Assembly (NCBI RefSeq): GCF_015356755.1
Contig: NZ_JADFCO010000064.1
Span: 310,001-374,000 of the forward strand
Source of the DNA: Nonlabens antarcticus
GTDB taxonomy: Bacteria > Bacteroidota > Bacteroidia > Flavobacteriales > Flavobacteriaceae
Reading direction: 5' to 3'
Length of the DNA: 64,000 nt
The number at the start of each line of letters is the position of its first letter. Within the stretch, counting starts at the first letter, position 1. Positions 1-64,000 of the stretch are shown here, in pieces. The notes under the pieces were generated by a model, which saw only the letters and a program-made list of their open reading frames with translations, searched no databases and was not told the DNA's origin. The position numbers and the translations under genes were made by a program.

Positions 1-1166
1 ACAAAGGAACATTAAGCGCTGTACGACCTGACGATCTTGCGGCACACGTTATTAAAACAATCGTTGAAAAACATCCTGAAATCCCACAAGAAGACTATGC
101 AGATGTGATCATGGGCTGTGCAAATCAGGCCGGAGAAGACAATCGCAATGTCGCGCGCATGGCTGGATTGCTGGCTGGATTGCCACCCACGGTTCCAGGA
201 GAAACGGTGAATCGGCTTTGTAGCTCTGGCCTGAGTTCTATAGTTCACGCGCATCGTGCGATACAAACAGGCGATGGCGATGTTTTTATCTCTGGAGGCT
301 TGGAAAATATGACTCGTGGGCCGCTGGTTATTGCAAAACCTAGCAGTGCTTTCGGGAACGATTCCAAGATGTATGATTCTAGTTTTGGCTGGAGATTTGT
401 CAACCAGAAAATGGCCGACTTATACGGTGTCGACGGAATGGGAACCACGGCGGAAAATCTGGTTTCTAAATATGATATTTCTCGCGAGGATCAGGACGCC
501 TTTGCAGCATGGTCACAACAAAAAGCAGCAGCAGCTCAAAAATCAGGAAGACTGTCTCAAGAAATTGTGCCGGTTGAGATTCCGCAGCGCAAGAAAGATC
601 CGATCATTTTTAAGGATGACGAATTCATCCGAGCAGGAACCACAGAAGAAATTTTAGCAAAACTACGTCCAGCCTTCAAAAAAGAAGGTGGTTCAGTTAC
701 CGCTGGAAACTCCAGTGGTCTTAATGATGGGGCAGCTGCAACCATTATTGCCAGCGAGGATGCCGTAAAAAAATACGGACTGAAGCCTATGGCTAGAATA
801 CTGAGTAGTGCGGTGGTAGGCGTAGAACCGAGAATCATGGGAATTGGACCCGTTGAAGCGAGCAATCGAGCCCTCAAAAAAGCAGGGTTAACAATTGCAG
901 ATATGGACGTGATAGAACTCAATGAGGCGTTTGCATCACAGGCACTGGCATGTATGAGGGAATGGGGACTTAAAGATAACGACCCGCGAGTGAACCCTAA
1001 CGGCGGTTCTATTGCCATAGGCCATCCACTAGGAATGACGGGAACCAGACTCGCTTATACGGCGGCTCTGGAGTTGTCGCTTTCGCGAAAGCGATATGCC
1101 TTAATTACTATGTGTGTAGGGGTAGGTCAAGGTTACGCCATGGTGATTGAAAATGCGCAATTATAA
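1..1166 (+). CDS. pcaF: 3-oxoadipyl-CoA/3-oxo-5,6-dehydrosuberyl-CoA thiolase, 5' end cut by the window
   Basis: Thiolase that cleaves 3-oxoadipyl-CoA into succinyl-CoA and acetyl-CoA, the last step of phenylacetate/beta-ketoadipate breakdown. The reading frame is already open at base 3 (KGTLSAVRPDDLAAHV), so the true start lies upstream of the window; the first internal ATG at 105 is not the start. Visible motifs are GCANQAGEDNRNVARM, which is characteristic of the PcaF/PaaJ branch, the nucleophilic Cys in NRLCSSG (codon 219-221), NEAFASQ, the GHPLGMTGTR histidine block and the second catalytic Cys in CVGVGQG. Residues missing from the N-terminus number only about 15-20. The downstream gene starts 15 nt later. 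paaZ and paaY, 11-16 kb away, support a phenylacetate role; a general acetyl-CoA acyltransferase is the alternative. Confidence 0.85.
   Translation, partial: KGTLSAVRPDDLAAHVIKTIVEKHPEIPQEDYADVIMGCANQAGEDNRNVARMAGLLAGLPPTVPGETVNRLCSSGLSSIVHAHRAIQTGDGDVFISGGLENMTRGPLVIAKPSSAFGNDSKMYDSSFGWRFVNQKMADLYGVDGMGTTAENLVSKYDISREDQDAFAAWSQQKAAAAQKSGRLSQEIVPVEIPQRKKDPIIFKDDEFIRAGTTEEILAKLRPAFKKEGGSVTAGNSSGLNDGAAATIIASEDAVKKYGLKPMARILSSAVVGVEPRIMGIGPVEASNRALKKAGLTIADMDVIELNEAFASQALACMREWGLKDNDPRVNPNGGSIAIGHPLGMTGTRLAYTAALELSLSRKRYALITMCVGVGQGYAMVIENAQL
1078..1093. repeat. iterated palindrome CGCTTTCGCGAAAGCG, perfect copy
   Basis: Inside the thiolase gene near its 3' end; read as S-L-S-R-K-R. Confidence 0.95.
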
Positions 1167-1181
1167 AAATTAAATATATTC

Positions 1182-3521
1182 ATGAAGTACGCTTACAAAT
1201 CGATCAAGGGTTGCCTTGTTATTTTAATGGTCTTTGGAGCGCTCCAATTTACGCAAGCTCAAAATGGCAAAAAGGAGATCGCTGACTCTTTCCAGGAGTT
1301 TAAAAGCGTACCTAAATCCAACATTTATCTACATGTCAACAAGTCGATTCTAGTCCAAGGAGAGGATTTGGGTTTTAGTGCATACGTGTTTGATCATGTG
1401 AATCAAATTCCATCAGCTGATGTGACTAATCTGTATTGTCAATTTTTAGATTCTACCAGTATAGTGATAAAAGAGAAGTTATTAAAGGTCGAGAATGGTA
1501 CTGCACACAATGTGTTTGCCATTGATTCTTTACTGGCGCCTGGCAACTATAGAATTCGCGCGTTTACTAACTGGATGAAGAATTTTGAAAATCCGCAATT
1601 TTTTGAGACTTCTATTAAAGTACTATCTGCTACCCAAAAGCAAAATAGATCTAGCGCAAAGATTACTTCACTTGATGTCCAAATCATGCCTGAAGGCGGT
1701 CATCTTGTGGCAGGTATTTTGACGAATGTAGGTGTTTCTATAAAAGATGAATATGGCCGCAGTGTTGATGGTCTTGAAATAACTGTTTTATCAAACGGCT
1801 CGCCCATAATGGGTGTAAAGCTAGATGGGAACGGCCATGGCAGATTTTCAATTAAACCTTTAAATGAAAACATTTATACCTTATCAGTAAGAAATAAGGA
1901 AGTCGTGACGGTGTATTCTTTTCCAAAAATTGATGAAACAGGAGTTGGCTTATCAGTAAATGAGATTAATAATAAATTGTTTGTCGAATTAAAATCAAAT
2001 GAGAAGACTCTTGCCAACTTAAGTAATCCAGCTTTTATTCTGGCTATTACAAATAATAATACGGTGCAATTGTATGATGCACTTTTAGATCAAACTAAAC
2101 TAACACTGTCCTTTAATACTTCAGATTTAAATGCAGGAGTCAATCAAATTACGTTGCTGACTGCAGATAAAAAAATAATAGCAGAAAGACTCTTTTTTAA
2201 TTATGATGGTTTTGAGTTAATGAAATCTGCCCAATTAATTATGAAAAGGGAACTGGATTCTGTTGAAACAAAAATTAATTTTTCAAAACTCAAAGATGCA
2301 CAGATCAGCATATCGGTGTTACCCGTTGAAACTATAGCGATAGATAAAACTCTAAGTATCGTTTCAAAATTTAAGCTGGAACCTTACATCAAGGGTTTTA
2401 TTCAGAATCCCCTGGAATATTTTGAATTTGTTGATAGACGCACTAAATACCAAATGGATAATCTCATGTTGTGTCAGGGATGGAACATGTACGATTGGGA
2501 TGAAATATTTAATGTGCCTAAAGATTACGTCTATAACTTTGAGCAGGGACTCATAGTAAAGGCCTTTCGGAACGGTTCTAAGGAGAATGAATTTATGATA
2601 CTTCCTGCCAGAAATACAAAGACAGCATTAATATCTATTGAAGAGGGAAAGGATTTTATTTTCGGACCATACTTTCCTTCTGAAGGAGAAAAACTAAAGA
2701 TAAGTGCACTTGACAAAAAGGGGAATGCATCAAAAACCAAAGTCTATCCCCAATTCACACCCAGCATAATTCCACAATTTAATTTTAAAAAGACCTTATT
2801 CCCTCTACAGATAGGTGATAAACTTGATGGGGTTCAGTTTAAACCGTTTAAGGATGATGTGGAAGAATTAGACCAGATTGTAATAGAAGTTAAAAAGGAA
2901 CAGGATCGAGTAGATCGTATTAAAAATACCGCAAGAGGACAGGTGGAAGTTTTTACAGATGCGGATAGAAGACGCTATTTTAACATTGATTCCTATTTGA
3001 CCCGGTTGGGCTTCACGGTGACTAATGTTAATGGAGTTTACCGTGTACGTAGTAGAAGAGCTATTGATAGAGGTGTCGACCCGCTCGTGGTGATTAATGG
3101 CGCCACTTATTTCGAACCGTCAATTCTATTTAATTTTCAAATGTTTGATGTTGATTATATAGAAATAGATTTTAGCGGTTTCAGCGAGTATGGTTCATCT
3201 AGGGGTGGCTTAATCAATATCAGGACTGATCCTAAATTAAACCCATACAATAGCAGATCCCAGACGTTTAGCAGTTATGATACTCCCTTATCTTTCTCTT
3301 TACCTTCAAAATTTTATAAGCCAGGTTATTATTTCTATAACGACAATTTTTTTAATAAACTGGGAGTAGTGGATTGGCAAGGTGCGCTTAAGGTTGAAAA
3401 TGGAACTACATCGTTTAAAATGCCTTATTATCTTAAGAATAAGCTCCTATTCCGCATTCAGGGAATGACATCAGATGGTACGTTAATCGATGAATACAAG
3501 ATAGGAGAAATGGCCAACTAA
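1182..3521 (+). CDS. secreted MG2-like protein with C-terminal TonB-plug-like domain
   Basis: The 779-residue product has an N-terminal signal peptide (hydrophobic stretch ending near FTQAQ, residue 26). Residues of about 45-145 (NIYLHVNKSILVQGEDLGFSAYV and PGNYRIRAFTNWM) resemble the MG2 macroglobulin-like domains seen in Bacteroidota envelope proteins. Near residues 630-690 the pattern PLVVINGATYF followed by DYIEIDFSGFSEYGSSRGGLINI resembles the plug domain of SusC-type TonB receptors, but no 22-strand barrel follows, so it is not a complete receptor. Function unknown; probably periplasmic or outer-membrane associated. It lies 15 nt after the thiolase gene and may be read through from it, without an obvious functional link. 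ATG at 1182 is the only start that keeps the signal peptide. Confidence 0.75.
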   Translation: MKYAYKSIKGCLVILMVFGALQFTQAQNGKKEIADSFQEFKSVPKSNIYLHVNKSILVQGEDLGFSAYVFDHVNQIPSADVTNLYCQFLDSTSIVIKEKLLKVENGTAHNVFAIDSLLAPGNYRIRAFTNWMKNFENPQFFETSIKVLSATQKQNRSSAKITSLDVQIMPEGGHLVAGILTNVGVSIKDEYGRSVDGLEITVLSNGSPIMGVKLDGNGHGRFSIKPLNENIYTLSVRNKEVVTVYSFPKIDETGVGLSVNEINNKLFVELKSNEKTLANLSNPAFILAITNNNTVQLYDALLDQTKLTLSFNTSDLNAGVNQITLLTADKKIIAERLFFNYDGFELMKSAQLIMKRELDSVETKINFSKLKDAQISISVLPVETIAIDKTLSIVSKFKLEPYIKGFIQNPLEYFEFVDRRTKYQMDNLMLCQGWNMYDWDEIFNVPKDYVYNFEQGLIVKAFRNGSKENEFMILPARNTKTALISIEEGKDFIFGPYFPSEGEKLKISALDKKGNASKTKVYPQFTPSIIPQFNFKKTLFPLQIGDKLDGVQFKPFKDDVEELDQIVIEVKKEQDRVDRIKNTARGQVEVFTDADRRRYFNIDSYLTRLGFTVTNVNGVYRVRSRRAIDRGVDPLVVINGATYFEPSILFNFQMFDVDYIEIDFSGFSEYGSSRGGLINIRTDPKLNPYNSRSQTFSSYDTPLSFSLPSKFYKPGYYFYNDNFFNKLGVVDWQGALKVENGTTSFKMPYYLKNKLLFRIQGMTSDGTLIDEYKIGEMAN

Positions 3522-3784
3522 TAGCCTAGAAACTGACTCTTAAACATCTGATAAACGTGTTTTAGCAAAACTTTTCAATTAGTAATATTCTGATATATAA
3601 TGAGTTCGCTCTGCACAATACAGATAGAGTTTTTCCGAATTATCTCAAAACACTCACTGCTATTCCATGCTGAAAGGGAATTGATAAATGTTTTTGATTC
3701 TGAAAAGTGGGCTACGGTTTTTTGAAAACTCTTGATTGCGAAATTTAGAAGAGTTCCTAGGCGGACAAGATAATTTCAAATGTT
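3522..3784. other. intergenic stretch without a gene
   Basis: No ORF with a recognisable product and no repeat was seen here. The stretch separates two convergent genes and ends in a strong hairpin. Confidence 0.6.
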
Positions 3785-3817
3785 AAAAGCCCACTTTAGT
3801 AATTAAAGTGGGCTTTT
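3785..3817. terminator. bidirectional terminator between the MG2-like gene and lysS
   Basis: Perfect 14-bp stem (AAAAGCCCACTTTA pairing with TAAAGTGGGCTTTT) with a 5-nt loop. The A-rich and T-rich flanks provide a U-tract in both directions, fitting the convergent genes on either side. Confidence 0.9.
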
Positions 3818-3835
3818 TAGAATGTATTTATAAGG

Positions 3836-5527
3836 TTAATTCACCTCAATAAAAAGGCCGCTATCGGTCTTTTTAACGGTAGCTACCTTTTTACCCGTCA
3901 ATCCCTTGACAGCTTTATCCCATTTCTTATTGGATAAACCACACTCTTCCTTCAGGACGTTAAGGTCCGCTTTTTCGTGTTTCTTTAAATGCTCAAAGAC
4001 GATTTTTTCATCCTCGTTCAATTCCACTCCGGCCTTTTTCTCTGGGCGCATTTGAGGGAAGAATAATACTTCTTGAATGGATGGGTTGTTCGTCAAAAAC
4101 ATGATCAATCGGTCCATTCCTATTCCCAATCCCGACGTGGGCGGCATTCCGTATTCCAGTGCTCGCAAGAAGTCCTGATCGATGAACATTGCCTCGTCGT
4201 CACCGCGGTCTGCGAGAGCTGCTTGTGTTTCAAATCGCTCGCGCTGGTCGATCGGGTCGTTCAACTCGCTATAGGCATTTGCGATTTCCTTCCCGCATAC
4301 CATCAGCTCAAATCGCTCTGTTAACTCTGGATTGTCGCGGTGCGTTTTACACAACGGGCTCATTTCTTTCGGGTAGTCCGTGATGAACGTGGGCTGGATG
4401 AATTTTCCTTCACATTTCTCTCCAAATATCTCGTCGATCAGTTTCCCTTTTCCCATGGATTTATCGACGTCGATGTTTTCCGCCTTCGCGAAAGCGAACA
4501 ATTCTTCCTCACTCTTGCCCGTAATGTCAAATCCTGTAAATTGAATGATCGCATCTGTCATTGTCACACGCGGGTAAGGTGCTTTCCATTCAATCTGGTG
4601 CTCTCCGAAGGTGCTGGAAGTTTTGCCATTCACCTGAACGGCACAGTATTCCAACAGGTTCTCTGTGAAATCCATCATCCAATTGTAATCCTTGTAGGAT
4701 ACATAAATTTCCATCGCAGTGAACTCTGGATTGTGCGTGCGATCCATCCCCTCATTACGGAAATTCTTGCTGAATTCGTACACGCCATCAAAACCACCCA
4801 CGATTAATCTCTTCAAATACAGTTCATTAGCAATCCGCATATATAATGGGATGTCGAGTGAGTTGTGATGTGTCATAAAAGGTTTTGCAGCTGCTCCACC
4901 AGGAATGGGTTGCAGAATGGGCGTTTCTACCTCAAAATATTCCCGATCATTAAAGAAGAAACGCATCGCGTTGAAAAGTTTGGTGCGTTTTACAAAAACC
5001 TCCTTAACCTTAGGATTGACCACAAGATCTGCATACCGCTGGCGGTAACGCATTTCTGGATCGTTGAACTCGTCATAAGTATTGCCATCGGCATCAGTTT
5101 TAGGTAATGGCAATGGTTTTAAAGCTTTGCTCAACAGCACAAAATTCTTAACCATCACAGTCTGTTCCCCCACTTGGGTCATGAACAACTCACCTTCGAT
5201 TCCTATAAAGTCACCTATATCCAGTAATTTCTTGTACAAGTCGTTATATAATGACTTGTCCTCGCCCGGACAAATTTCATCGCGATTGAAATAGACTTGG
5301 ATTTTCCCTTTTCCGTCCTGAATCTCGGCAAACGAGGCTTTGCCTTGTATTCTTCTGGACATCAAACGTCCCGCAATAACTACCTTTTTACCTTCTTTAA
5401 AGTCGGCTTTTATGGATGATGTCGTTGCGTCTAGATGATATTGAGCCGCAGGATAGGGATCAATTCCCATATCGCGGATTTTATCCAGTTTTTCACGGCG
5501 TATGATTTCTTGTTCAGAAAGTGGCAT
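3836..5527 (-). CDS. lysS: lysyl-tRNA synthetase, class II, with C-terminal extension
   Basis: Charges tRNA-Lys with lysine in the cytoplasm. The 563-residue product has an OB-fold anticodon-binding domain at about residues 45-150 (VVIAGRLMSRRIQGKASFAE), class II motif 2 (FRNEGMDRTHNPEFTAMEIY) and motif 3 (GLGIGMDRLIMFL). Typical bacterial LysRS is about 500 residues; the extra part after residue 505 (about 60 residues, rich in Lys/Glu, ending KKTDSGLFIEVN) looks like a small winged-helix-like appendix, which I believe is common in Bacteroidota LysRS. A TATCTTTG promoter element lies 22 nt upstream of ATG 5527. One copy of the genome-wide palindrome encodes the AFAKA segment around 4481. Confidence 0.96.
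   Translation of the reverse strand: MPLSEQEIIRREKLDKIRDMGIDPYPAAQYHLDATTSSIKADFKEGKKVVIAGRLMSRRIQGKASFAEIQDGKGKIQVYFNRDEICPGEDKSLYNDLYKKLLDIGDFIGIEGELFMTQVGEQTVMVKNFVLLSKALKPLPLPKTDADGNTYDEFNDPEMRYRQRYADLVVNPKVKEVFVKRTKLFNAMRFFFNDREYFEVETPILQPIPGGAAAKPFMTHHNSLDIPLYMRIANELYLKRLIVGGFDGVYEFSKNFRNEGMDRTHNPEFTAMEIYVSYKDYNWMMDFTENLLEYCAVQVNGKTSSTFGEHQIEWKAPYPRVTMTDAIIQFTGFDITGKSEEELFAFAKAENIDVDKSMGKGKLIDEIFGEKCEGKFIQPTFITDYPKEMSPLCKTHRDNPELTERFELMVCGKEIANAYSELNDPIDQRERFETQAALADRGDDEAMFIDQDFLRALEYGMPPTSGLGIGMDRLIMFLTNNPSIQEVLFFPQMRPEKKAGVELNEDEKIVFEHLKKHEKADLNVLKEECGLSNKKWDKAVKGLTGKKVATVKKTDSGLFIEVN
4481..4496. repeat. iterated palindrome, one mismatch
   Basis: CGCCTTCGCGAAAGCG on the plus strand; in lysS (minus) it is read as A-F-A-K-A. 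Confidence 0.9.
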
Positions 5528-5548
5528 TTGGTATTTTATTTAAGGTTG

Positions 5549-5556
5549 CAAAGATA
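5549..5556 (-). promoter_or_regulatory. lysS promoter -7 element TATCTTTG
   Basis: Minus-strand TATCTTTG matches the Bacteroidota -7 consensus TAnnTTTG and lies 22 nt upstream of the lysS start. No convincing -33 TTTG was found at the usual spacing. Confidence 0.65.
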
Positions 5557-5620
5557 ACTTGATGAAATTGAACTTGAAACTGAATAGGAAAAGATGACGA
5601 TTGAGGGATTGTCGACCGAC

Positions 5621-5681
5621 GATTGACAAAAGACAACTCGTGTTCCCTTAGAGAACTCTTGTGACTTAGGACATAAGACTT
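5621..5681. repeat. dispersed intergenic repeat, copy A
   Basis: Contains GACAAAAGACAACTCGTGTT and, further on, GACATAAGACT, matching the copy at 17409-17462 with a few substitutions and small indels. Neither copy codes for a recognisable protein. Confidence 0.6.
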
Positions 5682-5872
5682 TCTTTCTGGTAGAATTTGA
5701 ACTTGCAGAGTTGCTGAGGTTAGTAGGATTGAAGTCTTAAGTAGTACTTCAGCAAGGTTGAAGCTGGTCATAGAGCGCAGTCGAAATGCAGCTAAAACCG
5801 AGCTCATCGTTTGTCATTCGTGATTCAATCTTTGCTATCTTTCAAGCTCAAATTCAAGTCTATTATTTGCCT

Positions 5873-6031
5873 ATGTCTATTTGGAGAGTACTTCTTGCGA
5901 TCATCATGCCGCCACTAGCGGTCTTAGATAAAGGTTGTGGGTCAATTGTAATTGTATTTATTCTGACACTTTTAGGCTGGATACCTGGGGTTATTGCGGC
6001 TTTGGTTATTTTGAATAATCCTAACAGATAA
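5873..6031 (+). CDS. YqaE/Pmp3 family small membrane protein
   Basis: A 52-residue hydrophobic protein beginning MSIWRVLLAIIMPPLAVLDKG and ending ALVILNNPNR. The PPLAV segment, a Gly-Cys-Gly turn and two transmembrane helices are the hallmarks of the YqaE/Pmp3 (UPF0057) family, which sits in the inner membrane and is linked to membrane potential and salt or cold stress in other organisms. The open frame extends upstream to an ATG at 5786, but those 29 residues are low-quality sequence overlapping a repeat, and the family starts at the ATG at 5873. The next gene begins 42 nt downstream. Confidence 0.85.
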   Translation: MSIWRVLLAIIMPPLAVLDKGCGSIVIVFILTLLGWIPGVIAALVILNNPNR

Positions 6032-6073
6032 TTTCTTTCAGAAATCCTTAGATTAGTAACTTAATTCTAAGAT

Positions 6074-6961
6074 ATGAATCAATTCATAGTGTTTTTTGCG
6101 CTCATAATCTCCTTGAGCTCATGTAAGAATGAAACCGTTGAATCCACTGAAGCAAATGAAAACAGTGAAAAACCGATCGCGTCAAATTCAGATTGGGGAA
6201 TTATTAATGATTCTGGTGATGCTGTAATTGATGATTTTAATTCTTGGTGGAGTTACCAAAGCTACCAAATTGATCTCTTCGGAAACTTTAATCCTCTGAG
6301 TGCTGATTCCACACGAGTCAGATATCCAGATTTCCTTAAAGCAATAATAAATGATGGACTCATACCAATTAAAGTTGAACCGATTAATGATTTTACAACC
6401 TATCGCCTCTATCCAGTCGAAGGCGCCGCGAGTGAAGATGTAATGACGACTATAAAGAATCAGGCGAAAACTGCGCTCCAATTTTATGATATGGAAGATA
6501 CTAAGTTTCCTGAGGTGGATTTCACTACTTTAAGTGGGGAGCAATGGAATGATGAAAGCTTAAAAGGCAAGTTTGTAGTTTATAAAACTTGGTTTATAAA
6601 CTGCGCGCCTTGCATTAAGGAGTTTCCTGAAAGCAATGAATTTGTTGAGAAGTACAAGGGTGAGAATGTGGTTTTCATAAGCCTGGCCCTCGATGACGAA
6701 AAAAGCCTTAAAGAGTTTTTGAAAACTAAAGAACTTAAATACCAAACGGTAGCTGACCAGGAAGATTTAATTGTAAATAAATTAAAGCTCAATTCCTTTC
6801 CTACCCATATTTTGGTAAAACCAGATGGAGATATCTACAGAGTTTTTCCTGATATAAAGAAACTAACTAATTTTATTAAAAATAAAGGGGGCTTTAAATT
6901 ACCCCCACCACCTCCAGCACCGCCCTCGGTTCCAGAACCAGAGTCCCCAGTTGTAGGTTAA
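6074..6961 (+). CDS. TlpA-like thioredoxin-fold lipoprotein with proline-rich tail
   Basis: The 295-residue product starts with a lipoprotein signal (ISLSSC, Cys17). A thioredoxin-like domain occupies about residues 150-275 and carries the redox motif WFINCAPC with cysteines at 177 and 180, then EFPESNEFV, as in TlpA/ResA thiol-disulfide oxidoreductases. The cis-proline region is SFPTHILV. It is probably anchored on the periplasmic face of a membrane and reduces or exchanges disulfides in exported proteins. The last 20 residues are proline rich (LPPPPPAPPSVPEPE), unusual for the family. About 130 residues between the lipobox and the redox domain match nothing I recognise. Confidence 0.85.
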   Translation: MNQFIVFFALIISLSSCKNETVESTEANENSEKPIASNSDWGIINDSGDAVIDDFNSWWSYQSYQIDLFGNFNPLSADSTRVRYPDFLKAIINDGLIPIKVEPINDFTTYRLYPVEGAASEDVMTTIKNQAKTALQFYDMEDTKFPEVDFTTLSGEQWNDESLKGKFVVYKTWFINCAPCIKEFPESNEFVEKYKGENVVFISLALDDEKSLKEFLKTKELKYQTVADQEDLIVNKLKLNSFPTHILVKPDGDIYRVFPDIKKLTNFIKNKGGFKLPPPPPAPPSVPEPESPVVG

Positions 6962-7031
6962 TATTACGGGACGCTTAAATTCTTGGGTTGTAACTATGAT
7001 TAATTATGTTCAGCTGTTTTAACCTATTTCC

Positions 7032-7039
7032 TACCTTTA
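7032..7039 (+). promoter_or_regulatory. lipB promoter -7-like element TACCTTTA
   Basis: TACCTTTA (consensus TAnnTTTG, last base differs) ends 4 nt before the lipB ATG, which implies a leaderless or nearly leaderless transcript if used. Confidence 0.45.
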
Positions 7040-7043
7040 CCCA

Positions 7044-7742
7044 ATGAACAAAACCGTCATTTTCCAAGACCTAGGACGTAGGGATTACAAAGAGATTTGG
7101 GAGTATCAGGATGAGATATTCAAAGGGATTCTGGAAACTAAAATCAAGAACAGGAGACAGAACGCCGGTCTGGAAACCGAGAATCATTTACTTTTTGTAG
7201 AACACGATCATGTTTACACATTGGGAAAAAGTGGCGATGAGGAAAACTTGCTGGCCAATAAAGAATTACTTCAAAAAATAGGAGCAACCTATTATAAGAT
7301 CAATCGCGGTGGCGACATTACCTACCACGGCCCGGGACAGATCACTGGATATCCCATTCTTGATCTGGAAAATTTCTTTACAGACATTCATAAATACTTG
7401 AGATTCCTAGAAGAAGTATTCATCAACATCCTAGCCGATTATAACCTTAAAGGCGAGCGCAGTCCTGGAGAAACTGGGGTTTGGCTGGATGTAGGAACTC
7501 CTTTTGCACGAAAGATTTGTGCGTTGGGTGTGCGTGCGAGTCGCTGGGTGACCATGCACGGTTTTGCATTTAATGTCAATACAGATCTTGGGTACTTTGA
7601 CCATATTATTCCATGCGGTATTCAGGATAAGGCAGTTACTTCCCTGCAAGCGGAACTAAAACGGGAGGTGGACCTGGAAGAGGTCAAGCAAAAAATAAGA
7701 ACCTATTTTGCCGAATTGTTTGAGGCAGAAATAGTCGGTTAA
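7044..7742 (+). CDS. lipB: octanoyl-[ACP]:protein octanoyltransferase
   Basis: Transfers octanoate from acyl carrier protein to lipoyl domains, the first step of lipoate attachment to E2 subunits such as the one encoded at 17836. The 232-residue protein shows the family signature RGGDITYHGPGQITGYPILDL (about residues 88-108), the conserved Lys157 in ARKICALGVR, and the acyl-accepting Cys191 in PCGI. Length is normal for LipB. It stands alone between a TlpA-like gene and topoisomerase IB. Confidence 0.96.
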   Translation: MNKTVIFQDLGRRDYKEIWEYQDEIFKGILETKIKNRRQNAGLETENHLLFVEHDHVYTLGKSGDEENLLANKELLQKIGATYYKINRGGDITYHGPGQITGYPILDLENFFTDIHKYLRFLEEVFINILADYNLKGERSPGETGVWLDVGTPFARKICALGVRASRWVTMHGFAFNVNTDLGYFDHIIPCGIQDKAVTSLQAELKREVDLEEVKQKIRTYFAELFEAEIVG

Positions 7743-7816
7743 ATTTATTGTTTAGATTTTGTACGAATTGGCGTTTTCTTAAGTGTCCTATTTTTCCTAC
7801 TGATTATTTTTAGGAC

Positions 7817-8902
7817 ATGACATTGACACCCGACCAAATTAAAGAAGCCCTATCTGAACCAGAACTGGCCGCTCACCTCGCAGACCTCGTTTACATTCAC
7901 GATGAGTTGCTCACGATCCACAGAAAGAAACACGGTCGCGGTTTTACCTATCTGATTAATAACAAGGAAACCCTCAAGGATAAAGAGGAGCTCAAGCGCA
8001 TTAAGGCGCTCGTTATACCGCCGGGCTGGCAAAATGTGCGTATTTCTTCGCTCGCAAATGGCCATTTACAATCTGTCGGGCGTGACGATAAGGGCCGCAA
8101 GGTGTACCGGTATCATGACTTATGGAACATTCTGAGGAATCAAACTAAGTTTTTTAAAATGTCCGCTTTCGCGAAAGCGTTACCTAAGATAAGAAAACAA
8201 CTGGCCACAGATCTACAGTTGCCAGGAATGCCGCTCAACAAATGTCTGGCGATCGTATTGTCCGTCATGGACGTCACGCATGTACGCGTAGGCAATGAAT
8301 ATTATGCTAAAAAGAACAAAACCTACGGACTTTCCACTTTGCGAACCAAGCATTTAAAAGAATCTAATAATGGAATTTCGTTCAAGTTTAAAGGAAAAAA
8401 AGGGGTCGAGCAAAATACAGCAATCGATGATCCAGAACTGATCGCGTTGATCCATGAATGTGAAGACATTCCAGGCTGGGAATTATTCCAGTATTATGAT
8501 GAAGACGGCGATCATCACGGGATTGATAGCAGCATGATCAATAATTACATCCACGAGATAGGTGGAGAAATATTCACTGCCAAAGACTTCAGGACCTGGG
8601 GAGCAAGCACCGTATTTTTTGAAAAAATGATCGAGCTACCTAAGGCAACTACTAAAAAAGAGATCGACAAAACGATGCTGGAAGGTTATGACGCCGCTGC
8701 AGAAGAGCTGGGGAACACCAGAGCGGTTTGCCGTCAATATTACGTGCATCCAGAAATTCCGAATGTGTACAAAGAAGATGATTTTGACCGGTATCGTAAA
8801 AAGGTGAAATCCTATAGTGAGAAAAACTTAATGTCTCCTGCAGAACGCTGCGTCACTGAAATCATCAAGAATTTTGAGATTGAGTTTAAGTTGGAAGTTT
8901 AA
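7817..8902 (+). CDS. DNA topoisomerase IB (poxvirus-like)
   Basis: Relaxes supercoils by a 3'-phosphotyrosyl nick. The 361-residue product has the bacterial/poxviral TopIB layout: an N-terminal beta domain (IPPGWQNVRISSLANGHLQSVGRDDKGRKVYRYHD), then a catalytic domain with RVGNEYY and YGLSTLRTKHL carrying basic active-site residues, and the nucleophile in CRQYYVHP, most likely Tyr309. The start at 7817 gives a normal N-terminus. A perfect copy of the iterated palindrome encodes SAFAKA at about residues 116-121. Many flavobacteria carry this enzyme; its cellular role is not well defined. Confidence 0.93.
   Translation: MTLTPDQIKEALSEPELAAHLADLVYIHDELLTIHRKKHGRGFTYLINNKETLKDKEELKRIKALVIPPGWQNVRISSLANGHLQSVGRDDKGRKVYRYHDLWNILRNQTKFFKMSAFAKALPKIRKQLATDLQLPGMPLNKCLAIVLSVMDVTHVRVGNEYYAKKNKTYGLSTLRTKHLKESNNGISFKFKGKKGVEQNTAIDDPELIALIHECEDIPGWELFQYYDEDGDHHGIDSSMINNYIHEIGGEIFTAKDFRTWGASTVFFEKMIELPKATTKKEIDKTMLEGYDAAAEELGNTRAVCRQYYVHPEIPNVYKEDDFDRYRKKVKSYSEKNLMSPAERCVTEIIKNFEIEFKLEV
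8164..8179. repeat. iterated palindrome, perfect copy
   Basis: Within the topoisomerase IB gene; read as A-F-A-K-A. Confidence 0.95.
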
Positions 8903-8946
8903 TTTAATTACAGGATGAAATTATTACGGGATTAATTTATCTAAAC

Positions 8947-9186
8947 TTATAAATTATCAATACTGTCTTTCTTTTCCATCAACGTTTGTTGCACCCTATA
9001 TTTTTTGGTTTGTGTCCAATAGATGAAAAATGCACCCATATTTATGGTCGTCATTAAACTGATATAAATTGATGAATCAAGTTGCAATAATTTAATAAAA
9101 ATTAAAATTTCGAGCATTAATAGCACGATAAACAGAGCTAAAAAATTCAGTATTATTTTTAATCCTTTATTTTTCACTTTTGACAT
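8947..9186 (-). CDS. small two-helix membrane protein, unknown
   Basis: A 79-residue protein with a basic N-terminus (MSKVKNKGLK), a long hydrophobic helix (IILNFLALFIVLLMLEILIF), a second hydrophobic segment (ISLMTTINMGAFFIYW) and a charged tail. No family recognised. It starts 37 nt after the end of the large lipoprotein gene on the same strand and could be co-transcribed. It does not overlap another gene and its composition is membrane-like, which argues that it is real. Confidence 0.55.
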   Translation of the reverse strand: MSKVKNKGLKIILNFLALFIVLLMLEILIFIKLLQLDSSIYISLMTTINMGAFFIYWTQTKKYRVQQTLMEKKDSIDNL

Positions 9187-9223
9187 TCTTTTTTATTTGC
9201 AATTTAGTACTTCACTTTAAGTA

Positions 9224-11659
9224 TTACCACTTATAAATAATAACGTCATTGCCATCCCGGGTAGTCAAATAACGGTCCTTACTACCTGAAATATCTGCCC
9301 TGCCATTCCCGTAAACTGGTAAAAACGGAATTGTTTTACCTTGATTGTCGAGTATGTACACCTTGTTTTCTCCGTCGTCAACGATGGTAGCAAAATCTTT
9401 ATTTCCTACTTTGGTAATGGTTGCTGGAAGATAGGAGCCGTATGGCAAGCTTATTTTGTTTCCGTTAAACTGGATCACATTTTTATTTTGAATCAGCTGG
9501 CTGCGATCGGTCATGTAGATATGGCTATCTGCATTGAGCGAAGTTTTTGTAGTAACGACTTTGCCCGTCGTGGGATTGATGTGCAGCAATTTATTATCGC
9601 TGGTCACCAGTTGGACTAAATTATTATTAAAATATAGCGGACTTCTAGCGTCGATATTTTCATTGATGTTTGTGCGTACCTCGCCGGTTCTACTCAAGAG
9701 TTTGAGTTGGTTTTTACTTGTTGTAAAGGCAATGTAATCTTTGGTTCCTTTTCTAAAATGTTGTGGACTGCTGGTAATGGCACCACTTTTTTTATAGTTG
9801 AAGCCACTTACTTTTTCCCCTCTTGCATCCAGCATTTGTAAATCATCGCCAGTAGTTACTACAATTCTATAGTTGAGGTCATTCGTGTAATCAAAAACAC
9901 TCAAAGCTTGCGTTATGGGACTACTGGATTTATAGGGAAAGGCATCCACGTCATTGCCATCTCGATCGAGTAAATACACATTTTTCGAAGTGGAGAATAG
10001 CAACTGCTTGCGACCATTTTTGTAGGCGTCCACGGCATTTACTTGACCTTGAATTTTAGAATCCAGCTCCTTGCTCCAGTAGGGTGTTCCGTTTTCTGAA
10101 ATCAAGGTGAGTTTTAAGTCATCCGTTTGAAAAGCGACATCTTGAGTATCGTTCAGGTGGTTTGGAAATAAAAACGGACCAGCAATAATGTTTTTTTCAG
10201 GCTTGTAAGTTCCTACTTGAGCAACGAGCGGTTGTTCCGCCTCTCCTGCCGTGAACGGAATTTCCATTCTATAAAATGCATATTTATCTTCGTGAACATA
10301 TTGGCTTATAATAGCTTTAGTTGCAGTTCCATCCAGTTGATCCAGTACCTTTTGATCTTCCTTGCTTAAAGAAACTAAGGGTGATTTTAGGGCTTGCAAG
10401 CTCGTGACAATAAGTAAAGTACTGCTGTTGCTCATGTTTTTTCTGGCTTCTTTCCACCAGAATTGCGCAGAAAGTGTAGTTCCATTTTCATAGTTGGATA
10501 TGATCTCTTCCACAATACCGGGTTCTGCCGCGAGAACCAGAAAATTATCTAATATCGCAAGCTGTTTAAAACTTCCATCAAGAATTAATGGCTTTAAAGA
10601 AGCCGTCAGGATAGGATCTGTGAGACTGTAGATTAAATGATCACGATACGTAGTTTTTGCACTGCTCAAACTATCAAGGTCTATAAAAAGCGTTTCATAG
10701 GATTGTAATGTAAATGCCAGCGCAGCACCACTTTCTAATTGTATTTCAGAAATCTCCTGAGAGTTAGCTAACAACTCCTTAATGTTTTTAGGAATAGCAG
10801 GTTTACGGTTGTAAAAAGTATTGAGGTTAGCTATCAAGTCATCAGCATCTGTATAGGTGACGGAAGATAGAGAACGACTGTTTGCAGGAGCAATTTTATC
10901 TATTTGGTTTTCTCGAGCGTCCAGGTTGTTATATAGCGCGTGTTTTTGCTTGATACTGTCCTTATATATAAGCAGACCTTCCATGTGCAAAGACTTGGCA
11001 TCTGCCTTCATTTCCAGCTGGTACCACTGTGCATAATTACCTTGATCTGATTTGTTTTTACCTAACAGAAATTGATATAACCACTGATCATCTGTGGCCT
11101 TTACATAAAAGTTGAGGTCGTTGTGGGTCCGATCAAATAGCTTTTCAAAACTGGAATCAAATACATAGCCCTCAATATCGCGTCGTATCAAACTTTCCAG
11201 GACTAAAAGCGAGGAACTTGCCATGTGGACACCATTCTTATCAGCCGTAAAATAGCTACCGTTAGGAACAGAGCGTTCGATAATATCAACTTCATTATAG
11301 CTTATGGTTTTCTTTACAGATATACTGTCTGCGGTACTTTTAAAATCATCTGTTACTAAAGTGATGGCTACTTGATTCTTTCCTTCAATACTTAATGCAA
11401 TAAAGGAATCATCTTTCAGATCATAATTTTCGAGAAATGTGCTAGCTTTTTTCAGCTCTTGAACTCTAGAAAGGGATTGTAGTTGGTTAAAAACCGGGTT
11501 ATTTTGGATCAGATCATCCACATCTTGCAGATCAGAAAGTGCGATAATGATTTTAGAATCGGTTGGGATGCTGTGCACTAAAGCATTCTCTATGTAGACA
11601 TCATCGCTGCAACTCGCAAAGAATAAAACTAAAACCAATAATCCTATAACTCTGCTCAT
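9224..11659 (-). CDS. large lipoprotein, DUF3352-like N-terminal half and beta-propeller-like C-terminal half
   Basis: The 811-residue product starts MSRVIGLLVLVLFFASC, with a lipobox Cys at residue 17; the open frame continues upstream to a TTG, but ATG 11659 places the signal correctly. The N-terminal half (ALVHSIPTDSKIIIALSDLQDVDDL onwards) resembles the DUF3352-type proteins of Bacteroidota. From about residue 500 there are repeated segments of the type LLDRDGNDVDAFPYKSS, MLDARGEKVSGFNYKK, LLSRTGEVRTNIN and ILDNQGKTIPFLPVYG, which looks like repeated propeller blades. Probably surface or periplasmic, function unknown. rnhB lies 74 nt upstream on the same strand. Confidence 0.8.
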   Translation of the reverse strand: MSRVIGLLVLVLFFASCSDDVYIENALVHSIPTDSKIIIALSDLQDVDDLIQNNPVFNQLQSLSRVQELKKASTFLENYDLKDDSFIALSIEGKNQVAITLVTDDFKSTADSISVKKTISYNEVDIIERSVPNGSYFTADKNGVHMASSSLLVLESLIRRDIEGYVFDSSFEKLFDRTHNDLNFYVKATDDQWLYQFLLGKNKSDQGNYAQWYQLEMKADAKSLHMEGLLIYKDSIKQKHALYNNLDARENQIDKIAPANSRSLSSVTYTDADDLIANLNTFYNRKPAIPKNIKELLANSQEISEIQLESGAALAFTLQSYETLFIDLDSLSSAKTTYRDHLIYSLTDPILTASLKPLILDGSFKQLAILDNFLVLAAEPGIVEEIISNYENGTTLSAQFWWKEARKNMSNSSTLLIVTSLQALKSPLVSLSKEDQKVLDQLDGTATKAIISQYVHEDKYAFYRMEIPFTAGEAEQPLVAQVGTYKPEKNIIAGPFLFPNHLNDTQDVAFQTDDLKLTLISENGTPYWSKELDSKIQGQVNAVDAYKNGRKQLLFSTSKNVYLLDRDGNDVDAFPYKSSSPITQALSVFDYTNDLNYRIVVTTGDDLQMLDARGEKVSGFNYKKSGAITSSPQHFRKGTKDYIAFTTSKNQLKLLSRTGEVRTNINENIDARSPLYFNNNLVQLVTSDNKLLHINPTTGKVVTTKTSLNADSHIYMTDRSQLIQNKNVIQFNGNKISLPYGSYLPATITKVGNKDFATIVDDGENKVYILDNQGKTIPFLPVYGNGRADISGSKDRYLTTRDGNDVIIYKW

Positions 11660-11733
11660 GGGTGACAATTTGAACAAAAATAATATTTACGCGAGAACAG
11701 ACGCGGGTTTTGTGAAACTTATATGGGCGATTT

Positions 11734-12330
11734 CTATTGCTTGGGCAACAATCTAAAGGTTTTACGATGATGATCAGTCGCGCCATATTCTCGTATTGCA
11801 GCACGGTGTTCCTTTGTGGGATAACCTTGGTTTTTTAACCATTTGTACTGTGGGTAGTCTGTATCGAGCAACTCCATATATTCATCCCTATACGTTTTTG
11901 CAAGAATGGATGCCGCCGCAATATGCAGGTATTTTCCATCGCCTTTGATGATGGTAGTCGCGGGAATATCTGGATAGTCGTGAAACCTATTTCCATCGAC
12001 CGCAATATGCTCTGGGCGTATGGAAAGCCCATCAATAGCTTTGTGCATGGCAAGAATACTGGCATTTAAGATATTGATTTCATCAATTTTTTCTTGATAA
12101 ACATGCGCTACATGATAGCTCAAAGCTGCGTCTTCAATGACTTCCCTCAGATGATTTCTTCGCTTTCGCGAAAGCGTTTTACTATCGGTCAGTCCTGCAT
12201 AATTAAAACCTGGTGGTAGAATGACGGCTGCTGCAGTTACCGGCCCGGCGAGACACCCGCGACCAGCCTCGTCGGTACCGCACTCAATGAGATCAAAATT
12301 AATTTTTTCCAAAAGATCTTGCTGTGCCAT
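11734..12330 (-). CDS. rnhB: ribonuclease HII
   Basis: Removes ribonucleotides from RNA-DNA hybrids. The 198-residue protein shows the catalytic GTDEAGRGCLAGPV motif (Asp20, Glu21), HIAVDGNRF with the third acidic residue, and IIKGDGKYLHIAAASILAKTYRDEYM, all diagnostic of type 2 RNase H. A perfect palindrome copy encodes the LSRKR segment. The gene is divergent from paaZ across a 207-bp gap. Confidence 0.95.
   Translation of the reverse strand: MAQQDLLEKINFDLIECGTDEAGRGCLAGPVTAAAVILPPGFNYAGLTDSKTLSRKRRNHLREVIEDAALSYHVAHVYQEKIDEINILNASILAMHKAIDGLSIRPEHIAVDGNRFHDYPDIPATTIIKGDGKYLHIAAASILAKTYRDEYMELLDTDYPQYKWLKNQGYPTKEHRAAIREYGATDHHRKTFRLLPKQ
12161..12176. repeat. iterated palindrome, perfect copy
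   Basis: In rnhB; read on the minus strand as L-S-R-K-R. Confidence 0.95.
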
Positions 12331-12423
12331 AGCCTCCAGTTCTTACCCAAAAATAATGCTTTCAGACTGTAGTAATGCTGGTGAAACGCATGTGTTTGTC
12401 GCGTCGGTTATTAATAAGTTTGC

Positions 12424-12439
12424 ACTAACAACTGTTAGT
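12424..12439. promoter_or_regulatory. candidate operator ACTAACAACTGTTAGT upstream of paaZ
   Basis: Inverted repeat of two 6-bp arms (ACTAAC/GTTAGT) with 4 nt between, 98 nt before the paaZ start. A 14/16-identical palindrome precedes the E2 gene at 17803-17818. The size and symmetry fit a TetR-type regulator; the regulator itself is not in the window. Confidence 0.55.
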
Positions 12440-12537
12440 CTTCCCGTGCCTATTTTGTATTTTAGCAGAGAAGATGGTTAGTAGTTCATTTTGGCGAAAG
12501 CCAACTCACAAACAGCCTTCAAAACAACTTTAAAACT

Positions 12538-15081
12538 ATGATCTTAAAAAGCTACATCAACGGGCAATGGCAGGCAGGACAACTCGATGGAAACGAGCGT
12601 TTCATGTGGGACGCCATTACCGGCGAGCAGATAGGAGCGACCTCTACCGCAAATCTTGATATCGCTGCGACCTTGCAATACGGTCGTGATCACGGTAAGG
12701 TTTTGCGAGAAATGACCTTCCAGCAACGCGGTAATATGATCAAAAAACTCGCGCTGTATCTGGAGAAACGCAAGGCAAAATTTTACGAAATTAGTTACAG
12801 AACCGGCGCTACTCGCGCTGACTCTTGGGTAGATATAGAAGGCGGTTTTGGAAATCTATTTGCAAATGCTAGCCTTAGAAAACTTTTTCCAGATCAATCT
12901 TATGCAGTGGAAGGCGATCCCATTGACCTTTCAAAAGGAGGCCGTTTTATGGCGCATCACATTCTCGTGCCACGGCGTGGTGTTGCGGTTCATATCAATG
13001 CTTTTAACTTTCCCGTCTGGGGAATGCTGGAGAAATGTGCGGTCAACTGGATGGCGGGAATGGCAGCTGTCGTTTTACCAGCACCACAAACGGCATTTTT
13101 GACAGAAGCCGTTGTACGCGAGATCATAGCCAGCGGTATTTTGCCGGAAGGTGCATTGCAATTATTGAGTGGACTGACCACAAACATATTAGATACCGTA
13201 AACTCCCAGGACGTAGTAACCTTCACCGGAAGCGCCGCCACTGGCAGAAAATTAAAATCCCACCCACGTTTATTGGAAGAATCGATACCATTTACAATGG
13301 AAGCGGATTCACTAAATTCTTCGGTATTGGGACCTGATGCGGTTCCAGGAACGGCAGAATTTGACATATTTATTAAGGAAGTCCGCAAGGAAATGACTTC
13401 TAAATCTGGTCAAAAATGTACTGCGATTCGTAGGGTTATTGTTCCAGAAAACCTGATGGAAGATGTTCAGATAGCCTTAGGCAAACAACTTTCCCAAACG
13501 GTAATCGGTGATCCCTTGTTGCGAGAAACTAGAATGGGTGCCATGATTAACGAAGATCAAAAAGCAGCGGTGAAAGAACAAATTAAGAAGATTTCCCAAA
13601 CGGCAGATATCGTTTATGGCGATCTTAACGAGGTAGAAATACATGGTGATCGCGCTCAAAAAGGCGCTTTTATGTCGCCTATTTTGATGCGTGAAAACGA
13701 GCCGTTTAAAAATACCCAAGTTCACGAGGTGGAATGCTTCGGCCCGGTCAGTACCTTGATGCCGTATAAAAATCTGGACGAGGCGATCGAGCTGGCTCAC
13801 ATGGGTAAGGGTTCTCTGGTGAGCAGTGTGGTTACTGGCGATGACGCTTTCGCTAAAGCGTACACCATCAACGCCGCATCATCACATGGGAGAATTCTAA
13901 CTTTGAACCGAGAATCTGCACCACAATCCACGGGTCACGGTGCGCCATTGCCATTGCTGGTTCATGGTGGCCCAGGACGTGCCGGAGGCGGAGAAGAAAT
14001 GGGCGGATTGCGCGGTATCAAACACTATTTACAGCGTTGTGCGGTGCAGGGAAGCCCAACATCATTGACAGAAATCACGGGAATTTATCAACCCAATGGC
14101 GCCTACAAAAACGCCGAAAAGCATCCGTTTGCCTATCATTATGAGGATATCAAGCCTGGAATGAGCCTAGAAACGCACAAAAGAACCCTAACCGATTCTG
14201 ACATCCAGAATTTTGCAAACCTGACTTGGGATCACTTTTATGCGCATACGGATATTACCAGCTTGGAAGGAAGCATTTTCAAAAAGCGTACTGTTCACGG
14301 TTATTTTATCATCAGTGCGGCGGCTGGATTATTCGTGTACCCTAATAAAGGACCAGTTTCGGCCAACTATGGATTAGAGGATATCAGATTCTTGCGACCG
14401 CTGTACCATAACGACACTATTTACGTGCGATTAACCTGTAAAGAAAAACGCGAACGTGACGTAAACGGTCGTGAGCACCCATCAGGAATTGTAAAATGGT
14501 ACGTAGAAGTTTTTGATGCAGAACCCGTCGATTATGAAAATGGTAAAACAGATGAAGAAGCAGAATCGCTGGTAGCCATTGCTACGATTTTAACGATGGT
14601 CGAGAAAAAGCAAAACGTTTTCCCAGAAATCACGGAAAAATATATCAAAAAAGCACTATCAAAACTGGAAAAGGACTCAAAACCACAATGGGGAACGATG
14701 ACACCACAACACATGGTCGAGCATTTAGAAATGAGTTACAGAATTGCCAGCGGCGAGATTCAAGATTTTGAAGTCGCTACACCAGAAGAGCATTTGGAAA
14801 AAGTAGCAACTACACTTTGGGATTATGATAAAATGCCACAGAATCACAAGATGCCATTGATGAAAAAAGACGGCACCCTGGAAGATTTAAAACATGAAGA
14901 TCTAGAAACAGCAAAAGCTAGGATGCTGGAAGCACGAGAAGAATATCTAGATTACTTCAAACGCAATCCGAAGTTGACGACTAAAAACGCTGTTTTTGGG
15001 GAGTTGAGTAAGTACGAGTGGAGCTTGCTAGAGCGGAAACATTTGAGTCATCATCTTGAACAGTTTAGCCTAAAAGACTAA
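12538..15081 (+). CDS. paaZ: PaaZ oxepin-CoA hydrolase / 3-oxo-5,6-dehydrosuberyl-CoA semialdehyde dehydrogenase fused to a DUF1569-like domain
   Basis: Opens the oxepin-CoA ring and oxidises the resulting aldehyde in phenylacetate catabolism. Residues 1-510 form the aldehyde dehydrogenase with Glu255 (TMEADS) and nucleophile Cys294 (SGQKCTAIRR), close to Glu256 and Cys295 of E. coli PaaZ. Residues of about 530-690 form the MaoC-type hydratase with Asp565 and His570 in LTWDHFYAH. E. coli PaaZ ends near 681; here about 150 more residues follow, with HMVEH (His725, His729) and KHLSHHLEQF (His835, His838, His839), the pattern of DinB-like DUF1569 proteins. A degenerate palindrome copy encodes AFAKA at 13845. 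The stop codon lies in a 13-bp hairpin. Downstream crotonase and paaY support the pathway. Confidence 0.93.
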   Translation: MILKSYINGQWQAGQLDGNERFMWDAITGEQIGATSTANLDIAATLQYGRDHGKVLREMTFQQRGNMIKKLALYLEKRKAKFYEISYRTGATRADSWVDIEGGFGNLFANASLRKLFPDQSYAVEGDPIDLSKGGRFMAHHILVPRRGVAVHINAFNFPVWGMLEKCAVNWMAGMAAVVLPAPQTAFLTEAVVREIIASGILPEGALQLLSGLTTNILDTVNSQDVVTFTGSAATGRKLKSHPRLLEESIPFTMEADSLNSSVLGPDAVPGTAEFDIFIKEVRKEMTSKSGQKCTAIRRVIVPENLMEDVQIALGKQLSQTVIGDPLLRETRMGAMINEDQKAAVKEQIKKISQTADIVYGDLNEVEIHGDRAQKGAFMSPILMRENEPFKNTQVHEVECFGPVSTLMPYKNLDEAIELAHMGKGSLVSSVVTGDDAFAKAYTINAASSHGRILTLNRESAPQSTGHGAPLPLLVHGGPGRAGGGEEMGGLRGIKHYLQRCAVQGSPTSLTEITGIYQPNGAYKNAEKHPFAYHYEDIKPGMSLETHKRTLTDSDIQNFANLTWDHFYAHTDITSLEGSIFKKRTVHGYFIISAAAGLFVYPNKGPVSANYGLEDIRFLRPLYHNDTIYVRLTCKEKRERDVNGREHPSGIVKWYVEVFDAEPVDYENGKTDEEAESLVAIATILTMVEKKQNVFPEITEKYIKKALSKLEKDSKPQWGTMTPQHMVEHLEMSYRIASGEIQDFEVATPEEHLEKVATTLWDYDKMPQNHKMPLMKKDGTLEDLKHEDLETAKARMLEAREEYLDYFKRNPKLTTKNAVFGELSKYEWSLLERKHLSHHLEQFSLKD
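13845..13860. repeat. iterated palindrome, one mismatch
   Basis: CGCTTTCGCTAAAGCG in paaZ; read as A-F-A-K-A. Confidence 0.85.
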
Positions 15082-15090
15082 ACTGTTCAA
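15056..15090 (+). terminator. perfect 13-bp hairpin overlapping the paaZ stop codon
   Basis: TTGAACAGTTTAG pairs with CTAAACTGTTCAA across a 9-nt loop; the TAA stop lies in the right arm. No T-tract follows, so it may be an mRNA-stabilising or attenuating structure and not a classical terminator. It directly abuts the next hairpin repeat. Confidence 0.45.
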
Positions 15091-15113
15091 GCATCCGCGC
15101 AGGCGGATGTCTC
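15091..15113. repeat. REP-like hairpin, left boundary of the GIY-YIG cassette
   Basis: Hairpin CATCCGC-GCAG-GCGGATG followed by TCTC. The reverse complement of this 23-bp unit matches 15537-15559 at 22 of 23 positions, so the GIY-YIG gene lies between inverted copies. Confidence 0.8.
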
Positions 15114-15161
15114 TAACTCCAAACAAACCAACAAAACCTATGCAAAACAACCTCAAATAAA

Positions 15162-15479
15162 ATGCCTCACTACGTATACATCCTAACCAATAAAAGGAAT
15201 GGAACGTTATACATAGGAGAAACAGGAAACATAAAATCTAGGATCAGTCAACATAAAAGGAAAGTACATCCAGGAACTTTTTCTGTACGATACAATCTAG
15301 ATAAATTAGTATATTTTGAAATCTTGAACTCTAGAGATGTTGGATTGAAAAGAGAAAGACAATTGAAAAAGTGGAATCGAGATTGGAAAATCAGAATAAT
15401 TGAAGAAAAGAATCCAGAATGGATAGACTTAAGCACCAACTGGGATTTAGGGTTTGAAATGATGGATGTTAACATATAA
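15162..15479 (+). CDS. stand-alone GIY-YIG endonuclease-domain protein
   Basis: The 105-residue protein starts MPHYVYILTNKRNGTLYIGETGNIKSR; the VYIL and LYIG elements are the GIY and YIG motifs, followed by the conserved Arg (IKSRISQHK) and a region KLVYFE with the metal-binding Glu. It belongs with the short UPF0213/YhbQ-like nucleases. The role of such single-domain proteins is unknown. The gene separates paaZ from the crotonase gene and is bounded by inverted hairpin repeats at 15091-15113 and 15537-15559, which suggests that it is, or rode on, a small mobile unit. Confidence 0.88.
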   Translation: MPHYVYILTNKRNGTLYIGETGNIKSRISQHKRKVHPGTFSVRYNLDKLVYFEILNSRDVGLKRERQLKKWNRDWKIRIIEEKNPEWIDLSTNWDLGFEMMDVNI

Positions 15480-15536
15480 TACTAACAACGGCAATTAATG
15501 GTTTGCGAATTCCATCAACCTAAGTTGCTTTAAAAA

Positions 15537-15559
15537 GAGACATCCGCCTTCGCGGATGC
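15537..15559. repeat. REP-like hairpin, right boundary of the GIY-YIG cassette
   Basis: Hairpin CATCCGC-CTTC-GCGGATG preceded by GAGA, inverted relative to 15091-15113. It ends 10 nt before the crotonase start codon, so it occupies the place of a normal leader. Confidence 0.8.
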
Positions 15560-15569
15560 GGCTAAAGCC

Positions 15570-16322
15570 ATGACAAAACCATACGTAAAAACAACAACAG
15601 AAAATCAAATACAAACCATAGAATTTTTCCACCCAGCGCACAACTCGCTGCCGGGAGATATTCTTGCGCAACTGGCAAAAGCAATAATAGATGCTGGAAC
15701 TGACGAAGCTACAAAAGTCATCATTCTAAAATCTGGAGGCGAACGCACATTCTGTGCGGGCGCAAGTTTTAAGGAGCTGATTGCCATTGATGATGAGAAA
15801 ACTGGTGAAAAATTCTTTATGGGATTTGCAAATGTGATAAATGCCATGCGCAAGTGTCCTAAATTCATAATCGGTCGCGTGCAAGGAAAAACCGTGGGCG
15901 GCGGAGTAGGAGTGGCGAGTGCCACCGATTATTGTTTTGCTACAAAATTTGCCAGCATCAAATTGAGCGAACTCAATATAGGAATCGGGCCATTTGTAGT
16001 TGGGCCAGCAGTGGAACGCAAATTGGGCGTCAGTGGTATGAGTCAGATTGCTATCAATGCCAATGAGTTTTACACTCCAGAATGGGCAATGAAAAAAGGG
16101 CTGTTTGCCGAGGTTTATGAATCCACGGAAGAAATGGACACCGCAATACAATCCTTTGCTGAAAACCTATGCAACTATAATCCAGAAGCGATGAAACACA
16201 TGAAAGAAATGATTTGGTCGAGTTGCGAGAATTGGGATGAGCTATTAGCAGAACGCGCTAAGATTTCAGGAAAGTTAGTGTTGAGTGAGTTTACTAAGGA
16301 GACGCTGAAGCGCTTTCGCTAG
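15570..16322 (+). CDS. enoyl-CoA hydratase/isomerase (crotonase) family protein of the paa cluster
   Basis: The 250-residue crotonase-fold protein has the oxyanion-hole segments RTFCAGASFKEL (about residues 52-63) and GKTVGGGVGVASATDY. Glu134 (KLSELNIGIG) aligns with the first catalytic glutamate of enoyl-CoA hydratase; the usual second glutamate position appears not to be Glu, so hydratase versus isomerase cannot be settled. Position between paaZ and paaY favours PaaF or PaaG function (hydration or isomerisation of CoA intermediates of phenylacetate breakdown). It ends in a degenerate copy of the palindrome (KRFR-stop). Confidence 0.82.
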   Translation: MTKPYVKTTTENQIQTIEFFHPAHNSLPGDILAQLAKAIIDAGTDEATKVIILKSGGERTFCAGASFKELIAIDDEKTGEKFFMGFANVINAMRKCPKFIIGRVQGKTVGGGVGVASATDYCFATKFASIKLSELNIGIGPFVVGPAVERKLGVSGMSQIAINANEFYTPEWAMKKGLFAEVYESTEEMDTAIQSFAENLCNYNPEAMKHMKEMIWSSCENWDELLAERAKISGKLVLSEFTKETLKRFR

Positions 16323-16412
16323 ATAGTAGTTCGTAGAGGTTAGAGGTTAGAAAGTAGAATATGCAAATAATCAAAGAAGATACTTTAAACGCCAATTACT
16401 TATATAATTAAT

Positions 16413-16789
16413 ATGTCAAAGGTTCATTTCCGTTTCGAAGATCTTCATGTTTATAATAAATCAATTCAATACGGAGAACTTGTCCCTCAACCATTGATCA
16501 ATTTCCTCAAAAAGAAATTTATAGGCTCACATCACAATTTGCAAGAGCTGCAGACAGCATCGCTCTAAATATTGCTGAAGGCTCTTCAAGTACGGACAAG
16601 AACTTTACACGCTACTTAGGAATGTCTAGAGATAGTGCGCATGAGTGCGTAGCAATTTTAACAAAAGCAAGACTTAGAGAATATGTTGATCTAGAATTAG
16701 TTGAAAAATATAGAGAATATCTAGAAGAGCTTTGCAAAATGATAACATCATTAATACGTCATTTGAATCAAAAAAATAATTTCCACTAA
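16413..16789 (+). pseudogene. frameshifted S23-type four-helix-bundle protein
   Basis: The first frame reads MSKVHFRFEDLHVYNKSIQYGELV and then loses homology; the frame one step away continues DQFPQKEIYRLTSQFARAAD, SIALNIAEGSSSTDKNF and ends NQKNNFH-stop at 16789. Together these make the complete four-helix-bundle protein (about 125 residues) of the family related to 23S rRNA intervening-sequence ORFs. The total length is 377 nt, so one base is missing, most likely between 16480 and 16493. It may be a true pseudogene or a sequencing error. Such ORFs are typically solitary and mobile-looking; this one interrupts the paa gene order. Confidence 0.85.
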
Positions 16790-16811
16790 CCACTAACCAC
16801 TAACCACTAAC
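16784..16811. repeat. four tandem CACTAAC heptamers
   Basis: Perfect 7-bp unit repeated four times, covering the stop codon of the S23 pseudogene and ending 4 nt before the paaY start. A related GTTAGAG/GTTAGAA pair lies upstream of the pseudogene (16338-16351) and another CTAACCT pair near 51566. Confidence 0.85.
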
Positions 16812-16815
16812 ATAT

Positions 16816-17421
16816 ATGGTTTACAGTTTCAAATCCCACATCCCAGTCATTCACGAGAGCAGTTTTATTCATCCGCTAGCTTCCGTTATTGGTAATGTGA
16901 TTATCGGTAAAAATTGTTATGTCGGTTCTAGTGCCGCGATACGCGGTGATTGGGGTGAGATCATTTTGGAAGATGGCGTGAATGTGCAGGAGAATTGCAC
17001 GGTGCATATGTTCCCGGGAAAAAGTATCCGCTTTCGCGAAAGCGCACACATTGGGCATGGTGCTGTGATTCATGGTGCGAACTTAGGTCGGAATTGCTTG
17101 ATAGGAATGAACAGCGTGATTATGGACGATGCGGTGATAGGCGATGAATGTATTGTAGGTGCCATGTCCTTTGTAAAAGCGGAAACCATTTTTGAGCCAC
17201 GCAGTCTGATAGTAGGAAACCCAGCCAAAAAAATTAAAGACGTCAGTGATGAGATGATCGCTTGGAAAACGGCGGGCACAAAGTTATATCAGCAGCTTCC
17301 CGCAGATTGCTACGAGACTATGAAAGAAGTCGAACCGTTAAGAGAAATTCCAGCTAACCGACCTGTGCAGGAAGATTTTTATAAGACGTTGCAGGAGATG
17401 AAAGGCTTTGACAAAAGATAA
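16816..17421 (+). CDS. paaY: PaaY-type hexapeptide-repeat protein (gamma-carbonic-anhydrase fold thioesterase)
   Basis: The 201-residue left-handed beta-helix protein reads ASVIGNVIIGKNCYVGSSAAIRGDWGEI and continues with hexapeptide turns; metal-ligand histidines lie in HMFPG, HIGHGAVIHG. The C-terminal part WKTAGTKLYQQL and VEPLREI matches E. coli PaaY, a thioesterase that rescues CoA from dead-end phenylacetate intermediates, better than housekeeping gamma-carbonic anhydrases, which are about 170 residues. The last codons (DKR-stop) come from a dispersed intergenic repeat, so the 3' end may have been altered by it. A perfect palindrome copy encodes RFRES at 17029. Confidence 0.88.
   Translation: MVYSFKSHIPVIHESSFIHPLASVIGNVIIGKNCYVGSSAAIRGDWGEIILEDGVNVQENCTVHMFPGKSIRFRESAHIGHGAVIHGANLGRNCLIGMNSVIMDDAVIGDECIVGAMSFVKAETIFEPRSLIVGNPAKKIKDVSDEMIAWKTAGTKLYQQLPADCYETMKEVEPLREIPANRPVQEDFYKTLQEMKGFDKR
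17029..17044. repeat. iterated palindrome, perfect copy
   Basis: In paaY; read as R-F-R-E-S, the third reading frame. Confidence 0.95.
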
Positions 17422-17462
17422 CTCGTGTTTCCTTCGGAAACACTCGTGACATAAGACGTAAG
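17409..17462. repeat. dispersed intergenic repeat, copy B, overlapping the paaY 3' end
   Basis: Begins GACAAAAGATAACTCGTGTT and includes GACATAAGACG; similar to 5621-5681. It supplies the last four codons and stop of paaY. Confidence 0.6.
17425..17443 (+). terminator. hairpin just after paaY
   Basis: GTGTTTCC-TTC-GGAAACAC, a perfect 8-bp stem starting 4 nt after the paaY stop. No clear T-tract, so termination is uncertain. Confidence 0.4.
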
Positions 17463-17802
17463 ACTAGTTTTGGGCAAAACCTCTAGATTGTTTTCTAATA
17501 ATAAAATTATTTTTCTATAGCCTTATTTTCCTAAGGGCAGACTTCAGTCTGCTCGTTGAAAAAATAAAAGTCTCAAGGAAACGTTGTTTGAGCATAGCGA
17601 TAAAGTAATCTGTTTTTTAATCTTACGTCCTACGTCAGCAAGGTTTGAGCGGAGCTCAATACAAGCTAGTCTTAGGTCGATTTATTAACAAGATCTGGTT
17701 ACGAAGAACATGTAGTCATCCGTAGTTCGTAAAAAAGTTCAGAACGTAGCGATAGACGAGCCAGTCGTTTGTCAATACCAAAATTCCAACATAATCTTCA
17801 CG

Positions 17803-17818
17803 ACTAACAAGCGTTAGT
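17803..17818. promoter_or_regulatory. candidate operator ACTAACAAGCGTTAGT upstream of the E2 gene
   Basis: Inverted repeat ACTAAC/GTTAGT with 4-nt centre, 5 nt upstream of the -7 element, so bound protein would block transcription. Differs from the paaZ copy (12424-12439) only in the central two bases. Confidence 0.6.
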
Positions 17819-17823
17819 TTCCG

Positions 17824-17831
17824 TAAATTTG
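17824..17831 (+). promoter_or_regulatory. E2 gene promoter -7 element TAAATTTG
   Basis: Exact TAnnTTTG, ending 4 nt before ATG 17836; implies a leaderless or near-leaderless message. Confidence 0.6.
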
Positions 17832-17835
17832 AGAT

Positions 17836-19224
17836 ATGGCGAACAAGACAGATTTTATACTCCCAAAAATGGGAGAATCTATAACAGAAGGAACTATTTT
17901 GAATTGGCTCATACAAGAAGGAGAGACATTTTCGGAAGGTGATATACTAGTTGAAGTAGGAACTGATAAGGTGGATAATGAGGTGCCCGCACCATTTGAC
18001 GGAATGATGGTAAAACACCTTGCCAGCGATGGAGATGTGGTGGAAATAGGAAAACCAGTGGCTCAATTAGAAGCCTCAAATGGCAAACCTGAATCTGAGG
18101 TAACAGCTACCGATGACCATCAAGAAATTAAAAAACCCGCGGGACTTGAGGACTTAGAAAAGGAAAAGAATGTAAGTTCGAACACAGTCGAGCACATTTC
18201 GATGAAGAAAGGGGCTGAATCAAATAAACAAAACGGTTCGAGCGGTAGTCAAGAACGAGTCGGCACGGGAAATTCAAAATCTGTCTCTAGTTCCTACGTA
18301 AATCAAGATTTGTTTGTAAGTCCGCTGGTGGATAAAATTGCTCGAGAAAATCATATTTCATACGAAGAACTCGCCCGCATCCCAGCAACGGGAAACGAAG
18401 GCCGATTGCGCAAAAGCGATGTGATTCAATATTTGAATGATGGTAGACCTAACCAGTTTGCTCAATCAGTTTCAAATGAACCTGATCCAACGGCATATCG
18501 CATTCCGCAATTGAAATTTGATAAGGGAACAGGTAAGATCATCAAGATGGATCGCATGCGTTCCATGATCGCAGATCACATGGTTTATTCTGTGCATACG
18601 AGTCCGCATGTGACGGCTTATGTAGAAGCAGATGTTACAGATCTTGTGAACTGGCGTAATAAGAATAAAGGACCATTTCAAGAAAAACACGGAGAGCGCT
18701 TGACGTTTACACCGCTTTTTGTGGACGCGGTCGCTAGAGCCATTAAAGAATTTCCCAACATCAACGCTAGCGTTGACGGTAAGAACATCATTGTCAAAGA
18801 AAATATCAATGTAGGAATGGCAACCGCCTTACCATCAGGAAACCTAATCGTTCCCGTAGTAAAAAATGCAGATCAGAAATCATTACCAGAAATTGCAGCA
18901 GACGTCAACCGCATGGCAAATCTGGCGAGAGAAAATAAATTAGGCGGCGATGATATTAAGGGTGGAACATTCACCATTTCTAACGTAGGTACTTTTGGCT
19001 CCTTAATGGGAACACCCATTATCAATCAGCCAGAAGCGGCAATTCTTGCAACCGGTATTATTAAGAAACGTGCTGAGGTGATGACAAAAGATGGAGTGGA
19101 TAGTATCGAAATACGAAGTATGATGATGTTATCACTATCATTTGATCACAGGATTGTAGATGGGTTTTTGGGAGGTAGTTTTTTGAGGAAAGTGGCTGAT
19201 TATTTGGAACAAGCGAGAGGTTAA
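17836..19224 (+). CDS. 2-oxoacid dehydrogenase E2, dihydrolipoyl acyltransferase
   Basis: Core component of a branched-chain-type 2-oxoacid dehydrogenase; transfers the acyl group from lipoate to CoA. The 462-residue protein has one lipoyl domain (residues 5-80, lipoyl-Lys45 in GTDKVDNEV), a flexible Ser/Glu/Lys-rich linker, a peripheral-subunit-binding domain (about 165-205, VSPLVDKIARENHISYEELARIPATGNEGRL split across the predicted helices) and a catalytic domain ending in FDHRIVDGFLGG, the His/Asp active site. The fused E1 encoded at 20594 is the obvious partner; substrate (branched-chain versus other oxoacids) is inferred. LipB in this window starts its lipoylation. Confidence 0.93.
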   Translation: MANKTDFILPKMGESITEGTILNWLIQEGETFSEGDILVEVGTDKVDNEVPAPFDGMMVKHLASDGDVVEIGKPVAQLEASNGKPESEVTATDDHQEIKKPAGLEDLEKEKNVSSNTVEHISMKKGAESNKQNGSSGSQERVGTGNSKSVSSSYVNQDLFVSPLVDKIARENHISYEELARIPATGNEGRLRKSDVIQYLNDGRPNQFAQSVSNEPDPTAYRIPQLKFDKGTGKIIKMDRMRSMIADHMVYSVHTSPHVTAYVEADVTDLVNWRNKNKGPFQEKHGERLTFTPLFVDAVARAIKEFPNINASVDGKNIIVKENINVGMATALPSGNLIVPVVKNADQKSLPEIAADVNRMANLARENKLGGDDIKGGTFTISNVGTFGSLMGTPIINQPEAAILATGIIKKRAEVMTKDGVDSIEIRSMMMLSLSFDHRIVDGFLGGSFLRKVADYLEQARG

Positions 19225-19260
19225 AAGGCTTTTGGACACATATTTTAAATTATCTATTTC

Positions 19261-19326
19261 TATGCAATTTCAAAATAAACACTATGTAATTTCAAAATAA
19301 ACACTATGTAATCTCAAAATAAATTT
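19261..19326. repeat. three 22-bp tandem repeats upstream of the DUF4143 ATPase gene
   Basis: Units at 19261, 19283 and 19305, each close to TATGTAATTTCAAAATAAAC plus two bases; copy 1 differs by one base, copy 3 by four. They end 23 nt before the -7 element of the ATPase gene, a good place for a multimeric operator. Confidence 0.85.
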
Positions 19327-19349
19327 AATAAAACTATAAAAATTAAAAC

Positions 19350-19357
19350 TATCTTTG
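19350..19357 (+). promoter_or_regulatory. ATPase gene promoter -7 element TATCTTTG
   Basis: Exact TAnnTTTG, 7 nt before ATG 19365. Confidence 0.6.
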
Positions 19358-19364
19358 AGCTGTT

Positions 19365-20519
19365 ATGCAGGTAATTAGAAGGAAATTAGAGGCGAAGATA
19401 AAAGAAGGGCTAGCACAATATCCCATACTTGCAATTACGGGACCGCGACAGTCTGGTAAGACAACTTTATTAAGGGAATGTTTTAAACGGTTTGCCTACG
19501 TTTCTTTAGAAAATCCAGATATCAGAAAATTTGCAAAAAGCGATCCCAACAAATTCCTTCAGCATTATCCCGCACCCGTAATTTTAGATGAGGTGCAACA
19601 AGTGCCAGAGCTTTTTTCATACTTGCAAACAAAAGTTGATGACGATAAATTGATGGGACAATACATTTTGTCGGGTTCACATAATTTTCAATTAATGGAA
19701 AGTATTACACAAAGTTTAGCTGGTCGGGTGGCTTTGTTCACATTACTGCCTTTTGATGCGCAGGAATTAAAGCACGAAGGTTTGTTGCTGAAGAATTGGA
19801 AGGAAATGGCGATTAAAGGTTTTTATCCTGCTATTTATGACAGGAATTTAAATCCCTCTATTTTTTATAAAAATTACATCAAGACTTATGTAGAACGAGA
19901 TGTTGCTATGATTACAAACGTTCAGGACAAACGTCGGTTTACAAATTTCTTAAGCCTATGCGCCGCACGTCACGGACAGTTACTCAACCTAAATAATCTG
20001 GCAAATGAATGCGGGATCTCACAGCCTACGGCAAAATCATGGTTATCCATATTAGAAAGTAGTTATTTGATTTTTCAGTTGTCGCCCTATTTTAAAAATT
20101 ATAGTAAGCGCGTGGTAAAAACACCCAAAATTTATTTCTACGATACGGGATTGGTTTGCTACCTTTTAGGTATAAGAACTATAGAGGACATTGATGAAAA
20201 TTTGAAGGGAAGTTTATTTGAAAACTTGGTAATGGCAGAAATAATCAAGCAAAATGAGCATCAGCAATTATTGCTGGATTTTTGGTTTTGGCGCGATTCA
20301 AATGAAAAAGAAGTTGATGTCTTGACCCAGCATGGAACGTCTTATAAAGTCTATGAGATCAAGAGTACCACCACAATAACTGATAAACTGTTTAAGAACA
20401 TGGATTATTTTGACAATCTTACTCAAAATAAGGTGAGGCAAAAAACTCTTGTTTATGCCGGAGGTCAAGATCAAGACAGGACTAGTTATCAGGTGCGGCA
20501 ATGGGATACGGTTTTGTAA
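19365..20519 (+). CDS. AAA_14/DUF4143 family ATPase
   Basis: The 384-residue protein has a Walker A motif GPRQSGKTT (residues 26-34), Walker B VILDEVQQVPELF, sensor-like YILSGSHNFQLM and AGRVALFTLLPF, followed by a DUF4143 C-terminal domain (YVERDVAMITNV, FYDTGLVCYLLGI, FENLVMAEIIKQ, WFWRDSNEKEVDVL) that has the PD-(D/E)xK-like pattern D-ExD/EVDxL. These ATPases occur as solitary, scattered genes in many bacteria and archaea; function unknown. The gene has its own promoter and repeats and separates E2 from E1, so it is likely an insertion and not part of the dehydrogenase operon. Confidence 0.9.
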   Translation: MQVIRRKLEAKIKEGLAQYPILAITGPRQSGKTTLLRECFKRFAYVSLENPDIRKFAKSDPNKFLQHYPAPVILDEVQQVPELFSYLQTKVDDDKLMGQYILSGSHNFQLMESITQSLAGRVALFTLLPFDAQELKHEGLLLKNWKEMAIKGFYPAIYDRNLNPSIFYKNYIKTYVERDVAMITNVQDKRRFTNFLSLCAARHGQLLNLNNLANECGISQPTAKSWLSILESSYLIFQLSPYFKNYSKRVVKTPKIYFYDTGLVCYLLGIRTIEDIDENLKGSLFENLVMAEIIKQNEHQQLLLDFWFWRDSNEKEVDVLTQHGTSYKVYEIKSTTTITDKLFKNMDYFDNLTQNKVRQKTLVYAGGQDQDRTSYQVRQWDTVL

Positions 20520-20580
20520 TCCATTGTCCAGTAATTTTAATAATGGCGTCTAGAAATTAGACCACGGCAACACAGCCACA

Positions 20581-20588
20581 TATCTTTG
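20581..20588 (+). promoter_or_regulatory. E1 gene promoter -7 element TATCTTTG
   Basis: Exact TAnnTTTG. It overlaps the GTG at 20588, which argues for ATG 20594 as the translation start, 5 nt after the element. Confidence 0.6.
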
Positions 20589-20593
20589 TGAAC

Positions 20594-22759
20594 ATGAATA
20601 AGAACATCTTAGAAAAAGCATATAAAACACTAACCACCGCTAAGGCGATGACAGAACTCTACGAGGAAAACTTCAAAAAGGTTTCTAAGTATGTTCACGC
20701 TACCAGTCGCGGTCATGAGGTCATCCAGACGGCCGTTGGAATGCAATTGCTGCCACAGGATTTCATGTTTCCCTATTATCGGGATGATGCAATGTTACTC
20801 TCGATAGGAATGAAGCCTTATGATCTGATGTTGCAGTTGCTCGCCAAAAAAGCAGATCCGTTTTCTGGTGGCCGTACTTATTATTCGCATCCATCCCTCA
20901 ACGATATTGATAAGCCGAAAATACCACACCAATCGAGTGCTACTGGTATGCAGGCGATTCCCGCGACGGGAGCGGCGATGGCAATGTATCTGCGTGAAAG
21001 CGGAGACCTCTTGACGGGAATAACTGATGTGACTGCGGAGCAACAGAAGGAATTCGGCGCTGTATCTGCGGAAAATCCACGTAAAGCGCTGAAAAACAGT
21101 TCTGATTCTGGTTCCAATTCAGATTCAAGTTCTTCCAACTCTGAACTTCCTATTGTAGTTTGTTCTTTAGGCGATGCATCTGTTACTGAAGGTGAAATTG
21201 CGGAGGCGTTCCAGATGGCGGCTCTCAAGCAACTCCCTATTTTATATTTAGTTCAGGATAACGGCTGGGATATTAGTGCGAGTGCAGATGAGACTAGAGC
21301 GCAGAATGCGTATGAATATGCCGCGGGATTCCACGGTATTGAGCGCATTACGATTGATGGGACTGACTTTGAAGAGAGTTATAAAACCATAAATACAGTG
21401 GTTGAAACCATGAGGAAAGAGCGGCGTCCATTCCTCGTTCACGCGACAGTGCCTTTGTTGAATCACCACACCAGTGGGGTTCGCATGGAATTTTACCGCG
21501 ACGATTTGGAAGAGGCGAGAAGCCGTGATCCATACCCGCGATTTAGGGATTTGATGCTTGCAAATGATTTTACGGTGCAGGATATTGATGGGTATGACGC
21601 TTTCGCGAAAGCGGAAACCAAAGAAGCCCTAGAACGCGCCATGGAAATGCCCGATCCAGAACCGGCCGACTTATTCACACACGACTTTGCACCCACACCG
21701 ATCACCGAGGAAAAAGGCGAACGATCGCCAGCAGGTGCAGAGAAAGTCGTGATGGTAGATTGCGCGTTGTTTGCCATTGAAGAATTGATGCGCAAGCACC
21801 CAGAATGCTTGTTGTACGGACAGGATGTGGGGCATCGATTGGGCGGAGTATTCAGAGAAGCAGCAACGCTGGCACAGAAATTCGGTAATAACCGAGTGTT
21901 CAATACACCCATCCAGGAGGCATTTATTGTAGGAAGTACCGTGGGAATGAGCGCTGCGGGATTAAAGCCTATCGTAGAAGTACAATTTGCCGACTACATC
22001 TGGCCTGGATTGAACCAATTATTTACGGAAGTTTCCAGATCCTGTTATTTGAGTGAAGGAAAATGGCCGGTTTCCATGGTATTGCGCGTTCCCATAGGTG
22101 CTTATGGTTCTGGTGGGCCATATCATTCCAGCTCTATGGAAAGTGTGGTGTCAAACATTAGAGGATTGAAAATTGCGTACCCATCAAACGGTGCCGATTT
22201 GAAAGGCTTGATGAAAGCTGCCTATTATGACCCGAATCCAGTGGTTATTTTTGAGCACAAAGGATTGTACTGGTCAAAAGTAAAAGGCACCAAAGGCGCT
22301 ACCAGCATTGAGCCCAGTGCCGATTATGTACTACCGTTTGGTAAAGCAAATGTGTTGCAAGAAATCTGGAAAAAGGAAGAAGAAGAAACCTTGAGCATCA
22401 TCACATATGGAATGGGTGTCCATTGGGCTATGAATGCGACAAAAGAACTCGGTTTACAAGACCGAGTAGAAATTGTAGACCTAAGAACATTACACCCGCT
22501 GGATTATGAGACGGTTTTTGCAAGTGTGAAGAAGTGTGGTAAATGTCTGGTGGTGACGGAAGAACCAAGTGATAACAGTTTCTCAAGAGCCTTGCAAGGT
22601 CGCATTCAGGAAGAATGTTTTAAATATATCGATGCACCAGTTATGATCATAGGTTCTGAGAATATGCCGGCGATACCATTGAATTCGGTTTTAGAGGAAA
22701 CGATGATACCCAGTACGGAGAAGGTTAAGGTGAAGATTGAGGAGATTTTGAAGTATTAA
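20594..22759 (+). CDS. 2-oxoacid dehydrogenase E1, fused alpha and beta subunits
   Basis: Thiamine-diphosphate-dependent decarboxylase feeding the E2 encoded at 17836. The 721-residue product joins an alpha-like half (about residues 1-345) with the ThDP motif GDASVTEGEIAEAF...VQDNGWDIS and a beta-like half (about 385-721) with YGQDVGHRLGGVFREA, QEAFIVGSTVGMSAAG, VEVQFADYIWPG and PIGAYGSGGPYHSSS, as in the branched-chain E1 of Bacteroidota. A Ser/Asn/Asp-rich insert (SSDSGSNSDSSSSNSE, about residues 168-186) sits just before the ThDP motif. The palindrome encodes AFAKA at the alpha-beta junction. ATG at 20594 preferred over GTG 20588. Confidence 0.92.
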   Translation: MNKNILEKAYKTLTTAKAMTELYEENFKKVSKYVHATSRGHEVIQTAVGMQLLPQDFMFPYYRDDAMLLSIGMKPYDLMLQLLAKKADPFSGGRTYYSHPSLNDIDKPKIPHQSSATGMQAIPATGAAMAMYLRESGDLLTGITDVTAEQQKEFGAVSAENPRKALKNSSDSGSNSDSSSSNSELPIVVCSLGDASVTEGEIAEAFQMAALKQLPILYLVQDNGWDISASADETRAQNAYEYAAGFHGIERITIDGTDFEESYKTINTVVETMRKERRPFLVHATVPLLNHHTSGVRMEFYRDDLEEARSRDPYPRFRDLMLANDFTVQDIDGYDAFAKAETKEALERAMEMPDPEPADLFTHDFAPTPITEEKGERSPAGAEKVVMVDCALFAIEELMRKHPECLLYGQDVGHRLGGVFREAATLAQKFGNNRVFNTPIQEAFIVGSTVGMSAAGLKPIVEVQFADYIWPGLNQLFTEVSRSCYLSEGKWPVSMVLRVPIGAYGSGGPYHSSSMESVVSNIRGLKIAYPSNGADLKGLMKAAYYDPNPVVIFEHKGLYWSKVKGTKGATSIEPSADYVLPFGKANVLQEIWKKEEEETLSIITYGMGVHWAMNATKELGLQDRVEIVDLRTLHPLDYETVFASVKKCGKCLVVTEEPSDNSFSRALQGRIQEECFKYIDAPVMIIGSENMPAIPLNSVLEETMIPSTEKVKVKIEEILKY
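21598..21613. repeat. iterated palindrome, perfect copy
   Basis: In the E1 gene, at the linker between alpha-like and beta-like halves; read as A-F-A-K-A. Confidence 0.95.
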
Positions 22760-22817
22760 CACTTCATTGACTTTTTAACTCTTTCTTTCTTTCTTTAGGC
22801 AACCAAAAAACAAAATT

Positions 22818-23051
22818 ATGAATCTTATTTATTCGAGTGTTGCCATTTTATTAGTTTGGTTTTCTCCAAGCGTTGTTGATCCCGATTGTCCTGAAGGTGC
22901 TGACCAAGTTATTTATACATGTGGTGGAAGTAGTTGTGTTAATTTTCCTGATAATTGGAATGATGATAGAAAACTTGATTGGGCGGAACACGCAAATGAT
23001 ATAAGATGTTCTGGACCACAGGAGGTGCTAATAGCGGAACCTTTAAATTAA
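22818..23051 (+). CDS. small secreted four-cysteine protein, paralogue 1
   Basis: A 77-residue protein with an N-terminal hydrophobic segment (LIYSSVAILLVWF) that looks like a signal peptide, then CPEGADQVIYTCGGSSC and a final Cys in NDIRC. The spacing C-x10-C-x4-C-x23-C is identical in the next gene, with shared CGGxSC, FPxNW and a conserved acidic/aromatic stretch. No family recognised. It is the first gene of a probable operon: gaps of 21, 5 and 41 nt lead through the paralogue and a GLPGLI protein to a TonB-receptor-like gene. Two disulfides are likely in the exported protein. Confidence 0.75.
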   Translation: MNLIYSSVAILLVWFSPSVVDPDCPEGADQVIYTCGGSSCVNFPDNWNDDRKLDWAEHANDIRCSGPQEVLIAEPLN

Positions 23052-23072
23052 TATTAATAAAAAATTATTCAA

Positions 23073-23351
23073 ATGAAAATATTATTTACAACGATCACAA
23101 CAAGTCTTTTATTATTCACTCTATCCATTTCTTCTATGGACAATAAAATGGCTATTGTTGAAACTGATCCTGGAGGTGTTTTGGGGCCTTGTCCAGATGG
23201 AACAGAATTAGTAGAATACAGTTGTGGCGGAGACTCTTGCGTTGGTTTTCCTAGAAATTGGGGTGAAGGACAGAAAGAAGTATGGTCTATAATCGCTGAT
23301 GAGATTAGATGTAATCCTCAAGATGAGGTAATTGAAGTTGGTCCAAGATAA
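23073..23351 (+). CDS. small secreted four-cysteine protein, paralogue 2
   Basis: A 92-residue paralogue of the preceding protein. Signal-like N-terminus (MKILFTTITTSLLLFTLSIS), a spacer of about 20 residues, then CPDGTELVEYSCGGDSC and IADEIRC with the same C-x10-C-x4-C-x23-C spacing. The mature domains are about 45% identical by eye. Candidate roles are a secreted peptide, a substrate or a partner of the downstream GLPGLI and TonB-receptor-like proteins; nothing in the sequence decides between these. Confidence 0.78.
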   Translation: MKILFTTITTSLLLFTLSISSMDNKMAIVETDPGGVLGPCPDGTELVEYSCGGDSCVGFPRNWGEGQKEVWSIIADEIRCNPQDEVIEVGPR

Positions 23352-23356
23352 ATAAA

Positions 23357-24148
23357 ATGAAATTTGCTTTTTCAGTATTATCATTATTTTTTTCTTTTCT
23401 CTTATTTGGACAAAATTATCCTGATTATAAGGTCACCTATAAGTTAAATTACAAGTTGAATGTAGACTTAGATGCCTATAATGTTGAATATTTTGATTTG
23501 ATAACTAAATCCACTGGAAGCGTATTTTTAAGTCAATCAAAGTTTTATCACGATTCCATCAATAACAGTTCACTATCTAAATCGCAAAAAACACTACAAC
23601 ATAAAAAAGTTCCTAGAGGAAATTTTCAAAGTATTGTTGGCGTATCATCCAAAGGTGTGACCACTAAAGATATTGTTGGTTTAACTAACTATGTCATTTA
23701 TGAAGATGAATTTCCTTCATATCAATTTACTAACGAAGAAAAACTAATAAATGGCTTTAATTGCAAATTAGTTAAAGCCAATTATTCAGGTAGAACTTGG
23801 AATTTATGGTATACCGAAGAAATACCACTCACAGCTGGGCCTTACAAATTTCATGGCTTACCTGGACTGGTCATTTACGCAGCAGATAATGAGGAGCATT
23901 ATATTTATTCATTATACAAATATAAGCCAATTGAAAAGACACCTTCTATTGTAAGTGATTTTTACCTAATTGGCTCAGATTTTGAGGAGATTTCTCTTAC
24001 TGAATACATTGAGATAAGATTGAAAGCTATGTCCAGTTGGTCTGGTTTTTTGAGTGCAACTGGAGTTGAAATAGCTAATGACGATCCTCAAGAAATAAGA
24101 AATATTAGTTCAAAAATGAGAAAAAAGACTAACTTTATTGAGTTATAA
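23357..24148 (+). CDS. GLPGLI family envelope protein
   Basis: The 263-residue protein has a signal peptide (MKFAFSVLSLFFSFLLFGQ) and the family hallmark KFHGLPGLVIYAAD at about residues 176-189, preceded by the typical NGFNCKLVKANYSGRTWNLWYTEEIPLTAGPYKF segment. GLPGLI proteins are Bacteroidota-specific, beta-rich, exported and of unknown function; they often neighbour TonB-receptor-like genes, as here. The start lies 5 nt after the preceding stop, so it is translationally close to the small Cys proteins. Confidence 0.92.
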   Translation: MKFAFSVLSLFFSFLLFGQNYPDYKVTYKLNYKLNVDLDAYNVEYFDLITKSTGSVFLSQSKFYHDSINNSSLSKSQKTLQHKKVPRGNFQSIVGVSSKGVTTKDIVGLTNYVIYEDEFPSYQFTNEEKLINGFNCKLVKANYSGRTWNLWYTEEIPLTAGPYKFHGLPGLVIYAADNEEHYIYSLYKYKPIEKTPSIVSDFYLIGSDFEEISLTEYIEIRLKAMSSWSGFLSATGVEIANDDPQEIRNISSKMRKKTNFIEL

Positions 24149-24189
24149 ATAATACATTATGTATTATTTATTAATAGTGAATTTTAAAA

Positions 24190-26836
24190 ATGAACTACGA
24201 TTTATAGTTTAAAGTTTATTCTCTTTTTTTTCGTTATTTCAACCACGAGCTATACGGTTTATGGTCAAAAACCCATAAAAGGTATTATCGTAGATTCATC
24301 GGGAGTAGCCCAGTCTGGAGCTACTGTTTTGCTATATAAAATTCCTGACTCAACTAAATTCGTTAATTATAAAATTTCCAACTCCAAAGGTTATTTCGAA
24401 TTTTTGAAAAACTTTGAAGATTCTAGTTCAAATTTTTATCTTTTGGTCAAGCATATAAACTTTGACGACAGGTATTTTGAACCTTCTTTTACAACCACTA
24501 ATACAATCGTTCTCAACTTCAGAGAAAATGCTTTAAAGGAAGTAATAGTTACAGCGGAAAAGCCTTTAAAAGTAAAAGGAGACACACTAAGCTATTCTGT
24601 GAGTCAATGGCAAAATAATAAGGACAGTTCCATTGAAGATGTATTAAAACGAATTCCTGGTGTTGAGGTTAATGATGAAGGTTACATTTCTCACAACGGT
24701 AAATTCATCAATCATCTATATATCAATGGTGTTGATTTATTAGAAAACAGATATACTATTGCTACCAAAGGACTGCCAGCTGGTGTAATTGACGATATTG
24801 AGGTTTTGCAAAACCATTCCCATAAAAAAGTCAACAAGGGAACTACAAAAGCTAAAGGCGTTTCCATCAACCTTTCCACTAAAAATGCCAATATCTTTAC
24901 TGGAATAACAGATCTAGCGGTAGCCAATCCATTTCTTAGTGGTTCCATCAGCACTACACCTATTTTTATCAATCCTGAATATCAGGTTGTGGGAAGCCTC
25001 AAGGCTACAGACTTAGGAGATGATCTTGTTTTTAAAGATCGCAGTATTTCTATTTTCAAATTGAATACGCCACAACCAGAACTCGATTATATTGATTTGA
25101 TTAATGAGAACCGCAATCAACAGACAAACCTTGATCGTAAATACTGGCGAGACACACATACGGGAAATACAACCATAGACTTCATTACTGTAGACGAAAA
25201 TAAACGCAATTATAAAATAGGATACTCTACAGATTATGATGAGGTATTCCTTGGGAACTCCTTTAGGGAGACTATCCAATTGAACGATCGACTCATAGAA
25301 AATATAGAATCAAACAATTATTTTAATATCTCTCGAAATCATTACTTGAAAGGTTATTATGAAGATAACAAGGATAACAATTATTTAAAAGTTGATCTCT
25401 ATGCAAAAAGCTCCCATGATAACCAATCGTCGCGCACCTTATTGAATACGAATCGTTTTGATTCTGAAATGGTGAAAGATGGACAGACGATTTTTGCTTC
25501 ATTCCAGAATAATATTAAAACAAAATCAAATCTTTGGAGTCTTGACGGTCTTGTACAATATACCAACACCAATGATGAGTTTGGAATTGTTCCAGAAGTT
25601 TTTGATGTTCTAAATAGCACATCAGATGAGTATAGTTATCAAACTATAGCTACAGAACAATTGCTTCTAAATTTTAATGCAGGTTATTTCAAGCAATTAA
25701 AAAAAGGTCATATCGATGTTGTTGCTGGATGGGATTATCGCAAGCAGATGCTGGAATCAGGATTAGATCAAAGTAATTCTACAGATTATCAAATCGTGCC
25801 TTTTCAAAATTCACAAGATTATAATTTCAACAATTTTTCAGTCAAATCGATCCTACAGCAGGAATACGGCAGTACAAGATTAACTGTAACTGGCAAACTG
25901 AGCTACAACAATGTGAATAGTACCGATAGTCAAGATACCAATGACCAAATCAATAAAGTTTTTTTTGAACCTAATCTTAACATTAACCAACGCTTCAATT
26001 CAAAATGGTCTACCTACGGTAGTGCATCCATCTCTAATAGCATTGCAGATTTGAATAGGTTCCAGACCAGTTTTTTGATAACAGACTACAATAGGAATTC
26101 AAGATTTGAGAATAACATCCAGCGCAGTAGGAATTATAATTTTGGCTCTGGATGGAACTACAAAAATATTCTAAAGGGTTTCTTTTTCAATGGCAGTGCC
26201 ACTTATGGCATCACGGAAAATACTCAGACTCTAGCATTAGATTTCGACGATAATGGATTTAGGATTTTAAACTTCATAGATCAACCTACGCAGAATACAT
26301 TCTTTAACTTGAGATCAGATATTTCACAAACGGTTGGACAAAAAATCAATCTTAAACTCTCGGGAAGTTACAATTCGCAGAGATTGGAAACTTTTTTCAA
26401 CAACGATTTTACTAACTTAAGAATCGATAACTATCAAGTTAATCTGAAAGGAAACTACGATCCTATCAGCTGGTATTATGTCAACACAGATTTTGGATTT
26501 TTCAATAACAAATCATTCAACGATGGTTCTGCTTTAAATTCTTACAGCTACAGCGCACAGGTAATTTTTGGTCAAGAGGTGTTTGAGAATCATTATACAG
26601 AATTCACATGGAATGGGCAGCGTAATATTTTTGGCGCTAATGACAATAGCAATAACTTGTTTGATTTCAGGTATATTTTTAAATCAGAGAAGAATTATGA
26701 GTTGAATTTCAAAGCGATAAACCTCTTGAATCAAAAGAATTATACCGTAGTTTCCAACGACTCCAATATCACTTCTGTAAGTTCATTTCCTTTAATAGGA
26801 CGGCAATTCATTGTCAGTTATCAATTTTACTTTTAA
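24190..26836 (+). CDS. TonB-receptor-like outer-membrane protein, start codon out of frame
   Basis: Outer-membrane beta-barrel protein with an N-terminal carboxypeptidase-regulatory-like domain (KPIKGIIVDSSGVAQSGATVLLY), a plug-like region (EVIVTAEKPLKVKGDTLSYSV and IEDVLKRIPGVEVNDEGYISHNGK) and a C-terminal aromatic ending QFIVSYQFYF. The coding frame opens at 24194 and includes a good signal peptide (LKFILFFFVISTTSYTVYGQ) but has no ATG, GTG or TTG before TTG 24329, which would delete the signal. The only nearby ATG (24190) is in another frame and reaches a stop after five codons; removing one base between 24193 and 24200 would join it. The span is 2647 nt (3n+1). Either the start is mutated or the assembly has an extra base. 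Confidence 0.85.
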
Positions 26837-26869
26837 CTCTTGAGATTCACTTAAAAATAAATATTTTTC

Positions 26870-26885
26870 CGTTTTCGCGAAAGCG
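26870..26885. repeat. iterated palindrome, one mismatch
   Basis: CGTTTTCGCGAAAGCG, intergenic, between the receptor-like gene and osmC. Confidence 0.85.
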
Positions 26886-26936
26886 AACTCATCCCATCCC
26901 AAATAAAAGTGGAACATTATAAAAATCAATAGAAGG

Positions 26937-26968
26937 AAGGTCGGCAAGTCGTTATGATTACCGACCTT
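26937..26968 (+). terminator. hairpin terminator after the receptor-like gene
   Basis: AAGGTCGG pairs with CCGACCTT across a 16-nt loop, followed by TCTTGCTTT. The T-tract is weak. Confidence 0.5.
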
Positions 26969-26988
26969 TCTTGCTTTAACAAGATGCA

Positions 26989-27420
26989 ATGAAAGTTACC
27001 CTAGAAAGAATAAGCACGGAATATTTATTAGAAGCTAAAGGAGCCTCAGGAATTCCCGTAATGATTGATAACAAAGGAAGCGAAGTCGTTCAAGGTTCTA
27101 GCCCCATGGAGTTGATCCTGATGGGAGTTGGGGGTTGCAGTGCGATCGATATTATCGCTATTCTCAAGAAACAGAAACAGGAAATCACATCCTATAAAGT
27201 AGAGGTTACCGGTGATCGAGTAGAGCTGGACGGCTCAAAACCATTCAAAAGTATGAATTGTCACGTCATGTTAGAAGGTAATATGGACCCTGTAAAAGTA
27301 CAACGCGCTGCAGATCTGAGTTTTCAAAAGTACTGTTCCGTATCTAAGACGTTTGATAGTGTGGTGGGTATTACTTATACAGTTACTCTAAATGGGAATT
27401 CTCTTTCCCCAGAATCTTAG
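26989..27420 (+). CDS. OsmC family protein
   Basis: A 143-residue cytoplasmic protein of the OsmC/Ohr/YhfA fold. The two conserved cysteines lie in GVGGCSAIDI (about residue 50) and QKYCSVSKT (about residue 114), and the order MELILMGVGGCSAIDIIAILKKQ is characteristic of the YhfA-like branch. OsmC proteins reduce organic hydroperoxides through these thiols; the YhfA branch lacks a firm substrate. It starts right after the hairpin at 26937, separate from the upstream operon. Confidence 0.9.
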   Translation: MKVTLERISTEYLLEAKGASGIPVMIDNKGSEVVQGSSPMELILMGVGGCSAIDIIAILKKQKQEITSYKVEVTGDRVELDGSKPFKSMNCHVMLEGNMDPVKVQRAADLSFQKYCSVSKTFDSVVGITYTVTLNGNSLSPES

Positions 27421-27487
27421 GAATAATATATTTTCGAAATAAACTTTAGAGGCAGCCTACCTATTTTTGATTACTTAATTATAACTC

Positions 27488-28546
27488 ATGAAATTTCCCT
27501 CAGGTAGTTTTATTGTTAGTTCGTTAGCATTGATATTTTTATTGGTGGCTTGTAATAAACAAGAATATAATGAAAACCCTTATTCCTTCTACCATTGGAA
27601 AACTAACCTAAGTGATTCCCAGCAATTGAATGATCTTATTGTTGCTGGTGGAACTGATAAATTATACGTTAGAATGTTTGATCTGGAAGTAGATGATACC
27701 AACCAGATTTTTCCAATTGCCACCATTCAGGTTCCAGCAAATGAGAATCTAACAGTTAAGGAAATTGTTCCAGTGATCTATATTAAGAACGAAGTTTTTA
27801 CAAACGACGAATCGGCGCCTGAGGAGATGGACGAGCTTGTTTCAAATATTGCCAGCAAGCTCAAGCGGTTGATTACTGCTAATTTTAGCGAGAAGCTAAT
27901 TAAAGAAGTTCAAGTTGATTGTGATTGGAGTGATAGCACAAGAGAACGCTATTTTCTGTTTTTGGAAACGATTAAAAAGAATAATGAATGGAACTCGATC
28001 TCTGATAAAAAACTACAATTGAGTTGTACCATACGCTGGCATCAGGTAAAATATAGGGAACGAACTGGCGTGCCACCAGTGGATCGCGGTCTGATTATGG
28101 CCTACAATGTGGGTGATTTGAGCGACCAGAATGAAAATAATTCAATTATTAATAATGAGACTACTCGCAACTATGTGAGCAGGCTCAAGGATTATCCGTT
28201 GCAGTATGATGTGGCATTGCCATTGTTTGAGTGGTATGTACAATATCGGGATGGAAAGCTGGTAGGTTTGCATAGCAATATGGAAACAGGTTTATTGGAG
28301 ACCCGTTCTCAGGCTATTAAAAATAGCTTAAACCTGCAGGTGACCAGCGATTACATGGATGGAGATTCCTATTTTTATACGGGAGACATTTTGAGAAAGG
28401 AAACCGTTACACCAGACGACCTGGAAGAACTTGCTTCCTTGATTAAGGAAAATTCCACTCAGGATTACGCCACGATTTACTATCATATTAACACGGCTCT
28501 TGCCAAAACTTTCACCCATGATCAGCTTTCAAAAACTGCTAAATAA
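27488..28546 (+). CDS. lipoprotein of unknown function
   Basis: A 352-residue product with a lipoprotein signal (ALIFLLVAC, Cys22). The body alternates strands and helices with segments VQVDCDWSDSTRERYFLFLETIKK, LQLSCTIRWHQVKYRERTGVPPVDRGLIMAYN and YDVALPLFEW, which suggests a TIM-barrel-like fold reminiscent of GH18-type proteins, but no intact DxxDxDxE motif is visible, so I do not assign an enzyme. The next gene overlaps its 3' end by 29 nt, so both are translated from one message. Confidence 0.78.
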   Translation: MKFPSGSFIVSSLALIFLLVACNKQEYNENPYSFYHWKTNLSDSQQLNDLIVAGGTDKLYVRMFDLEVDDTNQIFPIATIQVPANENLTVKEIVPVIYIKNEVFTNDESAPEEMDELVSNIASKLKRLITANFSEKLIKEVQVDCDWSDSTRERYFLFLETIKKNNEWNSISDKKLQLSCTIRWHQVKYRERTGVPPVDRGLIMAYNVGDLSDQNENNSIINNETTRNYVSRLKDYPLQYDVALPLFEWYVQYRDGKLVGLHSNMETGLLETRSQAIKNSLNLQVTSDYMDGDSYFYTGDILRKETVTPDDLEELASLIKENSTQDYATIYYHINTALAKTFTHDQLSKTAK

Positions 28547-30854
28547 GATTCTTTTATTTCTTTTGCCAGTTATGGCGATTGCGTCACCGCCCCTGGAATA
28601 TTGTGGTGGGGGCGACTGGAATTATGAAGAAACTTACTATGCCATAATTGATCAGCGCATGCTGGTGGATCACCGCTATGATGTCTATCTCAACTGTCCC
28701 GATAGTGCCCTGTGTTCAGAAAATACGGGAACCGAAACGGAGAATATCGCCGCATGGAAAAATTATCTGGGAACAAATTTCTCCAATGAGGATGTAAAAA
28801 AATACATTTATGATGCCGATCTGGACTTCTATAAAAATTTGAAGCAGGGTGTTGAGGCGAGCCCGCTTTCGCGAAAGCTGACTCGCGACAAATACAGTTA
28901 CTTCATAGATTATATGCTACTGGCTAAACGTGCAGAAAGCTCCAGGTCTGATCAGTCCAACGGAAATGGATGGTATCAGGGTGAGAATGCACCTACCGTG
29001 GATAATGCAGCAGTGCTTGCGACTGCCATGGGTTTGTTTAAAACCGCACCAGATATTTTTATGAAGCATCGTGTAGGTTTTCAAGCAGTGCGGGCGGCGC
29101 ACTATTTACAGAAAAATGAACAGTCTGTACAGCTTTTTCGGGAACTATTTAGAAAGGCAGATGCAGATTACATGTATTATAGAGCCATGGAACAAGCGGC
29201 GGGAGCAGCCTACAATTTAAAATTGACTGAAGCGGCCATCGCAGGATTTATAACGGCATTTGAGCAAATACCCGAACGTCGTTATGTGAATGGGCTTAAT
29301 TTGAAACTTGCTTATGACCAATTGAAAAATCTAGGAGTGGATCTGGGCGATACCAAATATGCAGAGTCATTTTATTTTTATAGTTCTTACTTTAATGATT
29401 TAAGCGACGTTGCAGCAATGAGGAAACTGGCCGCTATTGATGTGAATTCGCGGTTTTTAGGAGTTCTTCTGGCGCGAAAAATTGATCAGATGCAAGCCCA
29501 ATTATTTATGGATGGTGATTATGGGTATTATTATAAAGAATCTTCACCAGAGGAGCACGCTACATTAAGCATTCTCATAAAGCAGCAGTTACAGCAACCC
29601 CAACTTAAAAATAAAGAAATTTATTACCTGTTGCAATCCCTAATTGGAATCACCAAGAATAATCTACAGGGAGCCCGGCAGCAGCTGGCTGCCATTCCAT
29701 CAAACAGCGGTTACTATGTGGACGCACAGCGTATGGATTTTATTGTGCGTACCAGAATGATTGATGCCGTGGAACCCGGAAAAATCAACGAAGTTTTTAA
29801 AGAGCTGGAAAAACTCAGAATATTGAATTCAAATCCTGCTGTCGCAGCGGCATTCTTCAATCAGATTGCCAGCATTTACAAAAAATCTGGCGATGCCATA
29901 GGCGGTGCGCTGGTGGCCGTGAATTATGGGTATTACTCTGACGAGGTTCCATATTCCTATGCTAAAATGAAGTCAGAACGCCGCTATAATTACTCCTTTG
30001 ATGATACCTATCCCTTACTGGAAGAAGGTATCATCAAAAACTTCCAAAGTAATTTCCTGGGATCTGGAAAATTAACATTTTTTGAGACTGTGATTCTAGA
30101 CCGACTCAAAGTCTCTCCAGCAGACTTTTCTCACGATCTAATGGGGAACTATTATATGACAATGGGGAGACTGGATGCTGCTTTGAAGGAATACAAGCAG
30201 GTTAAAAACACAAGCGATTTCTGGGAGGATAAAGTGCGACCAGAGATTGTTTCTTCCAGTATAAAAGAGTGGATGGATGTTGATTTTGGAAGTATATCAG
30301 ATGAAAAACATTTAGAATATCCTGATTTAGTGGGTCAGCCATTTAAAGCTGATTATTTAGAGAATTATAGAGACGATAAAATAAAGCTAGTCCAGTTGAT
30401 GAAAAATTTGGAAAAAAGGAGATCTCAAAATTCAAAGAATGCTGCCGATTATAATTATATGTTGGGTAATATATGGTACAACATCAGTGCAGAAGGTTGG
30501 TTTGTGAATGATCTTTACTATGTAGGGAACGATCAACGCAATCCTTTGAAAGGCTATAATTGGGATGACAAGCCCATGGATGCAACATACCAGCAAGTCA
30601 TTGATCGCGCTGGCGATTATTTTGAAAAGGCAGTTTTATCCAACGGTAGTCAAGAAACAAAAGCCAAAGCAACCTTTGCACTTGCCAAAGTCAATAGGTG
30701 TTTTAATCAAGAATACGACCGCAATACAGGAAACAGTAATCTAGAACTGTGTGACGATCATGTCAAATACTTTGACCAGTTATCTGCTAATTATTCTGAG
30801 ACTCAATATTATCAAGAAGTATTGCGGGAATGTAGCTGGTTTGTGGCGCGGTAA
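28518..30854 (+). CDS. secreted TPR-like repeat protein, unknown
   Basis: A 778-residue protein with a signal peptide (KILLFLLPVMAIASPP). The following helical repeats (for example YRAMEQAAGAAYNLKLTEAAIAGFI, MTMGRLDAALKEYKQV, KAKATFALAKVNRCF) look like tetratricopeptide-type helices without a clean consensus. The frame extends upstream to TTG 28500, but ATG 28518 gives a proper signal peptide and a 29-nt overlap with the upstream lipoprotein gene. Those two genes are probably a functional pair at the cell envelope. A near-perfect palindrome encodes LSRK. Confidence 0.78.
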   Translation: MISFQKLLNKILLFLLPVMAIASPPLEYCGGGDWNYEETYYAIIDQRMLVDHRYDVYLNCPDSALCSENTGTETENIAAWKNYLGTNFSNEDVKKYIYDADLDFYKNLKQGVEASPLSRKLTRDKYSYFIDYMLLAKRAESSRSDQSNGNGWYQGENAPTVDNAAVLATAMGLFKTAPDIFMKHRVGFQAVRAAHYLQKNEQSVQLFRELFRKADADYMYYRAMEQAAGAAYNLKLTEAAIAGFITAFEQIPERRYVNGLNLKLAYDQLKNLGVDLGDTKYAESFYFYSSYFNDLSDVAAMRKLAAIDVNSRFLGVLLARKIDQMQAQLFMDGDYGYYYKESSPEEHATLSILIKQQLQQPQLKNKEIYYLLQSLIGITKNNLQGARQQLAAIPSNSGYYVDAQRMDFIVRTRMIDAVEPGKINEVFKELEKLRILNSNPAVAAAFFNQIASIYKKSGDAIGGALVAVNYGYYSDEVPYSYAKMKSERRYNYSFDDTYPLLEEGIIKNFQSNFLGSGKLTFFETVILDRLKVSPADFSHDLMGNYYMTMGRLDAALKEYKQVKNTSDFWEDKVRPEIVSSSIKEWMDVDFGSISDEKHLEYPDLVGQPFKADYLENYRDDKIKLVQLMKNLEKRRSQNSKNAADYNYMLGNIWYNISAEGWFVNDLYYVGNDQRNPLKGYNWDDKPMDATYQQVIDRAGDYFEKAVLSNGSQETKAKATFALAKVNRCFNQEYDRNTGNSNLELCDDHVKYFDQLSANYSETQYYQEVLRECSWFVAR
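28864..28879. repeat. iterated palindrome, one mismatch
   Basis: CGCTTTCGCGAAAGCT in the TPR-like gene; read as L-S-R-K. Confidence 0.85.
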
Positions 30855-30942
30855 GCGGTTCAAAATTGTATGGATCTGTAAATAGTACTAATTTTTCGCC
30901 AAGGTAAACTCAGCCTTTTAAATGAAAGGTAAATCGTAACGC

Positions 30943-31611
30943 ATGAGTAAAAAGGCTTTTATATATTTTTTCAATTTTTCGTTATTTCTATTGCTTGCGT
31001 TTGCTGGTAGCGCACAGCCACCGCAGGAAAAAGGAAGATTTCGAGATTCTGATTTGGTTGAGCTGATAAAGTTGGATACTACCATCCATTTAGACATACG
31101 ATATGCAACGGAAAACAATTTTGTAGGACAACCTGTTTATAAAGAAGCAAGGGCTTTCCTGCAAAGACCAGCGGCAGATGCCTTAGTAAAAATCAATGCT
31201 CAATTGAAGCCCCTAGGTTACGGTATACTTGTTTTTGATGGCTACCGCCCATGGAGTGTGACCAAATTATTTTGGAACATTACACCCGCAAAGTATAAAA
31301 AATACGTAGCCAAACCATCAGTGGGTTCTAGACACAATCGTGGTTGTGCCGTGGATCTTACTTTATATGATTTGATTACCGGGAAAGAAGTCGAGATGAC
31401 GGGAGGCTATGATGAAATGACGGTCCGTTCTCATAAAAACTATTCTGGGGGAACGAACGAGCAACGTAGATTGAGAGATTTACTTATCTCCACTATGGAA
31501 CAAAACGGTTTTAAAGTATTTTACAATGAATGGTGGCATTTTGATTATAAAGGATGGAGAAATTATGCCTTACAAGACATTCCGTTTTCAGAGATAGATG
31601 AAGCGGATTAA
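30943..31611 (+). CDS. D-alanyl-D-alanine dipeptidase, VanX/DdpX type (M15D)
   Basis: Hydrolyses D-Ala-D-Ala; in non-resistant bacteria probably used in wall turnover. The 222-residue protein has a signal peptide (FSLFLLLAFAGSAQ), the substrate Arg102 in FDGYRPWS, zinc ligands His131 and Asp138 in GSRHNRGCAVDL, and EWWHFDY with general base Glu196 and third ligand His199. All catalytic residues are present. The signal peptide places it in the periplasm, unlike cytoplasmic VanX of glycopeptide-resistant Gram-positives. No vanH/vanA neighbours, so no resistance cluster. Confidence 0.92.
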   Translation: MSKKAFIYFFNFSLFLLLAFAGSAQPPQEKGRFRDSDLVELIKLDTTIHLDIRYATENNFVGQPVYKEARAFLQRPAADALVKINAQLKPLGYGILVFDGYRPWSVTKLFWNITPAKYKKYVAKPSVGSRHNRGCAVDLTLYDLITGKEVEMTGGYDEMTVRSHKNYSGGTNEQRRLRDLLISTMEQNGFKVFYNEWWHFDYKGWRNYALQDIPFSEIDEAD

Positions 31612-31730
31612 AGAGTTTTAATTTCATGATTAACTTATATCCGTTTCACATGGGTTCAGAAGGAAATTCAACTATTCTCATTTGGAATTCTGGTGCTTTT
31701 TTAGTTTAAGGTATTCAATACTGTTATAAA

Positions 31731-31765
31731 AAAAATCCTTCCAGGCGAAGCCTGAAAGGATTTTT
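31731..31765. terminator. bidirectional terminator between vanX-like and META genes
   Basis: AAAAATCCTT / AAGGATTTTT and inner CAGGC / GCCTG arms with one mismatch and a 3-nt loop; A/T tracts on both sides fit the convergent genes. Confidence 0.88.
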
Positions 31766-31783
31766 AAAAACATATTTTCAGAA

Positions 31784-32203
31784 CTAATTAGCTGTTTTTG
31801 CGCTGATAAGTACATTGTTATTAGCATCCATAAGATTCAATGTTCCATCCGTTTTTTGATAGGAAGTCACTTTTCCTAATGCAGCAACAAACTCGCTTTC
31901 CATTTTCATTTCAGGACAAGCTTTTCTGGTTAAGGCTATATCGCCTATATCCAACTTAAAATTTTCAATAGTAAATGAAGAGTTGTAATTGTTACAACCC
32001 GCATTTCCACTTAAGGTTTTACCTAAGCCATTAAAAACAATCGTTTGGTTACTGCTTACAGATTTGCCATTTAGCATATCTACATTATAAGTACCGTTGA
32101 GCTCTACGCGGCTTCCCGTGTCAAGAACTTTTCTGGTTTCATCACAACTGGTGATGGAAATAATTAAACAAGCCAGTAAGCCAACTGATAGAATCGATTT
32201 CAT
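31784..32203 (-). CDS. META-domain (HslJ-like) lipoprotein
   Basis: A 139-residue lipoprotein (signal ending SITSC, Cys20). The META/HslJ motif is clear: GNAGCNNYNSSF followed by LDIGDIALTRKACPEMKMESEFVAAL. META proteins are exported, small beta-barrel-like domains with poorly known roles, linked to motility or heat and novobiocin stress elsewhere. It ends at the bidirectional terminator and stands alone. Confidence 0.9.
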   Translation of the reverse strand: MKSILSVGLLACLIISITSCDETRKVLDTGSRVELNGTYNVDMLNGKSVSSNQTIVFNGLGKTLSGNAGCNNYNSSFTIENFKLDIGDIALTRKACPEMKMESEFVAALGKVTSYQKTDGTLNLMDANNNVLISAKTAN

Positions 32204-32273
32204 AGTTTTCTTTTTAGAATTGTGGCTAAAGTATCAACAATAGTGCGCTCCTTATCTCAATTAATTGATAAAA

Positions 32274-32308
32274 AAAAGCCTTAGCAATAAATTATCGCTA
32301 AGGCTTTT
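32274..32308 (-). terminator. terminator of the DUF4136 gene
   Basis: AAAAGCCTTAGC pairs with GCTAAGGCTTTT (12 bp, 11-nt loop); seven consecutive A on the plus strand give a U-tract in the minus direction. Confidence 0.88.
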
Positions 32309-32325
32309 CATATTTGTAGAGTAGT

Positions 32326-32868
32326 CTATTTTTTTTGCTTCGGAGGAAACTGAGCAAGGATTTCTCTTACCATTTCCTGCGTGCGTTCTACTTTTTCCTC
32401 TGGAGTAGATTTTAAGGCTGCTTCTCCCACACCTTGCCAGATCAACTCTTTTTTAGTCGCATCTAATAAATCAATGTAAAGAACTCCTTCTGTAGTGCGA
32501 TTAATGCTATTGCGATTGCCGAAAGGACCTCCAAAACCAAAACCTCCCCAGCCGTAACCATAACCTATATTCCAACCTATATTGTTGTAAACATCTACAC
32601 GCTCCTTTGAATCTGTAAATATGCTTACCAACATATCTGGCGTTTCAGATTTGGTAAAACCCTTAACATTCATTTCATCATCGATGGCTCTTATAATTCG
32701 CTTTTTATCTAATTCAGAAATTTTTGCCTCGTCAATTCCCTTTTTCAAATAAGCGTAGGTTTTATATTGGTTAAAATCAGTGCCTAGCGCATAATCTTGT
32801 GAAACGCGTACCGACTTACAGCCTACCATTGCTGCTACAACGAGTAAAAGTATAATGGTCTTTTTCAT
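32326..32868 (-). CDS. DUF4136 lipoprotein
   Basis: A 180-residue lipoprotein (VAAMVGC, Cys17). The body has the DUF4136 pattern: TDFNQYKTYAYL, a helix RIIRAIDDEMNVKGF, MLVSIFTDSKERVDVY, then a Gly/Phe/Tyr-rich loop (GYGYGWGGFGFGGPFGN) and LYIDLLDATKKELIWQGVGEA. Function unknown. A palindrome copy lies 22 nt upstream of its start. Confidence 0.9.
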   Translation of the reverse strand: MKKTIILLLVVAAMVGCKSVRVSQDYALGTDFNQYKTYAYLKKGIDEAKISELDKKRIIRAIDDEMNVKGFTKSETPDMLVSIFTDSKERVDVYNNIGWNIGYGYGWGGFGFGGPFGNRNSINRTTEGVLYIDLLDATKKELIWQGVGEAALKSTPEEKVERTQEMVREILAQFPPKQKK

Positions 32869-32889
32869 ATTTTGAAGTGTTAAGGTTCC

Positions 32890-32905
32890 CGCTTTCGCGA
32901 AAGCA
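32890..32905. repeat. iterated palindrome, one mismatch
   Basis: CGCTTTCGCGAAAGCA, intergenic, upstream of the DUF4136 gene. Confidence 0.85.
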
Positions 32906-32969
32906 GAATTAATGATGCTTTATAAAGATCAAATTTAATGCCGCAAATCATAAATAATTACTAAGATAA

Positions 32970-33122
32970 CTAATTCTTAGTTTTATCGTAGCCATAAGGA
33001 CAGTGACGGCAACCACTTTCACAGCAATACCCTCGCTTCAAATGATATTGTTCTGTAAAACATCGATAACCATCTGGCGTGAGGTAGTAATCGCCATCTT
33101 CCACTGGGATGATTTTTTTCAT
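32970..33122 (-). CDS. DUF5522-type small cysteine-rich protein
   Basis: A 50-residue cytoplasmic protein starting MKKIIPVEDGDYYLTPDGYR, with FTEQYHLKRGYCC and ESGCRHCPYGY. The four cysteines (CC and CxxC) are the conserved core of the DUF5522 family, probably a metal-binding site. Start is ATG at 33122, stop TAG at 32970. It is short, does not overlap a gene and shows the whole family pattern. Confidence 0.85.
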   Translation of the reverse strand: MKKIIPVEDGDYYLTPDGYRCFTEQYHLKRGYCCESGCRHCPYGYDKTKN

Positions 33123-33240
33123 GGGGTGAAATTAAGGGTTATATCTCTGTTCATAAAATCGCTTTCTGTTTTTTGCTGAAAAGTGGCAAGTTAACTGGTC
33201 CATGTACACGTTATCATATAGTACGTTAGGGTATACTAAC

Positions 33241-33261
33241 CATTTTTAATTGTTAAAAATG
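33241..33261. promoter_or_regulatory. candidate operator: 9-bp inverted repeat next to a -7 element
   Basis: CATTTTTAA-TTG-TTAAAAATG, perfect arms, immediately upstream of the TAGCTTTG element that should drive the 33.3-36.7 kb operon. Confidence 0.45.
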
Positions 33262-33269
33262 TAGCTTTG
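33262..33269 (+). promoter_or_regulatory. promoter -7 element TAGCTTTG for the hemL operon
   Basis: Exact TAnnTTTG, 17 nt before ATG 33287. Confidence 0.55.
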
Positions 33270-33286
33270 TAACATGTTTAAAAAAA

Positions 33287-33628
33287 ATGGGATTCATGCC
33301 AGCTTTTATCAATTTCCCATTTATTTCAAAGTTACAGATTGTCGGTATTTCATTATTTCCATTTATTATTATTTGCAAACCGGAACTTAAGAATCACAAA
33401 ACATTCATCAATCACGAGAGCATTCACTTACGTCAGCAATTAGAATTGCTAATACTTCCTTTTTACATTTGGTATATCCTAGAATATTTGATCTTACGAT
33501 TGAAATACAATCATAAGACGGCTTATCTGAATATTGTATTTGAAAAGGAAGCGTATCAAAAAGAAAAAGATTTGGACTATTTGAAGAAGCGCAAATTTTG
33601 GAACTTTACCAACTTCTATGGAAAGTGA
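33287..33628 (+). CDS. small membrane-associated protein with HExxH motif
   Basis: A 113-residue protein with hydrophobic segments at about residues 15-31 (LQIVGISLFPFIIICK) and 53-70 (LELLILPFYIWYILEYLIL). Between them is NHESIHLRQQLE, an HExxH zinc-protease-like motif, and near the C-terminus FEKEAYQKE could supply a third Glu ligand, as in minimal M48/M56-like membrane peptidases. Enzyme activity is not proven. The gene overlaps the next by 11 nt and heads the operon. An internal ATG at 33296 is an alternative start. Confidence 0.68.
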   Translation: MGFMPAFINFPFISKLQIVGISLFPFIIICKPELKNHKTFINHESIHLRQQLELLILPFYIWYILEYLILRLKYNHKTAYLNIVFEKEAYQKEKDLDYLKKRKFWNFTNFYGK

Positions 33629-34577
33629 ATCCACCCTTTTATTTCATCCTACTATCGCAATCAATCAGCGATTTAAAAGCTTTGCAGATTCTGGAATCAT
33701 CATCGACATAAAACGGGAAGATTTATTGCATCCACAGATGTCTGGAAATAAGCTGCGCAAGCTCAAATACAACCTTAAAGAGGCGCAGGATCATGGAACT
33801 AAAACAATCCTTACCTATGGCGGAGCATTTTCCAATCATATTGCCGCAACCGCCGCAGCTTGTAATATTCTCGGATTAAAAAGTATAGGGGTCATCCGTG
33901 GGGAAGAGTTGGGAGTCGACTTGGAAAAAACCTTGAACCAAAACAAAACCTTGCGAACTGCTCATAATTATGGGATGAAACTCGTTTTTGTCACCCGGGA
34001 AAAATACAAACTGAAAGACACTGCGGCATCATTGCGGGAATATCATAGACAGTTTGGTAAATTTTACAACATTCCTGAAGGAGGAACAAACGAACTTGCT
34101 ATAAAAGGAACACAAGAAATTTTAACCGATTTCGATCTTGAAAATTATGATGTAATCTGTGTAGCTGCGGGAACTGGAGGAACAGCGGCAGGGATCATTA
34201 ATAGTGCTGGACTTGATCAGAAAATAATTGTCTTTTCCGCTTTAAAAGGAGATTTTCTGAAAGATGAAATTCAAAAATACACGACTCGCACAGATTTTAC
34301 GTTAGTTAGTGAAGACTACTTTGGTGGGTACGCAAGATCTTCAAACGAGCTGATTAATTACATGAATAATAGCTTTCGCGAAAGCGGGATTCCGCTAGAA
34401 CCTATTTATACAGGGAAAATGATGTATGGATTAGAACAAATGGTTGAAGTAGGGGCTTTTAACAGCAAAACTCGTATTTTAGCAGTCCATACGGGCGGTC
34501 TCCAGGGTATTGCTGGATACAATAAACGACTCATTAAAAAAGGGCTTCCATATTTACAGTATGAAGATGACATTTAG
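33618..34577 (+). CDS. PLP-dependent D-cysteine desulfhydrase / ACC deaminase family enzyme
   Basis: A 319-residue fold-type II PLP enzyme. The PLP lysine is Lys45 in MSGNKLRKLKYNL; LTYGGAFSNHIAATAAAC matches the substrate-contacting Ser-Asn loop, and CVAAGTGGTAAG binds the cofactor phosphate. Family members act as D-cysteine desulfhydrases or 1-aminocyclopropane-1-carboxylate deaminases; the two cannot be separated by eye, and the desulfhydrase is more common in this context. Overlaps both neighbours (11 and 17 nt). A palindrome copy encodes SFRES. Confidence 0.88.
   Translation: MESESTLLFHPTIAINQRFKSFADSGIIIDIKREDLLHPQMSGNKLRKLKYNLKEAQDHGTKTILTYGGAFSNHIAATAAACNILGLKSIGVIRGEELGVDLEKTLNQNKTLRTAHNYGMKLVFVTREKYKLKDTAASLREYHRQFGKFYNIPEGGTNELAIKGTQEILTDFDLENYDVICVAAGTGGTAAGIINSAGLDQKIIVFSALKGDFLKDEIQKYTTRTDFTLVSEDYFGGYARSSNELINYMNNSFRESGIPLEPIYTGKMMYGLEQMVEVGAFNSKTRILAVHTGGLQGIAGYNKRLIKKGLPYLQYEDDI
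34371..34386. repeat. iterated palindrome, one mismatch
   Basis: AGCTTTCGCGAAAGCG in the PLP-enzyme gene; read as S-F-R-E-S. Confidence 0.88.
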
Positions 34578-35409
34578 AACTTTATTGATCCTTATTCTTA
34601 CCGCAACCTTGCTAGCATCTTGCGGTTCCAAAAAAAAGGTTTCCACGCGGAAAAAAAGTAAAACTACCAAGATAGCAAAGCCATCCCGTAATAATCAGGA
34701 CCCTATTGCAACGGTTGAAACGCCTGAGAAAGAGACGCAAACCATCATTCCCACCTATACGGATAACGTGGTTTCTTATGTTGATGCTTATGCGGCAGAC
34801 GCTATGAAGGAAATGAAACTCTATAAGATTCCAGCGAGTATTACTCTAGCGCAAGGGATCTTAGAAAGTGGATCTGGAAAGGGAAGACTCGCGATGGAAG
34901 CAAATAACCATTTTGGTGTGAAATGCCACAAGGGCTGGAATGGCGGTAAAATTTATCATGATGACGACGCCTCACAAGAATGTTTTAGGAAATATAAGGA
35001 TGCATCATATTCTTATAGAGATCATTCGCTTTTTTTGACGGAACGTTCTAGATATAGCAATCTTTTCAAGTTAGATGAGGATGATTATGAAGGCTGGGCA
35101 AAAGGACTGCGCGCTGCTGGTTATGCGACAGATAGAAGGTATCCAGAAAAACTAATCAGCCTGATTGAACGCTACGATCTTCATAAATATGACGAACAAG
35201 TGTTGGGAAGACCTTCCTCTCGATCTCGCAATCGTATCGTAAAAAGTAATGCCAGCCAGTTAGAATATAGGGTCGTTAAAGGTGACACGTTGTATAACAT
35301 TGCTCAAAAACACAATACCACTGTCGATCATATCAAACGACTTAATAGTTTATCTGGAAACACCATTAGCATAGGAAATATGCTTGTGATTGAACCAGAT
35401 TCAAAATAA
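34561..35409 (+). CDS. glucosaminidase-LysM lipoprotein
   Basis: The 282-residue product is a cell-wall hydrolase candidate. Lipoprotein signal TATLLASC (Cys16), a basic linker (KKKVSTRKKSKTTK), a GH73/FlgJ-like glucosaminidase domain (about residues 75-205: ASITLAQGILESGSGKGRLA with the catalytic Glu, NNHFGVKCHKGW, YRDHSLFL, GWAKGLRAAGYATD) and one LysM domain (about 235-280: YRVVKGDTLYNIAQKHNTTV). It cuts peptidoglycan glycans in the periplasm. ATG 34561 fits the signal peptide; the frame extends upstream inside the neighbouring gene, but that would bury the signal. Overlaps the upstream gene by 17 nt. Confidence 0.92.
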   Translation: MKMTFRTLLILILTATLLASCGSKKKVSTRKKSKTTKIAKPSRNNQDPIATVETPEKETQTIIPTYTDNVVSYVDAYAADAMKEMKLYKIPASITLAQGILESGSGKGRLAMEANNHFGVKCHKGWNGGKIYHDDDASQECFRKYKDASYSYRDHSLFLTERSRYSNLFKLDEDDYEGWAKGLRAAGYATDRRYPEKLISLIERYDLHKYDEQVLGRPSSRSRNRIVKSNASQLEYRVVKGDTLYNIAQKHNTTVDHIKRLNSLSGNTISIGNMLVIEPDSK

Positions 35410-35415
35410 AATTTC

Positions 35416-36708
35416 ATGTCTTTTACTTATAAGAGAAGTAGTGCTTTATTTAATGAAGCGCAACAATATATTCCTGGCGGTGTCAACTCACCAGTTCGTG
35501 CTTTTAATGCGGTAGGAGGTGATCCTGTTTTTGTTAAAAGTGCCCAAGGTGCTTATTTACATACAGAAGATGGCAATCAATTGATAGATTATATTGCCTC
35601 ATGGGGACCTATGATTCTGGGCCACGCCTTTGAGCCTGTCGTTGATGCTGTTATCGAAGCAACCAGAAAAGGTACTTCATATGGAATGCCGACAGAACTG
35701 GAAACGATTATTGCTAAAAAAGTAGTTTCCATGGCGCCCAATATCGATCAAGTACGAATGGTCAATAGTGGTACTGAAGCATGTATGAGCGCTGTACGAC
35801 TAGCGCGTGGCTTCACGGGACGGGATAAAATTATCAAATTTGCAGGTTGTTATCACGGTCATAGTGATTCGTTTTTGATTCAAGCCGGTAGTGGTGCTGT
35901 AACTTTCGGCAGTCCTAATAGTCCGGGAGTAACCGCTGGAACCGCTAAGGATACATTGCTAGCAGCCTATAACAACCTCTCACAAGTCGCTGAAATCTTT
36001 GAACAAAACAAGGATCAAATTGCCTGTGTTATTATCGAGCCTATTGCTGGAAACATGGGGTGTATCATCCCTCAAGAAGGTTTCTTGGAAGGTATTCGGG
36101 AATTATGTGATGCTAACGGTGCTTTATTTGTTTTTGATGAGGTGATGACTGGATTCAGGCTGGCGGCTGGTGGAGCACAGGAAACAACTGGAGTAAAGGC
36201 AGATATTGTCACTTATGGAAAAGTAATAGGTGGTGGTTTGCCAGTGGGTGCTTTTGCGGCACGCAAGGAAATCATGGATCACTTAGCACCTACTGGACCT
36301 GTTTATCAGGCGGGAACCTTGAGTGGGAATCCGCTGGCGATGAGTGCTGGTCTGGCGATGTTGACTCATTTAGATCAGCATCCTGAGATTTTCACAAGTC
36401 TCGCTAAAAAGTCAGAACATCTACATAATGGGATTGCAGAAACGCTTTCGCGAAATGGAATTGACCACCAGATCAACAGGTATGGAAGTATGATTTCTGT
36501 ACATTTTACAGATCAGCCGGTAGTCGATTTTGAATCTGCCGCTAGAGGAAATAATGAGTGGTTCAAAAAGTATTTCCACGGTCTATTGAATCGTGGTATT
36601 TATTTGCCACCCAGTGCTTTTGAAAGTTATTTTCTGAATGATGCTCTTAGTTATGAGGATCTGGATCGCACTATTGAAGCTGTTGACGAGGTGGTTAATG
36701 AATGGTAA
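35416..36708 (+). CDS. hemL: glutamate-1-semialdehyde 2,1-aminomutase
   Basis: Makes 5-aminolevulinate from glutamate-1-semialdehyde, the committed C5 step of heme synthesis. The 430-residue PLP enzyme shows [42 protein letters not shown] and the PLP Lys269 in [15 protein letters not shown], followed by [13 protein letters not shown]. Length and motifs are normal. Last gene of a four-gene operon, 6 nt after the glucosaminidase stop. The window also encodes hemY. Confidence 0.96.
36443..36458. repeat. degenerate palindrome copy (two mismatches)
   Basis: CGCTTTCGCGAAATGG in hemL; core TTCGCGAA intact, read as L-S-R-N. Confidence 0.65.
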
Positions 36709-36711
36709 GTA

Positions 36712-36727
36712 CGCTTTCGCGAAAGCG
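36712..36727. repeat. iterated palindrome, perfect copy
   Basis: Intergenic, 3 nt after the hemL stop. Confidence 0.95.
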
Positions 36728-36846
36728 AATTTCATTCCGGCCATCTAGCTACTTATTTGTTATTTGGATTATTCAAGTTCAGATTTCTTTGACATTGAGT
36801 GTTTGCTTTAAAACCACTAATGCGCTACGTACTTCAACTAAATAGA

Positions 36847-36878
36847 AAAAGCCTGAAAGCAATAGCTTTCAGACTTTT
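36847..36878. terminator. terminator between hemL and the Spy-like gene
   Basis: AAAAGCCTGAAAGC pairs with GCTTTCAGACTTTT (one mismatch) across AATA. Located between convergent genes. Confidence 0.8.
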
Positions 36879-36906
36879 CCCAACCAACCAACAAAAATTA
36901 TAATTT

Positions 36907-37335
36907 TTATCCTCGTTTTGCTTTCATCATTCGATGGCGGCGATTTTTCTTGTTTTTAGCAGCTTTTTGAAAACCTTCATACTGATCATTTGTCAATATC
37001 TTTTTCAAAGATCTTTTAGTTGCGATATTAGCATCCATTCTCTTTTCTCGGTGTGCCACTTTCTGATCAGTCGTCATTGATTGAAAATCCTCTTGTGAGA
37101 TTTTGTTATTTTGACGTATCGTACGATGCTCTCGTATTAGGTTAAATATTTGTTCTTCTTGTCTATCAGTAAGATCAAGAGAAAGAGTCATTTTCTTTGC
37201 TCGTATGGAGGCCATAGCTTCCGGACTTAGATTGGAAGCTAGTTCTTTGCGGTTATTGTTACGTTCGTTTTTTTGTTGTCCCTGGGCGGTAAAGATGGCA
37301 AGCATAAAAACTATTGGAAATAGAAGACTTTTCAT
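36907..37335 (-). CDS. Spy/CpxP-like small exported protein
   Basis: A 142-residue protein with a signal peptide (LLFPIVFMLAIFTAQGQ) followed by a highly charged helical body: LSPEAMASIRAKKMTLSLDLTDRQEEQIFNLI and ILTNDQYEGFQKA. The L-T-D-x-Q / L-T-x-x-Q-Y elements resemble the LTxxQ motifs of Spy/CpxP periplasmic chaperones. Ends in a run of basic residues. Probably periplasmic, possibly envelope-stress related; the match is by pattern only. Confidence 0.7.
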   Translation of the reverse strand: MKSLLFPIVFMLAIFTAQGQQKNERNNNRKELASNLSPEAMASIRAKKMTLSLDLTDRQEEQIFNLIREHRTIRQNNKISQEDFQSMTTDQKVAHREKRMDANIATKRSLKKILTNDQYEGFQKAAKNKKNRRHRMMKAKRG

Positions 37336-37431
37336 GATGGCGTTATTTAAGGTTCTTTACCTTGTGACGCTTGCATCATAAAAAAGTTTAAAGCGGGTGA
37401 ACCTTACTTGATACAATAATTAAATCGCTTC

Positions 37432-37452
37432 ATACAGACTATTAATCTGTAT
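37432..37452. promoter_or_regulatory. inverted repeat between the Spy-like and porin genes
   Basis: ATACAGA-CTATTAA-TCTGTAT, perfect 7-bp arms, in the 244-bp divergent intergenic region. It could be an operator; no other copy was noticed. Confidence 0.3.
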
Positions 37453-37558
37453 TACATAAATATTTTTACTCATTTGTAATCTAAAAATGGTGAAAAGAAA
37501 ACTTTACTATTATAGCAACGTCTTTGAGAACTACTAGAACCTGCTACATATAAATACT

Positions 37559-37566
37559 TATTTTTG
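37559..37566 (+). promoter_or_regulatory. putative porin promoter -7 element TATTTTTG
   Basis: Exact TAnnTTTG, 13 nt before ATG 37580. Confidence 0.55.
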
Positions 37567-37579
37567 GCACTTTATTTCA

Positions 37580-39547
37580 ATGATGAAAAATCTACTGTTT
37601 TTATTACTACTCCTGCCCGTAATGCTATCTGCACAAGTGCAGCCGGTCAGGGATATTAATGGTGACTCCCGTAATAACGACAGGCCCTTGAATAATAAGG
37701 AGGTAAATGTCGAAGGGGAAAAACCACCGATTACAGACTATTTAATCATTAGTCAAAAACGTGATACTATTTTTCTCGATACCACGCTATCAATGCAAAA
37801 GGACTACAAGTTCAATTACCTGAGGAAGGATGATTTTGAATTGATGCCTTTTTCTAATATAGGTCAACCCTACAACAAGCTGGTTAAGAGATTTGATATG
37901 GAACAGCTTTCTCCTAGAATGGGAGCGGAGGCGCGCCACGATAATTATTTTGAGGTGGATGATATTTATGATTACTATGTTCCCACACCATTAACCGATT
38001 TGTATTTTAAAACTGCAATAAATCAAGGACAGCAATTAGAAGCATTGTTCACGAGTAACTTGTCACCTCAGTTTAATTTTTCTATCAGTTATAAAGGAGT
38101 ACGCAGTGCTGGTGATTATGTAAACACATTAACCAGTACTGGGAATTTTAAGTTTACCTCGAGTTATGTTTCTAAAAACAATAAATATCGATTGAGATTG
38201 CACACCGTTTTCCAAGATCAATCAAACCAGGAAAGTGGAGGTTTAAATGCTGATGCGTTGAGAGGATTTATAAATCAGGATGAAAACCTAGACGACCGTG
38301 GAAGACTAGAACCAAATCTATCCACCGGATTCAGCCTACTTGATGGTAGGCGTTTTTACATCGATCATGATTATGAAATTTTGGGAAGGAGCGATAGTCT
38401 GAGTAACTATAGCGTTCGTATTTACAACAAGATCAATTACGAGGATAAATTCTATCGTTATACAGAAGATACAGCTACTGAAAGTTTTTTAGGAGAAGCC
38501 TATCGTCCCAATAACATTTATGATCAAACTAATCATGAGGAAGGTACTATTGAAATCGGTGCTTCTTTAGATCAAGAACTATTGGGCTACTTCAAAGCAG
38601 GAATTGCTTATCGAGAATACAACTATGGTTATGACCGTATTGTAAATAAGGTTAATGATACCATTACGAATAGATTAAAGGGGAATCTGGTGCAGTTTAA
38701 AGCGGAGTTTGCAAAGCGCATAGGTGCGTTTCAACTTCAGGCCCGTGGCGGTCTCAATGTTGCTGGAGATCTTGATGGTCAGTTTTTGAATGCTATAGCC
38801 ACGATAGACTTTAAAGATTTCAACGTTGGTGTGGGAGCTGGGGTAAGTTCGAGAGCACCTAACTTTAATTTCCTGTTGCATCAAAGTGATTACGTTTTGT
38901 ACAACTGGCAAAAGAATTTTAGCAATGTCAAAAAGCAACAACTCACGTTTGAGGTGAATTCGCCCAAATATTTTGATCTGGATGTGGAATTCAACACTTT
39001 TCAGGACTACACTTACTTTCAGGAAATACCGGTTTTAAGTTTGCAAGGAGAAACAACTGGATATACCGCATCACCACAGCAGACAGGTGAATCCTTAACC
39101 TACTTAAAGGTTAAAGCTCATAAATCCTTTGAGTTCTTAAGATATTTTGGATCTGACCATACCTTGTTGTATCAAAACGTTACACAACAAGAGAATATCA
39201 TCAACGTTCCCAGTTTTATCACTAGAAATACTATATACTATAAGGATAGGTGGTTCAACAAAGCCTTGTTAATCCAGACAGGCATTACATTGAAATATTT
39301 TGATGAATATCGTATGGATGGCTATGATCCCGTACTAGGAGAGTTTTATTCTCAAAACTCTGTAAAATTAGGAGCTTTTCCCCTTGCAGACATCTTTATC
39401 AATGCAAAAATACAGCAGACTAGAATATTCTTAAAGGTTGAAAATGTCACTGCACCATTGGGTAAGCCAGAGTTTTTCAGCGCTCCTCGACATCCTTATC
39501 GGGATTTAAGTATTCGTTTTGGGTTGGTATGGAACTTCTTTTTGTAG
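37580..39547 (+). CDS. putative porin (Porin_10 family)
   Basis: The 655-residue product has a signal peptide (LLFLLLLLPVMLSAQ) and a long beta-rich body with alternating aromatic and polar residues ending in the outer-membrane signature SIRFGLVWNFFL. The N-terminal segment DTIFLDTTLSMQKDYKFNYLRKDDFELMPFSNIGQPYN and PRMGAEARHDNYFEVDDIYDYYVPTPLTDLYFKTA are typical of the Bacteroidota putative-porin family PF14121. Predicted outer-membrane barrel; substrate unknown. ATG 37583 is equally possible. Confidence 0.88.
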   Translation: MMKNLLFLLLLLPVMLSAQVQPVRDINGDSRNNDRPLNNKEVNVEGEKPPITDYLIISQKRDTIFLDTTLSMQKDYKFNYLRKDDFELMPFSNIGQPYNKLVKRFDMEQLSPRMGAEARHDNYFEVDDIYDYYVPTPLTDLYFKTAINQGQQLEALFTSNLSPQFNFSISYKGVRSAGDYVNTLTSTGNFKFTSSYVSKNNKYRLRLHTVFQDQSNQESGGLNADALRGFINQDENLDDRGRLEPNLSTGFSLLDGRRFYIDHDYEILGRSDSLSNYSVRIYNKINYEDKFYRYTEDTATESFLGEAYRPNNIYDQTNHEEGTIEIGASLDQELLGYFKAGIAYREYNYGYDRIVNKVNDTITNRLKGNLVQFKAEFAKRIGAFQLQARGGLNVAGDLDGQFLNAIATIDFKDFNVGVGAGVSSRAPNFNFLLHQSDYVLYNWQKNFSNVKKQQLTFEVNSPKYFDLDVEFNTFQDYTYFQEIPVLSLQGETTGYTASPQQTGESLTYLKVKAHKSFEFLRYFGSDHTLLYQNVTQQENIINVPSFITRNTIYYKDRWFNKALLIQTGITLKYFDEYRMDGYDPVLGEFYSQNSVKLGAFPLADIFINAKIQQTRIFLKVENVTAPLGKPEFFSAPRHPYRDLSIRFGLVWNFFL

Positions 39548-39730
39548 GAATTATACCTCGTTTTTCAAACTCTAAATTATAAATCTTTCCTAAAAACGTT
39601 AAAGTTAATGACCCTTGAGTTGTTGACAATACTGCGGTTGAAGCCTTTTTTTGTTAAATACCGAATTGGCATTATCAAATATTTGAGGATTACAGAGCGT
39701 TAAGAAGGTATGTTTGAAAAAAGAAAAACT

Positions 39731-40741
39731 ATGAAAATTACAAAATTAACTTTAGCGCTATTAGCAGGAGCTGTAGCGTTTGTATCGTGTAATGACGATG
39801 ACAGTATTAACGATGGGAAATTTGACAGGGCAGAACTTTACGCTACAAGCAATACTAGCGGAAATATAACTGTTTATGATTTTTCTGATTCAAATGAAGT
39901 TACTACAACAATGTTATCTACACCTGGTTCAACAGATAACGAAGGTATCTTTTATGACGAGGATTCAGACCAATTGATCTTTGCTTCAAGAACTACTAAA
40001 ACGGTCAATATCTCTGGAGATGTTGAAGATTTAATCACTGGATCTCCAGCCACTTTAAATTCAACAATGTCTACTGCAGACCTAGTAAGTCCTAGAGCCG
40101 TTGCTGTAAATGGTAACTTTATAGTTGTGTCTGACAATGATTCAAATCAACTTTTTGTATACCAAAGAGCTGGAGCAACTGCAACGCTTAGAAACACTAT
40201 TCAAGTAAATTTTTCCTTGTGGGAAATACAGTTTAACGGGAATGACCTTTACGCAGTAGTAGATAAAACAAACCAGCTTGCCGTATTCACAAATTTCCTG
40301 TCTAATGCAAGTGATCAATCGCTACCAGCTTCTAAAACAGTTGCTTTTGAAGGCATAGTTAGAACACACGGTTTTGTTTACAATCAGAAAGATGACATTA
40401 TGATCTTAACAGATATAGGAGCACCATCAGGAGCAGGATCTGATACAGATGGAGCATTCCATATCATTGCTGATTTTACATCAAAGTTTAATAATGTAGC
40501 AGACGGTGCTATGTTATCAGCAGCTGGAAATCAAGTAAGAGTTGAAGGAGCCGCTACCTTTTTAGGAAATCCTATCAGTGCTTCCTATGACAGTGAGACA
40601 AATACCATTTTTATTGCAGAAAGAGCTAACGGTGGTGGACGTATCCTTGCCTTTGATAGTTCTGTGAGTGGAAATGCTACACCAGCTGTCAATAATCCAT
40701 TACCAGGAGCAAGTACAGTTTTCTTTTATGGTAATGACTAA
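39731..40741 (+). CDS. surface-type lipoprotein, beta-propeller-like
   Basis: A 336-residue lipoprotein (LAGAVAFVSC, Cys18, followed by the acidic stretch NDDDS, typical of surface-exported flavobacterial lipoproteins). The repeats GNITVYDF, NGNFIVVSDNDSNQLFVYQR, NGNDLYAVVDKTNQLAVF and YDSETNTIFIAERANGGGRILAFD suggest a beta-propeller. Function unknown. The frame extends to ATG 39710, but 39731 puts the signal at the N-terminus. It ends 25 nt before a strong terminator. Confidence 0.8.
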   Translation: MKITKLTLALLAGAVAFVSCNDDDSINDGKFDRAELYATSNTSGNITVYDFSDSNEVTTTMLSTPGSTDNEGIFYDEDSDQLIFASRTTKTVNISGDVEDLITGSPATLNSTMSTADLVSPRAVAVNGNFIVVSDNDSNQLFVYQRAGATATLRNTIQVNFSLWEIQFNGNDLYAVVDKTNQLAVFTNFLSNASDQSLPASKTVAFEGIVRTHGFVYNQKDDIMILTDIGAPSGAGSDTDGAFHIIADFTSKFNNVADGAMLSAAGNQVRVEGAATFLGNPISASYDSETNTIFIAERANGGGRILAFDSSVSGNATPAVNNPLPGASTVFFYGND

Positions 40742-40766
40742 TTTCCAGACGACATTGTATATCATG

Positions 40767-40799
40767 AAAGCCACTTCAATTGAAGTGGCTTTTTTTTTG
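40767..40799 (+). terminator. terminator after the propeller-like lipoprotein gene
   Basis: Fully palindromic AAAGCCACTTCAA/TTGAAGTGGCTTT followed by a run of T. Confidence 0.92.
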
Positions 40800-40817
40800 C
40801 TATTATAAAAACCATCG

Positions 40818-40825
40818 TATCTTTA
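40818..40825 (+). promoter_or_regulatory. promoter -7-like element TATCTTTA of the 40.8-44.2 kb receptor operon
   Basis: Close to TAnnTTTG, ends 4 nt before ATG 40830, again implying a very short leader. Confidence 0.45.
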
Positions 40826-40829
40826 ACGC

Positions 40830-41117
40830 ATGCAAAAACTTAGGAATCTTATTTCTATTGGTTTTCTGGTGTTGTTTATAGCAGCCCAGTCCACTGTTCT
40901 GCATCAATTTTCGCATGACGATTATTCGACACATTGTCAAATCTGTCTTGTGGGACAACACTTCCAGTCACTGACTTTTAATTCAGCAGCTGTTGTTCAA
41001 GTCCCTGTAAATATTTTAGTAGCTGTTAAGAAGGATACTGAAAATTATTACGCTTTCGCGAAAGCGGAAACTCTTTCCACCTATTACGCTTCACGGCCAC
41101 CGCCGGTTACTTGCTAG
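40830..41117 (+). CDS. small exported His/Cys protein preceding a TonB receptor
   Basis: A 95-residue protein: hydrophobic N-terminus (LISIGFLVLFIAAQ), then HQFSHDDYSTHCQICLVGQHF with four His and a CxxC, suggesting metal binding, and a C-terminus SRPPPVTC. It resembles the small DUF2946-like proteins that precede metal-related TonB receptors, by pattern only. The palindrome encodes the YYAFAKAE segment. 56 nt before the receptor gene; probably one operon. Confidence 0.7.
   Translation: MQKLRNLISIGFLVLFIAAQSTVLHQFSHDDYSTHCQICLVGQHFQSLTFNSAAVVQVPVNILVAVKKDTENYYAFAKAETLSTYYASRPPPVTC
41051..41066. repeat. iterated palindrome, perfect copy
   Basis: In the small His/Cys protein gene; read as A-F-A-K-A. 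Confidence 0.95.
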
Positions 41118-41173
41118 ATTCTATTTAGCGTCCTGTTTCAATGGACGGCATTCAAGTAACTTAAATAACAATC

Positions 41174-43603
41174 ATGTTTTATAAAACACTGATGGTTGCT
41201 GCTCTATTTATGAGCGCAGTAACTATACAGGCTCAGGATTGCAACCTTGAGCTTAAAGGTATCGTGAAAGATTTTCACGATGGCGCGCCCCTTTCTTTTG
41301 CGCAACTATATATTCAAGAAATTCAAAAAACAGTTTCTACCGCTGCTGACGGTTCCTATCGCATACCTGATTTATGCGCAGGAACTTACACGGTGATAGT
41401 AACTCACTACGACTGTAAAACACAAACACTCAAAATAACAGTAGATAAGAATACGATTAAAGATGTGCTCCTGGAACATCATATCAACAATTTACAAGAG
41501 ATTGAGATTATTGCAGATGTTCACGATGACCATAAAAATTCTCAATCGAGCACCCGGATCACTCAAAATACAATCAACGATTTTAGTGGCGCTACCCTAG
41601 GTGATGCACTTGCGACAGTTCAAGGAGTCACTGCTTTGAAGACGGGAAACAGTGTGGTTAAGCCTGTAATTCATGGTCTTTACGGGAGCCGTGTTGCTAT
41701 CGTTAACGATGGCTTGCGACAGCAGGATCAAGAATGGGGCGTTGAGCACTCGCCCAATATTGATTTGAATACCGCCAGTAATATTCAGGTAATTAAAGGA
41801 GCAACCGCACTTAGATATGGAGGGGATGCTATAGGGGGAACTATAGTTATTGAGCCTGAGCGTATTATCGCAAAGGATACTGTGAAAGGTAGAGTGGTAT
41901 CCCAACTTCAATCTAATGCACGCGGTGGTAGCATTAGTGGATCCATTAATAACTATCGAGAATCTGGATGGTACCAGCAAGCAACTCTTACCTATAAAAA
42001 ACTAGGGGATTTTGAGGCACCGGATTATGTATTGAGCAATACGGGTAACCAGACTTATGCGGCAAACTTTGCAGTGGGTTTTCACAAGTTTGAGTATGGA
42101 GCAAGTATCAAGTATTCTTATTACAATACAGAATTAGGAATTTTACGAGCATCACATATAGGGAATGCAGCAGATTTAGTCCGTTCCATTAATTCTGGAG
42201 AACCTACTGTTATAAACGACTTTACGTATGATATAGATCCCCCTAAACAAATGGTGGAACATCACGGGATCCAGGCGAATGCCTATAAGAGAATACAAGG
42301 TTTAGGAAAACTGGAAATAGATTACTCTTTCCAGTTTAATAACCGGCTAGAATTTGATATAAGACGAGGCGAAAACGCAGGGAAAGCATCGTTAGACTTA
42401 GACCTAACCACGCACACGCTAGCGGCATATTTCTTCTTGGATTCCATGGAAGATTTTGAAATGGAATTTGGAGTCGATGGTTTGTATCAGATAAATAGTC
42501 CCAATCCAGATACGGGAATACGCAGATTGATACCTGATTATAACAGTCAGAAGTTGGGATGGTTTTTTAGTCTCAATCACAATCTAAACGAGCAATGGTT
42601 GTTGGACGCAGGTTTCAGATATGATCATTACAATATTGATGCGACTAAGTTTTATCAAACCTCCCGATGGGAAGGATTGGGTTATGACCAGCAATTTCCT
42701 CAGTTTGAAATAGGGGAACAAGGCAATCAGATTTTGACAAACCCTGAATTCCGTTATGATTTATTTGCTTTCAGTGCAGGAGCTAAATATTTTGCGGATG
42801 ATCACTATGATTTTGCGATAAACTTAAGCAGTGCAAATCGTGCGCCTAATCCCAGTGAGCTTTATAGTGATGGATTGCACCATGCACTCGCGACTATTGA
42901 GTTGGGCCAGCTGGATTTGAATAAGGAGCAATCCTATAAATTAAATCTAGTGGCGCATGCGGTTCATGGCTCCCTAGATGTTGAGGTGAATCCTTTTGTG
43001 AATCTAGTCAACGATTATATACAGCTGATTCCTACGGGTCTAGAATCGACCACTCGCGGTGCTTTTCCCGTATATCAATATGAGCAGATTGATGCGGTAC
43101 TCGCTGGGGTTGATCTGGGATTGAACTGGGATGTTTTTACAAGAAATTCAAGAGACGCACAATCCATAGAAATGCTCCGTTGGAATTCTAGATTTTCTTA
43201 TATATACGGTCAAAATAAGACAGCGGAAGAACCCTTGATTACCATGCCGCCTATACAATTTTCTAACGAACTGGTCTGGAGTCAAGGTGTTTTCAAAAAC
43301 CTGGATCTCAAGCTGTCTAATCAAACTATTCTAAAGCAAACCCGTTTTCCAGATAATGATTATGCGGTTGATGTTCCAGATGATCAAGGTAATTTCTCTA
43401 CTCAAGTGGTCAATATCTCAGAATCTCCAGCAGCTTATAGTTTATGGAATCTGGGGGCTGGGTACGCTTTCGCGAAAGCGAAAATAAATCTAAGAGTCAA
43501 CAACCTTTTCAATACTAATTACAGAAACTATTTAAACCGTCAACGATTCTATGCAGATGATATAGGACGTGACGTACAAATTCAATTTATCTATAACTTT
43601 TAA
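41174..43603 (+). CDS. TonB-dependent receptor with carboxypeptidase-like N-terminal domain
   Basis: The 809-residue outer-membrane receptor has a signal peptide (VAALFMSAVTIQAQ), a CarboxypepD_reg-like domain (LKGIVKDFHDGAPLSFAQLYI to about residue 100), a plug (SQSSTRITQNTINDFSGATLGDALATVQGV, KPVIHGLYGSRVAIVNDGLRQQDQEWG, NIQVIKGATALRYGGDAIGGTI) and a barrel ending VQIQFIYNF. HGLYGSRV with the DGLRQQDQEWG segment resembles ZnuD-type or similar metal receptors. A His/Asp cluster (DVHDDHKN) lies between the first domain and the plug. Neighbours are a His/Cys exported protein and a lipoprotein. Zinc or another metal is inferred, not shown. Confidence 0.9.
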   Translation: MFYKTLMVAALFMSAVTIQAQDCNLELKGIVKDFHDGAPLSFAQLYIQEIQKTVSTAADGSYRIPDLCAGTYTVIVTHYDCKTQTLKITVDKNTIKDVLLEHHINNLQEIEIIADVHDDHKNSQSSTRITQNTINDFSGATLGDALATVQGVTALKTGNSVVKPVIHGLYGSRVAIVNDGLRQQDQEWGVEHSPNIDLNTASNIQVIKGATALRYGGDAIGGTIVIEPERIIAKDTVKGRVVSQLQSNARGGSISGSINNYRESGWYQQATLTYKKLGDFEAPDYVLSNTGNQTYAANFAVGFHKFEYGASIKYSYYNTELGILRASHIGNAADLVRSINSGEPTVINDFTYDIDPPKQMVEHHGIQANAYKRIQGLGKLEIDYSFQFNNRLEFDIRRGENAGKASLDLDLTTHTLAAYFFLDSMEDFEMEFGVDGLYQINSPNPDTGIRRLIPDYNSQKLGWFFSLNHNLNEQWLLDAGFRYDHYNIDATKFYQTSRWEGLGYDQQFPQFEIGEQGNQILTNPEFRYDLFAFSAGAKYFADDHYDFAINLSSANRAPNPSELYSDGLHHALATIELGQLDLNKEQSYKLNLVAHAVHGSLDVEVNPFVNLVNDYIQLIPTGLESTTRGAFPVYQYEQIDAVLAGVDLGLNWDVFTRNSRDAQSIEMLRWNSRFSYIYGQNKTAEEPLITMPPIQFSNELVWSQGVFKNLDLKLSNQTILKQTRFPDNDYAVDVPDDQGNFSTQVVNISESPAAYSLWNLGAGYAFAKAKINLRVNNLFNTNYRNYLNRQRFYADDIGRDVQIQFIYNF
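43465..43480. repeat. iterated palindrome, perfect copy
   Basis: In the receptor gene near the last barrel strands; read as A-F-A-K-A. Confidence 0.95.
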
Positions 43604-43613
43604 ATAAAAAATC

Positions 43614-44171
43614 ATGAGATATCAAATATTAAAAATCGCAATAACTACAGTTTTATACTGTGTTTTAGTGAGTTGCAGTGACAATGACGTGCCACAATTA
43701 ATTAATGAAGAAGAGTTGATTACAACCGTTGAATATACATTGACTAATGATACAGACGCAACAAACGTTGTCGTGTACAAATCTGTAGATGCAGATGGAA
43801 GTGGGCCTGAAGCTCCAACTTTAATGACAACAGGAACTTTACTGGCAAATTCCACCTATTCTGGAACGATCCGCTTTTTGAATGAATCTGTAGCGCCTGC
43901 TGAAAATATTACAGAAGAAGTGCAAGAGGAAAGTAGTGAACATGAAGTTTTTTACGCTACCTCTATCGCAGGTATTGCAATTACAAAAACAGATACAGAT
44001 AGTGATGGAAACCTACTGGGTTTGAGAACTGCTCTAAAAACGGAAGCACCAGGAAATGGAAATTTGACAATCGTTTTACGTCACGAGCCTATTAAACCTA
44101 ATGACAATACATTATCAGGAGCGGCAGGCGAGACTGATGCACAAGTTGTATATTCCTTAATAATTCAATAG
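43614..44171 (+). CDS. lipoprotein co-encoded with the TonB receptor
   Basis: A 185-residue lipoprotein (YCVLVSC, Cys21, followed by SDND). The body EEELITTVEYTLTNDTDATNVVVYKSVDADGSGP and LLANSTYSGTIRFLNES resembles the small exported proteins that accompany metal-type receptors in flavobacteria. It starts 10 nt after the receptor stop, so it is the third gene of the operon and probably a surface partner. Ends before a strong hairpin. Confidence 0.82.
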   Translation: MRYQILKIAITTVLYCVLVSCSDNDVPQLINEEELITTVEYTLTNDTDATNVVVYKSVDADGSGPEAPTLMTTGTLLANSTYSGTIRFLNESVAPAENITEEVQEESSEHEVFYATSIAGIAITKTDTDSDGNLLGLRTALKTEAPGNGNLTIVLRHEPIKPNDNTLSGAAGETDAQVVYSLIIQ

Positions 44172-44195
44172 AGGTTTATTTTCAAGACCTAAAAA

Positions 44196-44229
44196 AAACC
44201 CTCCAGATTCTTTAGAATCTGGAGGGTTT
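44196..44229. terminator. bidirectional terminator, receptor operon versus small lipoprotein gene
   Basis: AAACCCTCCAGATTC pairs perfectly with GAATCTGGAGGGTTT across TTTA; eight A precede it, giving a U-tract on the minus strand. Confidence 0.9.
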
Positions 44230-44251
44230 AATAATTTAAAGGAGTGTAGAA

Positions 44252-44380
44252 TTAATCTATAGCATCTCCTACATCATCTGCAACATCCTCAATTTTATCA
44301 CCAGTAGTTTCTTCTCTACAGCTTGTGATACTTACAGCGAATAATGCTACAATGCTCAAAACTAAAATTTTCTTGATCAT
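44252..44380 (-). CDS. 42-residue lipoprotein
   Basis: A very short product: MIKKILVLSIVALFAVSITSC is a complete lipoprotein signal (Cys21), and the mature part is only about 22 residues, acidic (REETTGDKIEDVADDVGDAID). Similar tiny acidic lipoproteins occur in flavobacteria, role unknown. It lies 36 nt after the Lmo0937-like gene on the same strand and may be co-transcribed. The clean signal peptide and own terminator support it. Confidence 0.75.
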   Translation of the reverse strand: MIKKILVLSIVALFAVSITSCREETTGDKIEDVADDVGDAID

Positions 44381-44415
44381 AATATTTGTTTTAAGAATTA
44401 AAATTTTCAATTGAA

Positions 44416-44616
<201 letters not shown>

Positions 44617-44716
44617 TTACATCAAGTGTAAACGGTTGTTAACGAAATTGCAATTTAATAAAAATTATCATTCTAATTTGTAAGGTTCTGTCATTAAGGT
44701 GTTGTTTTCTAAGGTT

Positions 44717-46270
44717 CTAATAATTATTTGGGTTTTCAATAATATGTCGTGCTTTTTTCATGTGAGCACTTAGTAACTCAGGATCCATCTTTTTTAACAA
44801 CGCCATCATCATATTCATACGTTGATTTGATTTGAAATATTCCTTTTTCTCTTCCAGAAAATTCCAATAAAGCGAATTAAAAGGACACGCATCTTCCTCT
44901 GCCTTTTTCTTTGAAACTTTATAAATACAGCCCTTGCAATAATTACTCATCTTGTTGATGTAGCTACCACTAGATACATAAGGTTTTGTGGCTACCAGGC
45001 CGCCATCAGCCCATTGCGACATCCCGCGGGTATTCGTTATTTCCACCCATTCTATGGCATCAATATAAATTCCCAGATACCATTCATCCACATAACTAGG
45101 ATCTGTCATAGTAAGAAGTGCATAATTCCCTGTGATCATCAACCGTTGAATGTGATGCGCATAAGCATTATCTAATGAATTATTAATAGCACTTTTAAGA
45201 CAGTTCATTTTAGTATCGCCCGTCCAGTAGAATTCTGGAAGTTTGTTTCTATTTTCAAGTTTGTTGCGGTGTTGATAATCGGGCATTTCTCTCCAGTATA
45301 TACCACGCATGAATTCCCTCCAGCCTAATATTTGACGTATAAATCCTTCCACTTGTGAAATGTCAATGGGATTCTCAGTTTTTTCGCTTTCGCGAAAGCG
45401 GGTAATCGCAGTTTCAATAACTTCCTTCGGGCTCAGTAATTTACTATTCATAGCAAAGCTCAATCGCGAGTGGAATAAGTACTCTTGATCTGTATGCATC
45501 GCATCCTGGAAATCACCGAAGTGAATCAATAAATTCTTGCAGAAGTAATGCAAAACATCAAGTGCATCTTGTCGGGTTGTGGGCCAGTTGAAATTGTTTT
45601 CGTCAATCTTACCAAATGTTTTCACACCGCTTTCTTCTAGAAGGGTAACTATCTTGCTTACATCCTTCCTGAATCCGCGTTCATGAGCAATGTTAGTTTT
45701 CTCGTCCCACTTTTTACGGTTGCTTTGATCATAATTCCATTTACCTCCTTCTGGTTCCTTGTCTCCTTCAATCATCAAGTCATACTTCTTGCGCATATCA
45801 CGGTAGAAATATTCCATAGTTAGACGTTTCTTACCTTCAAAAAATTTTGAAACGTCCATTCTTTTAGTCAAGAAATGCTCTGTATCAAATCCTTCCCATT
45901 CAATGTCAAGTGACGCGCAAAATTCTTTGAGTTGTTGATCCAGCCGCCATTCGTCAGGTGCGAGGTATTCAAATTTTTGAATATCGTGTTTCTTGATTAA
46001 GGCAGTAAGGTTTTCAACAAGATCCTGCTGATTTTCTTTATGATCAAGCGTGTAGTAAATACTTGTAAAACCGCGACTGTCCATCCATTGTTTAAATCCA
46101 CGCATGGCCACAAAAAACGCCACTACTTTTTGAATGTGATGCATCACATAATCGGTTTCCTGCCTCATTTCGGCCATGTGATACATGACGTGTTCTTGGT
46201 CACCATTGAACCAGCTGTGACTGTGATTGAGTTGATCTCCTAAAACAAGACGAAGCGTTTTTTGTAACAT
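44717..46270 (-). CDS. FeS-type (6-4) photolyase / deoxyribodipyrimidine photolyase-related protein
   Basis: Repairs UV photoproducts with light and FAD. The 517-residue protein begins LRLVLGDQLNHSHSWF and carries the FAD-domain segments FHSRLSFAMNSKLLSPKEV, FIRQILGWREFMRGIYW, AYAHHIQRLMITGNYALL and NTRGMSQWADGGLVATKPY. Four Cys (MNCLKS, YCKGC, DACPF) match the [4Fe-4S] ligands of the FeS-BCP branch (PhrB type). It is distinct from the CPD photolyase/cryptochrome family member next door. A perfect palindrome encodes RFRES. Confidence 0.93.
   Translation of the reverse strand: MLQKTLRLVLGDQLNHSHSWFNGDQEHVMYHMAEMRQETDYVMHHIQKVVAFFVAMRGFKQWMDSRGFTSIYYTLDHKENQQDLVENLTALIKKHDIQKFEYLAPDEWRLDQQLKEFCASLDIEWEGFDTEHFLTKRMDVSKFFEGKKRLTMEYFYRDMRKKYDLMIEGDKEPEGGKWNYDQSNRKKWDEKTNIAHERGFRKDVSKIVTLLEESGVKTFGKIDENNFNWPTTRQDALDVLHYFCKNLLIHFGDFQDAMHTDQEYLFHSRLSFAMNSKLLSPKEVIETAITRFRESEKTENPIDISQVEGFIRQILGWREFMRGIYWREMPDYQHRNKLENRNKLPEFYWTGDTKMNCLKSAINNSLDNAYAHHIQRLMITGNYALLTMTDPSYVDEWYLGIYIDAIEWVEITNTRGMSQWADGGLVATKPYVSSGSYINKMSNYCKGCIYKVSKKKAEEDACPFNSLYWNFLEEKKEYFKSNQRMNMMMALLKKMDPELLSAHMKKARHIIENPNNY
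45385..45400. repeat. iterated palindrome, perfect copy
   Basis: In the FeS-type photolyase gene; minus-strand reading R-F-R-E-S. Confidence 0.95.
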
Positions 46271-46309
46271 ATTCCTTTTCTAATCTACTTATAGTTCAAA
46301 TACTTAGTC

Positions 46310-46501
46310 ATGAATAAAATTCCAAGACTCACTCTGGCATTAACTGCCATATGGCTAGCAATGCTTTGTTATTTTTCTTTTTATACGTCAGTTTCATCTT
46401 CAACTTTAATGATGATCTATATCACTGGTCAAGGTTTTTTGACTGCCTTAGTCATTACCCAATGGAACAAGGAACGCAAGTCAAGCAAATGTAAAGGCTA
46501 A
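46310..46501 (+). CDS. small two-helix membrane protein between two photolyase genes
   Basis: A 63-residue protein (MNKIPRLTLALTAIWLAMLCYF and LMMIYITGQGFLTALVITQW) with a basic tail KERKSSKCKG. Two predicted membrane helices and a Lys-rich end fit a real inner-membrane protein. It is divergent from the FeS-type photolyase gene and its last 4 nt overlap the end of the cryptochrome gene on the other strand. Unknown function. Confidence 0.55.
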   Translation: MNKIPRLTLALTAIWLAMLCYFSFYTSVSSSTLMMIYITGQGFLTALVITQWNKERKSSKCKG

Positions 46502-47826
46502 AACATACGCTCGTTGAGCCACAGATTTCTATACTTTTTATCTCTATCATAACGATCGGCTTGTGATTTAATATTAAAAGTACGGTTGCGAGGATCGTTG
46601 CCTACACCGCTATTGTACATCCAGTTCCCATAATTTGAATGAACATCATAGTCAATTAATATATGTTCAAAATAAGCGGCTCCTAAACGCCAGTCTTGTT
46701 CTTGATGCATTGACCAGTAACTGGCAACATTCTGTCTACCGCGATTGCTCATAAAACCAGTAGCGGCAATTTCCTTCATATTGGCATTTACAAAGTCTTC
46801 ATTTGTTTTCCCTTTGATCCACTGCTTTAAAGCTACTTGATCTGAATTCCATTCGTATTCTTTTTCCAGAATACCACTTATGCTGAATATTTTTTCTTGA
46901 TGTTTGAGGGAGACATATTTGAAGAAGTCTCGCCATATCAATTCAAAAATTAACCAGTAGGTATCTTGATTTTCTACAACCTCGTTTTCAAATCTTTTTA
47001 CTTCGTGATAAATCTGCCGTGCAGAAATACAACCTATTGCTAACCAGGCGCTGAATTTGCTGCTGTAATCAGTTCCTACCAGTCCATTTCTGGTTTTCTT
47101 GTAATACTGGAGTTTTTTAGTTTGCCAGAAATAATCGTTCAGTCGGTTCCAAGCCTCAGTCTCACCACCTTGCCATGGAAAAGCGCTGCGGGAATCGGTC
47201 TCAGATTCTTCAAGTCCCAGTTCCTCTAATGTTGGAATTGATGTTTCTGGAACTTTAAAAGCTTTTTGCTGGTAACCTTTAATACTTACTGTTTCCCGGA
47301 TCTTAGATTCCTTCTCTAACTTCTTTCGGAAACCTGTAAAGACTTTTGGGATTTCTGCAATGGAATAGGGGATATCATCCGGATGAAATAAAAACTGATC
47401 ATAAACACGATGTCCTTTCAAGTTCACCTTCAGACCTTTTTCTTCCAGCGCTTTTCCTACCGCATTTTCTTGATCTGTTTCGTCTCGCGTCCATTCCGTT
47501 TGCAAAAAGATATTTTTAATACTAAACTCTTCTACTAACCGTGGAATTACATTTTCAGGTGCATCGTTAAAAACTAGTAGCGGGATTTCGTGGTCTGAAA
47601 GGTTTGATTTTAGATCTTTCACTGCTTGCTGAATAAACCTTGCACGAAATTTACCCGTTTTCCCAAAAGGAATATCAACCTTCAGGTTCATTCCAAAATC
47701 ACTTTCCGTATAATAACGAGGATCAAAAAAATAAACTCCTATTATAGCATCATTTTCCTCACAAGCAGCTTTCAAACTGTTGTTATCTTCAGTTCTCAGG
47801 TCATTCCTAAACCAGACTAGATTCAT
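46498..47826 (-). CDS. cryptochrome DASH
   Basis: A 442-residue photolyase/cryptochrome family flavoprotein. N-terminal antenna Rossmann domain starts MNLVWFRNDLRTEDNNSL; the C-terminal FAD domain shows KTRNGLVGTDYSSKFSAWLAIGCISARQIYHEV, WLIFELIWRDFFKY, ATGFMSNRGRQNVASYW and DYDVHSNYGNWMYNSGVGNDPRNRTFN. GTDYSSKFS and the WSMHQEQDWRLGAAYFE segment are DASH-like. DASH proteins repair CPDs mainly in single-stranded DNA or act as light sensors. A TAAATTTG promoter element is 43 nt upstream. Confidence 0.93.
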   Translation of the reverse strand: MNLVWFRNDLRTEDNNSLKAACEENDAIIGVYFFDPRYYTESDFGMNLKVDIPFGKTGKFRARFIQQAVKDLKSNLSDHEIPLLVFNDAPENVIPRLVEEFSIKNIFLQTEWTRDETDQENAVGKALEEKGLKVNLKGHRVYDQFLFHPDDIPYSIAEIPKVFTGFRKKLEKESKIRETVSIKGYQQKAFKVPETSIPTLEELGLEESETDSRSAFPWQGGETEAWNRLNDYFWQTKKLQYYKKTRNGLVGTDYSSKFSAWLAIGCISARQIYHEVKRFENEVVENQDTYWLIFELIWRDFFKYVSLKHQEKIFSISGILEKEYEWNSDQVALKQWIKGKTNEDFVNANMKEIAATGFMSNRGRQNVASYWSMHQEQDWRLGAAYFEHILIDYDVHSNYGNWMYNSGVGNDPRNRTFNIKSQADRYDRDKKYRNLWLNERMF

Positions 47827-47868
47827 ACCTTTTATGCTTTTTATTATCGTTACGAATAGTAATTATTA

Positions 47869-47876
47869 CAAATTTA
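47869..47876 (-). promoter_or_regulatory. cryptochrome DASH promoter -7 element TAAATTTG
   Basis: Exact TAnnTTTG on the minus strand, 42 nt upstream of the start codon. Confidence 0.5.
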
Positions 47877-48061
47877 AAGATGGGAATATTAGAAGCACAA
47901 TGTGAAAATCTCAAAAAAACGCAAACAACTAACGCTAAGTGTCTTTCTATAAAGAAATGTAAATGCAAATCTGATTTGTTCTTAATATTTAAAACTTCAT
48001 TAATTATGGCTAAAAGCTCAACGCTAACAAAGTTTTAGAAATTCGACTCCTCAACTCCTTA

Positions 48062-48092
48062 ACTGTTCTCGACTGCGCTCGAACTGACATTT
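48062..48092. repeat. extragenic repeat with TCGACTGCGCTCGAAC core, copy 1
   Basis: 31 bp identical to 48273-48303. The longer flanks, starting with AGCTCAACGCTAACAA, are also duplicated at a 219-bp offset. Confidence 0.85.
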
Positions 48093-48272
48093 CACTTTAT
48101 ACTTTTAAAACTGAAAGTCAAATCTAAATCTCAACTTAAACTGAAAATCCTTTTCGCTATTCTTTGTTCGTTGATCGATATTCGATGTTCTAATGTATTC
48201 TTAATACTTATAACTCCATTACTTATAAATCATAGCTCAACGCTAACAAGGTTTTAGAAATTCAACTCCTCA

Positions 48273-48303
48273 ACTGTTCTCGACTGCGCTCGAACTGACA
48301 TTT
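48273..48303. repeat. extragenic repeat with TCGACTGCGCTCGAAC core, copy 2
   Basis: Identical to copy 1 over 31 bp; the preceding flank lacks an 8-bp insertion present in copy 1. Confidence 0.85.
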
Positions 48304-48334
48304 TTACTAAATACTAAATACTAAATACTAAAAT

Positions 48335-48976
48335 CTACAGCTCTATCTCACTAATATCATCGCCTACTCTTGCATAGCGCAGTCTTTTCTGAACGGTCCC
48401 TGTAGCATAACCATCCAGTCCATTCACAGCTATTGATCCCGCTTTTTCTAGGTTGAGCCATCCGTCTTCACTTTGGATTCCTTCATTGAAAAAAATATCA
48501 GTGATTTTACATAAGACGAGAATGCAGTTGTTTTCTTTCAAGAAATATTCGCTTTCATAGGTTGCCGCTACTTGGATCGCCGCCATTTTTACGAAAGGAG
48601 CTTGTATTCCATCCCGCGATATTTTTTCAATATTCAGTGCTTCAAATTCTGAGGTTGACTCTGGATATTTTGCGCTGGATTGATGTGCTTTGTTAACTAG
48701 ATCAAGCTGAATATGGTTGAGCGTAATTACTCCAGTTTCTTTCAGATTTTGATAGGTGTGTCCCACGCCATGACCTAGTGGTCGTTGTATAAAGGTAAAC
48801 ATCGCAGGATCGCTACCCAGGTGCGTTACACTGCTAAAAATAGACAGGTTGTCAATACCATTAATAGACCTAGTGGCTAGTAAGTTAGCGCTTTTATAAC
48901 CGGTAACACTATTGATCAAGTTACCGCGATAAAATCGTTCCATATTTTTAAGATCACTAGAGCTGTAATGCGTCAT
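48335..48976 (-). CDS. flavin reductase family protein
   Basis: A 213-residue protein of the FMN-binding split-barrel flavin reductase-like fold: NLINSVTGYKSANLLATRSINGIDNLSIFSSVTHLGSDPAMFTFIQRP binds FMN, followed by TYQNLKETGVITLN. Substrate unknown. ATG 48976 is preferred over TTG 48997, which lies inside the TATCTTTG promoter element. Divergent from the methyltransferase gene; proximity to flavin photolyases may be incidental. Confidence 0.88.
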   Translation of the reverse strand: MTHYSSSDLKNMERFYRGNLINSVTGYKSANLLATRSINGIDNLSIFSSVTHLGSDPAMFTFIQRPLGHGVGHTYQNLKETGVITLNHIQLDLVNKAHQSSAKYPESTSEFEALNIEKISRDGIQAPFVKMAAIQVAATYESEYFLKENNCILVLCKITDIFFNEGIQSEDGWLNLEKAGSIAVNGLDGYATGTVQKRLRYARVGDDISEIEL

Positions 48977-48994
48977 AATGTGGAGGGTTTTGCT

Positions 48995-49002
48995 CAAAGA
49001 TA
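48995..49002 (-). promoter_or_regulatory. flavin reductase promoter -7 element TATCTTTG
   Basis: Exact TAnnTTTG on the minus strand, 18 nt upstream of ATG 48976. Confidence 0.6.
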
Positions 49003-49035
49003 AAACATAGCCAATCTCGTTAGATCATCACAAAT

Positions 49036-49043
49036 TAAATTTG
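49036..49043 (+). promoter_or_regulatory. methyltransferase promoter -7 element TAAATTTG
   Basis: Exact TAnnTTTG, 12 nt upstream of ATG 49056. Confidence 0.55.
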
Positions 49044-49055
49044 CTACATTAGATT

Positions 49056-49853
49056 ATGAAGATAAAAGATGCCTTTCAGGTCAACAAACAAACTTGGAAT
49101 CAGAAAACTGCTATTCATTATGAAAGTGAATTTTATGATAAGTCCGCTTTCGCGAAAGCGAAAAACTCTCTAAAACCCTACGAACTGAAAGCATTGGGAG
49201 ATGTAATTGGGAAAAGTTTGCTGCATTTGCAATGCCATTTTGGTCAAGACAGTTTAAGTTGGGCTCATAAGGGAGCTGTTGTTACGGCTGTAGATTTTAG
49301 TGAATCAGCGATTGATCAGGCAAGACAGCTAAGTATGGAATTAGAAATTCCTGCAAACTTCTTGTGTTGCAATGTGTTAGATGTTTCAAACCATATCACC
49401 GACACCTTTGATATAATTTTTACCAGTTACGGAGTTATATGCTGGTTGCCAGACTTAAAGCCATGGGCTCAAATGATTGCAAGGCGACTCAAAAAAGAAG
49501 GTATTTTTTATATGGTAGAATTTCATCCTATCGCCTGGATGTTCGATTATAACGCAGAGTCACCACTTATGAAATTTTCATATGCACTTAAAGACCGTAT
49601 ATATGAAGAGTATCGCGGCACGTATGCAGATGAGAATGCAGCAATCACTAGCAAGGAATACAGCTGGAATCACTCCTTAAGTGAGGTTATCCAATCACTG
49701 ATTGATGCAGGATTGCAAATCGAATACTTTGCAGAACATGATGAAAGTCCGTACCGCATTTTTCCAGAAATGGAAGCTGTGAGCGATATGTATGTACTCA
49801 AGCACAAATTATATCCTACTATTTTTGAGCTGAAAGCAAAGCAGTTGCTATAA
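49056..49853 (+). CDS. class I SAM-dependent methyltransferase
   Basis: A 265-residue methyltransferase. SAM-binding motif I is SLLHLQCHFGQDSLSWA, then VVTAVDFSESAIDQAR (acidic ribose-binding residue), FLCCNVLDV and FDIIFTSYGVICWLPDLKPWAQMIARRLKKEGIFYMVEFHP. The substrate is not evident. A perfect palindrome encodes SAFAKAK close to the N-terminus (residues 31-37), in a loop before the Rossmann core. Confidence 0.9.
   Translation: MKIKDAFQVNKQTWNQKTAIHYESEFYDKSAFAKAKNSLKPYELKALGDVIGKSLLHLQCHFGQDSLSWAHKGAVVTAVDFSESAIDQARQLSMELEIPANFLCCNVLDVSNHITDTFDIIFTSYGVICWLPDLKPWAQMIARRLKKEGIFYMVEFHPIAWMFDYNAESPLMKFSYALKDRIYEEYRGTYADENAAITSKEYSWNHSLSEVIQSLIDAGLQIEYFAEHDESPYRIFPEMEAVSDMYVLKHKLYPTIFELKAKQLL
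49145..49160. repeat. iterated palindrome, perfect copy
   Basis: In the methyltransferase gene; read as A-F-A-K-A. Confidence 0.95.
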
Positions 49854-49902
49854 ACCTATCCTAAGAGAAACTTAACATCAAATGTGGGTGAAGGAATAAT
49901 CC

Positions 49903-49910
49903 TATTTTTG
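49903..49910 (+). promoter_or_regulatory. GH3-like gene promoter -7 element TATTTTTG
   Basis: Exact TAnnTTTG, 14 nt upstream of ATG 49925. Confidence 0.55.
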
Positions 49911-49924
49911 AAAAAAATATTTCA

Positions 49925-51451
49925 ATGGCTATACTGGGACCTATCATAAAAGCAGCACTCAACATTCATGAGTATTTTACTCATGTAAATGATCACCAGG
50001 AAGCACAACAGGCTGTTCTAAAAGAGTTACTGATACGCGCTGCAGATACTGCTTTTGGTAAAGAATATGATTTCCATCAGATTCTCGCAGAAGATGATAT
50101 TTATAAAGCTTTTGAAAACGCTATTCCTTTCCATGATTACCATAGTATGGATGAAAAATGGTGGAGTAGAGTTAAGGAAGGAGAGGAAAATGTAACCTGG
50201 CCGGGAATGCCATCTTACATGGCCCGCAGTAGTGGTACCACCGGGAAAAAGAGCAAAATGATTCCTGTGACTAATGCCATGTTAGAAGCGATACGCAAGG
50301 CAGGTGCGAGACAGGTAAGTGCGTTAACTAATTTTGAACTAGATTCTGATGTCTTTGAAAAAGAAGCGCTGGCGTTAGGAAGCTCTACAGAACTTGATGA
50401 TGTTGACGGGTTTAAAGTGGGAGAAATAAGTGGTATTGCAGCGAGTAATATACCAGAATTCCTAGAAAGCAAATACCGTCCAGGATCTGAAATCGCGGCC
50501 ATGGAAGATTGGGATGAGAAGGTTCAGAAAATTGCAGAAATGTCTAAAGAATGGGACATTGCGATGATTAGTGGAATTCCTTCCTGGTTAGAATTAATGC
50601 TAAAAAAGGTGATTGATTATCACAAGGTAGATTCCATTCATGAGGTCTGGCCTTCCTTGAGTGTTTTCACTTCAGGTGGTGTGGCATTTGAACCTTACCG
50701 CAGCAGTTTTGAAGCACTATTTACAAAACCAGTACAAATTGTAGATACCTATCTTGCTAGTGAAGGATTCATCGCTTGTCAGCAAAGGCAAGAAACAGAT
50801 GCGATGCAGCTCATCACAGATGGTGGGATTTTCTTTGAATTTGTTCCCTTTAAGCCAGAATACATTTTAGAAGATGGAAGTCTGCGTCAGGATGTGGTCG
50901 CCCTTGATATTTCTCAAGTAGAGCCAGATGTTGATTATGTATTATTAATTTCCACCGTTAGTGGTGCATGGCGTTATCTAATAGGTGATACGATTGCATT
51001 TACAGATGTTGACCATGCCGAAATTAAAATTACCGGAAGAACTAAGTTCTTTCTCAACGTGGTTGGAAGTCAGTTATCCGTACTTAAAATGGAAACTGCC
51101 ATAGGTGAGGTGCAAGAGGAATTGAGCGCCACCATTAAGGAATTTACTGTTTATGCTCGTAAAATTGATGGAGAATTTCATCACAAATGGTACCTAGAAA
51201 CTGACTCTGATATCTCTGATGAAACTCTCGCTACCTCTCTAGACGAGAAACTACAAGAGGCAAATAAAAATTATAGAGTTGCTAGAAGTAAAGCTCTTGA
51301 GGGAGTGAAAGTCTACAAGGTTCCCAATGGTTTTTTTAACAAATGGAATGCCCATCAAAAGAAAATGGGAGGACAGGTAAAAATGGCAAAAGTCCTGAGC
51401 GATGACAAACAAGAAGAGTGGGAGCAGTTTGTAGAGGATGAGTTGGGTTAG
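49925..51451 (+). CDS. GH3 family acyl-adenylate-forming protein
   Basis: A 508-residue homologue of plant GH3 acyl-acid amido synthetases. The ATP-binding motif is RSSGTTGKKSKMIPVT (residues 101-116); further family segments are VDTYLASEGFIA, WRYLIGDTIAFTDVDHAEIKITGRTKFFLNVVGSQLS and a C-terminal domain with FHHKWYLE. Plant enzymes join jasmonate or auxin to amino acids; bacterial members have uncertain substrates and may adenylate a fatty or aromatic acid. Stands alone. Confidence 0.9.
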   Translation: MAILGPIIKAALNIHEYFTHVNDHQEAQQAVLKELLIRAADTAFGKEYDFHQILAEDDIYKAFENAIPFHDYHSMDEKWWSRVKEGEENVTWPGMPSYMARSSGTTGKKSKMIPVTNAMLEAIRKAGARQVSALTNFELDSDVFEKEALALGSSTELDDVDGFKVGEISGIAASNIPEFLESKYRPGSEIAAMEDWDEKVQKIAEMSKEWDIAMISGIPSWLELMLKKVIDYHKVDSIHEVWPSLSVFTSGGVAFEPYRSSFEALFTKPVQIVDTYLASEGFIACQQRQETDAMQLITDGGIFFEFVPFKPEYILEDGSLRQDVVALDISQVEPDVDYVLLISTVSGAWRYLIGDTIAFTDVDHAEIKITGRTKFFLNVVGSQLSVLKMETAIGEVQEELSATIKEFTVYARKIDGEFHHKWYLETDSDISDETLATSLDEKLQEANKNYRVARSKALEGVKVYKVPNGFFNKWNAHQKKMGGQVKMAKVLSDDKQEEWEQFVEDELG

Positions 51452-51588
51452 TTTTCAATTCCAGTACCAATTAACAGTGGATAGTTGTTGTTTTATCGTT
51501 GTTTCTATTTATTGAATCATTTGATAGTAGGTTGTTGTGCGAGGTAAAAAAATATTTAATTCATCTAACCTCTAACCTCTATTTGTAA

Positions 51589-52173
51589 TCAACTCATTTC
51601 TTTCATGGTCGGTTTTTTACCCGTGGTACCGTAGCGATTAATCAGCTCAGTGATTTCTTCTGGAGATAGGTAAAACTTGCGCATGTGGTCTTTGTAAGAA
51701 TCGGATAGGCTTGTATTGTTGAGAATAAAATCCTTGGTTTTCAAAATATAATTTCCCATCCCATGTTTTACGGCATAATCGTCTGCTGTGCGTTCTACTT
51801 CTTTTATATGTGAAGGAGAATACAAGTATTTCAATCCAAAAATAAGCATGCTTATCGTGGAGCGACTTCTATAATCCATCACATGACCCAACTCGTGACC
51901 TAGCCATCCTATTAGCACATCATTAGGGACTTCATCAATGGTAAAATATTTATCTTCTACTTTAAACTTTTTACTAATGAGCACAATGTAGGCGCGCTCT
52001 TTACGCGATTTTAAAAGACTGGTCCATTTAGGTTGCGCCTGCATAAAATTCTTGCGCACCATATCGTTATACTTAAATTCAACTTCAGTATGAGCAAGTT
52101 CTGGGTAGAAAGACATCGCCATTTCGGCTTCTTTCCTGATGTTGTCTGGCGCAATTAATTTGGGATAATTCAT
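51589..52173 (-). CDS. HExxH zinc metalloprotease-like protein
   Basis: The 194-residue protein has GWLGHELGHVMDY (zinc ligands His93 and His97, catalytic Glu94) and EVERTADDYAV about 30 residues later, which supplies the third Glu/Asp ligand as in M48-like or gluzincin enzymes. No signal peptide, though one hydrophobic stretch (ISMLIFGLKYLY) could associate with the membrane. Substrate unknown. The 3' flank (about 51563-51582) has CTAACCT repeats like those near the S23 pseudogene. Confidence 0.8.
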   Translation of the reverse strand: MNYPKLIAPDNIRKEAEMAMSFYPELAHTEVEFKYNDMVRKNFMQAQPKWTSLLKSRKERAYIVLISKKFKVEDKYFTIDEVPNDVLIGWLGHELGHVMDYRSRSTISMLIFGLKYLYSPSHIKEVERTADDYAVKHGMGNYILKTKDFILNNTSLSDSYKDHMRKFYLSPEEITELINRYGTTGKKPTMKEMS

Positions 52174-52280
52174 TTAGATGTAAGATAGCTTTTACCCTTA
52201 ATTGAGGTCGTGAAAAATGAGTTAAATGAACTTTTTAACCATCAAGGCTGTATTAATTAACCTATAAATTAGAGCTAAAC

Positions 52281-52296
52281 CGCTTTCGCGAAAGCG
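52281..52296. repeat. iterated palindrome, perfect copy
   Basis: Intergenic, 8 nt beyond the stop of the FecA-like receptor gene. Confidence 0.95.
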
Positions 52297-52304
52297 AACT
52301 TAAA

Positions 52305-54731
52305 TTAAATTTTGATCTCTAAAGTGACATAATAATTGCGACCGGGAGAAGGGATGATCCCAGGACCAGGGTAACCAGTTGCGCGTCTCGTGAAGTAAGC
52401 GTTGTCCAAAGCATTATTAATTCCAGCTTCTAACTTGTAATTTTTGTACTTGTAGGAAGTAGAAAAATCAAGAATATCATAACTGGGAATAGCACCTATG
52501 ACACCGCTTTGGTTTCCCTCTGTGGCATTAGTAGCATCTGTGAATTGCTGGCCCAGGTAGCTGTACTGTATGCTGGATAAAAAGTTTTTGTAACCAAATG
52601 TGAGTCCGGTTTTAAAGTTCAATTCAGGAACAAATTCTACCTCGCTTCCCTCAACGCCGTTTTCATCAGATCTCGTATATTCAGACTGTATGAAAGATGT
52701 ATTTAGGAAAAAGTTGAAGTTATAATCATTGTTTTTGATAAATAGTTTGTTCAAATTAAAATCGAAAAGCGACTCCACACCGTATATCACCGCATCGCCT
52801 ACATTAGTTCTTAAAATTTTTGCGTTTCCATCAGGCGTTGCCTCGACAACAAACCCGATGCGATCATTATAAAACAATCCAAACACGTTTGCATCGTAAG
52901 AAATGAAATCATTAAAATTCCCACGTAGTCCTAGATCTGTCGTGAATCCTTTTTCGTCAGCAATATCAGGATCAATGCTAAAAGCAGGGTTTACCGTACT
53001 TATATCGGCAAATGTAACTGACCGGTAGTTTTGGGAAATATTTCCATAAATTTCAATGCCGTTTGCTGGTTTGTAACTGGTTCCCAAACCTAACAATACA
53101 AATGAACGCTCGTTCACGGCATCTTCCCTTACTCGTTCACTGAGGATTACGTTCCCAGCTGCATCAGTATTAATACGTTGGAAATAGCCGTCACTTTCTG
53201 TTTTGATGTATTCCAGTCTAAATCCTGGTGTAATACTTAATTTGTCATTTAAATAAAAAATATTCTCCCCAAATACGGACAGATTCGTATTCGGGTAATC
53301 AAATCTATTTTGGGTAGTGAAATTCGGAAAACGGTCGTTTTGGAAATCAAAGTTGGGATTAGTTCCATCAGATCCGGGCCCTTGTTCACTGGAGTTGGTT
53401 GCCCGATAATATTTTGAACCTATCAAAAAAGTAGCATCTCGTTTACCAATGGTATATTCAGAAACCAACCTCGTTTCAAAGCCGTAATTATTAAAGTTCC
53501 CATCTATTAAATCTCGTGGACCACCTGGATCTACTTGACTTACTCTATTAGAACGAAACCCTAATGACTTTCTAGAAGCATCGAGACCGAAAGCACTGAA
53601 CGAGAAGTTTGTATTTTCAGAAAATTCATGATCCAGACGAATGTTATATAGAAGCCAGTCCACTTTAAACCAGTTGCGCTCGCGATTGCTTTGGTAGGGA
53701 TCTGCATTGAATTGACCATCAGTTAAACCACCGGCCTGTTGAGCGAGATATCTTAGGTAAGTAAGTTCTCCAGAAATCTTAGTCTTTTCATTGAATTGGT
53801 ATCCTACGTGGCCATAAAAGTTCTTACTCTCAAACTGAGAATTAGGCCTAAAACCGTCCCCTTTTTTGTAATTGAAGAAAGTGTAGTAACTCCACTTTCC
53901 AGCTGTGCCGCTGGCACTGGTGAAATTAGTATAGAGGTTATTGCTTCCTAGTGTATTTCTGGTTATAAACTCAAAAGGCTTATTTTTTTCCGGTTCTTTC
54001 ATTACAAAATTAATCAACCCACCGAATTGCGTTCCATATTGTAGGGAAGCAGCGCCACGTATCACTTGGATTTCCTTTAAGCCTTCAGAAGCTGGTGAGT
54101 AGTAACTTTCAGGATACCCTAGAACATCTGCACTAATATCATAACCGTTCTGACGGGTGTTGAAGTTTGCGGTACGGTTAGGATCCAGACCGCGACCACC
54201 TATATTTAATTGTAGCCCTGCATCATCATTTTGAAATATATTGAGTCCCGATACCTGATTGTAAATCTGTCTTGCATTGTTAGTAGCTAGGTTTGCAGTA
54301 GAGTTTTCCAAAAGGATAACCTCTGTTTTTTTTCCTGCATAGATGGCAGTTCCTTCCACATCTTTCAAGCGTTTAAGGTTAAAAACTTGTTGCTTTCTAA
54401 CGTTGATCTGGACTGCGGTAAGCGTCTCTGCGAGATTAGAAAGTTGGAAATTAACTGTGGTGTTTTGAGTAACCGGAATTGTTTTTTCCAGTACTTCATA
54501 TTCATAATCAAACACTACCATACTCAATTCAGATTCAGCGGTAGAGAAAGAGAACTCACCTTGTTCATCAGTTTTTGCAAGTATAGCCTTGTCTTTTTGA
54601 TAGATACTGGCTTGAGCAATGGGAAGTCTTGTAATTGCATCAGTTACTTTTCCTGTTACTATATTTTGAGCGGAAGCAGCAATAGAAATTAAAACAAAAA
54701 GTAAGAATAATTTATAATCCTTGAATATCAT
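52305..54731 (-). CDS. TonB-dependent receptor, FecA-like
   Basis: Outer-membrane receptor, probably for an iron chelate. The 808-residue product has a signal peptide (LFLLFVLISIAASAQ), a carboxypeptidase-like domain (NIVTGKVTDAITRLPIAQASIYQKD to about 95), a plug (NARQIYNQVSGLNIFQNDDAGLQLNIGGRGLDPNRTANFNTRQNG split into strands, then EIQVIRGAASLQYGTQFGGLINF) and a barrel ending PGRNYYVTLEIKI. GGRGLDPNRTANF and ADVLGYPESYYSPASEGL are FecA-type. ATG 54731 gives a signal peptide and overlaps the upstream HTTM gene by 20 nt. Last gene of the iron-type cluster. Confidence 0.92.
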   Translation of the reverse strand: MIFKDYKLFLLFVLISIAASAQNIVTGKVTDAITRLPIAQASIYQKDKAILAKTDEQGEFSFSTAESELSMVVFDYEYEVLEKTIPVTQNTTVNFQLSNLAETLTAVQINVRKQQVFNLKRLKDVEGTAIYAGKKTEVILLENSTANLATNNARQIYNQVSGLNIFQNDDAGLQLNIGGRGLDPNRTANFNTRQNGYDISADVLGYPESYYSPASEGLKEIQVIRGAASLQYGTQFGGLINFVMKEPEKNKPFEFITRNTLGSNNLYTNFTSASGTAGKWSYYTFFNYKKGDGFRPNSQFESKNFYGHVGYQFNEKTKISGELTYLRYLAQQAGGLTDGQFNADPYQSNRERNWFKVDWLLYNIRLDHEFSENTNFSFSAFGLDASRKSLGFRSNRVSQVDPGGPRDLIDGNFNNYGFETRLVSEYTIGKRDATFLIGSKYYRATNSSEQGPGSDGTNPNFDFQNDRFPNFTTQNRFDYPNTNLSVFGENIFYLNDKLSITPGFRLEYIKTESDGYFQRINTDAAGNVILSERVREDAVNERSFVLLGLGTSYKPANGIEIYGNISQNYRSVTFADISTVNPAFSIDPDIADEKGFTTDLGLRGNFNDFISYDANVFGLFYNDRIGFVVEATPDGNAKILRTNVGDAVIYGVESLFDFNLNKLFIKNNDYNFNFFLNTSFIQSEYTRSDENGVEGSEVEFVPELNFKTGLTFGYKNFLSSIQYSYLGQQFTDATNATEGNQSGVIGAIPSYDILDFSTSYKYKNYKLEAGINNALDNAYFTRRATGYPGPGIIPSPGRNYYVTLEIKI

Positions 54732-56067
54732 CGTTGAAGGGTAAGATCCAGTCTTTATGCTGGAATGATTCATTTATAGAGTACAAGTCAATTGATTTAT
54801 CAATATAAGGCTGACTTAACCTTCCATTGAGAGCTACATAACTTTCTGCAAACACCTGAACATTTTGATGTCCTTGTGCTGTAAAGTGATCGCCTAGATA
54901 ATGTGCATATTGCAAGATGAAATCTGGCTGGAAGCTCATTTGTTTTTCTTGATATGAAGTGAGGAAGTCTGTGTTATCAACTACAAAACTAGCGCCAGTA
55001 TCACCATCCACGATTCTGTATTGAGTATAGCCCATTTTTTCCATAAGCATTACCCGCCAGGAAAAACGATAGCCTTCTTCTGTCCAGAAAAGTTCATCTG
55101 GATACAGGCTGTAACGCCATGGCAATAATAATTGAATAACAAAAAATAAGGATAGTACTGGTAGAATGATGAAGGGTCTTCTCACTCTGTAATTCTGGCT
55201 GATGATTATTTTTTTGATTTTATATGCTGGTGGTTTCAAAAACCTATTGAGAATTCTTAAAATTCTTTTATGAAATGCGGCATCAAAAAAGATCAGACAG
55301 CTTACAATCATTACTAATGGGAATACTCCTATGGGAAACAACATTCTTGTTAACACGTGAAAAACAACCGCCAGAATAAAACCTAATGTTCTCGTTTTTC
55401 TGTACAATAAAAGAAAAGGAATACTTAAATCATAGAGCATTCCTGACCAGCTCATCACATAAGGAATCCATTCTAATTGCATGAGATTTCCCAACAAGGG
55501 CAAGTCATATTTTGAGGGCAACCAAATCTTCAATGGCATCGCACGCAACAACCAGTCAGAGTTTAGTTTTGCTAGTCCTGCATAAAAGTACACGATGCAT
55601 AAGAGCAGTTTGATGCTATCTGTGGTCCAGCGAGGTACAAACTTGTACGCTTTCGCGGAAGCGTAATTATCTAACGCATAATACTTATTTGCTGGTAAAA
55701 AAATCATCAAGAAACTCAATACACTCACGAAGTAATAATGATTGAGGTAAGTGGTTTTATCCATCAACTCGATGTACGTAAAGCTTAAAAAAAACATTAT
55801 AATCGCTATCCTATATTTGAATCCTAAAGCGACAAAAAGCGCAGAAAGTCCACATATCGCATATAAAATATAGGTGTAATTGCCTAAAGGTTGGATCCAT
55901 TCAAAGCCATAATAGGAAAAATGAAATTTGGGATCAATGTATAAAGTCTTTATCCAGCCGTTGAGCCAAAACCGAACCACGCTAAAAACCATCATCAAAC
56001 CGAAACCAATGCGAAATACCGCAAGCGGTGCACTGGAAACATTTTTATTGAAATAGTTGTGGAACAT
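54712..56067 (-). CDS. vitamin-K-dependent gamma-carboxylase-like (HTTM domain) membrane protein
   Basis: A 451-residue multi-helix inner-membrane protein homologous to the carboxylase domain of vertebrate GGCX. Two functional positions look conserved: His110 in DKTTYLNHYYF (human His160 region) and Lys167 in YFYAGLAKLNSDWL (human Lys218 region). A C-terminal soluble part (MLMEKMGYTQYRIVDGDTGASFVVDN) follows the helices. Its gene overlaps that of the FecA-like receptor, and an imelysin gene precedes it, so a role in iron acquisition is likely; which protein it modifies, if any, is unknown. Palindrome copy with one mismatch encodes YASAKAY. Confidence 0.85.
   Translation of the reverse strand: MFHNYFNKNVSSAPLAVFRIGFGLMMVFSVVRFWLNGWIKTLYIDPKFHFSYYGFEWIQPLGNYTYILYAICGLSALFVALGFKYRIAIIMFFLSFTYIELMDKTTYLNHYYFVSVLSFLMIFLPANKYYALDNYASAKAYKFVPRWTTDSIKLLLCIVYFYAGLAKLNSDWLLRAMPLKIWLPSKYDLPLLGNLMQLEWIPYVMSWSGMLYDLSIPFLLLYRKTRTLGFILAVVFHVLTRMLFPIGVFPLVMIVSCLIFFDAAFHKRILRILNRFLKPPAYKIKKIIISQNYRVRRPFIILPVLSLFFVIQLLLPWRYSLYPDELFWTEEGYRFSWRVMLMEKMGYTQYRIVDGDTGASFVVDNTDFLTSYQEKQMSFQPDFILQYAHYLGDHFTAQGHQNVQVFAESYVALNGRLSQPYIDKSIDLYSINESFQHKDWILPFNDDIQGL
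55648..55663. repeat. iterated palindrome, one mismatch
   Basis: CGCTTTCGCGGAAGCG in the HTTM gene; minus-strand reading A-S-A-K-A, the Phe changed to Ser. Confidence 0.85.
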
Positions 56068-56082
56068 GTTTTTAATAAAAAA

Positions 56083-56106
56083 AGGCCGCCAGTTTAATAG
56101 CGACCT
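56083..56106 (-). terminator. weak terminator between imelysin and HTTM genes
   Basis: Minus-strand AGGTCGC pairs with GCGGCCT (one G-T pair) followed by seven T. May attenuate rather than stop. Confidence 0.55.
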
Positions 56107-56126
56107 AGGGATTTGTATGTGATTAA

Positions 56127-57254
56127 TTAATCGCCATCTGCATCCACATAATCTACGGACACATTTAGTACTTGTAACATATCTACCTTCATCAATACTA
56201 CAGCACGCTGTAATTCATCATAAGTAACTGTCATTTTTGAATTGTCCGTTGAAACTTGTTGGGATAAATCGTTATTGAGTGTATTTAATTGAGCTCTTGC
56301 AATTCCAAATTGGTCATTGATCATTGCTGTAAGTGAGATTTCAGTAGACTCATTGACATAATCTGCATATCCAAGACCATTGCTGGAGCCTGCAAAAGAA
56401 GTTCCATTGAAAAAGTCTTCTACAGCTTTAAGACTTTCTAGGGCTAGCTCCTTTGAATAAACCTTGCTGTATAATCCTTCTACACGATCTGGTAAAGGAG
56501 TGGTGGAGAAAACACCTGCAGGTATTCCTATCTTATTAGCTCGCAATCCCTTTTCATAGTAGAAGATAAAATCATTGACTAACTTATTGATGGCACTGGA
56601 AGCATTATTTGCCGTGCTAGTAACAAAAACGTCACGATAGGATGTCAACCAGTCATTACGTACTTGCGAAGTCAAACCTTTCATCTGGTTTGTAATATCT
56701 GTCAAATACAAAACGTTTTTCCTAAAGTTGGAATCCGTTGAGTAAGCTGCAATAATGGAAGCATCATCTGCGGCAATAGCATAGATCATATATTCTACGG
56801 CAGGAAATCCTACGGCATCATTATTATTTGCTGTTGTTAGATCATAATTTCTCTCGTCCAAATTAGTTTCATCAATTCCATTGATGTTACTCTCGATGTC
56901 AGAGGTATTTGTAGGATAAATGTTCATCTGGAAGGAATACAGAATTTCTTCGGCCTTTCCTATATTGAACATTTCCACATATTGCCAGGTTTTATATGCT
57001 TCCAACCACGAGCTTCTCATAGTGGTTAAATTTGTCTGGGTAGGATTCTCAGTAAATTCCAACCGATCTGCATTTAACTGATCTAATTTGTTTTCTAAAT
57101 CTGTTAGTGATGGGAGAATAATATTGTCCGCAATATTTGTTAGCATTGCTTTCCTATCAAAATCATTACTGGGAATATCATTTGTAGACTCGTCTTCTGA
57201 GGTACAGGAGAATAAAGCGATTGTTATAAAAAACAAGAATGAAACTTTTTTCAT
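56127..57254 (-). CDS. imelysin family lipoprotein
   Basis: A 375-residue imelysin-domain lipoprotein (ITIALFSC, Cys16) predicted in the periplasm or at the surface and linked to iron handling (insulin-cleaving-like proteins/IrpA family). Motif regions: LEAYKTWQYVEMFNIGKAEEILY and DAVGFPAVEYMIY; canonical imelysins have GxHxxE, here the His position reads Pro (GFPAVE), so metal binding there may be lost, a variant I believe is common in Bacteroidota. Forms a cluster with DUF4856, HTTM and FecA-like genes. Confidence 0.9.
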   Translation of the reverse strand: MKKVSFLFFITIALFSCTSEDESTNDIPSNDFDRKAMLTNIADNIILPSLTDLENKLDQLNADRLEFTENPTQTNLTTMRSSWLEAYKTWQYVEMFNIGKAEEILYSFQMNIYPTNTSDIESNINGIDETNLDERNYDLTTANNNDAVGFPAVEYMIYAIAADDASIIAAYSTDSNFRKNVLYLTDITNQMKGLTSQVRNDWLTSYRDVFVTSTANNASSAINKLVNDFIFYYEKGLRANKIGIPAGVFSTTPLPDRVEGLYSKVYSKELALESLKAVEDFFNGTSFAGSSNGLGYADYVNESTEISLTAMINDQFGIARAQLNTLNNDLSQQVSTDNSKMTVTYDELQRAVVLMKVDMLQVLNVSVDYVDADGD

Positions 57255-57362
57255 TTAAGGGTTTTCAATTTTAATTTTAATTTTGTAACGTAAATACGTT
57301 TAAGAGCAATGTTGTTGCAACTAATTGGTACGTAATAAACCAACAGCCTTACTTGAAAAAAT

Positions 57363-57394
57363 AAAAGCCTTAAGGTTTTTACCTTAAGGCTTTT
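57363..57394 (-). terminator. terminator after the DUF4856 gene
   Basis: AAAAGCCTTAAGGT pairs with ACCTTAAGGCTTTT across TTTT, 9 nt after the DUF4856 stop; followed by TTTTAT in the minus direction. Confidence 0.88.
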
Positions 57395-57402
57395 TAATTT
57401 TT

Positions 57403-58608
57403 TTATCCGGCAGCTTGCTCTACAGTGAAACCAAATCTGGAAGAAATAGTTTCACAAATAGTGTCTAAAGTATCGTCTGTCACATCCCAGAAACCATCAT
57501 TTTCAGTAAGCTGGTCTAAGATCGTTTGAACTTCAGCTCTTGTGAAATAGGGTTGATTTGAATTTGGTTTTCTTGTGAATTGAAGACTGTATACAAATCC
57601 GTAAGCCTCCGAAAATGCGTGGAATGCTCGTGCATTATCAGAGTCTAGGTTTCCTTTTCCGTTCTGAAGATAGAAGACGGCTCTTACAGCTGGAATCTTA
57701 GAAATGTTTTCTTTAATGATTTCAGCTTGTTGATCTCTCAGGTCATAATCTCCAGCGACAATTGCAGCACGACCTAGTTTGAATGCATCATAAATTGTTG
57801 CTGCAATTCCGGTAAAATCTGAATCAGATTCTACACGGTCTAGGTATTCACCTAAAAAGCTATCTTGATCAAGAATAGGAGTTGCCGGGTTAGGTTCTGC
57901 ACCATAAAGATATCCATAGGCTTCATCCCACTTATGCTCCATAGTCGTGTAGTTCTTACCAGACTCTAACACCTGGTTATCGTTATTTAGACGATTATCA
58001 CCTTCATCAAGAACCTGCTGGCTTAAATAGTTGTTCAACATTTGGTCTGTCATCAGGCCACCTAATAGTCCTTTTGCAAATGCTTGATTGTATTCTAGAC
58101 CATCAGCATTGATGTAACGTATGGTTCCACCGCCTGCTTGTTGCAAGTTTCCAGCAACTCCTTTACTTGCTGTAGTGTTCCAGGCAGGAAAAACTTCATT
58201 GACTTGACCTGCAATGTAGCCATCAAAATCAGCTTTTATCGCTGCAGCTTCAGTGCTGTTGCTACCGTAATAGTCAAGGCTAGCGGCAACTTTGCTACGT
58301 ACACTTTTATCGGAGGCATTTAATGCAGGATCATTAAAATCGTTTGAACCTTGAACGTGAGCAAACTTATTATCGATAATAGCTTCTGTCAAGGTATTAT
58401 CCTTTAAAGCATCAAGAACTTGTTCAGACATCTCGATGCGAGTAGTTTGCCCAGAGAAGTTTACCGTAGAGGCACTGTTGCGAGTAAAGGCATAAGTTGT
58501 AGGTGCTTCCGTGTTTACACGTGTGATTTCATCGTCATTAGAATCACAGCTCATTAATGCTGCAACGGATAAGACGGATAATGAAATATTTTTTAAATTG
58601 GTATTCAT
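57403..58608 (-). CDS. DUF4856 lipoprotein
   Basis: A 401-residue lipoprotein (VAALMSC, Cys21, then DSNDDE). Family features include TYAFTRNSASTVNFSGQTTRIEM, LEYNQAFAKGLLGGLMTDQMLNNYL and NYTTMEHKWDEAYGYLYG, the last resembling imelysin helical repeats. DUF4856 genes regularly precede imelysin genes in Bacteroidota and are probably part of an iron-acquisition system. Two TTATTTAGA-type sites in its promoter region suggest iron regulation. Its own terminator separates it from the imelysin gene. Confidence 0.9.
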   Translation of the reverse strand: MNTNLKNISLSVLSVAALMSCDSNDDEITRVNTEAPTTYAFTRNSASTVNFSGQTTRIEMSEQVLDALKDNTLTEAIIDNKFAHVQGSNDFNDPALNASDKSVRSKVAASLDYYGSNSTEAAAIKADFDGYIAGQVNEVFPAWNTTASKGVAGNLQQAGGGTIRYINADGLEYNQAFAKGLLGGLMTDQMLNNYLSQQVLDEGDNRLNNDNQVLESGKNYTTMEHKWDEAYGYLYGAEPNPATPILDQDSFLGEYLDRVESDSDFTGIAATIYDAFKLGRAAIVAGDYDLRDQQAEIIKENISKIPAVRAVFYLQNGKGNLDSDNARAFHAFSEAYGFVYSLQFTRKPNSNQPYFTRAEVQTILDQLTENDGFWDVTDDTLDTICETISSRFGFTVEQAAG

Positions 58609-58611
58609 ATC

Positions 58612-58629
58612 TTATTTAGACTTAATTAA
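58612..58629. promoter_or_regulatory. second TTATTTAGA-type site in the DUF4856 leader
   Basis: TTATTTAGACTTAATTAA resembles the palindrome 27 bp upstream but is less symmetric; it sits within the presumed 5' untranslated region. Confidence 0.35.
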
Positions 58630-58642
58630 AATAATAAGTTGA

Positions 58643-58650
58643 CAAAAGTA
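58643..58650 (-). promoter_or_regulatory. DUF4856 promoter -7 element TACTTTTG
   Basis: Exact TAnnTTTG on the minus strand, 34 nt upstream of ATG 58608 and 5 nt downstream of a palindrome. Confidence 0.6.
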
Positions 58651-58655
58651 ATGCC

Positions 58656-58672
58656 TTATTTAGATTAAATAA
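58656..58672. promoter_or_regulatory. candidate iron-responsive operator TTATTTAGATTAAATAA
   Basis: Perfect inverted repeat TTATTTA-GAT-TAAATAA between the expected -33 and -7 regions of the DUF4856 gene. AT-rich symmetry and the iron-type gene content suggest a Fur-family site; this is inference. Confidence 0.5.
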
Positions 58673-58764
58673 AAATAATCAGGAAATAAATCTATTGGTT
58701 TTATGTATCGTAATCACGATTTTAATAGAAATAATCTTTACTAAAGGTTAATTGGCTGACGCAC

Positions 58765-60072
58765 TTAGAATTGTGAGGCGTCCTTCATAGTTTGTTCAAT
58801 GCAATCACCTAGTGAAACTCCATTGATATAGTTTCCCAATATTTTAAAATTGGGACATCTCGATTCCCAAAGTTGGATTTCCTTGAGCCAGTCGCTATGA
58901 CCTGAGCTTTTTTGAGGTATCGCTTTTTTCCAATATTTTGAATGGATAAGTTCTAAATCACCATCGATGCCGGTCCATTTTCTAAATAAAGGGATGCACA
59001 GTTTTTTAAAGATTTTCTTAGCATCTTTCTTTTTACAGTTATCTGGACGCACAAAGAAATTTATTAATGCTTTATCGCCGTTCACTGCTGTAGAAAAAGT
59101 ATTCCCATTATACATTACACCTATAAAATCCTTGCGCTCAAAAGAAGAGGCTAGAAAGCCAAAACCTTTTGTCTTTTTCTGCAATTCCTTAAGGTTGACT
59201 TGAACTTGTAGCGTGAGCATTGGATTGTAAGCTATTTTCCGTTCTGGAAAATGATCTTGTTTAAGAACTTTTTTGAGAGCATAATAAGGTAACGTAGAAA
59301 TCACTTTTCCTGCCTTTATCTTAGTTCCGCTTTTTAATTTAATTTCCCAGTGATGACCAAATTGTTTAATGGATTTTATGGGAGAATTTAAATGAATATC
59401 AGATTCCAGCTTTCGCGAAAGCGAACTGGTCAAGGTTTCCACACCATTTTTGAAGCTCACTATTTTGCGTGAGGCAGAAGGTGACTTTTTTAAACCTTTA
59501 AGAAGGCTCCCGTATTCTTTTTCAAGCTCTACAAACCGTGGAAAAACAGAGGCTATCTCCAGGTTTGCAGCATCACCTGCATAAATACCACTAACAATGG
59601 CACCGGCCATGCGCGTTGCTACTTCCTTTCCAAAACGCCTTGTGAAAAAATCCAATACACTTTCTCCATCTGGAGAAACGCTCTTAATAAAGGGTTCCTT
59701 AAGAATGCGCAGTTTTGCACTAGAGGAAATCAATCCTGTATTTATTAGAGTTAAGGGCGACGCTTTTAGAGTATGCAATTGATCATTCCACAAAATCTGG
59801 CGGATTTTACTCTCCTCCATCGCTGGAACAATATCATCTATAATTCCCAGTTCGCCACATAATTTCTCTACCGCTGGAGTCATTACCAGGCTGTTTGCAC
59901 CGTGCTCCACGAGCAAACCATTGATAAACTCAGACTTGATCACACCACCCGCACGAGAATCTGCTTCAAGAATGACAAAGTCAGTATTTTGTTTGTGTAG
60001 TTGATAGCCCGCACTAAGTCCAGAAAGCCCTGCACCTAGAACAATGTATTCGTAAAACTCCTTGATAACCAT
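58765..60072 (-). CDS. hemY: protoporphyrinogen oxidase (HemY type)
   Basis: FAD enzyme that oxidises protoporphyrinogen IX late in heme synthesis. The 435-residue protein starts with the FAD motif EYIVLGAGLSGLSAGYQL, followed by VILEADSRAGGVIKS, VEHGANSL, AGAIVSGIYAGDAANLEI and a C-terminal FKILGNYINGVSLGDCIEQ, where GVSLGDCI is the conserved FAD/active-site end. Length fits HemY. A palindrome copy encodes SLSRKLE. hemL at 35.4 kb is part of the same pathway. Confidence 0.93.
   Translation of the reverse strand: MVIKEFYEYIVLGAGLSGLSAGYQLHKQNTDFVILEADSRAGGVIKSEFINGLLVEHGANSLVMTPAVEKLCGELGIIDDIVPAMEESKIRQILWNDQLHTLKASPLTLINTGLISSSAKLRILKEPFIKSVSPDGESVLDFFTRRFGKEVATRMAGAIVSGIYAGDAANLEIASVFPRFVELEKEYGSLLKGLKKSPSASRKIVSFKNGVETLTSSLSRKLESDIHLNSPIKSIKQFGHHWEIKLKSGTKIKAGKVISTLPYYALKKVLKQDHFPERKIAYNPMLTLQVQVNLKELQKKTKGFGFLASSFERKDFIGVMYNGNTFSTAVNGDKALINFFVRPDNCKKKDAKKIFKKLCIPLFRKWTGIDGDLELIHSKYWKKAIPQKSSGHSDWLKEIQLWESRCPNFKILGNYINGVSLGDCIEQTMKDASQF
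59408..59423. repeat. iterated palindrome, one mismatch
   Basis: AGCTTTCGCGAAAGCG in hemY; minus-strand reading L-S-R-K. Confidence 0.88.
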
Positions 60073-60168
60073 AATTCAAAGGTACTAAACCTAAGTTTTG
60101 ATATAGATGCACAGGTGGCTCTTGTATTATAAATATTCTTTAAAAAATAATAGTTTTAAATGGGAGTT

Positions 60169-60184
60169 CGCTTTCGCGAAAGCG
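60169..60184. repeat. iterated palindrome, perfect copy
   Basis: Intergenic, in the divergent region between hemY and the peptidyl-prolyl isomerase gene. Confidence 0.95.
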
Positions 60185-60292
60185 GTGTAATTATAAGGAG
60201 TGATAATCTTCATTTTATTAAAGAATAGAAAAGCAGGAATGCTAACCAAAGCAGCATTAAACAAAAACTTATGCTTTCTGTATGATTTTGAA

Positions 60293-60324
60293 TTGTGTCA
60301 CGCAGGGCTAATCGATTAACTTTG
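60293..60324 (+). promoter_or_regulatory. promoter of the peptidyl-prolyl isomerase gene
   Basis: TTG at 60293-60295 and TAACTTTG at 60317-60324, spaced 21 nt, match the Bacteroidota -33/-7 pattern; 20 nt upstream of ATG 60345. Confidence 0.6.
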
Positions 60325-60344
60325 CTTTTTTAAAATTGAAAATT

Positions 60345-61277
60345 ATGCAAGACGGAATTTATGCAAAGTTTGTTACTTCAAAAGGCGATGTTCTTGTGCA
60401 ACTGCACTACAAAAGAACACCTGGAACGGTTGGCAATTTTGTTGCACTAGCTGAAGGGAATCTAGAAAATAAGGCCAAAGCTCAAGGAACTCGCTACTAC
60501 GATGGGATGAAATTCCACCGGGTAATTCCGGATTTTATGGTTCAAGGTGGTGATCCACAAGGAACCGGTGCTGGTGGTCCTGGTTATCAATTTGATGATG
60601 AATTCCATCCAGAATTACGTCACGATGGACCGGGTGTTTTGAGTATGGCAAATGCTGGACCTGGAACAAATGGTTCACAATTTTTTATAACACATGTGGA
60701 AACGGCGTGGCTAGATGATAAGCACACGGTTTTTGGGAAAGTTATAGAAGGTCAAGATGTGGTGGATGCAATTGCCCAAGGTGATGAACTTGAGAAAGTG
60801 GAAATCATTCGTGAAGGTGCAGAAGCTGAGAAATTCAATGCTGTAGAATCTTTCCGTCAGTTTGAGGGAGCAGGACAAAAGCGTGAGGAACAAGCCAGAA
60901 AGCAAGCCGACCAGGAAATGGAAGAAATTGCAGCTGGTTTTGATAAAACGGATAGCGGTCTGAGGTATAAGATCATTAATAAAGGTACTGGAGCCAAAGC
61001 TGAAAAAGGTAAGATGGTAAGTGTCCACTATAAAGGAATGCTACCCAATGGTAAAGTTTTTGACTCTAGTTATGACCGCAAAAAGCCTATCGACTTCAAA
61101 CTAGGTGCAGGACAGGTAATTGCTGGATGGGATGAAGGCGTTGCCATGTTGAACATAGGAGACAAGGCGAGATTTGTTATTCCACCACATATCGCATACG
61201 GTAGCGCAGGTGCTGGAGGAGTCATTCCACCAGATGCGACCCTAGTATTTGACGTTGAGCTGGTTGATGTGAAATAG
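60345..61277 (+). CDS. cyclophilin-FKBP fusion peptidyl-prolyl isomerase
   Basis: A 310-residue dual prolyl isomerase. Residues of about 5-165 form a cyclophilin ([31 protein letters not shown] split by the catalytic Arg region, [26 protein letters not shown]), residues 170-200 a charged helical linker ([16 protein letters not shown]), and 200-310 an FKBP ([38 protein letters not shown] read in parts, [44 protein letters not shown]). Both active sites look intact. No signal peptide, so cytoplasmic. ATG 60345 chosen over an upstream TTG. The cyclophilin-first order is known from Flavobacterium dual-family immunophilins. Confidence 0.93.
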
Positions 61278-61333
61278 AGGCCTTAAAGCCACAATGTGTA
61301 CTTTTAAAATGTAACATTGAAAAGTTATAATTA

Positions 61334-61367
61334 AATCCCCAATTGCTTATTTGCAATTGGGGATTTT
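61334..61367 (+). terminator. terminator after the isomerase gene
   Basis: AAATCCCCAATTGC pairs perfectly with GCAATTGGGGATTT across a 6-nt loop, followed by TCTTTT. Confidence 0.88.
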
Positions 61368-61415
61368 CTTTTGAGAGCTATTTCCAGCTTTCTGGTTTAG
61401 TTGCGCAGAGCGCGT

Positions 61416-61423
61416 TATCTTTA
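61416..61423 (+). promoter_or_regulatory. promoter -7-like element TATCTTTA of the BT_3928/ABC operon
   Basis: Close to TAnnTTTG, 16 nt before ATG 61440. Confidence 0.4.
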
Positions 61424-61439
61424 GCGCAAGATTTATTCT

Positions 61440-62531
61440 ATGAAAGTTCTAGTTAATTTTTGCCGGGTATTTGTCGGCGTGTTGTTTATTTTTAGTGGAT
61501 TGATAAAGCTGAATGATCCACTGGGTTTTTCTTATAAACTGGACGAGTATTTTAGTGCTGCGGTTTTAGGTCTAGAATTCTTGCAGCCACTAGCCTTGCC
61601 ACTAGCGATATTTTTAGTGATTCTAGAAGTAGTTTTGGGTGTTATGTTACTTCTGGGCTTTCAACGCAAATTCACAATATGGTCGCTGCTTTTAATGATA
61701 TTGTTTTTTACGTTCCTAACGTTCTACTCCGCTTATTTTAATAAGGTGACCGACTGTGGTTGTTTTGGAGATGCCATACCGTTAACGCCTTGGCAGAGCT
61801 TTATTAAGGATGTAATTCTGCTATTAATGATTGTCATTCTATTTATGAATGTACAATTGATACGACCACTATTTGCAAAATTCACATCCACTATTATCAT
61901 AATGTTGATGACTATAGGATGTTTTGGACTGGGTTATTATGTATTAATGCATTTACCGGTTCTTGATTTTAGAGCTTACCAGGTGGGAACTAACATTAAT
62001 GAGTCTATGCAGCCTGATCCTAACCGACCAGATATTTACGGATACGACTGGTACTATGGCGAGGATGGAAATGAGGAAATAATAACTACTGATGGATTGC
62101 CGCCAACAGGAAAACCTAATTATACAAAAGTTGAAACCCGACTTATTGAAAAAGGGTATGAGCCGCCTATTAATGATTTTGCCATTTCCTCAAATGAAGG
62201 TGACATCACACAAGAAGTTCTTGCAGAACCTAAAATTGCCGTGCTCATTATGTACAATTTGAGAAATGCTGAGCATGGCGGTATGCTCAAATTGACAAAG
62301 TTTATCAACCGGTCCAAAGCCGCTGGCTATAAAGTTATAGCGCTGAGTTCCTCATCTCCAGAAGCGACAAAAGATGCTAATGAAAGTTATAAATTAGGTC
62401 TTGAATTTTATAGCATGGATGGTACAGCGCTTAAGACCATTGTACGCTCAAATCCCGGAGTGATGCTCCTAAAAAACGGAGTAATTACTGGTAAATCTCA
62501 TTGGAATGATTTTGAGGAGCTGAGTTTATGA
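61440..62531 (+). CDS. BT_3928 family DoxX-like membrane protein with thioredoxin-like tail
   Basis: A 363-residue protein with an N-terminal four-helix DoxX/MauE-like membrane domain (VGVLFIFSGLIKLNDPLGFSYKLDEYF, VILEVVLGVMLLLGF, YFNKVTDCGCFGDAI with a conserved CxC, DVILLLMIVILF) and one more helix near residue 160, followed by a soluble domain of about 190 residues that has a thioredoxin-like pattern without a CxxC. BT_3928 proteins are Bacteroidota-specific, and the CxC region suggests redox or quinone-linked function. The stop overlaps the start of the permease gene (ATGA). Confidence 0.88.
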   Translation: MKVLVNFCRVFVGVLFIFSGLIKLNDPLGFSYKLDEYFSAAVLGLEFLQPLALPLAIFLVILEVVLGVMLLLGFQRKFTIWSLLLMILFFTFLTFYSAYFNKVTDCGCFGDAIPLTPWQSFIKDVILLLMIVILFMNVQLIRPLFAKFTSTIIIMLMTIGCFGLGYYVLMHLPVLDFRAYQVGTNINESMQPDPNRPDIYGYDWYYGEDGNEEIITTDGLPPTGKPNYTKVETRLIEKGYEPPINDFAISSNEGDITQEVLAEPKIAVLIMYNLRNAEHGGMLKLTKFINRSKAAGYKVIALSSSSPEATKDANESYKLGLEFYSMDGTALKTIVRSNPGVMLLKNGVITGKSHWNDFEELSL

Positions 62532-63601
62532 TTAGCTATTTGCTTAGGAAATTGGGTTACGCGATATTGACTCTTTATGGTGTCGTTACCGTCGTTTTCT
62601 TATTATTTTATCTGCTTCCAGGCGATCCTGCTCAAATGATGATGGGGCAAAATGAAAGTGAAGAACAACTTGCCGCGCTGCGTGGAAAGTACGGTTTTGA
62701 TCAGCCCATCGGCACACAATATCTCTTATTTTTAAATGATCTAAGTCCACTTTCCTTTCATAGTGAAGTTCCAAATGATTTTACATTTGACGATGGTAAC
62801 TATACTGGTGTTGATCTTCTTACTATTAGTCAGAATACACTGATGTTAAAGTGGCCATATTTACGGGAGTCTTTTCAAAAATCTGGTAAGAAGGTGAGTG
62901 CTGTAATAGGAGAAACATTACCCAACACTATTTTACTTGCCGTTTGCGCTATAACGATAGCATTAGCGATAGGCCTCGTTTTGGGAGTCATATCAGCATT
63001 GAATAAGAATAACTGGATTGATAATGCGATCCAGTTGGTGAGCACCATGGGAATGAGTGTTCCTAGTTTTTTTAGCGCTATCATCTTTGCGTTTTTGTTT
63101 GGTTATCTCTGGCATGAATACACAGGCTTGAGAATGAGCGGCAGTTTGTATGAACTGGATGATTATGGCGAGAATGTTCAATTGCAGTGGCGCAATTTGA
63201 TTTTACCAGCAGTTGTTTTAGGAATACGTCCGCTAGCTGTTATTAGTCAATTGATGCGCAATAGCTTGTTGGAAGTTATGAGTCAGCAATATATAGTGAC
63301 GGCTTATTCTAAAGGCTTAACTAAATACCAAGTAATTGTAAGGCATGCCTTCAAAAATGCGCTTAATCCAGTGATTACTGCAGTAAGCGGCTGGTTTGCA
63401 AGCATGCTTGCAGGTGCGGTTTTTGTAGAGTATATATTTAACTGGAACGGTCTGGGAAAAGAAATAGTAGAAGCACTCAATACGCTAGACCTGCCTATGA
63501 TAACTGGCGCCGTTCTTGTGATTGCTTCCTTATTCATTGCGATTAATATTCTAGTTGATTTTGTTTACGTCTGGCTTGATCCTCGCGTAAAATTAGATTG
63601 A
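62528..63601 (+). CDS. oligopeptide ABC transporter permease (DppB/OppB type)
   Basis: Inner-membrane permease of a peptide or nickel-type importer. The 357-residue protein begins YLLRKLGYAILTLYGVVTVVFLLFYLLPGDPA, typical of DppB, and has the EAA-like loop LVMSQQYIVTAYSKGLTKYQVIVRHAFKNALNPVI (read in parts) and a C-terminal DFVYVWLDPRVKLD. An insertion of about 60 residues follows the first helix (LNDLSPLSFHSEVPNDF to SFQKSGKK). Start overlaps the upstream gene by 4 nt. No partner permease, ATPase or binding protein follows in the window. Confidence 0.92.
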   Translation: MISYLLRKLGYAILTLYGVVTVVFLLFYLLPGDPAQMMMGQNESEEQLAALRGKYGFDQPIGTQYLLFLNDLSPLSFHSEVPNDFTFDDGNYTGVDLLTISQNTLMLKWPYLRESFQKSGKKVSAVIGETLPNTILLAVCAITIALAIGLVLGVISALNKNNWIDNAIQLVSTMGMSVPSFFSAIIFAFLFGYLWHEYTGLRMSGSLYELDDYGENVQLQWRNLILPAVVLGIRPLAVISQLMRNSLLEVMSQQYIVTAYSKGLTKYQVIVRHAFKNALNPVITAVSGWFASMLAGAVFVEYIFNWNGLGKEIVEALNTLDLPMITGAVLVIASLFIAINILVDFVYVWLDPRVKLD

Positions 63602-63666
63602 CTTAAACTGGATTTTTTGAACTGGCATAGATTTCGTACTAGAAATCCCACCTGTAATAATATCAA

Positions 63667-63674
63667 TATCTTTG
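63667..63674 (+). promoter_or_regulatory. promoter -7 element TATCTTTG upstream of the last gene
   Basis: Exact TAnnTTTG, 47 nt before ATG 63722. Confidence 0.5.
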
Positions 63675-63721
63675 CAGCTTCAAACCACAAGAACCCTATC
63701 GTTCCCTAAGAACAACAAACC

Positions 63722-64000
63722 ATGAAACAAATTATTTTTTTTATCACTCTAATCGTGAGCAGCACAGGAGTTGCTCAGGGAGAGAATGAACAAATTAAGA
63801 CAGATTTTCAGAAGTATTCAAATGCTTTAAAAAGCAAGCAGTTTACTCAAGCAACTTCTTATATGCCAGATGCGATATTTGATGTTGTGAGTAAGCAACA
63901 ACTGGTGCAAGAAATGAAAAATACGCTGGATAGCTCTGAAACTGAAATTAAAATTAACGGGATCGTGATATCGGGATTTGGTACTGCAATGAATGTTGGC
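63722..64000 (+). CDS. secreted protein of unknown function, cut by the window end
   Basis: The first 93 codons are visible. A signal peptide (MKQIIFFITLIVSSTGVAQ) is followed by an acidic helical stretch (NEQIKTDFQKYSNALKSKQFTQATSYMPDAIFDVV) that resembles the start of SnoaL/NTF2-like exported proteins, but the call is uncertain because the rest is missing. Confidence 0.6.
   Translation, partial: MKQIIFFITLIVSSTGVAQGENEQIKTDFQKYSNALKSKQFTQATSYMPDAIFDVVSKQQLVQEMKNTLDSSETEIKINGIVISGFGTAMNVG

Follow-up and report, generated by a model that had tools for sequence, protein, structure and literature searches.

Noc, SlmA, MatP and ParB act at sites that are dyads of 12–16 bp, are read by homodimers and occur many times per chromosome. 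Chi (RecBCD/AddAB) occurs about once per 4–5 kb and is absent from some phages. HIP1 and the alternate HIPs of cyanobacteria are described as genome-iterated, taxon-specific palindromes whose outermost bases are least fixed (PMC4390886), and the DNA uptake sequences USS and DUS as present in hundreds of exact copies, evenly spaced and often within genes, with AT-rich flanks and differences between lineages (PMC1939737). The features given for Chi, HIP1 and USS/DUS recur in a 16-bp palindrome of Nonlabens antarcticus, analysed here in a 64,000-nucleotide stretch of DNA (the window) and in other genomes.

A pattern search of the window recovered all 12 perfect and eight one-mismatch copies listed in a first-pass annotation, each at the position given there (Table 1), plus a further match with two mismatches at 36443, which is perhaps a decayed or partial copy. 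In 100 dinucleotide shuffles of the window, the mean number of matches at ≤2 mismatches was 0.02 and the maximum was 1. According to the ORF list, 14 of the 20 copies lie within long ORFs and six lie between ORFs. The 19 gaps have a coefficient of variation (CV) of 0.37.

Table 1. Copies of the 16-bp palindrome in the window and the ORFs that contain or adjoin them
Positions	Form	Location	Remark
1078–1093	exact	within thiolase ORF 105–1166	
4481–4496	one mismatch (CGCCTTCGCGAAAGCG)	within class-II tRNA synthetase ORF 3836–5527	
8164–8179	exact	within topoisomerase IB ORF 7817–8902	
12161–12176	exact	within RNase HII ORF 11734–12330	
13845–13860	one mismatch	within aldehyde dehydrogenase/MaoC ORF 12538–15081	orthologous copies exist
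17029–17044	exact	within hexapeptide-transferase ORF 16816–17421	
21598–21613	exact	within 2-oxoacid dehydrogenase E1 ORF 20588–22759	
26870–26885	one mismatch	between ORFs	
28864–28879	one mismatch (last base T)	within ORF 28500–30854	
32890–32905	one mismatch (last base A)	between ORFs	
34371–34386	one mismatch (first base A)	within PALP-family ORF 33618–34577	
36443–36458	two mismatches	within aminotransferase ORF 35416–36708	
36712–36727	exact	directly past aminotransferase ORF 35416–36708	
41051–41066	exact	between ORFs	
43465–43480	exact	within TonB-dependent receptor ORF 41174–43603	
45385–45400	exact	within photolyase-related ORF 44717–46270	
49145–49160	exact	within SAM-methyltransferase-domain ORF 49056–49853	
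52281–52296	exact	between ORFs	
55648–55663	one mismatch	within HTTM/gamma-carboxylase-like ORF 54712–56067	
59408–59423	one mismatch (first base A)	within amine oxidoreductase ORF 58765–60072	
60169–60184	exact	between ORFs	

The motif is neither confined to this segment nor present at near-chance levels, as the genome of the window holds 480 exact copies (667 at ≤1 mismatch) and a reversed control pattern has none. Counting across related genera, as the annotation had proposed, shows a motif that is genome-wide but clade-specific. All 23 Nonlabens genomes searched carry it, with 180–737 copies per genome and about 290–860 cores per genome across the genus. Outside Nonlabens, the carriers are Dokdonia sinensis and genome G396; all remaining genomes in our samples of the order (196 genomes), family (299) and phylum (395) contain ≤27 copies, and most contain none. 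The clade includes cultured strains. In the open-access literature searched, we found neither the 16-mer nor Nonlabens and Dokdonia in connection with palindromes.

Seven low-count genomes, out of 64 non-carriers with a match, were examined in regions picked for holding copies; there the motif lies largely in metal-efflux islands and has apparently been transferred. Island copies in the apparently transferred genes sit at a signal-peptide-like N terminus. G290, G491 and G265 have 21–27 copies at ≤1 mismatch, and no copy was seen in the sampled 100 kb of G491 or 60 kb of G290. The motif may serve to show which lineage donated a transferred metal-efflux island. Samples of 60–100 kb from six non-carrier genomes yielded no comparable palindrome of 10–16 bp, except in G407, where TTTTGGCCAAAA/TTGGCCAA palindromes occur. 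Repeats in G315 were rejected as a dialect of the motif, as they form a long array of near-identical units. In the 70.7 kb of two isolated Nonlabens phages, nothing matches the motif at ≤3 mismatches. The motif does occur on a few contigs that encode a phage terminase, portal, head or tape-measure protein; these contigs were found through the motif itself.

The site is a dyad with core GCTTTCGCGAAAGC and a preference for C and G at its outer ends. Its flanks are T-rich and A-rich, giving an extended form of about TTTCGCTTTCGCGAAAGCGAAA, and flank positions hold at most 0.74 bit. A REP/MITE or insertion repeat was rejected on these grounds, no longer repeated element surrounding the palindrome. 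Sites in G200 show a mismatch spectrum close to all-or-none (92 exact copies, 15 with one mismatch, 3 with two and 4 with three). Deviations from the motif concentrate at the outermost bases. The outer base varies by lineage, exact copies making up 255 of 634 cores in G201 and 653 of 728 in G200. Where both outer bases have changed, 6 of 12 pairs are complementary, a proportion consistent with a protein reading half-sites in the duplex, not with a hairpin. The 16-mer is predicted to fold into a 6-bp stem (−4.3 kcal/mol, equalled by 52 of 200 shuffles) and the extended 22-mer reaches −7.6 kcal/mol (equalled by 15 of 200). Given the shuffles that fold as well as the 16-mer and the lack of clear compensation at the outer bases, hairpin function was rejected. 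Outside masked full copies (451,934 bases), no sub-word of 6–10 bp is notably enriched, with a mild excess for two 7-mers (29 versus 20–22). The enriched unit is the whole 14–16 bp dyad.

The ortholog, flank and divergence comparisons are partly non-independent, one orthologous site being seen from several genomes; with this limit, divergence within the genus is 0.04 in the 16 bases and jumps at the edges of the motif, reaching 0.25 at 20–60 bp (569 pairs), and 78% of 555 ungapped ortholog comparisons show an exact copy (58 of 613 were gapped and set aside), versus 4.7% for random 16-mers in slightly less similar DNA (flank identity 75.3 versus 77.8%). The centre TCGCGA had been thought the best-conserved part, but per-position divergence is 0.01–0.03 for TTT/AAA, 0.04–0.06 for CGCG and 0.08 for the outermost C/G. 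Among 10 congeners compared at the copy at 17029–17044, two have ≤1 mismatch and eight have 4–9 mismatches.

The copy in the E1 gene occupies the same codons in all 21 Nonlabens genomes compared and in D. sinensis, and is missing from all 26 other genomes compared, these being the non-carriers among the 30 best-matching E1 loci. It lies in a variable linker of the enzyme. None of the 26 shows a gap across the 40 aligned bases, suggesting that this copy probably arose by substitution. Comparisons of Dokdonia against Nonlabens gave no shared copy in six cases (5 of 71 query sites had a partner, identity was low and two were gapped), and the reverse gave none in two. When Nonlabens copies were compared with non-carrier stretches, the motif was found in 9 of 21, a figure that is no measure of chromosomal sharing because the set included most of the metal-efflux-island stretches.

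A tree of E1 without G396 places D. sinensis as the sister of the genus (SH-aLRT 93). A tree of six concatenated proteins unites D. sinensis with G396 (100/99) and adds the non-carrier G378 to the pair (84/74); a branch separating the six carriers appeared in 0 of 200 bootstrap trees. Since the carriers do not fall on one branch, inheritance of one system is unsupported by the tree. One or two origins, or transfer, are possible histories for the motif on these sequence comparisons.

Along the chromosome, the density is about one copy per 3–5 kb. In the single-contig chromosome of G200, each of 20 evenly placed 20-kb stretches contains 2–9 copies, with no ori/ter pattern visible by eye. The 106 gaps from these stretches and the window have a CV of 0.47, compared to 0.90 at random and 0.69 in the lowest of 2000 shuffles. 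Gaps below 1 kb are scarce in D. sinensis (2% observed, 17% expected; 87 exact copies) and in G196 (5% observed, 20% expected; 94 cores). One caveat here is that the regularity is not absolute, as the overall gap CV is 0.92 in G196 and 0.80 in D. sinensis, and G196 has motif-free stretches of 16–30 kb. Based on a simple ORF caller, 85 of 127 copies (67%) in the G200 stretches and the window are inside ORFs. The earlier view that copies sit in unrelated genes and in gaps, look like neither promoters nor terminators and are not bound to one element is borne out. A Rho-independent terminator was rejected on the fraction inside ORFs and on flanks that are T-rich before and A-rich after.

Near-unchanged copies inside unrelated genes imply that some protein probably reads the motif, and we are fairly confident that it reads the full dyad. 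The best overall explanation, to which we assign a probability of roughly 0.38, is that the copies are dense docking sites of a candidate homodimeric protein, whose likeliest use would be chromosome organisation. A single clade-specific homodimer that binds double-stranded DNA would read the whole site, and selection would act on site density along the chromosome, not on single sites. Under such selection, copies would keep their positions among congeners, change them from one genus to the next and seldom lie close together. By analogy with the sites of Noc, SlmA or MatP, which are far sparser, we tentatively suggest a nucleoid-organising or segregation protein as the one that docks. The chances seem evenly balanced that the motif is a clade-specific homodimer docking array, a 14–16 bp dyad every ~3–5 kb, imposed on hundreds of unrelated genes, with an outer-base preference that would drift between lineages, changing many sites at once.

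Even spacing, the all-or-none spectrum, conserved orthologous copies and the sharp divergence step favour the docking reading. To our knowledge, no nucleoid site is this dense. The reading is weakened by the searches of ParB paralogues and parAB neighbourhoods, which yielded no candidate reader. ParB gave one strong match per genome in 20 genomes (167–175 bits). Three of the 10 carriers and two of the 10 non-carriers had further matches, and no paralogue tracked the motif. Nor did the 20-kb parAB neighbourhoods contain a gene common to all six carriers and lacking in all six non-carriers compared, leaving a ParB/Noc-type reader unsupported. A LexA operator was also rejected, as the Bacteroidetes LexA operators described in PMC8565304 differ from the motif. 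The motif's presence on some phage contigs would not be predicted from a role in chromosome structure alone. Chromosome organisation and DNA uptake remain the leading candidates.

The spacing, the gene/intergene split and the T-rich flanks resemble DNA uptake sequences too. By analogy with Haemophilus USS and Neisseria DUS, motif-bearing DNA would be preferred in natural transformation, and recombination would restore perfect copies (molecular drive). We judge this somewhat unlikely, although exact over-representation genome-wide and even spacing are consistent with it, two isolated phages lack the motif and the lineage-specific outer base is reminiscent of DUS dialects. For comparison with the 67% of copies in genes, the published figure is 65% in H. 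influenzae and 35% in N. gonorrhoeae, and the T-rich flanks bring to mind the T-tracts in the consensus of Haemophilus (PMC1939737). Transformation in Riemerella columbina is described as showing self-preference and is compared there with other Flavobacteriaceae (PMC7965970). However, the USS and DUS treated in PMC1939737 are non-palindromic, whereas the motif is a perfect dyad, which suggests a soluble dimer. Partial copies also seem rarer than drive alone would be expected to yield. We know of no competence reports for Nonlabens or Dokdonia, 'natural competence' is absent from the open-access literature matches listed, and the motif's density is about a quarter of USS density.

An improbable alternative is a marker of self versus non-self or of recombination, akin to Chi or linked to defence, at which a DNA-attacking or DNA-processing enzyme would be stopped or redirected, the chromosome carrying the motif and some phages not. 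The spacing is close to that of Chi in E. coli, where one site occurs about every 4.6 kb, and the phage genomes free of copies fit such a role. Mimicry would predict the few phage-gene contigs with the motif, but their carriage may only reflect prophage life, the contigs having been found via the motif. Chi sites are moreover short and asymmetric, and we have no candidate enzyme.

The first-pass annotation named HIP1 as the closest analogue, which is fair as to kind: both are palindromic and genome-wide, and deviations fall at the outermost bases, as Elhai describes for HIP1 (PMC4390886). An origin as a by-product of a resident DNA methyltransferase plus biased mismatch repair is unsupported, and we consider it very improbable. 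Methylases read short sites, and the lack of an enriched shorter word argues against a HIP1-type methylation core. The C5 methylase domain (PF00145) is found in 5 of 10 non-carriers, and 5 of 10 carriers, the genome of the window among them, lack it, so a C5 methylase was rejected as universal reader. The motif's density is also below the one per kb predicted by the HIP1 model. Scarcely credible is a dispersed selfish micro-palindrome kept by chance in intergenic DNA and in protein linkers that tolerate it, which would suit the variable E1 linker, the signal-peptide-like N termini of transferred genes and the other small palindromes found at similar places, but which is already weakened by conservation and is opposed by sharp constraint, even spacing, the absence of a common flank beyond a weak AT bias and the ungapped E1 site in non-carriers, with its probable origin by substitution.

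Hundreds of exact 16-mers fixed in unrelated coding genes represent a strong constraint on the genome and imply a strong function. If one of the leading readings is true, the motif would be a palindromic DNA uptake signal, the first of its kind, or else the densest site-specific chromosome-organising system known in bacteria. Its role would bear on the old question of why some bacteria keep evenly spaced genome-wide signals.

Set against HIP1 as described in PMC4390886, the motif is longer (16 bp versus 5–8 bp), sparser (one per 3–5 kb versus about one per kb) and found in another phylum. Unlike HIP1, it has neither a notably enriched inner core nor a consistent C5 methylase. Unlike USS and DUS, it is a perfect dyad with few partial copies, and its density is lower than that of those sequences. 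Chi is short and directional, whereas the motif is symmetric and 16 bp long. Sites of Noc, SlmA, MatP and ParB number in the tens or are regional, whereas the motif is spread chromosome-wide, with ~290–860 cores per genome.

The first-pass annotation had listed 20 copies of the 16-bp dyad CGCTTTCGCGAAAGCG in the window. We recovered all of them (12 exact and 8 with one mismatch), along with one extra copy carrying two mismatches; the chance level in shuffled window sequence was 0.02 matches. The iteration extends genome-wide, with 480 exact copies in the window's genome, 611 copies of the inner 14-mer and 667 motif copies when up to one mismatch is allowed. A reversed control pattern gave 0 matches in the same genome.

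The motif is the mark of a narrow group. All 23 Nonlabens genomes carry it, with 180–737 exact copies and 288–857 copies of the 14-mer per genome. Sampling 299 genomes of the family, we saw at least one copy (≤1 mismatch) in 69, but only five genomes exceeded 100: three Nonlabens (667, 629 and 708), Dokdonia sinensis (879) and G396 (377), the sole genome of its genus in our comparison, which contains 408 copies of the 14-mer. The next highest counts were 27, 21, 21, 12 and 10. At the order level, 8 of 196 genomes had an exact copy, including the window's own, the other seven holding 1–2 each; at the phylum level, the 14-mer was found in 22 of 395 genomes, with a maximum of 6 outside the window's own. 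Among the matches listed in a scan of named genomes (80 stretches), 31 came from Nonlabens (BBFL7 included), 36 from Dokdonia and the remaining 13 from other, scattered organisms. Ten of these 31 Nonlabens stretches could be aligned with sequence of the analysed genomes, at 66–76% identity; this agrees with the average of 73–75% within the genus, although values for Dokdonia stretches were similar.

Each of twenty stretches spread over the single-contig chromosome of genome G200 holds 2–9 copies. In these stretches and the window, 85 of 127 sites lie in ORFs, 46 of them using the reading frame xxC GCT TTC GCG AAA GCG (encoding AFAKA), and 42 sites are not wholly within one ORF, versus 10.7 expected. 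Gaps in this set average 3.4 kb (n = 106), with a CV of 0.47 compared to 0.90 for random placement. Short gaps are depleted as well in D. sinensis and G196, where the overall gap CV (0.80 and 0.92, respectively) is raised by long motif-poor stretches. One motif-poor region of G196 (C4, 298–353 kb; L324, L325 and L328) contains two pairs of very large, similar-sized ORFs, of about 1800 and 1550 aa.

Individual copies are conserved in place. Using 102 exact copies as queries in 40-kb regions around the 2-oxoacid dehydrogenase E1 gene of 11 genomes, we obtained 613 orthologous comparisons, of which 58 were gapped and 555 kept. Orthologues of the motif were exact in 78% of the ungapped comparisons and one off in 15%, versus 4.7% and 8.8% for random 16-mers, and divergence was 0.04 within the motif versus 0.25 at a distance of 20–60 bp (569 pairs). 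The E1 copy itself (window 21598) occupies identical codons in 21 of 21 Nonlabens genomes (19 exact, 2 one off), a set that leaves out two drafts lacking a full E1 match. D. sinensis has an exact copy at the same codons, and 26 other genomes compared show 4–13 mismatches there. The other inter-genus comparisons, few in number, revealed no copy in common. Residues about 138–178 of the E1 ORF (window 21000–21125; ORF 20588–22759) are dropped from alignments of many relatives; the enzyme is otherwise conserved, and its length varies between species. At some sites, a roughly palindromic insert of 19–21 bp lies near the motif centre, after CGCTTTC.

Orthologous sites with an insert near the motif centre
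Feature	Site in G209	Orthologue with insert
CTGCCTGCCGGCAGGCA-type insert	20594	G196
CTGCCTGCCGGCAGGCA-type insert	28529	G196 and G203

Across 142 sites, many of them orthologous, motif positions 2–15 are almost invariant, and the outer C..G is less strict. The 5′ flank is rich in T and the 3′ flank in A; no longer repeat was found in these flanks. We masked 137 copies in 452 kb and found no sub-word of 6–10 bp notably above Markov expectation; two 7-mers were mildly in excess (29 versus 20–22 expected). The enriched unit is therefore the complete dyad. Its outer base differs between lineages: exact 16-mers account for 653 of 728 14-mers (90%) in G200 and 255 of 634 (40%) in G201. Outer-base frequencies are C 0.66, A 0.22 and T 0.12 in G201 (16 sites) and C 0.50, T 0.27, G 0.19 and A 0.04 in G396 (13 sites), and G201 forms such as AGCTTTCGCGAAAGCT occupy orthologous sites where other genomes retain C..G. 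These differences fit a putative reader whose edge preference would have drifted or relaxed.

Low-count copies outside the clade look transferred. In seven such genomes, most copies lie in metal-efflux islands encoding Cus/Czc-like transporters, a Fur-like regulator and a metal ATPase (assigned by reading the sequences, without a family search), and inter-copy spacings, e.g. 933 bp, are common to islands of different genera. The 35 copies in these genomes comprise 21 exact, 12 one-mismatch and 2 two-mismatch forms, and hence copies may decay once outside the clade; the sample (seven genomes) is small and the islands are related.

Two isolated Nonlabens phages (70.7 kb) contain no copy, even allowing three mismatches. 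IMG/VR yielded 41 motif-bearing stretches from 30 contigs; these contigs were selected by motif presence, making motif density there a biased estimate, and some are GC-rich, so that a single chance hit in them is likely. Of six protein-scanned stretches, four contain phage terminase, portal, head or tape-measure genes and two gave no such match. Motif-bearing contigs with such genes include L028, L039, L041 and L055, the last with copies spaced 4480 and 5054 bp.

A second small inverted repeat, NTCCGCCTACGCGGAN (loop CTAC), recurs in L252, L255, L260, L274, L097, L113 and L110, its arms varying between copies in a compensatory manner (e.g. CTCTGC..GCAGAG). It is found at the E1 linker codons used by the motif in the window in three non-carriers of three genera (G467, G458 and G302). 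In G407 (L240–L242), which belongs to a different genus, 60 kb contain 19 copies of TTGGCCAA versus 0.9 expected, about one copy per 3.2 kb; this may be a further iterated palindrome.

As for the reader, in ten carriers and ten non-carriers no ParB paralogue follows the motif, and no C5 methylase is universal among the carriers. In the parAB neighbourhood of six carriers and six non-carriers, no gene was common to all carriers and missing from non-carriers. From the dyad, the motif length and the nearly all-or-none mismatch spectrum, we infer that a putative homodimeric protein reads the motif on duplex DNA. Among candidate tasks, we place chromosome organisation slightly ahead of DNA uptake, with a role as self marker third.
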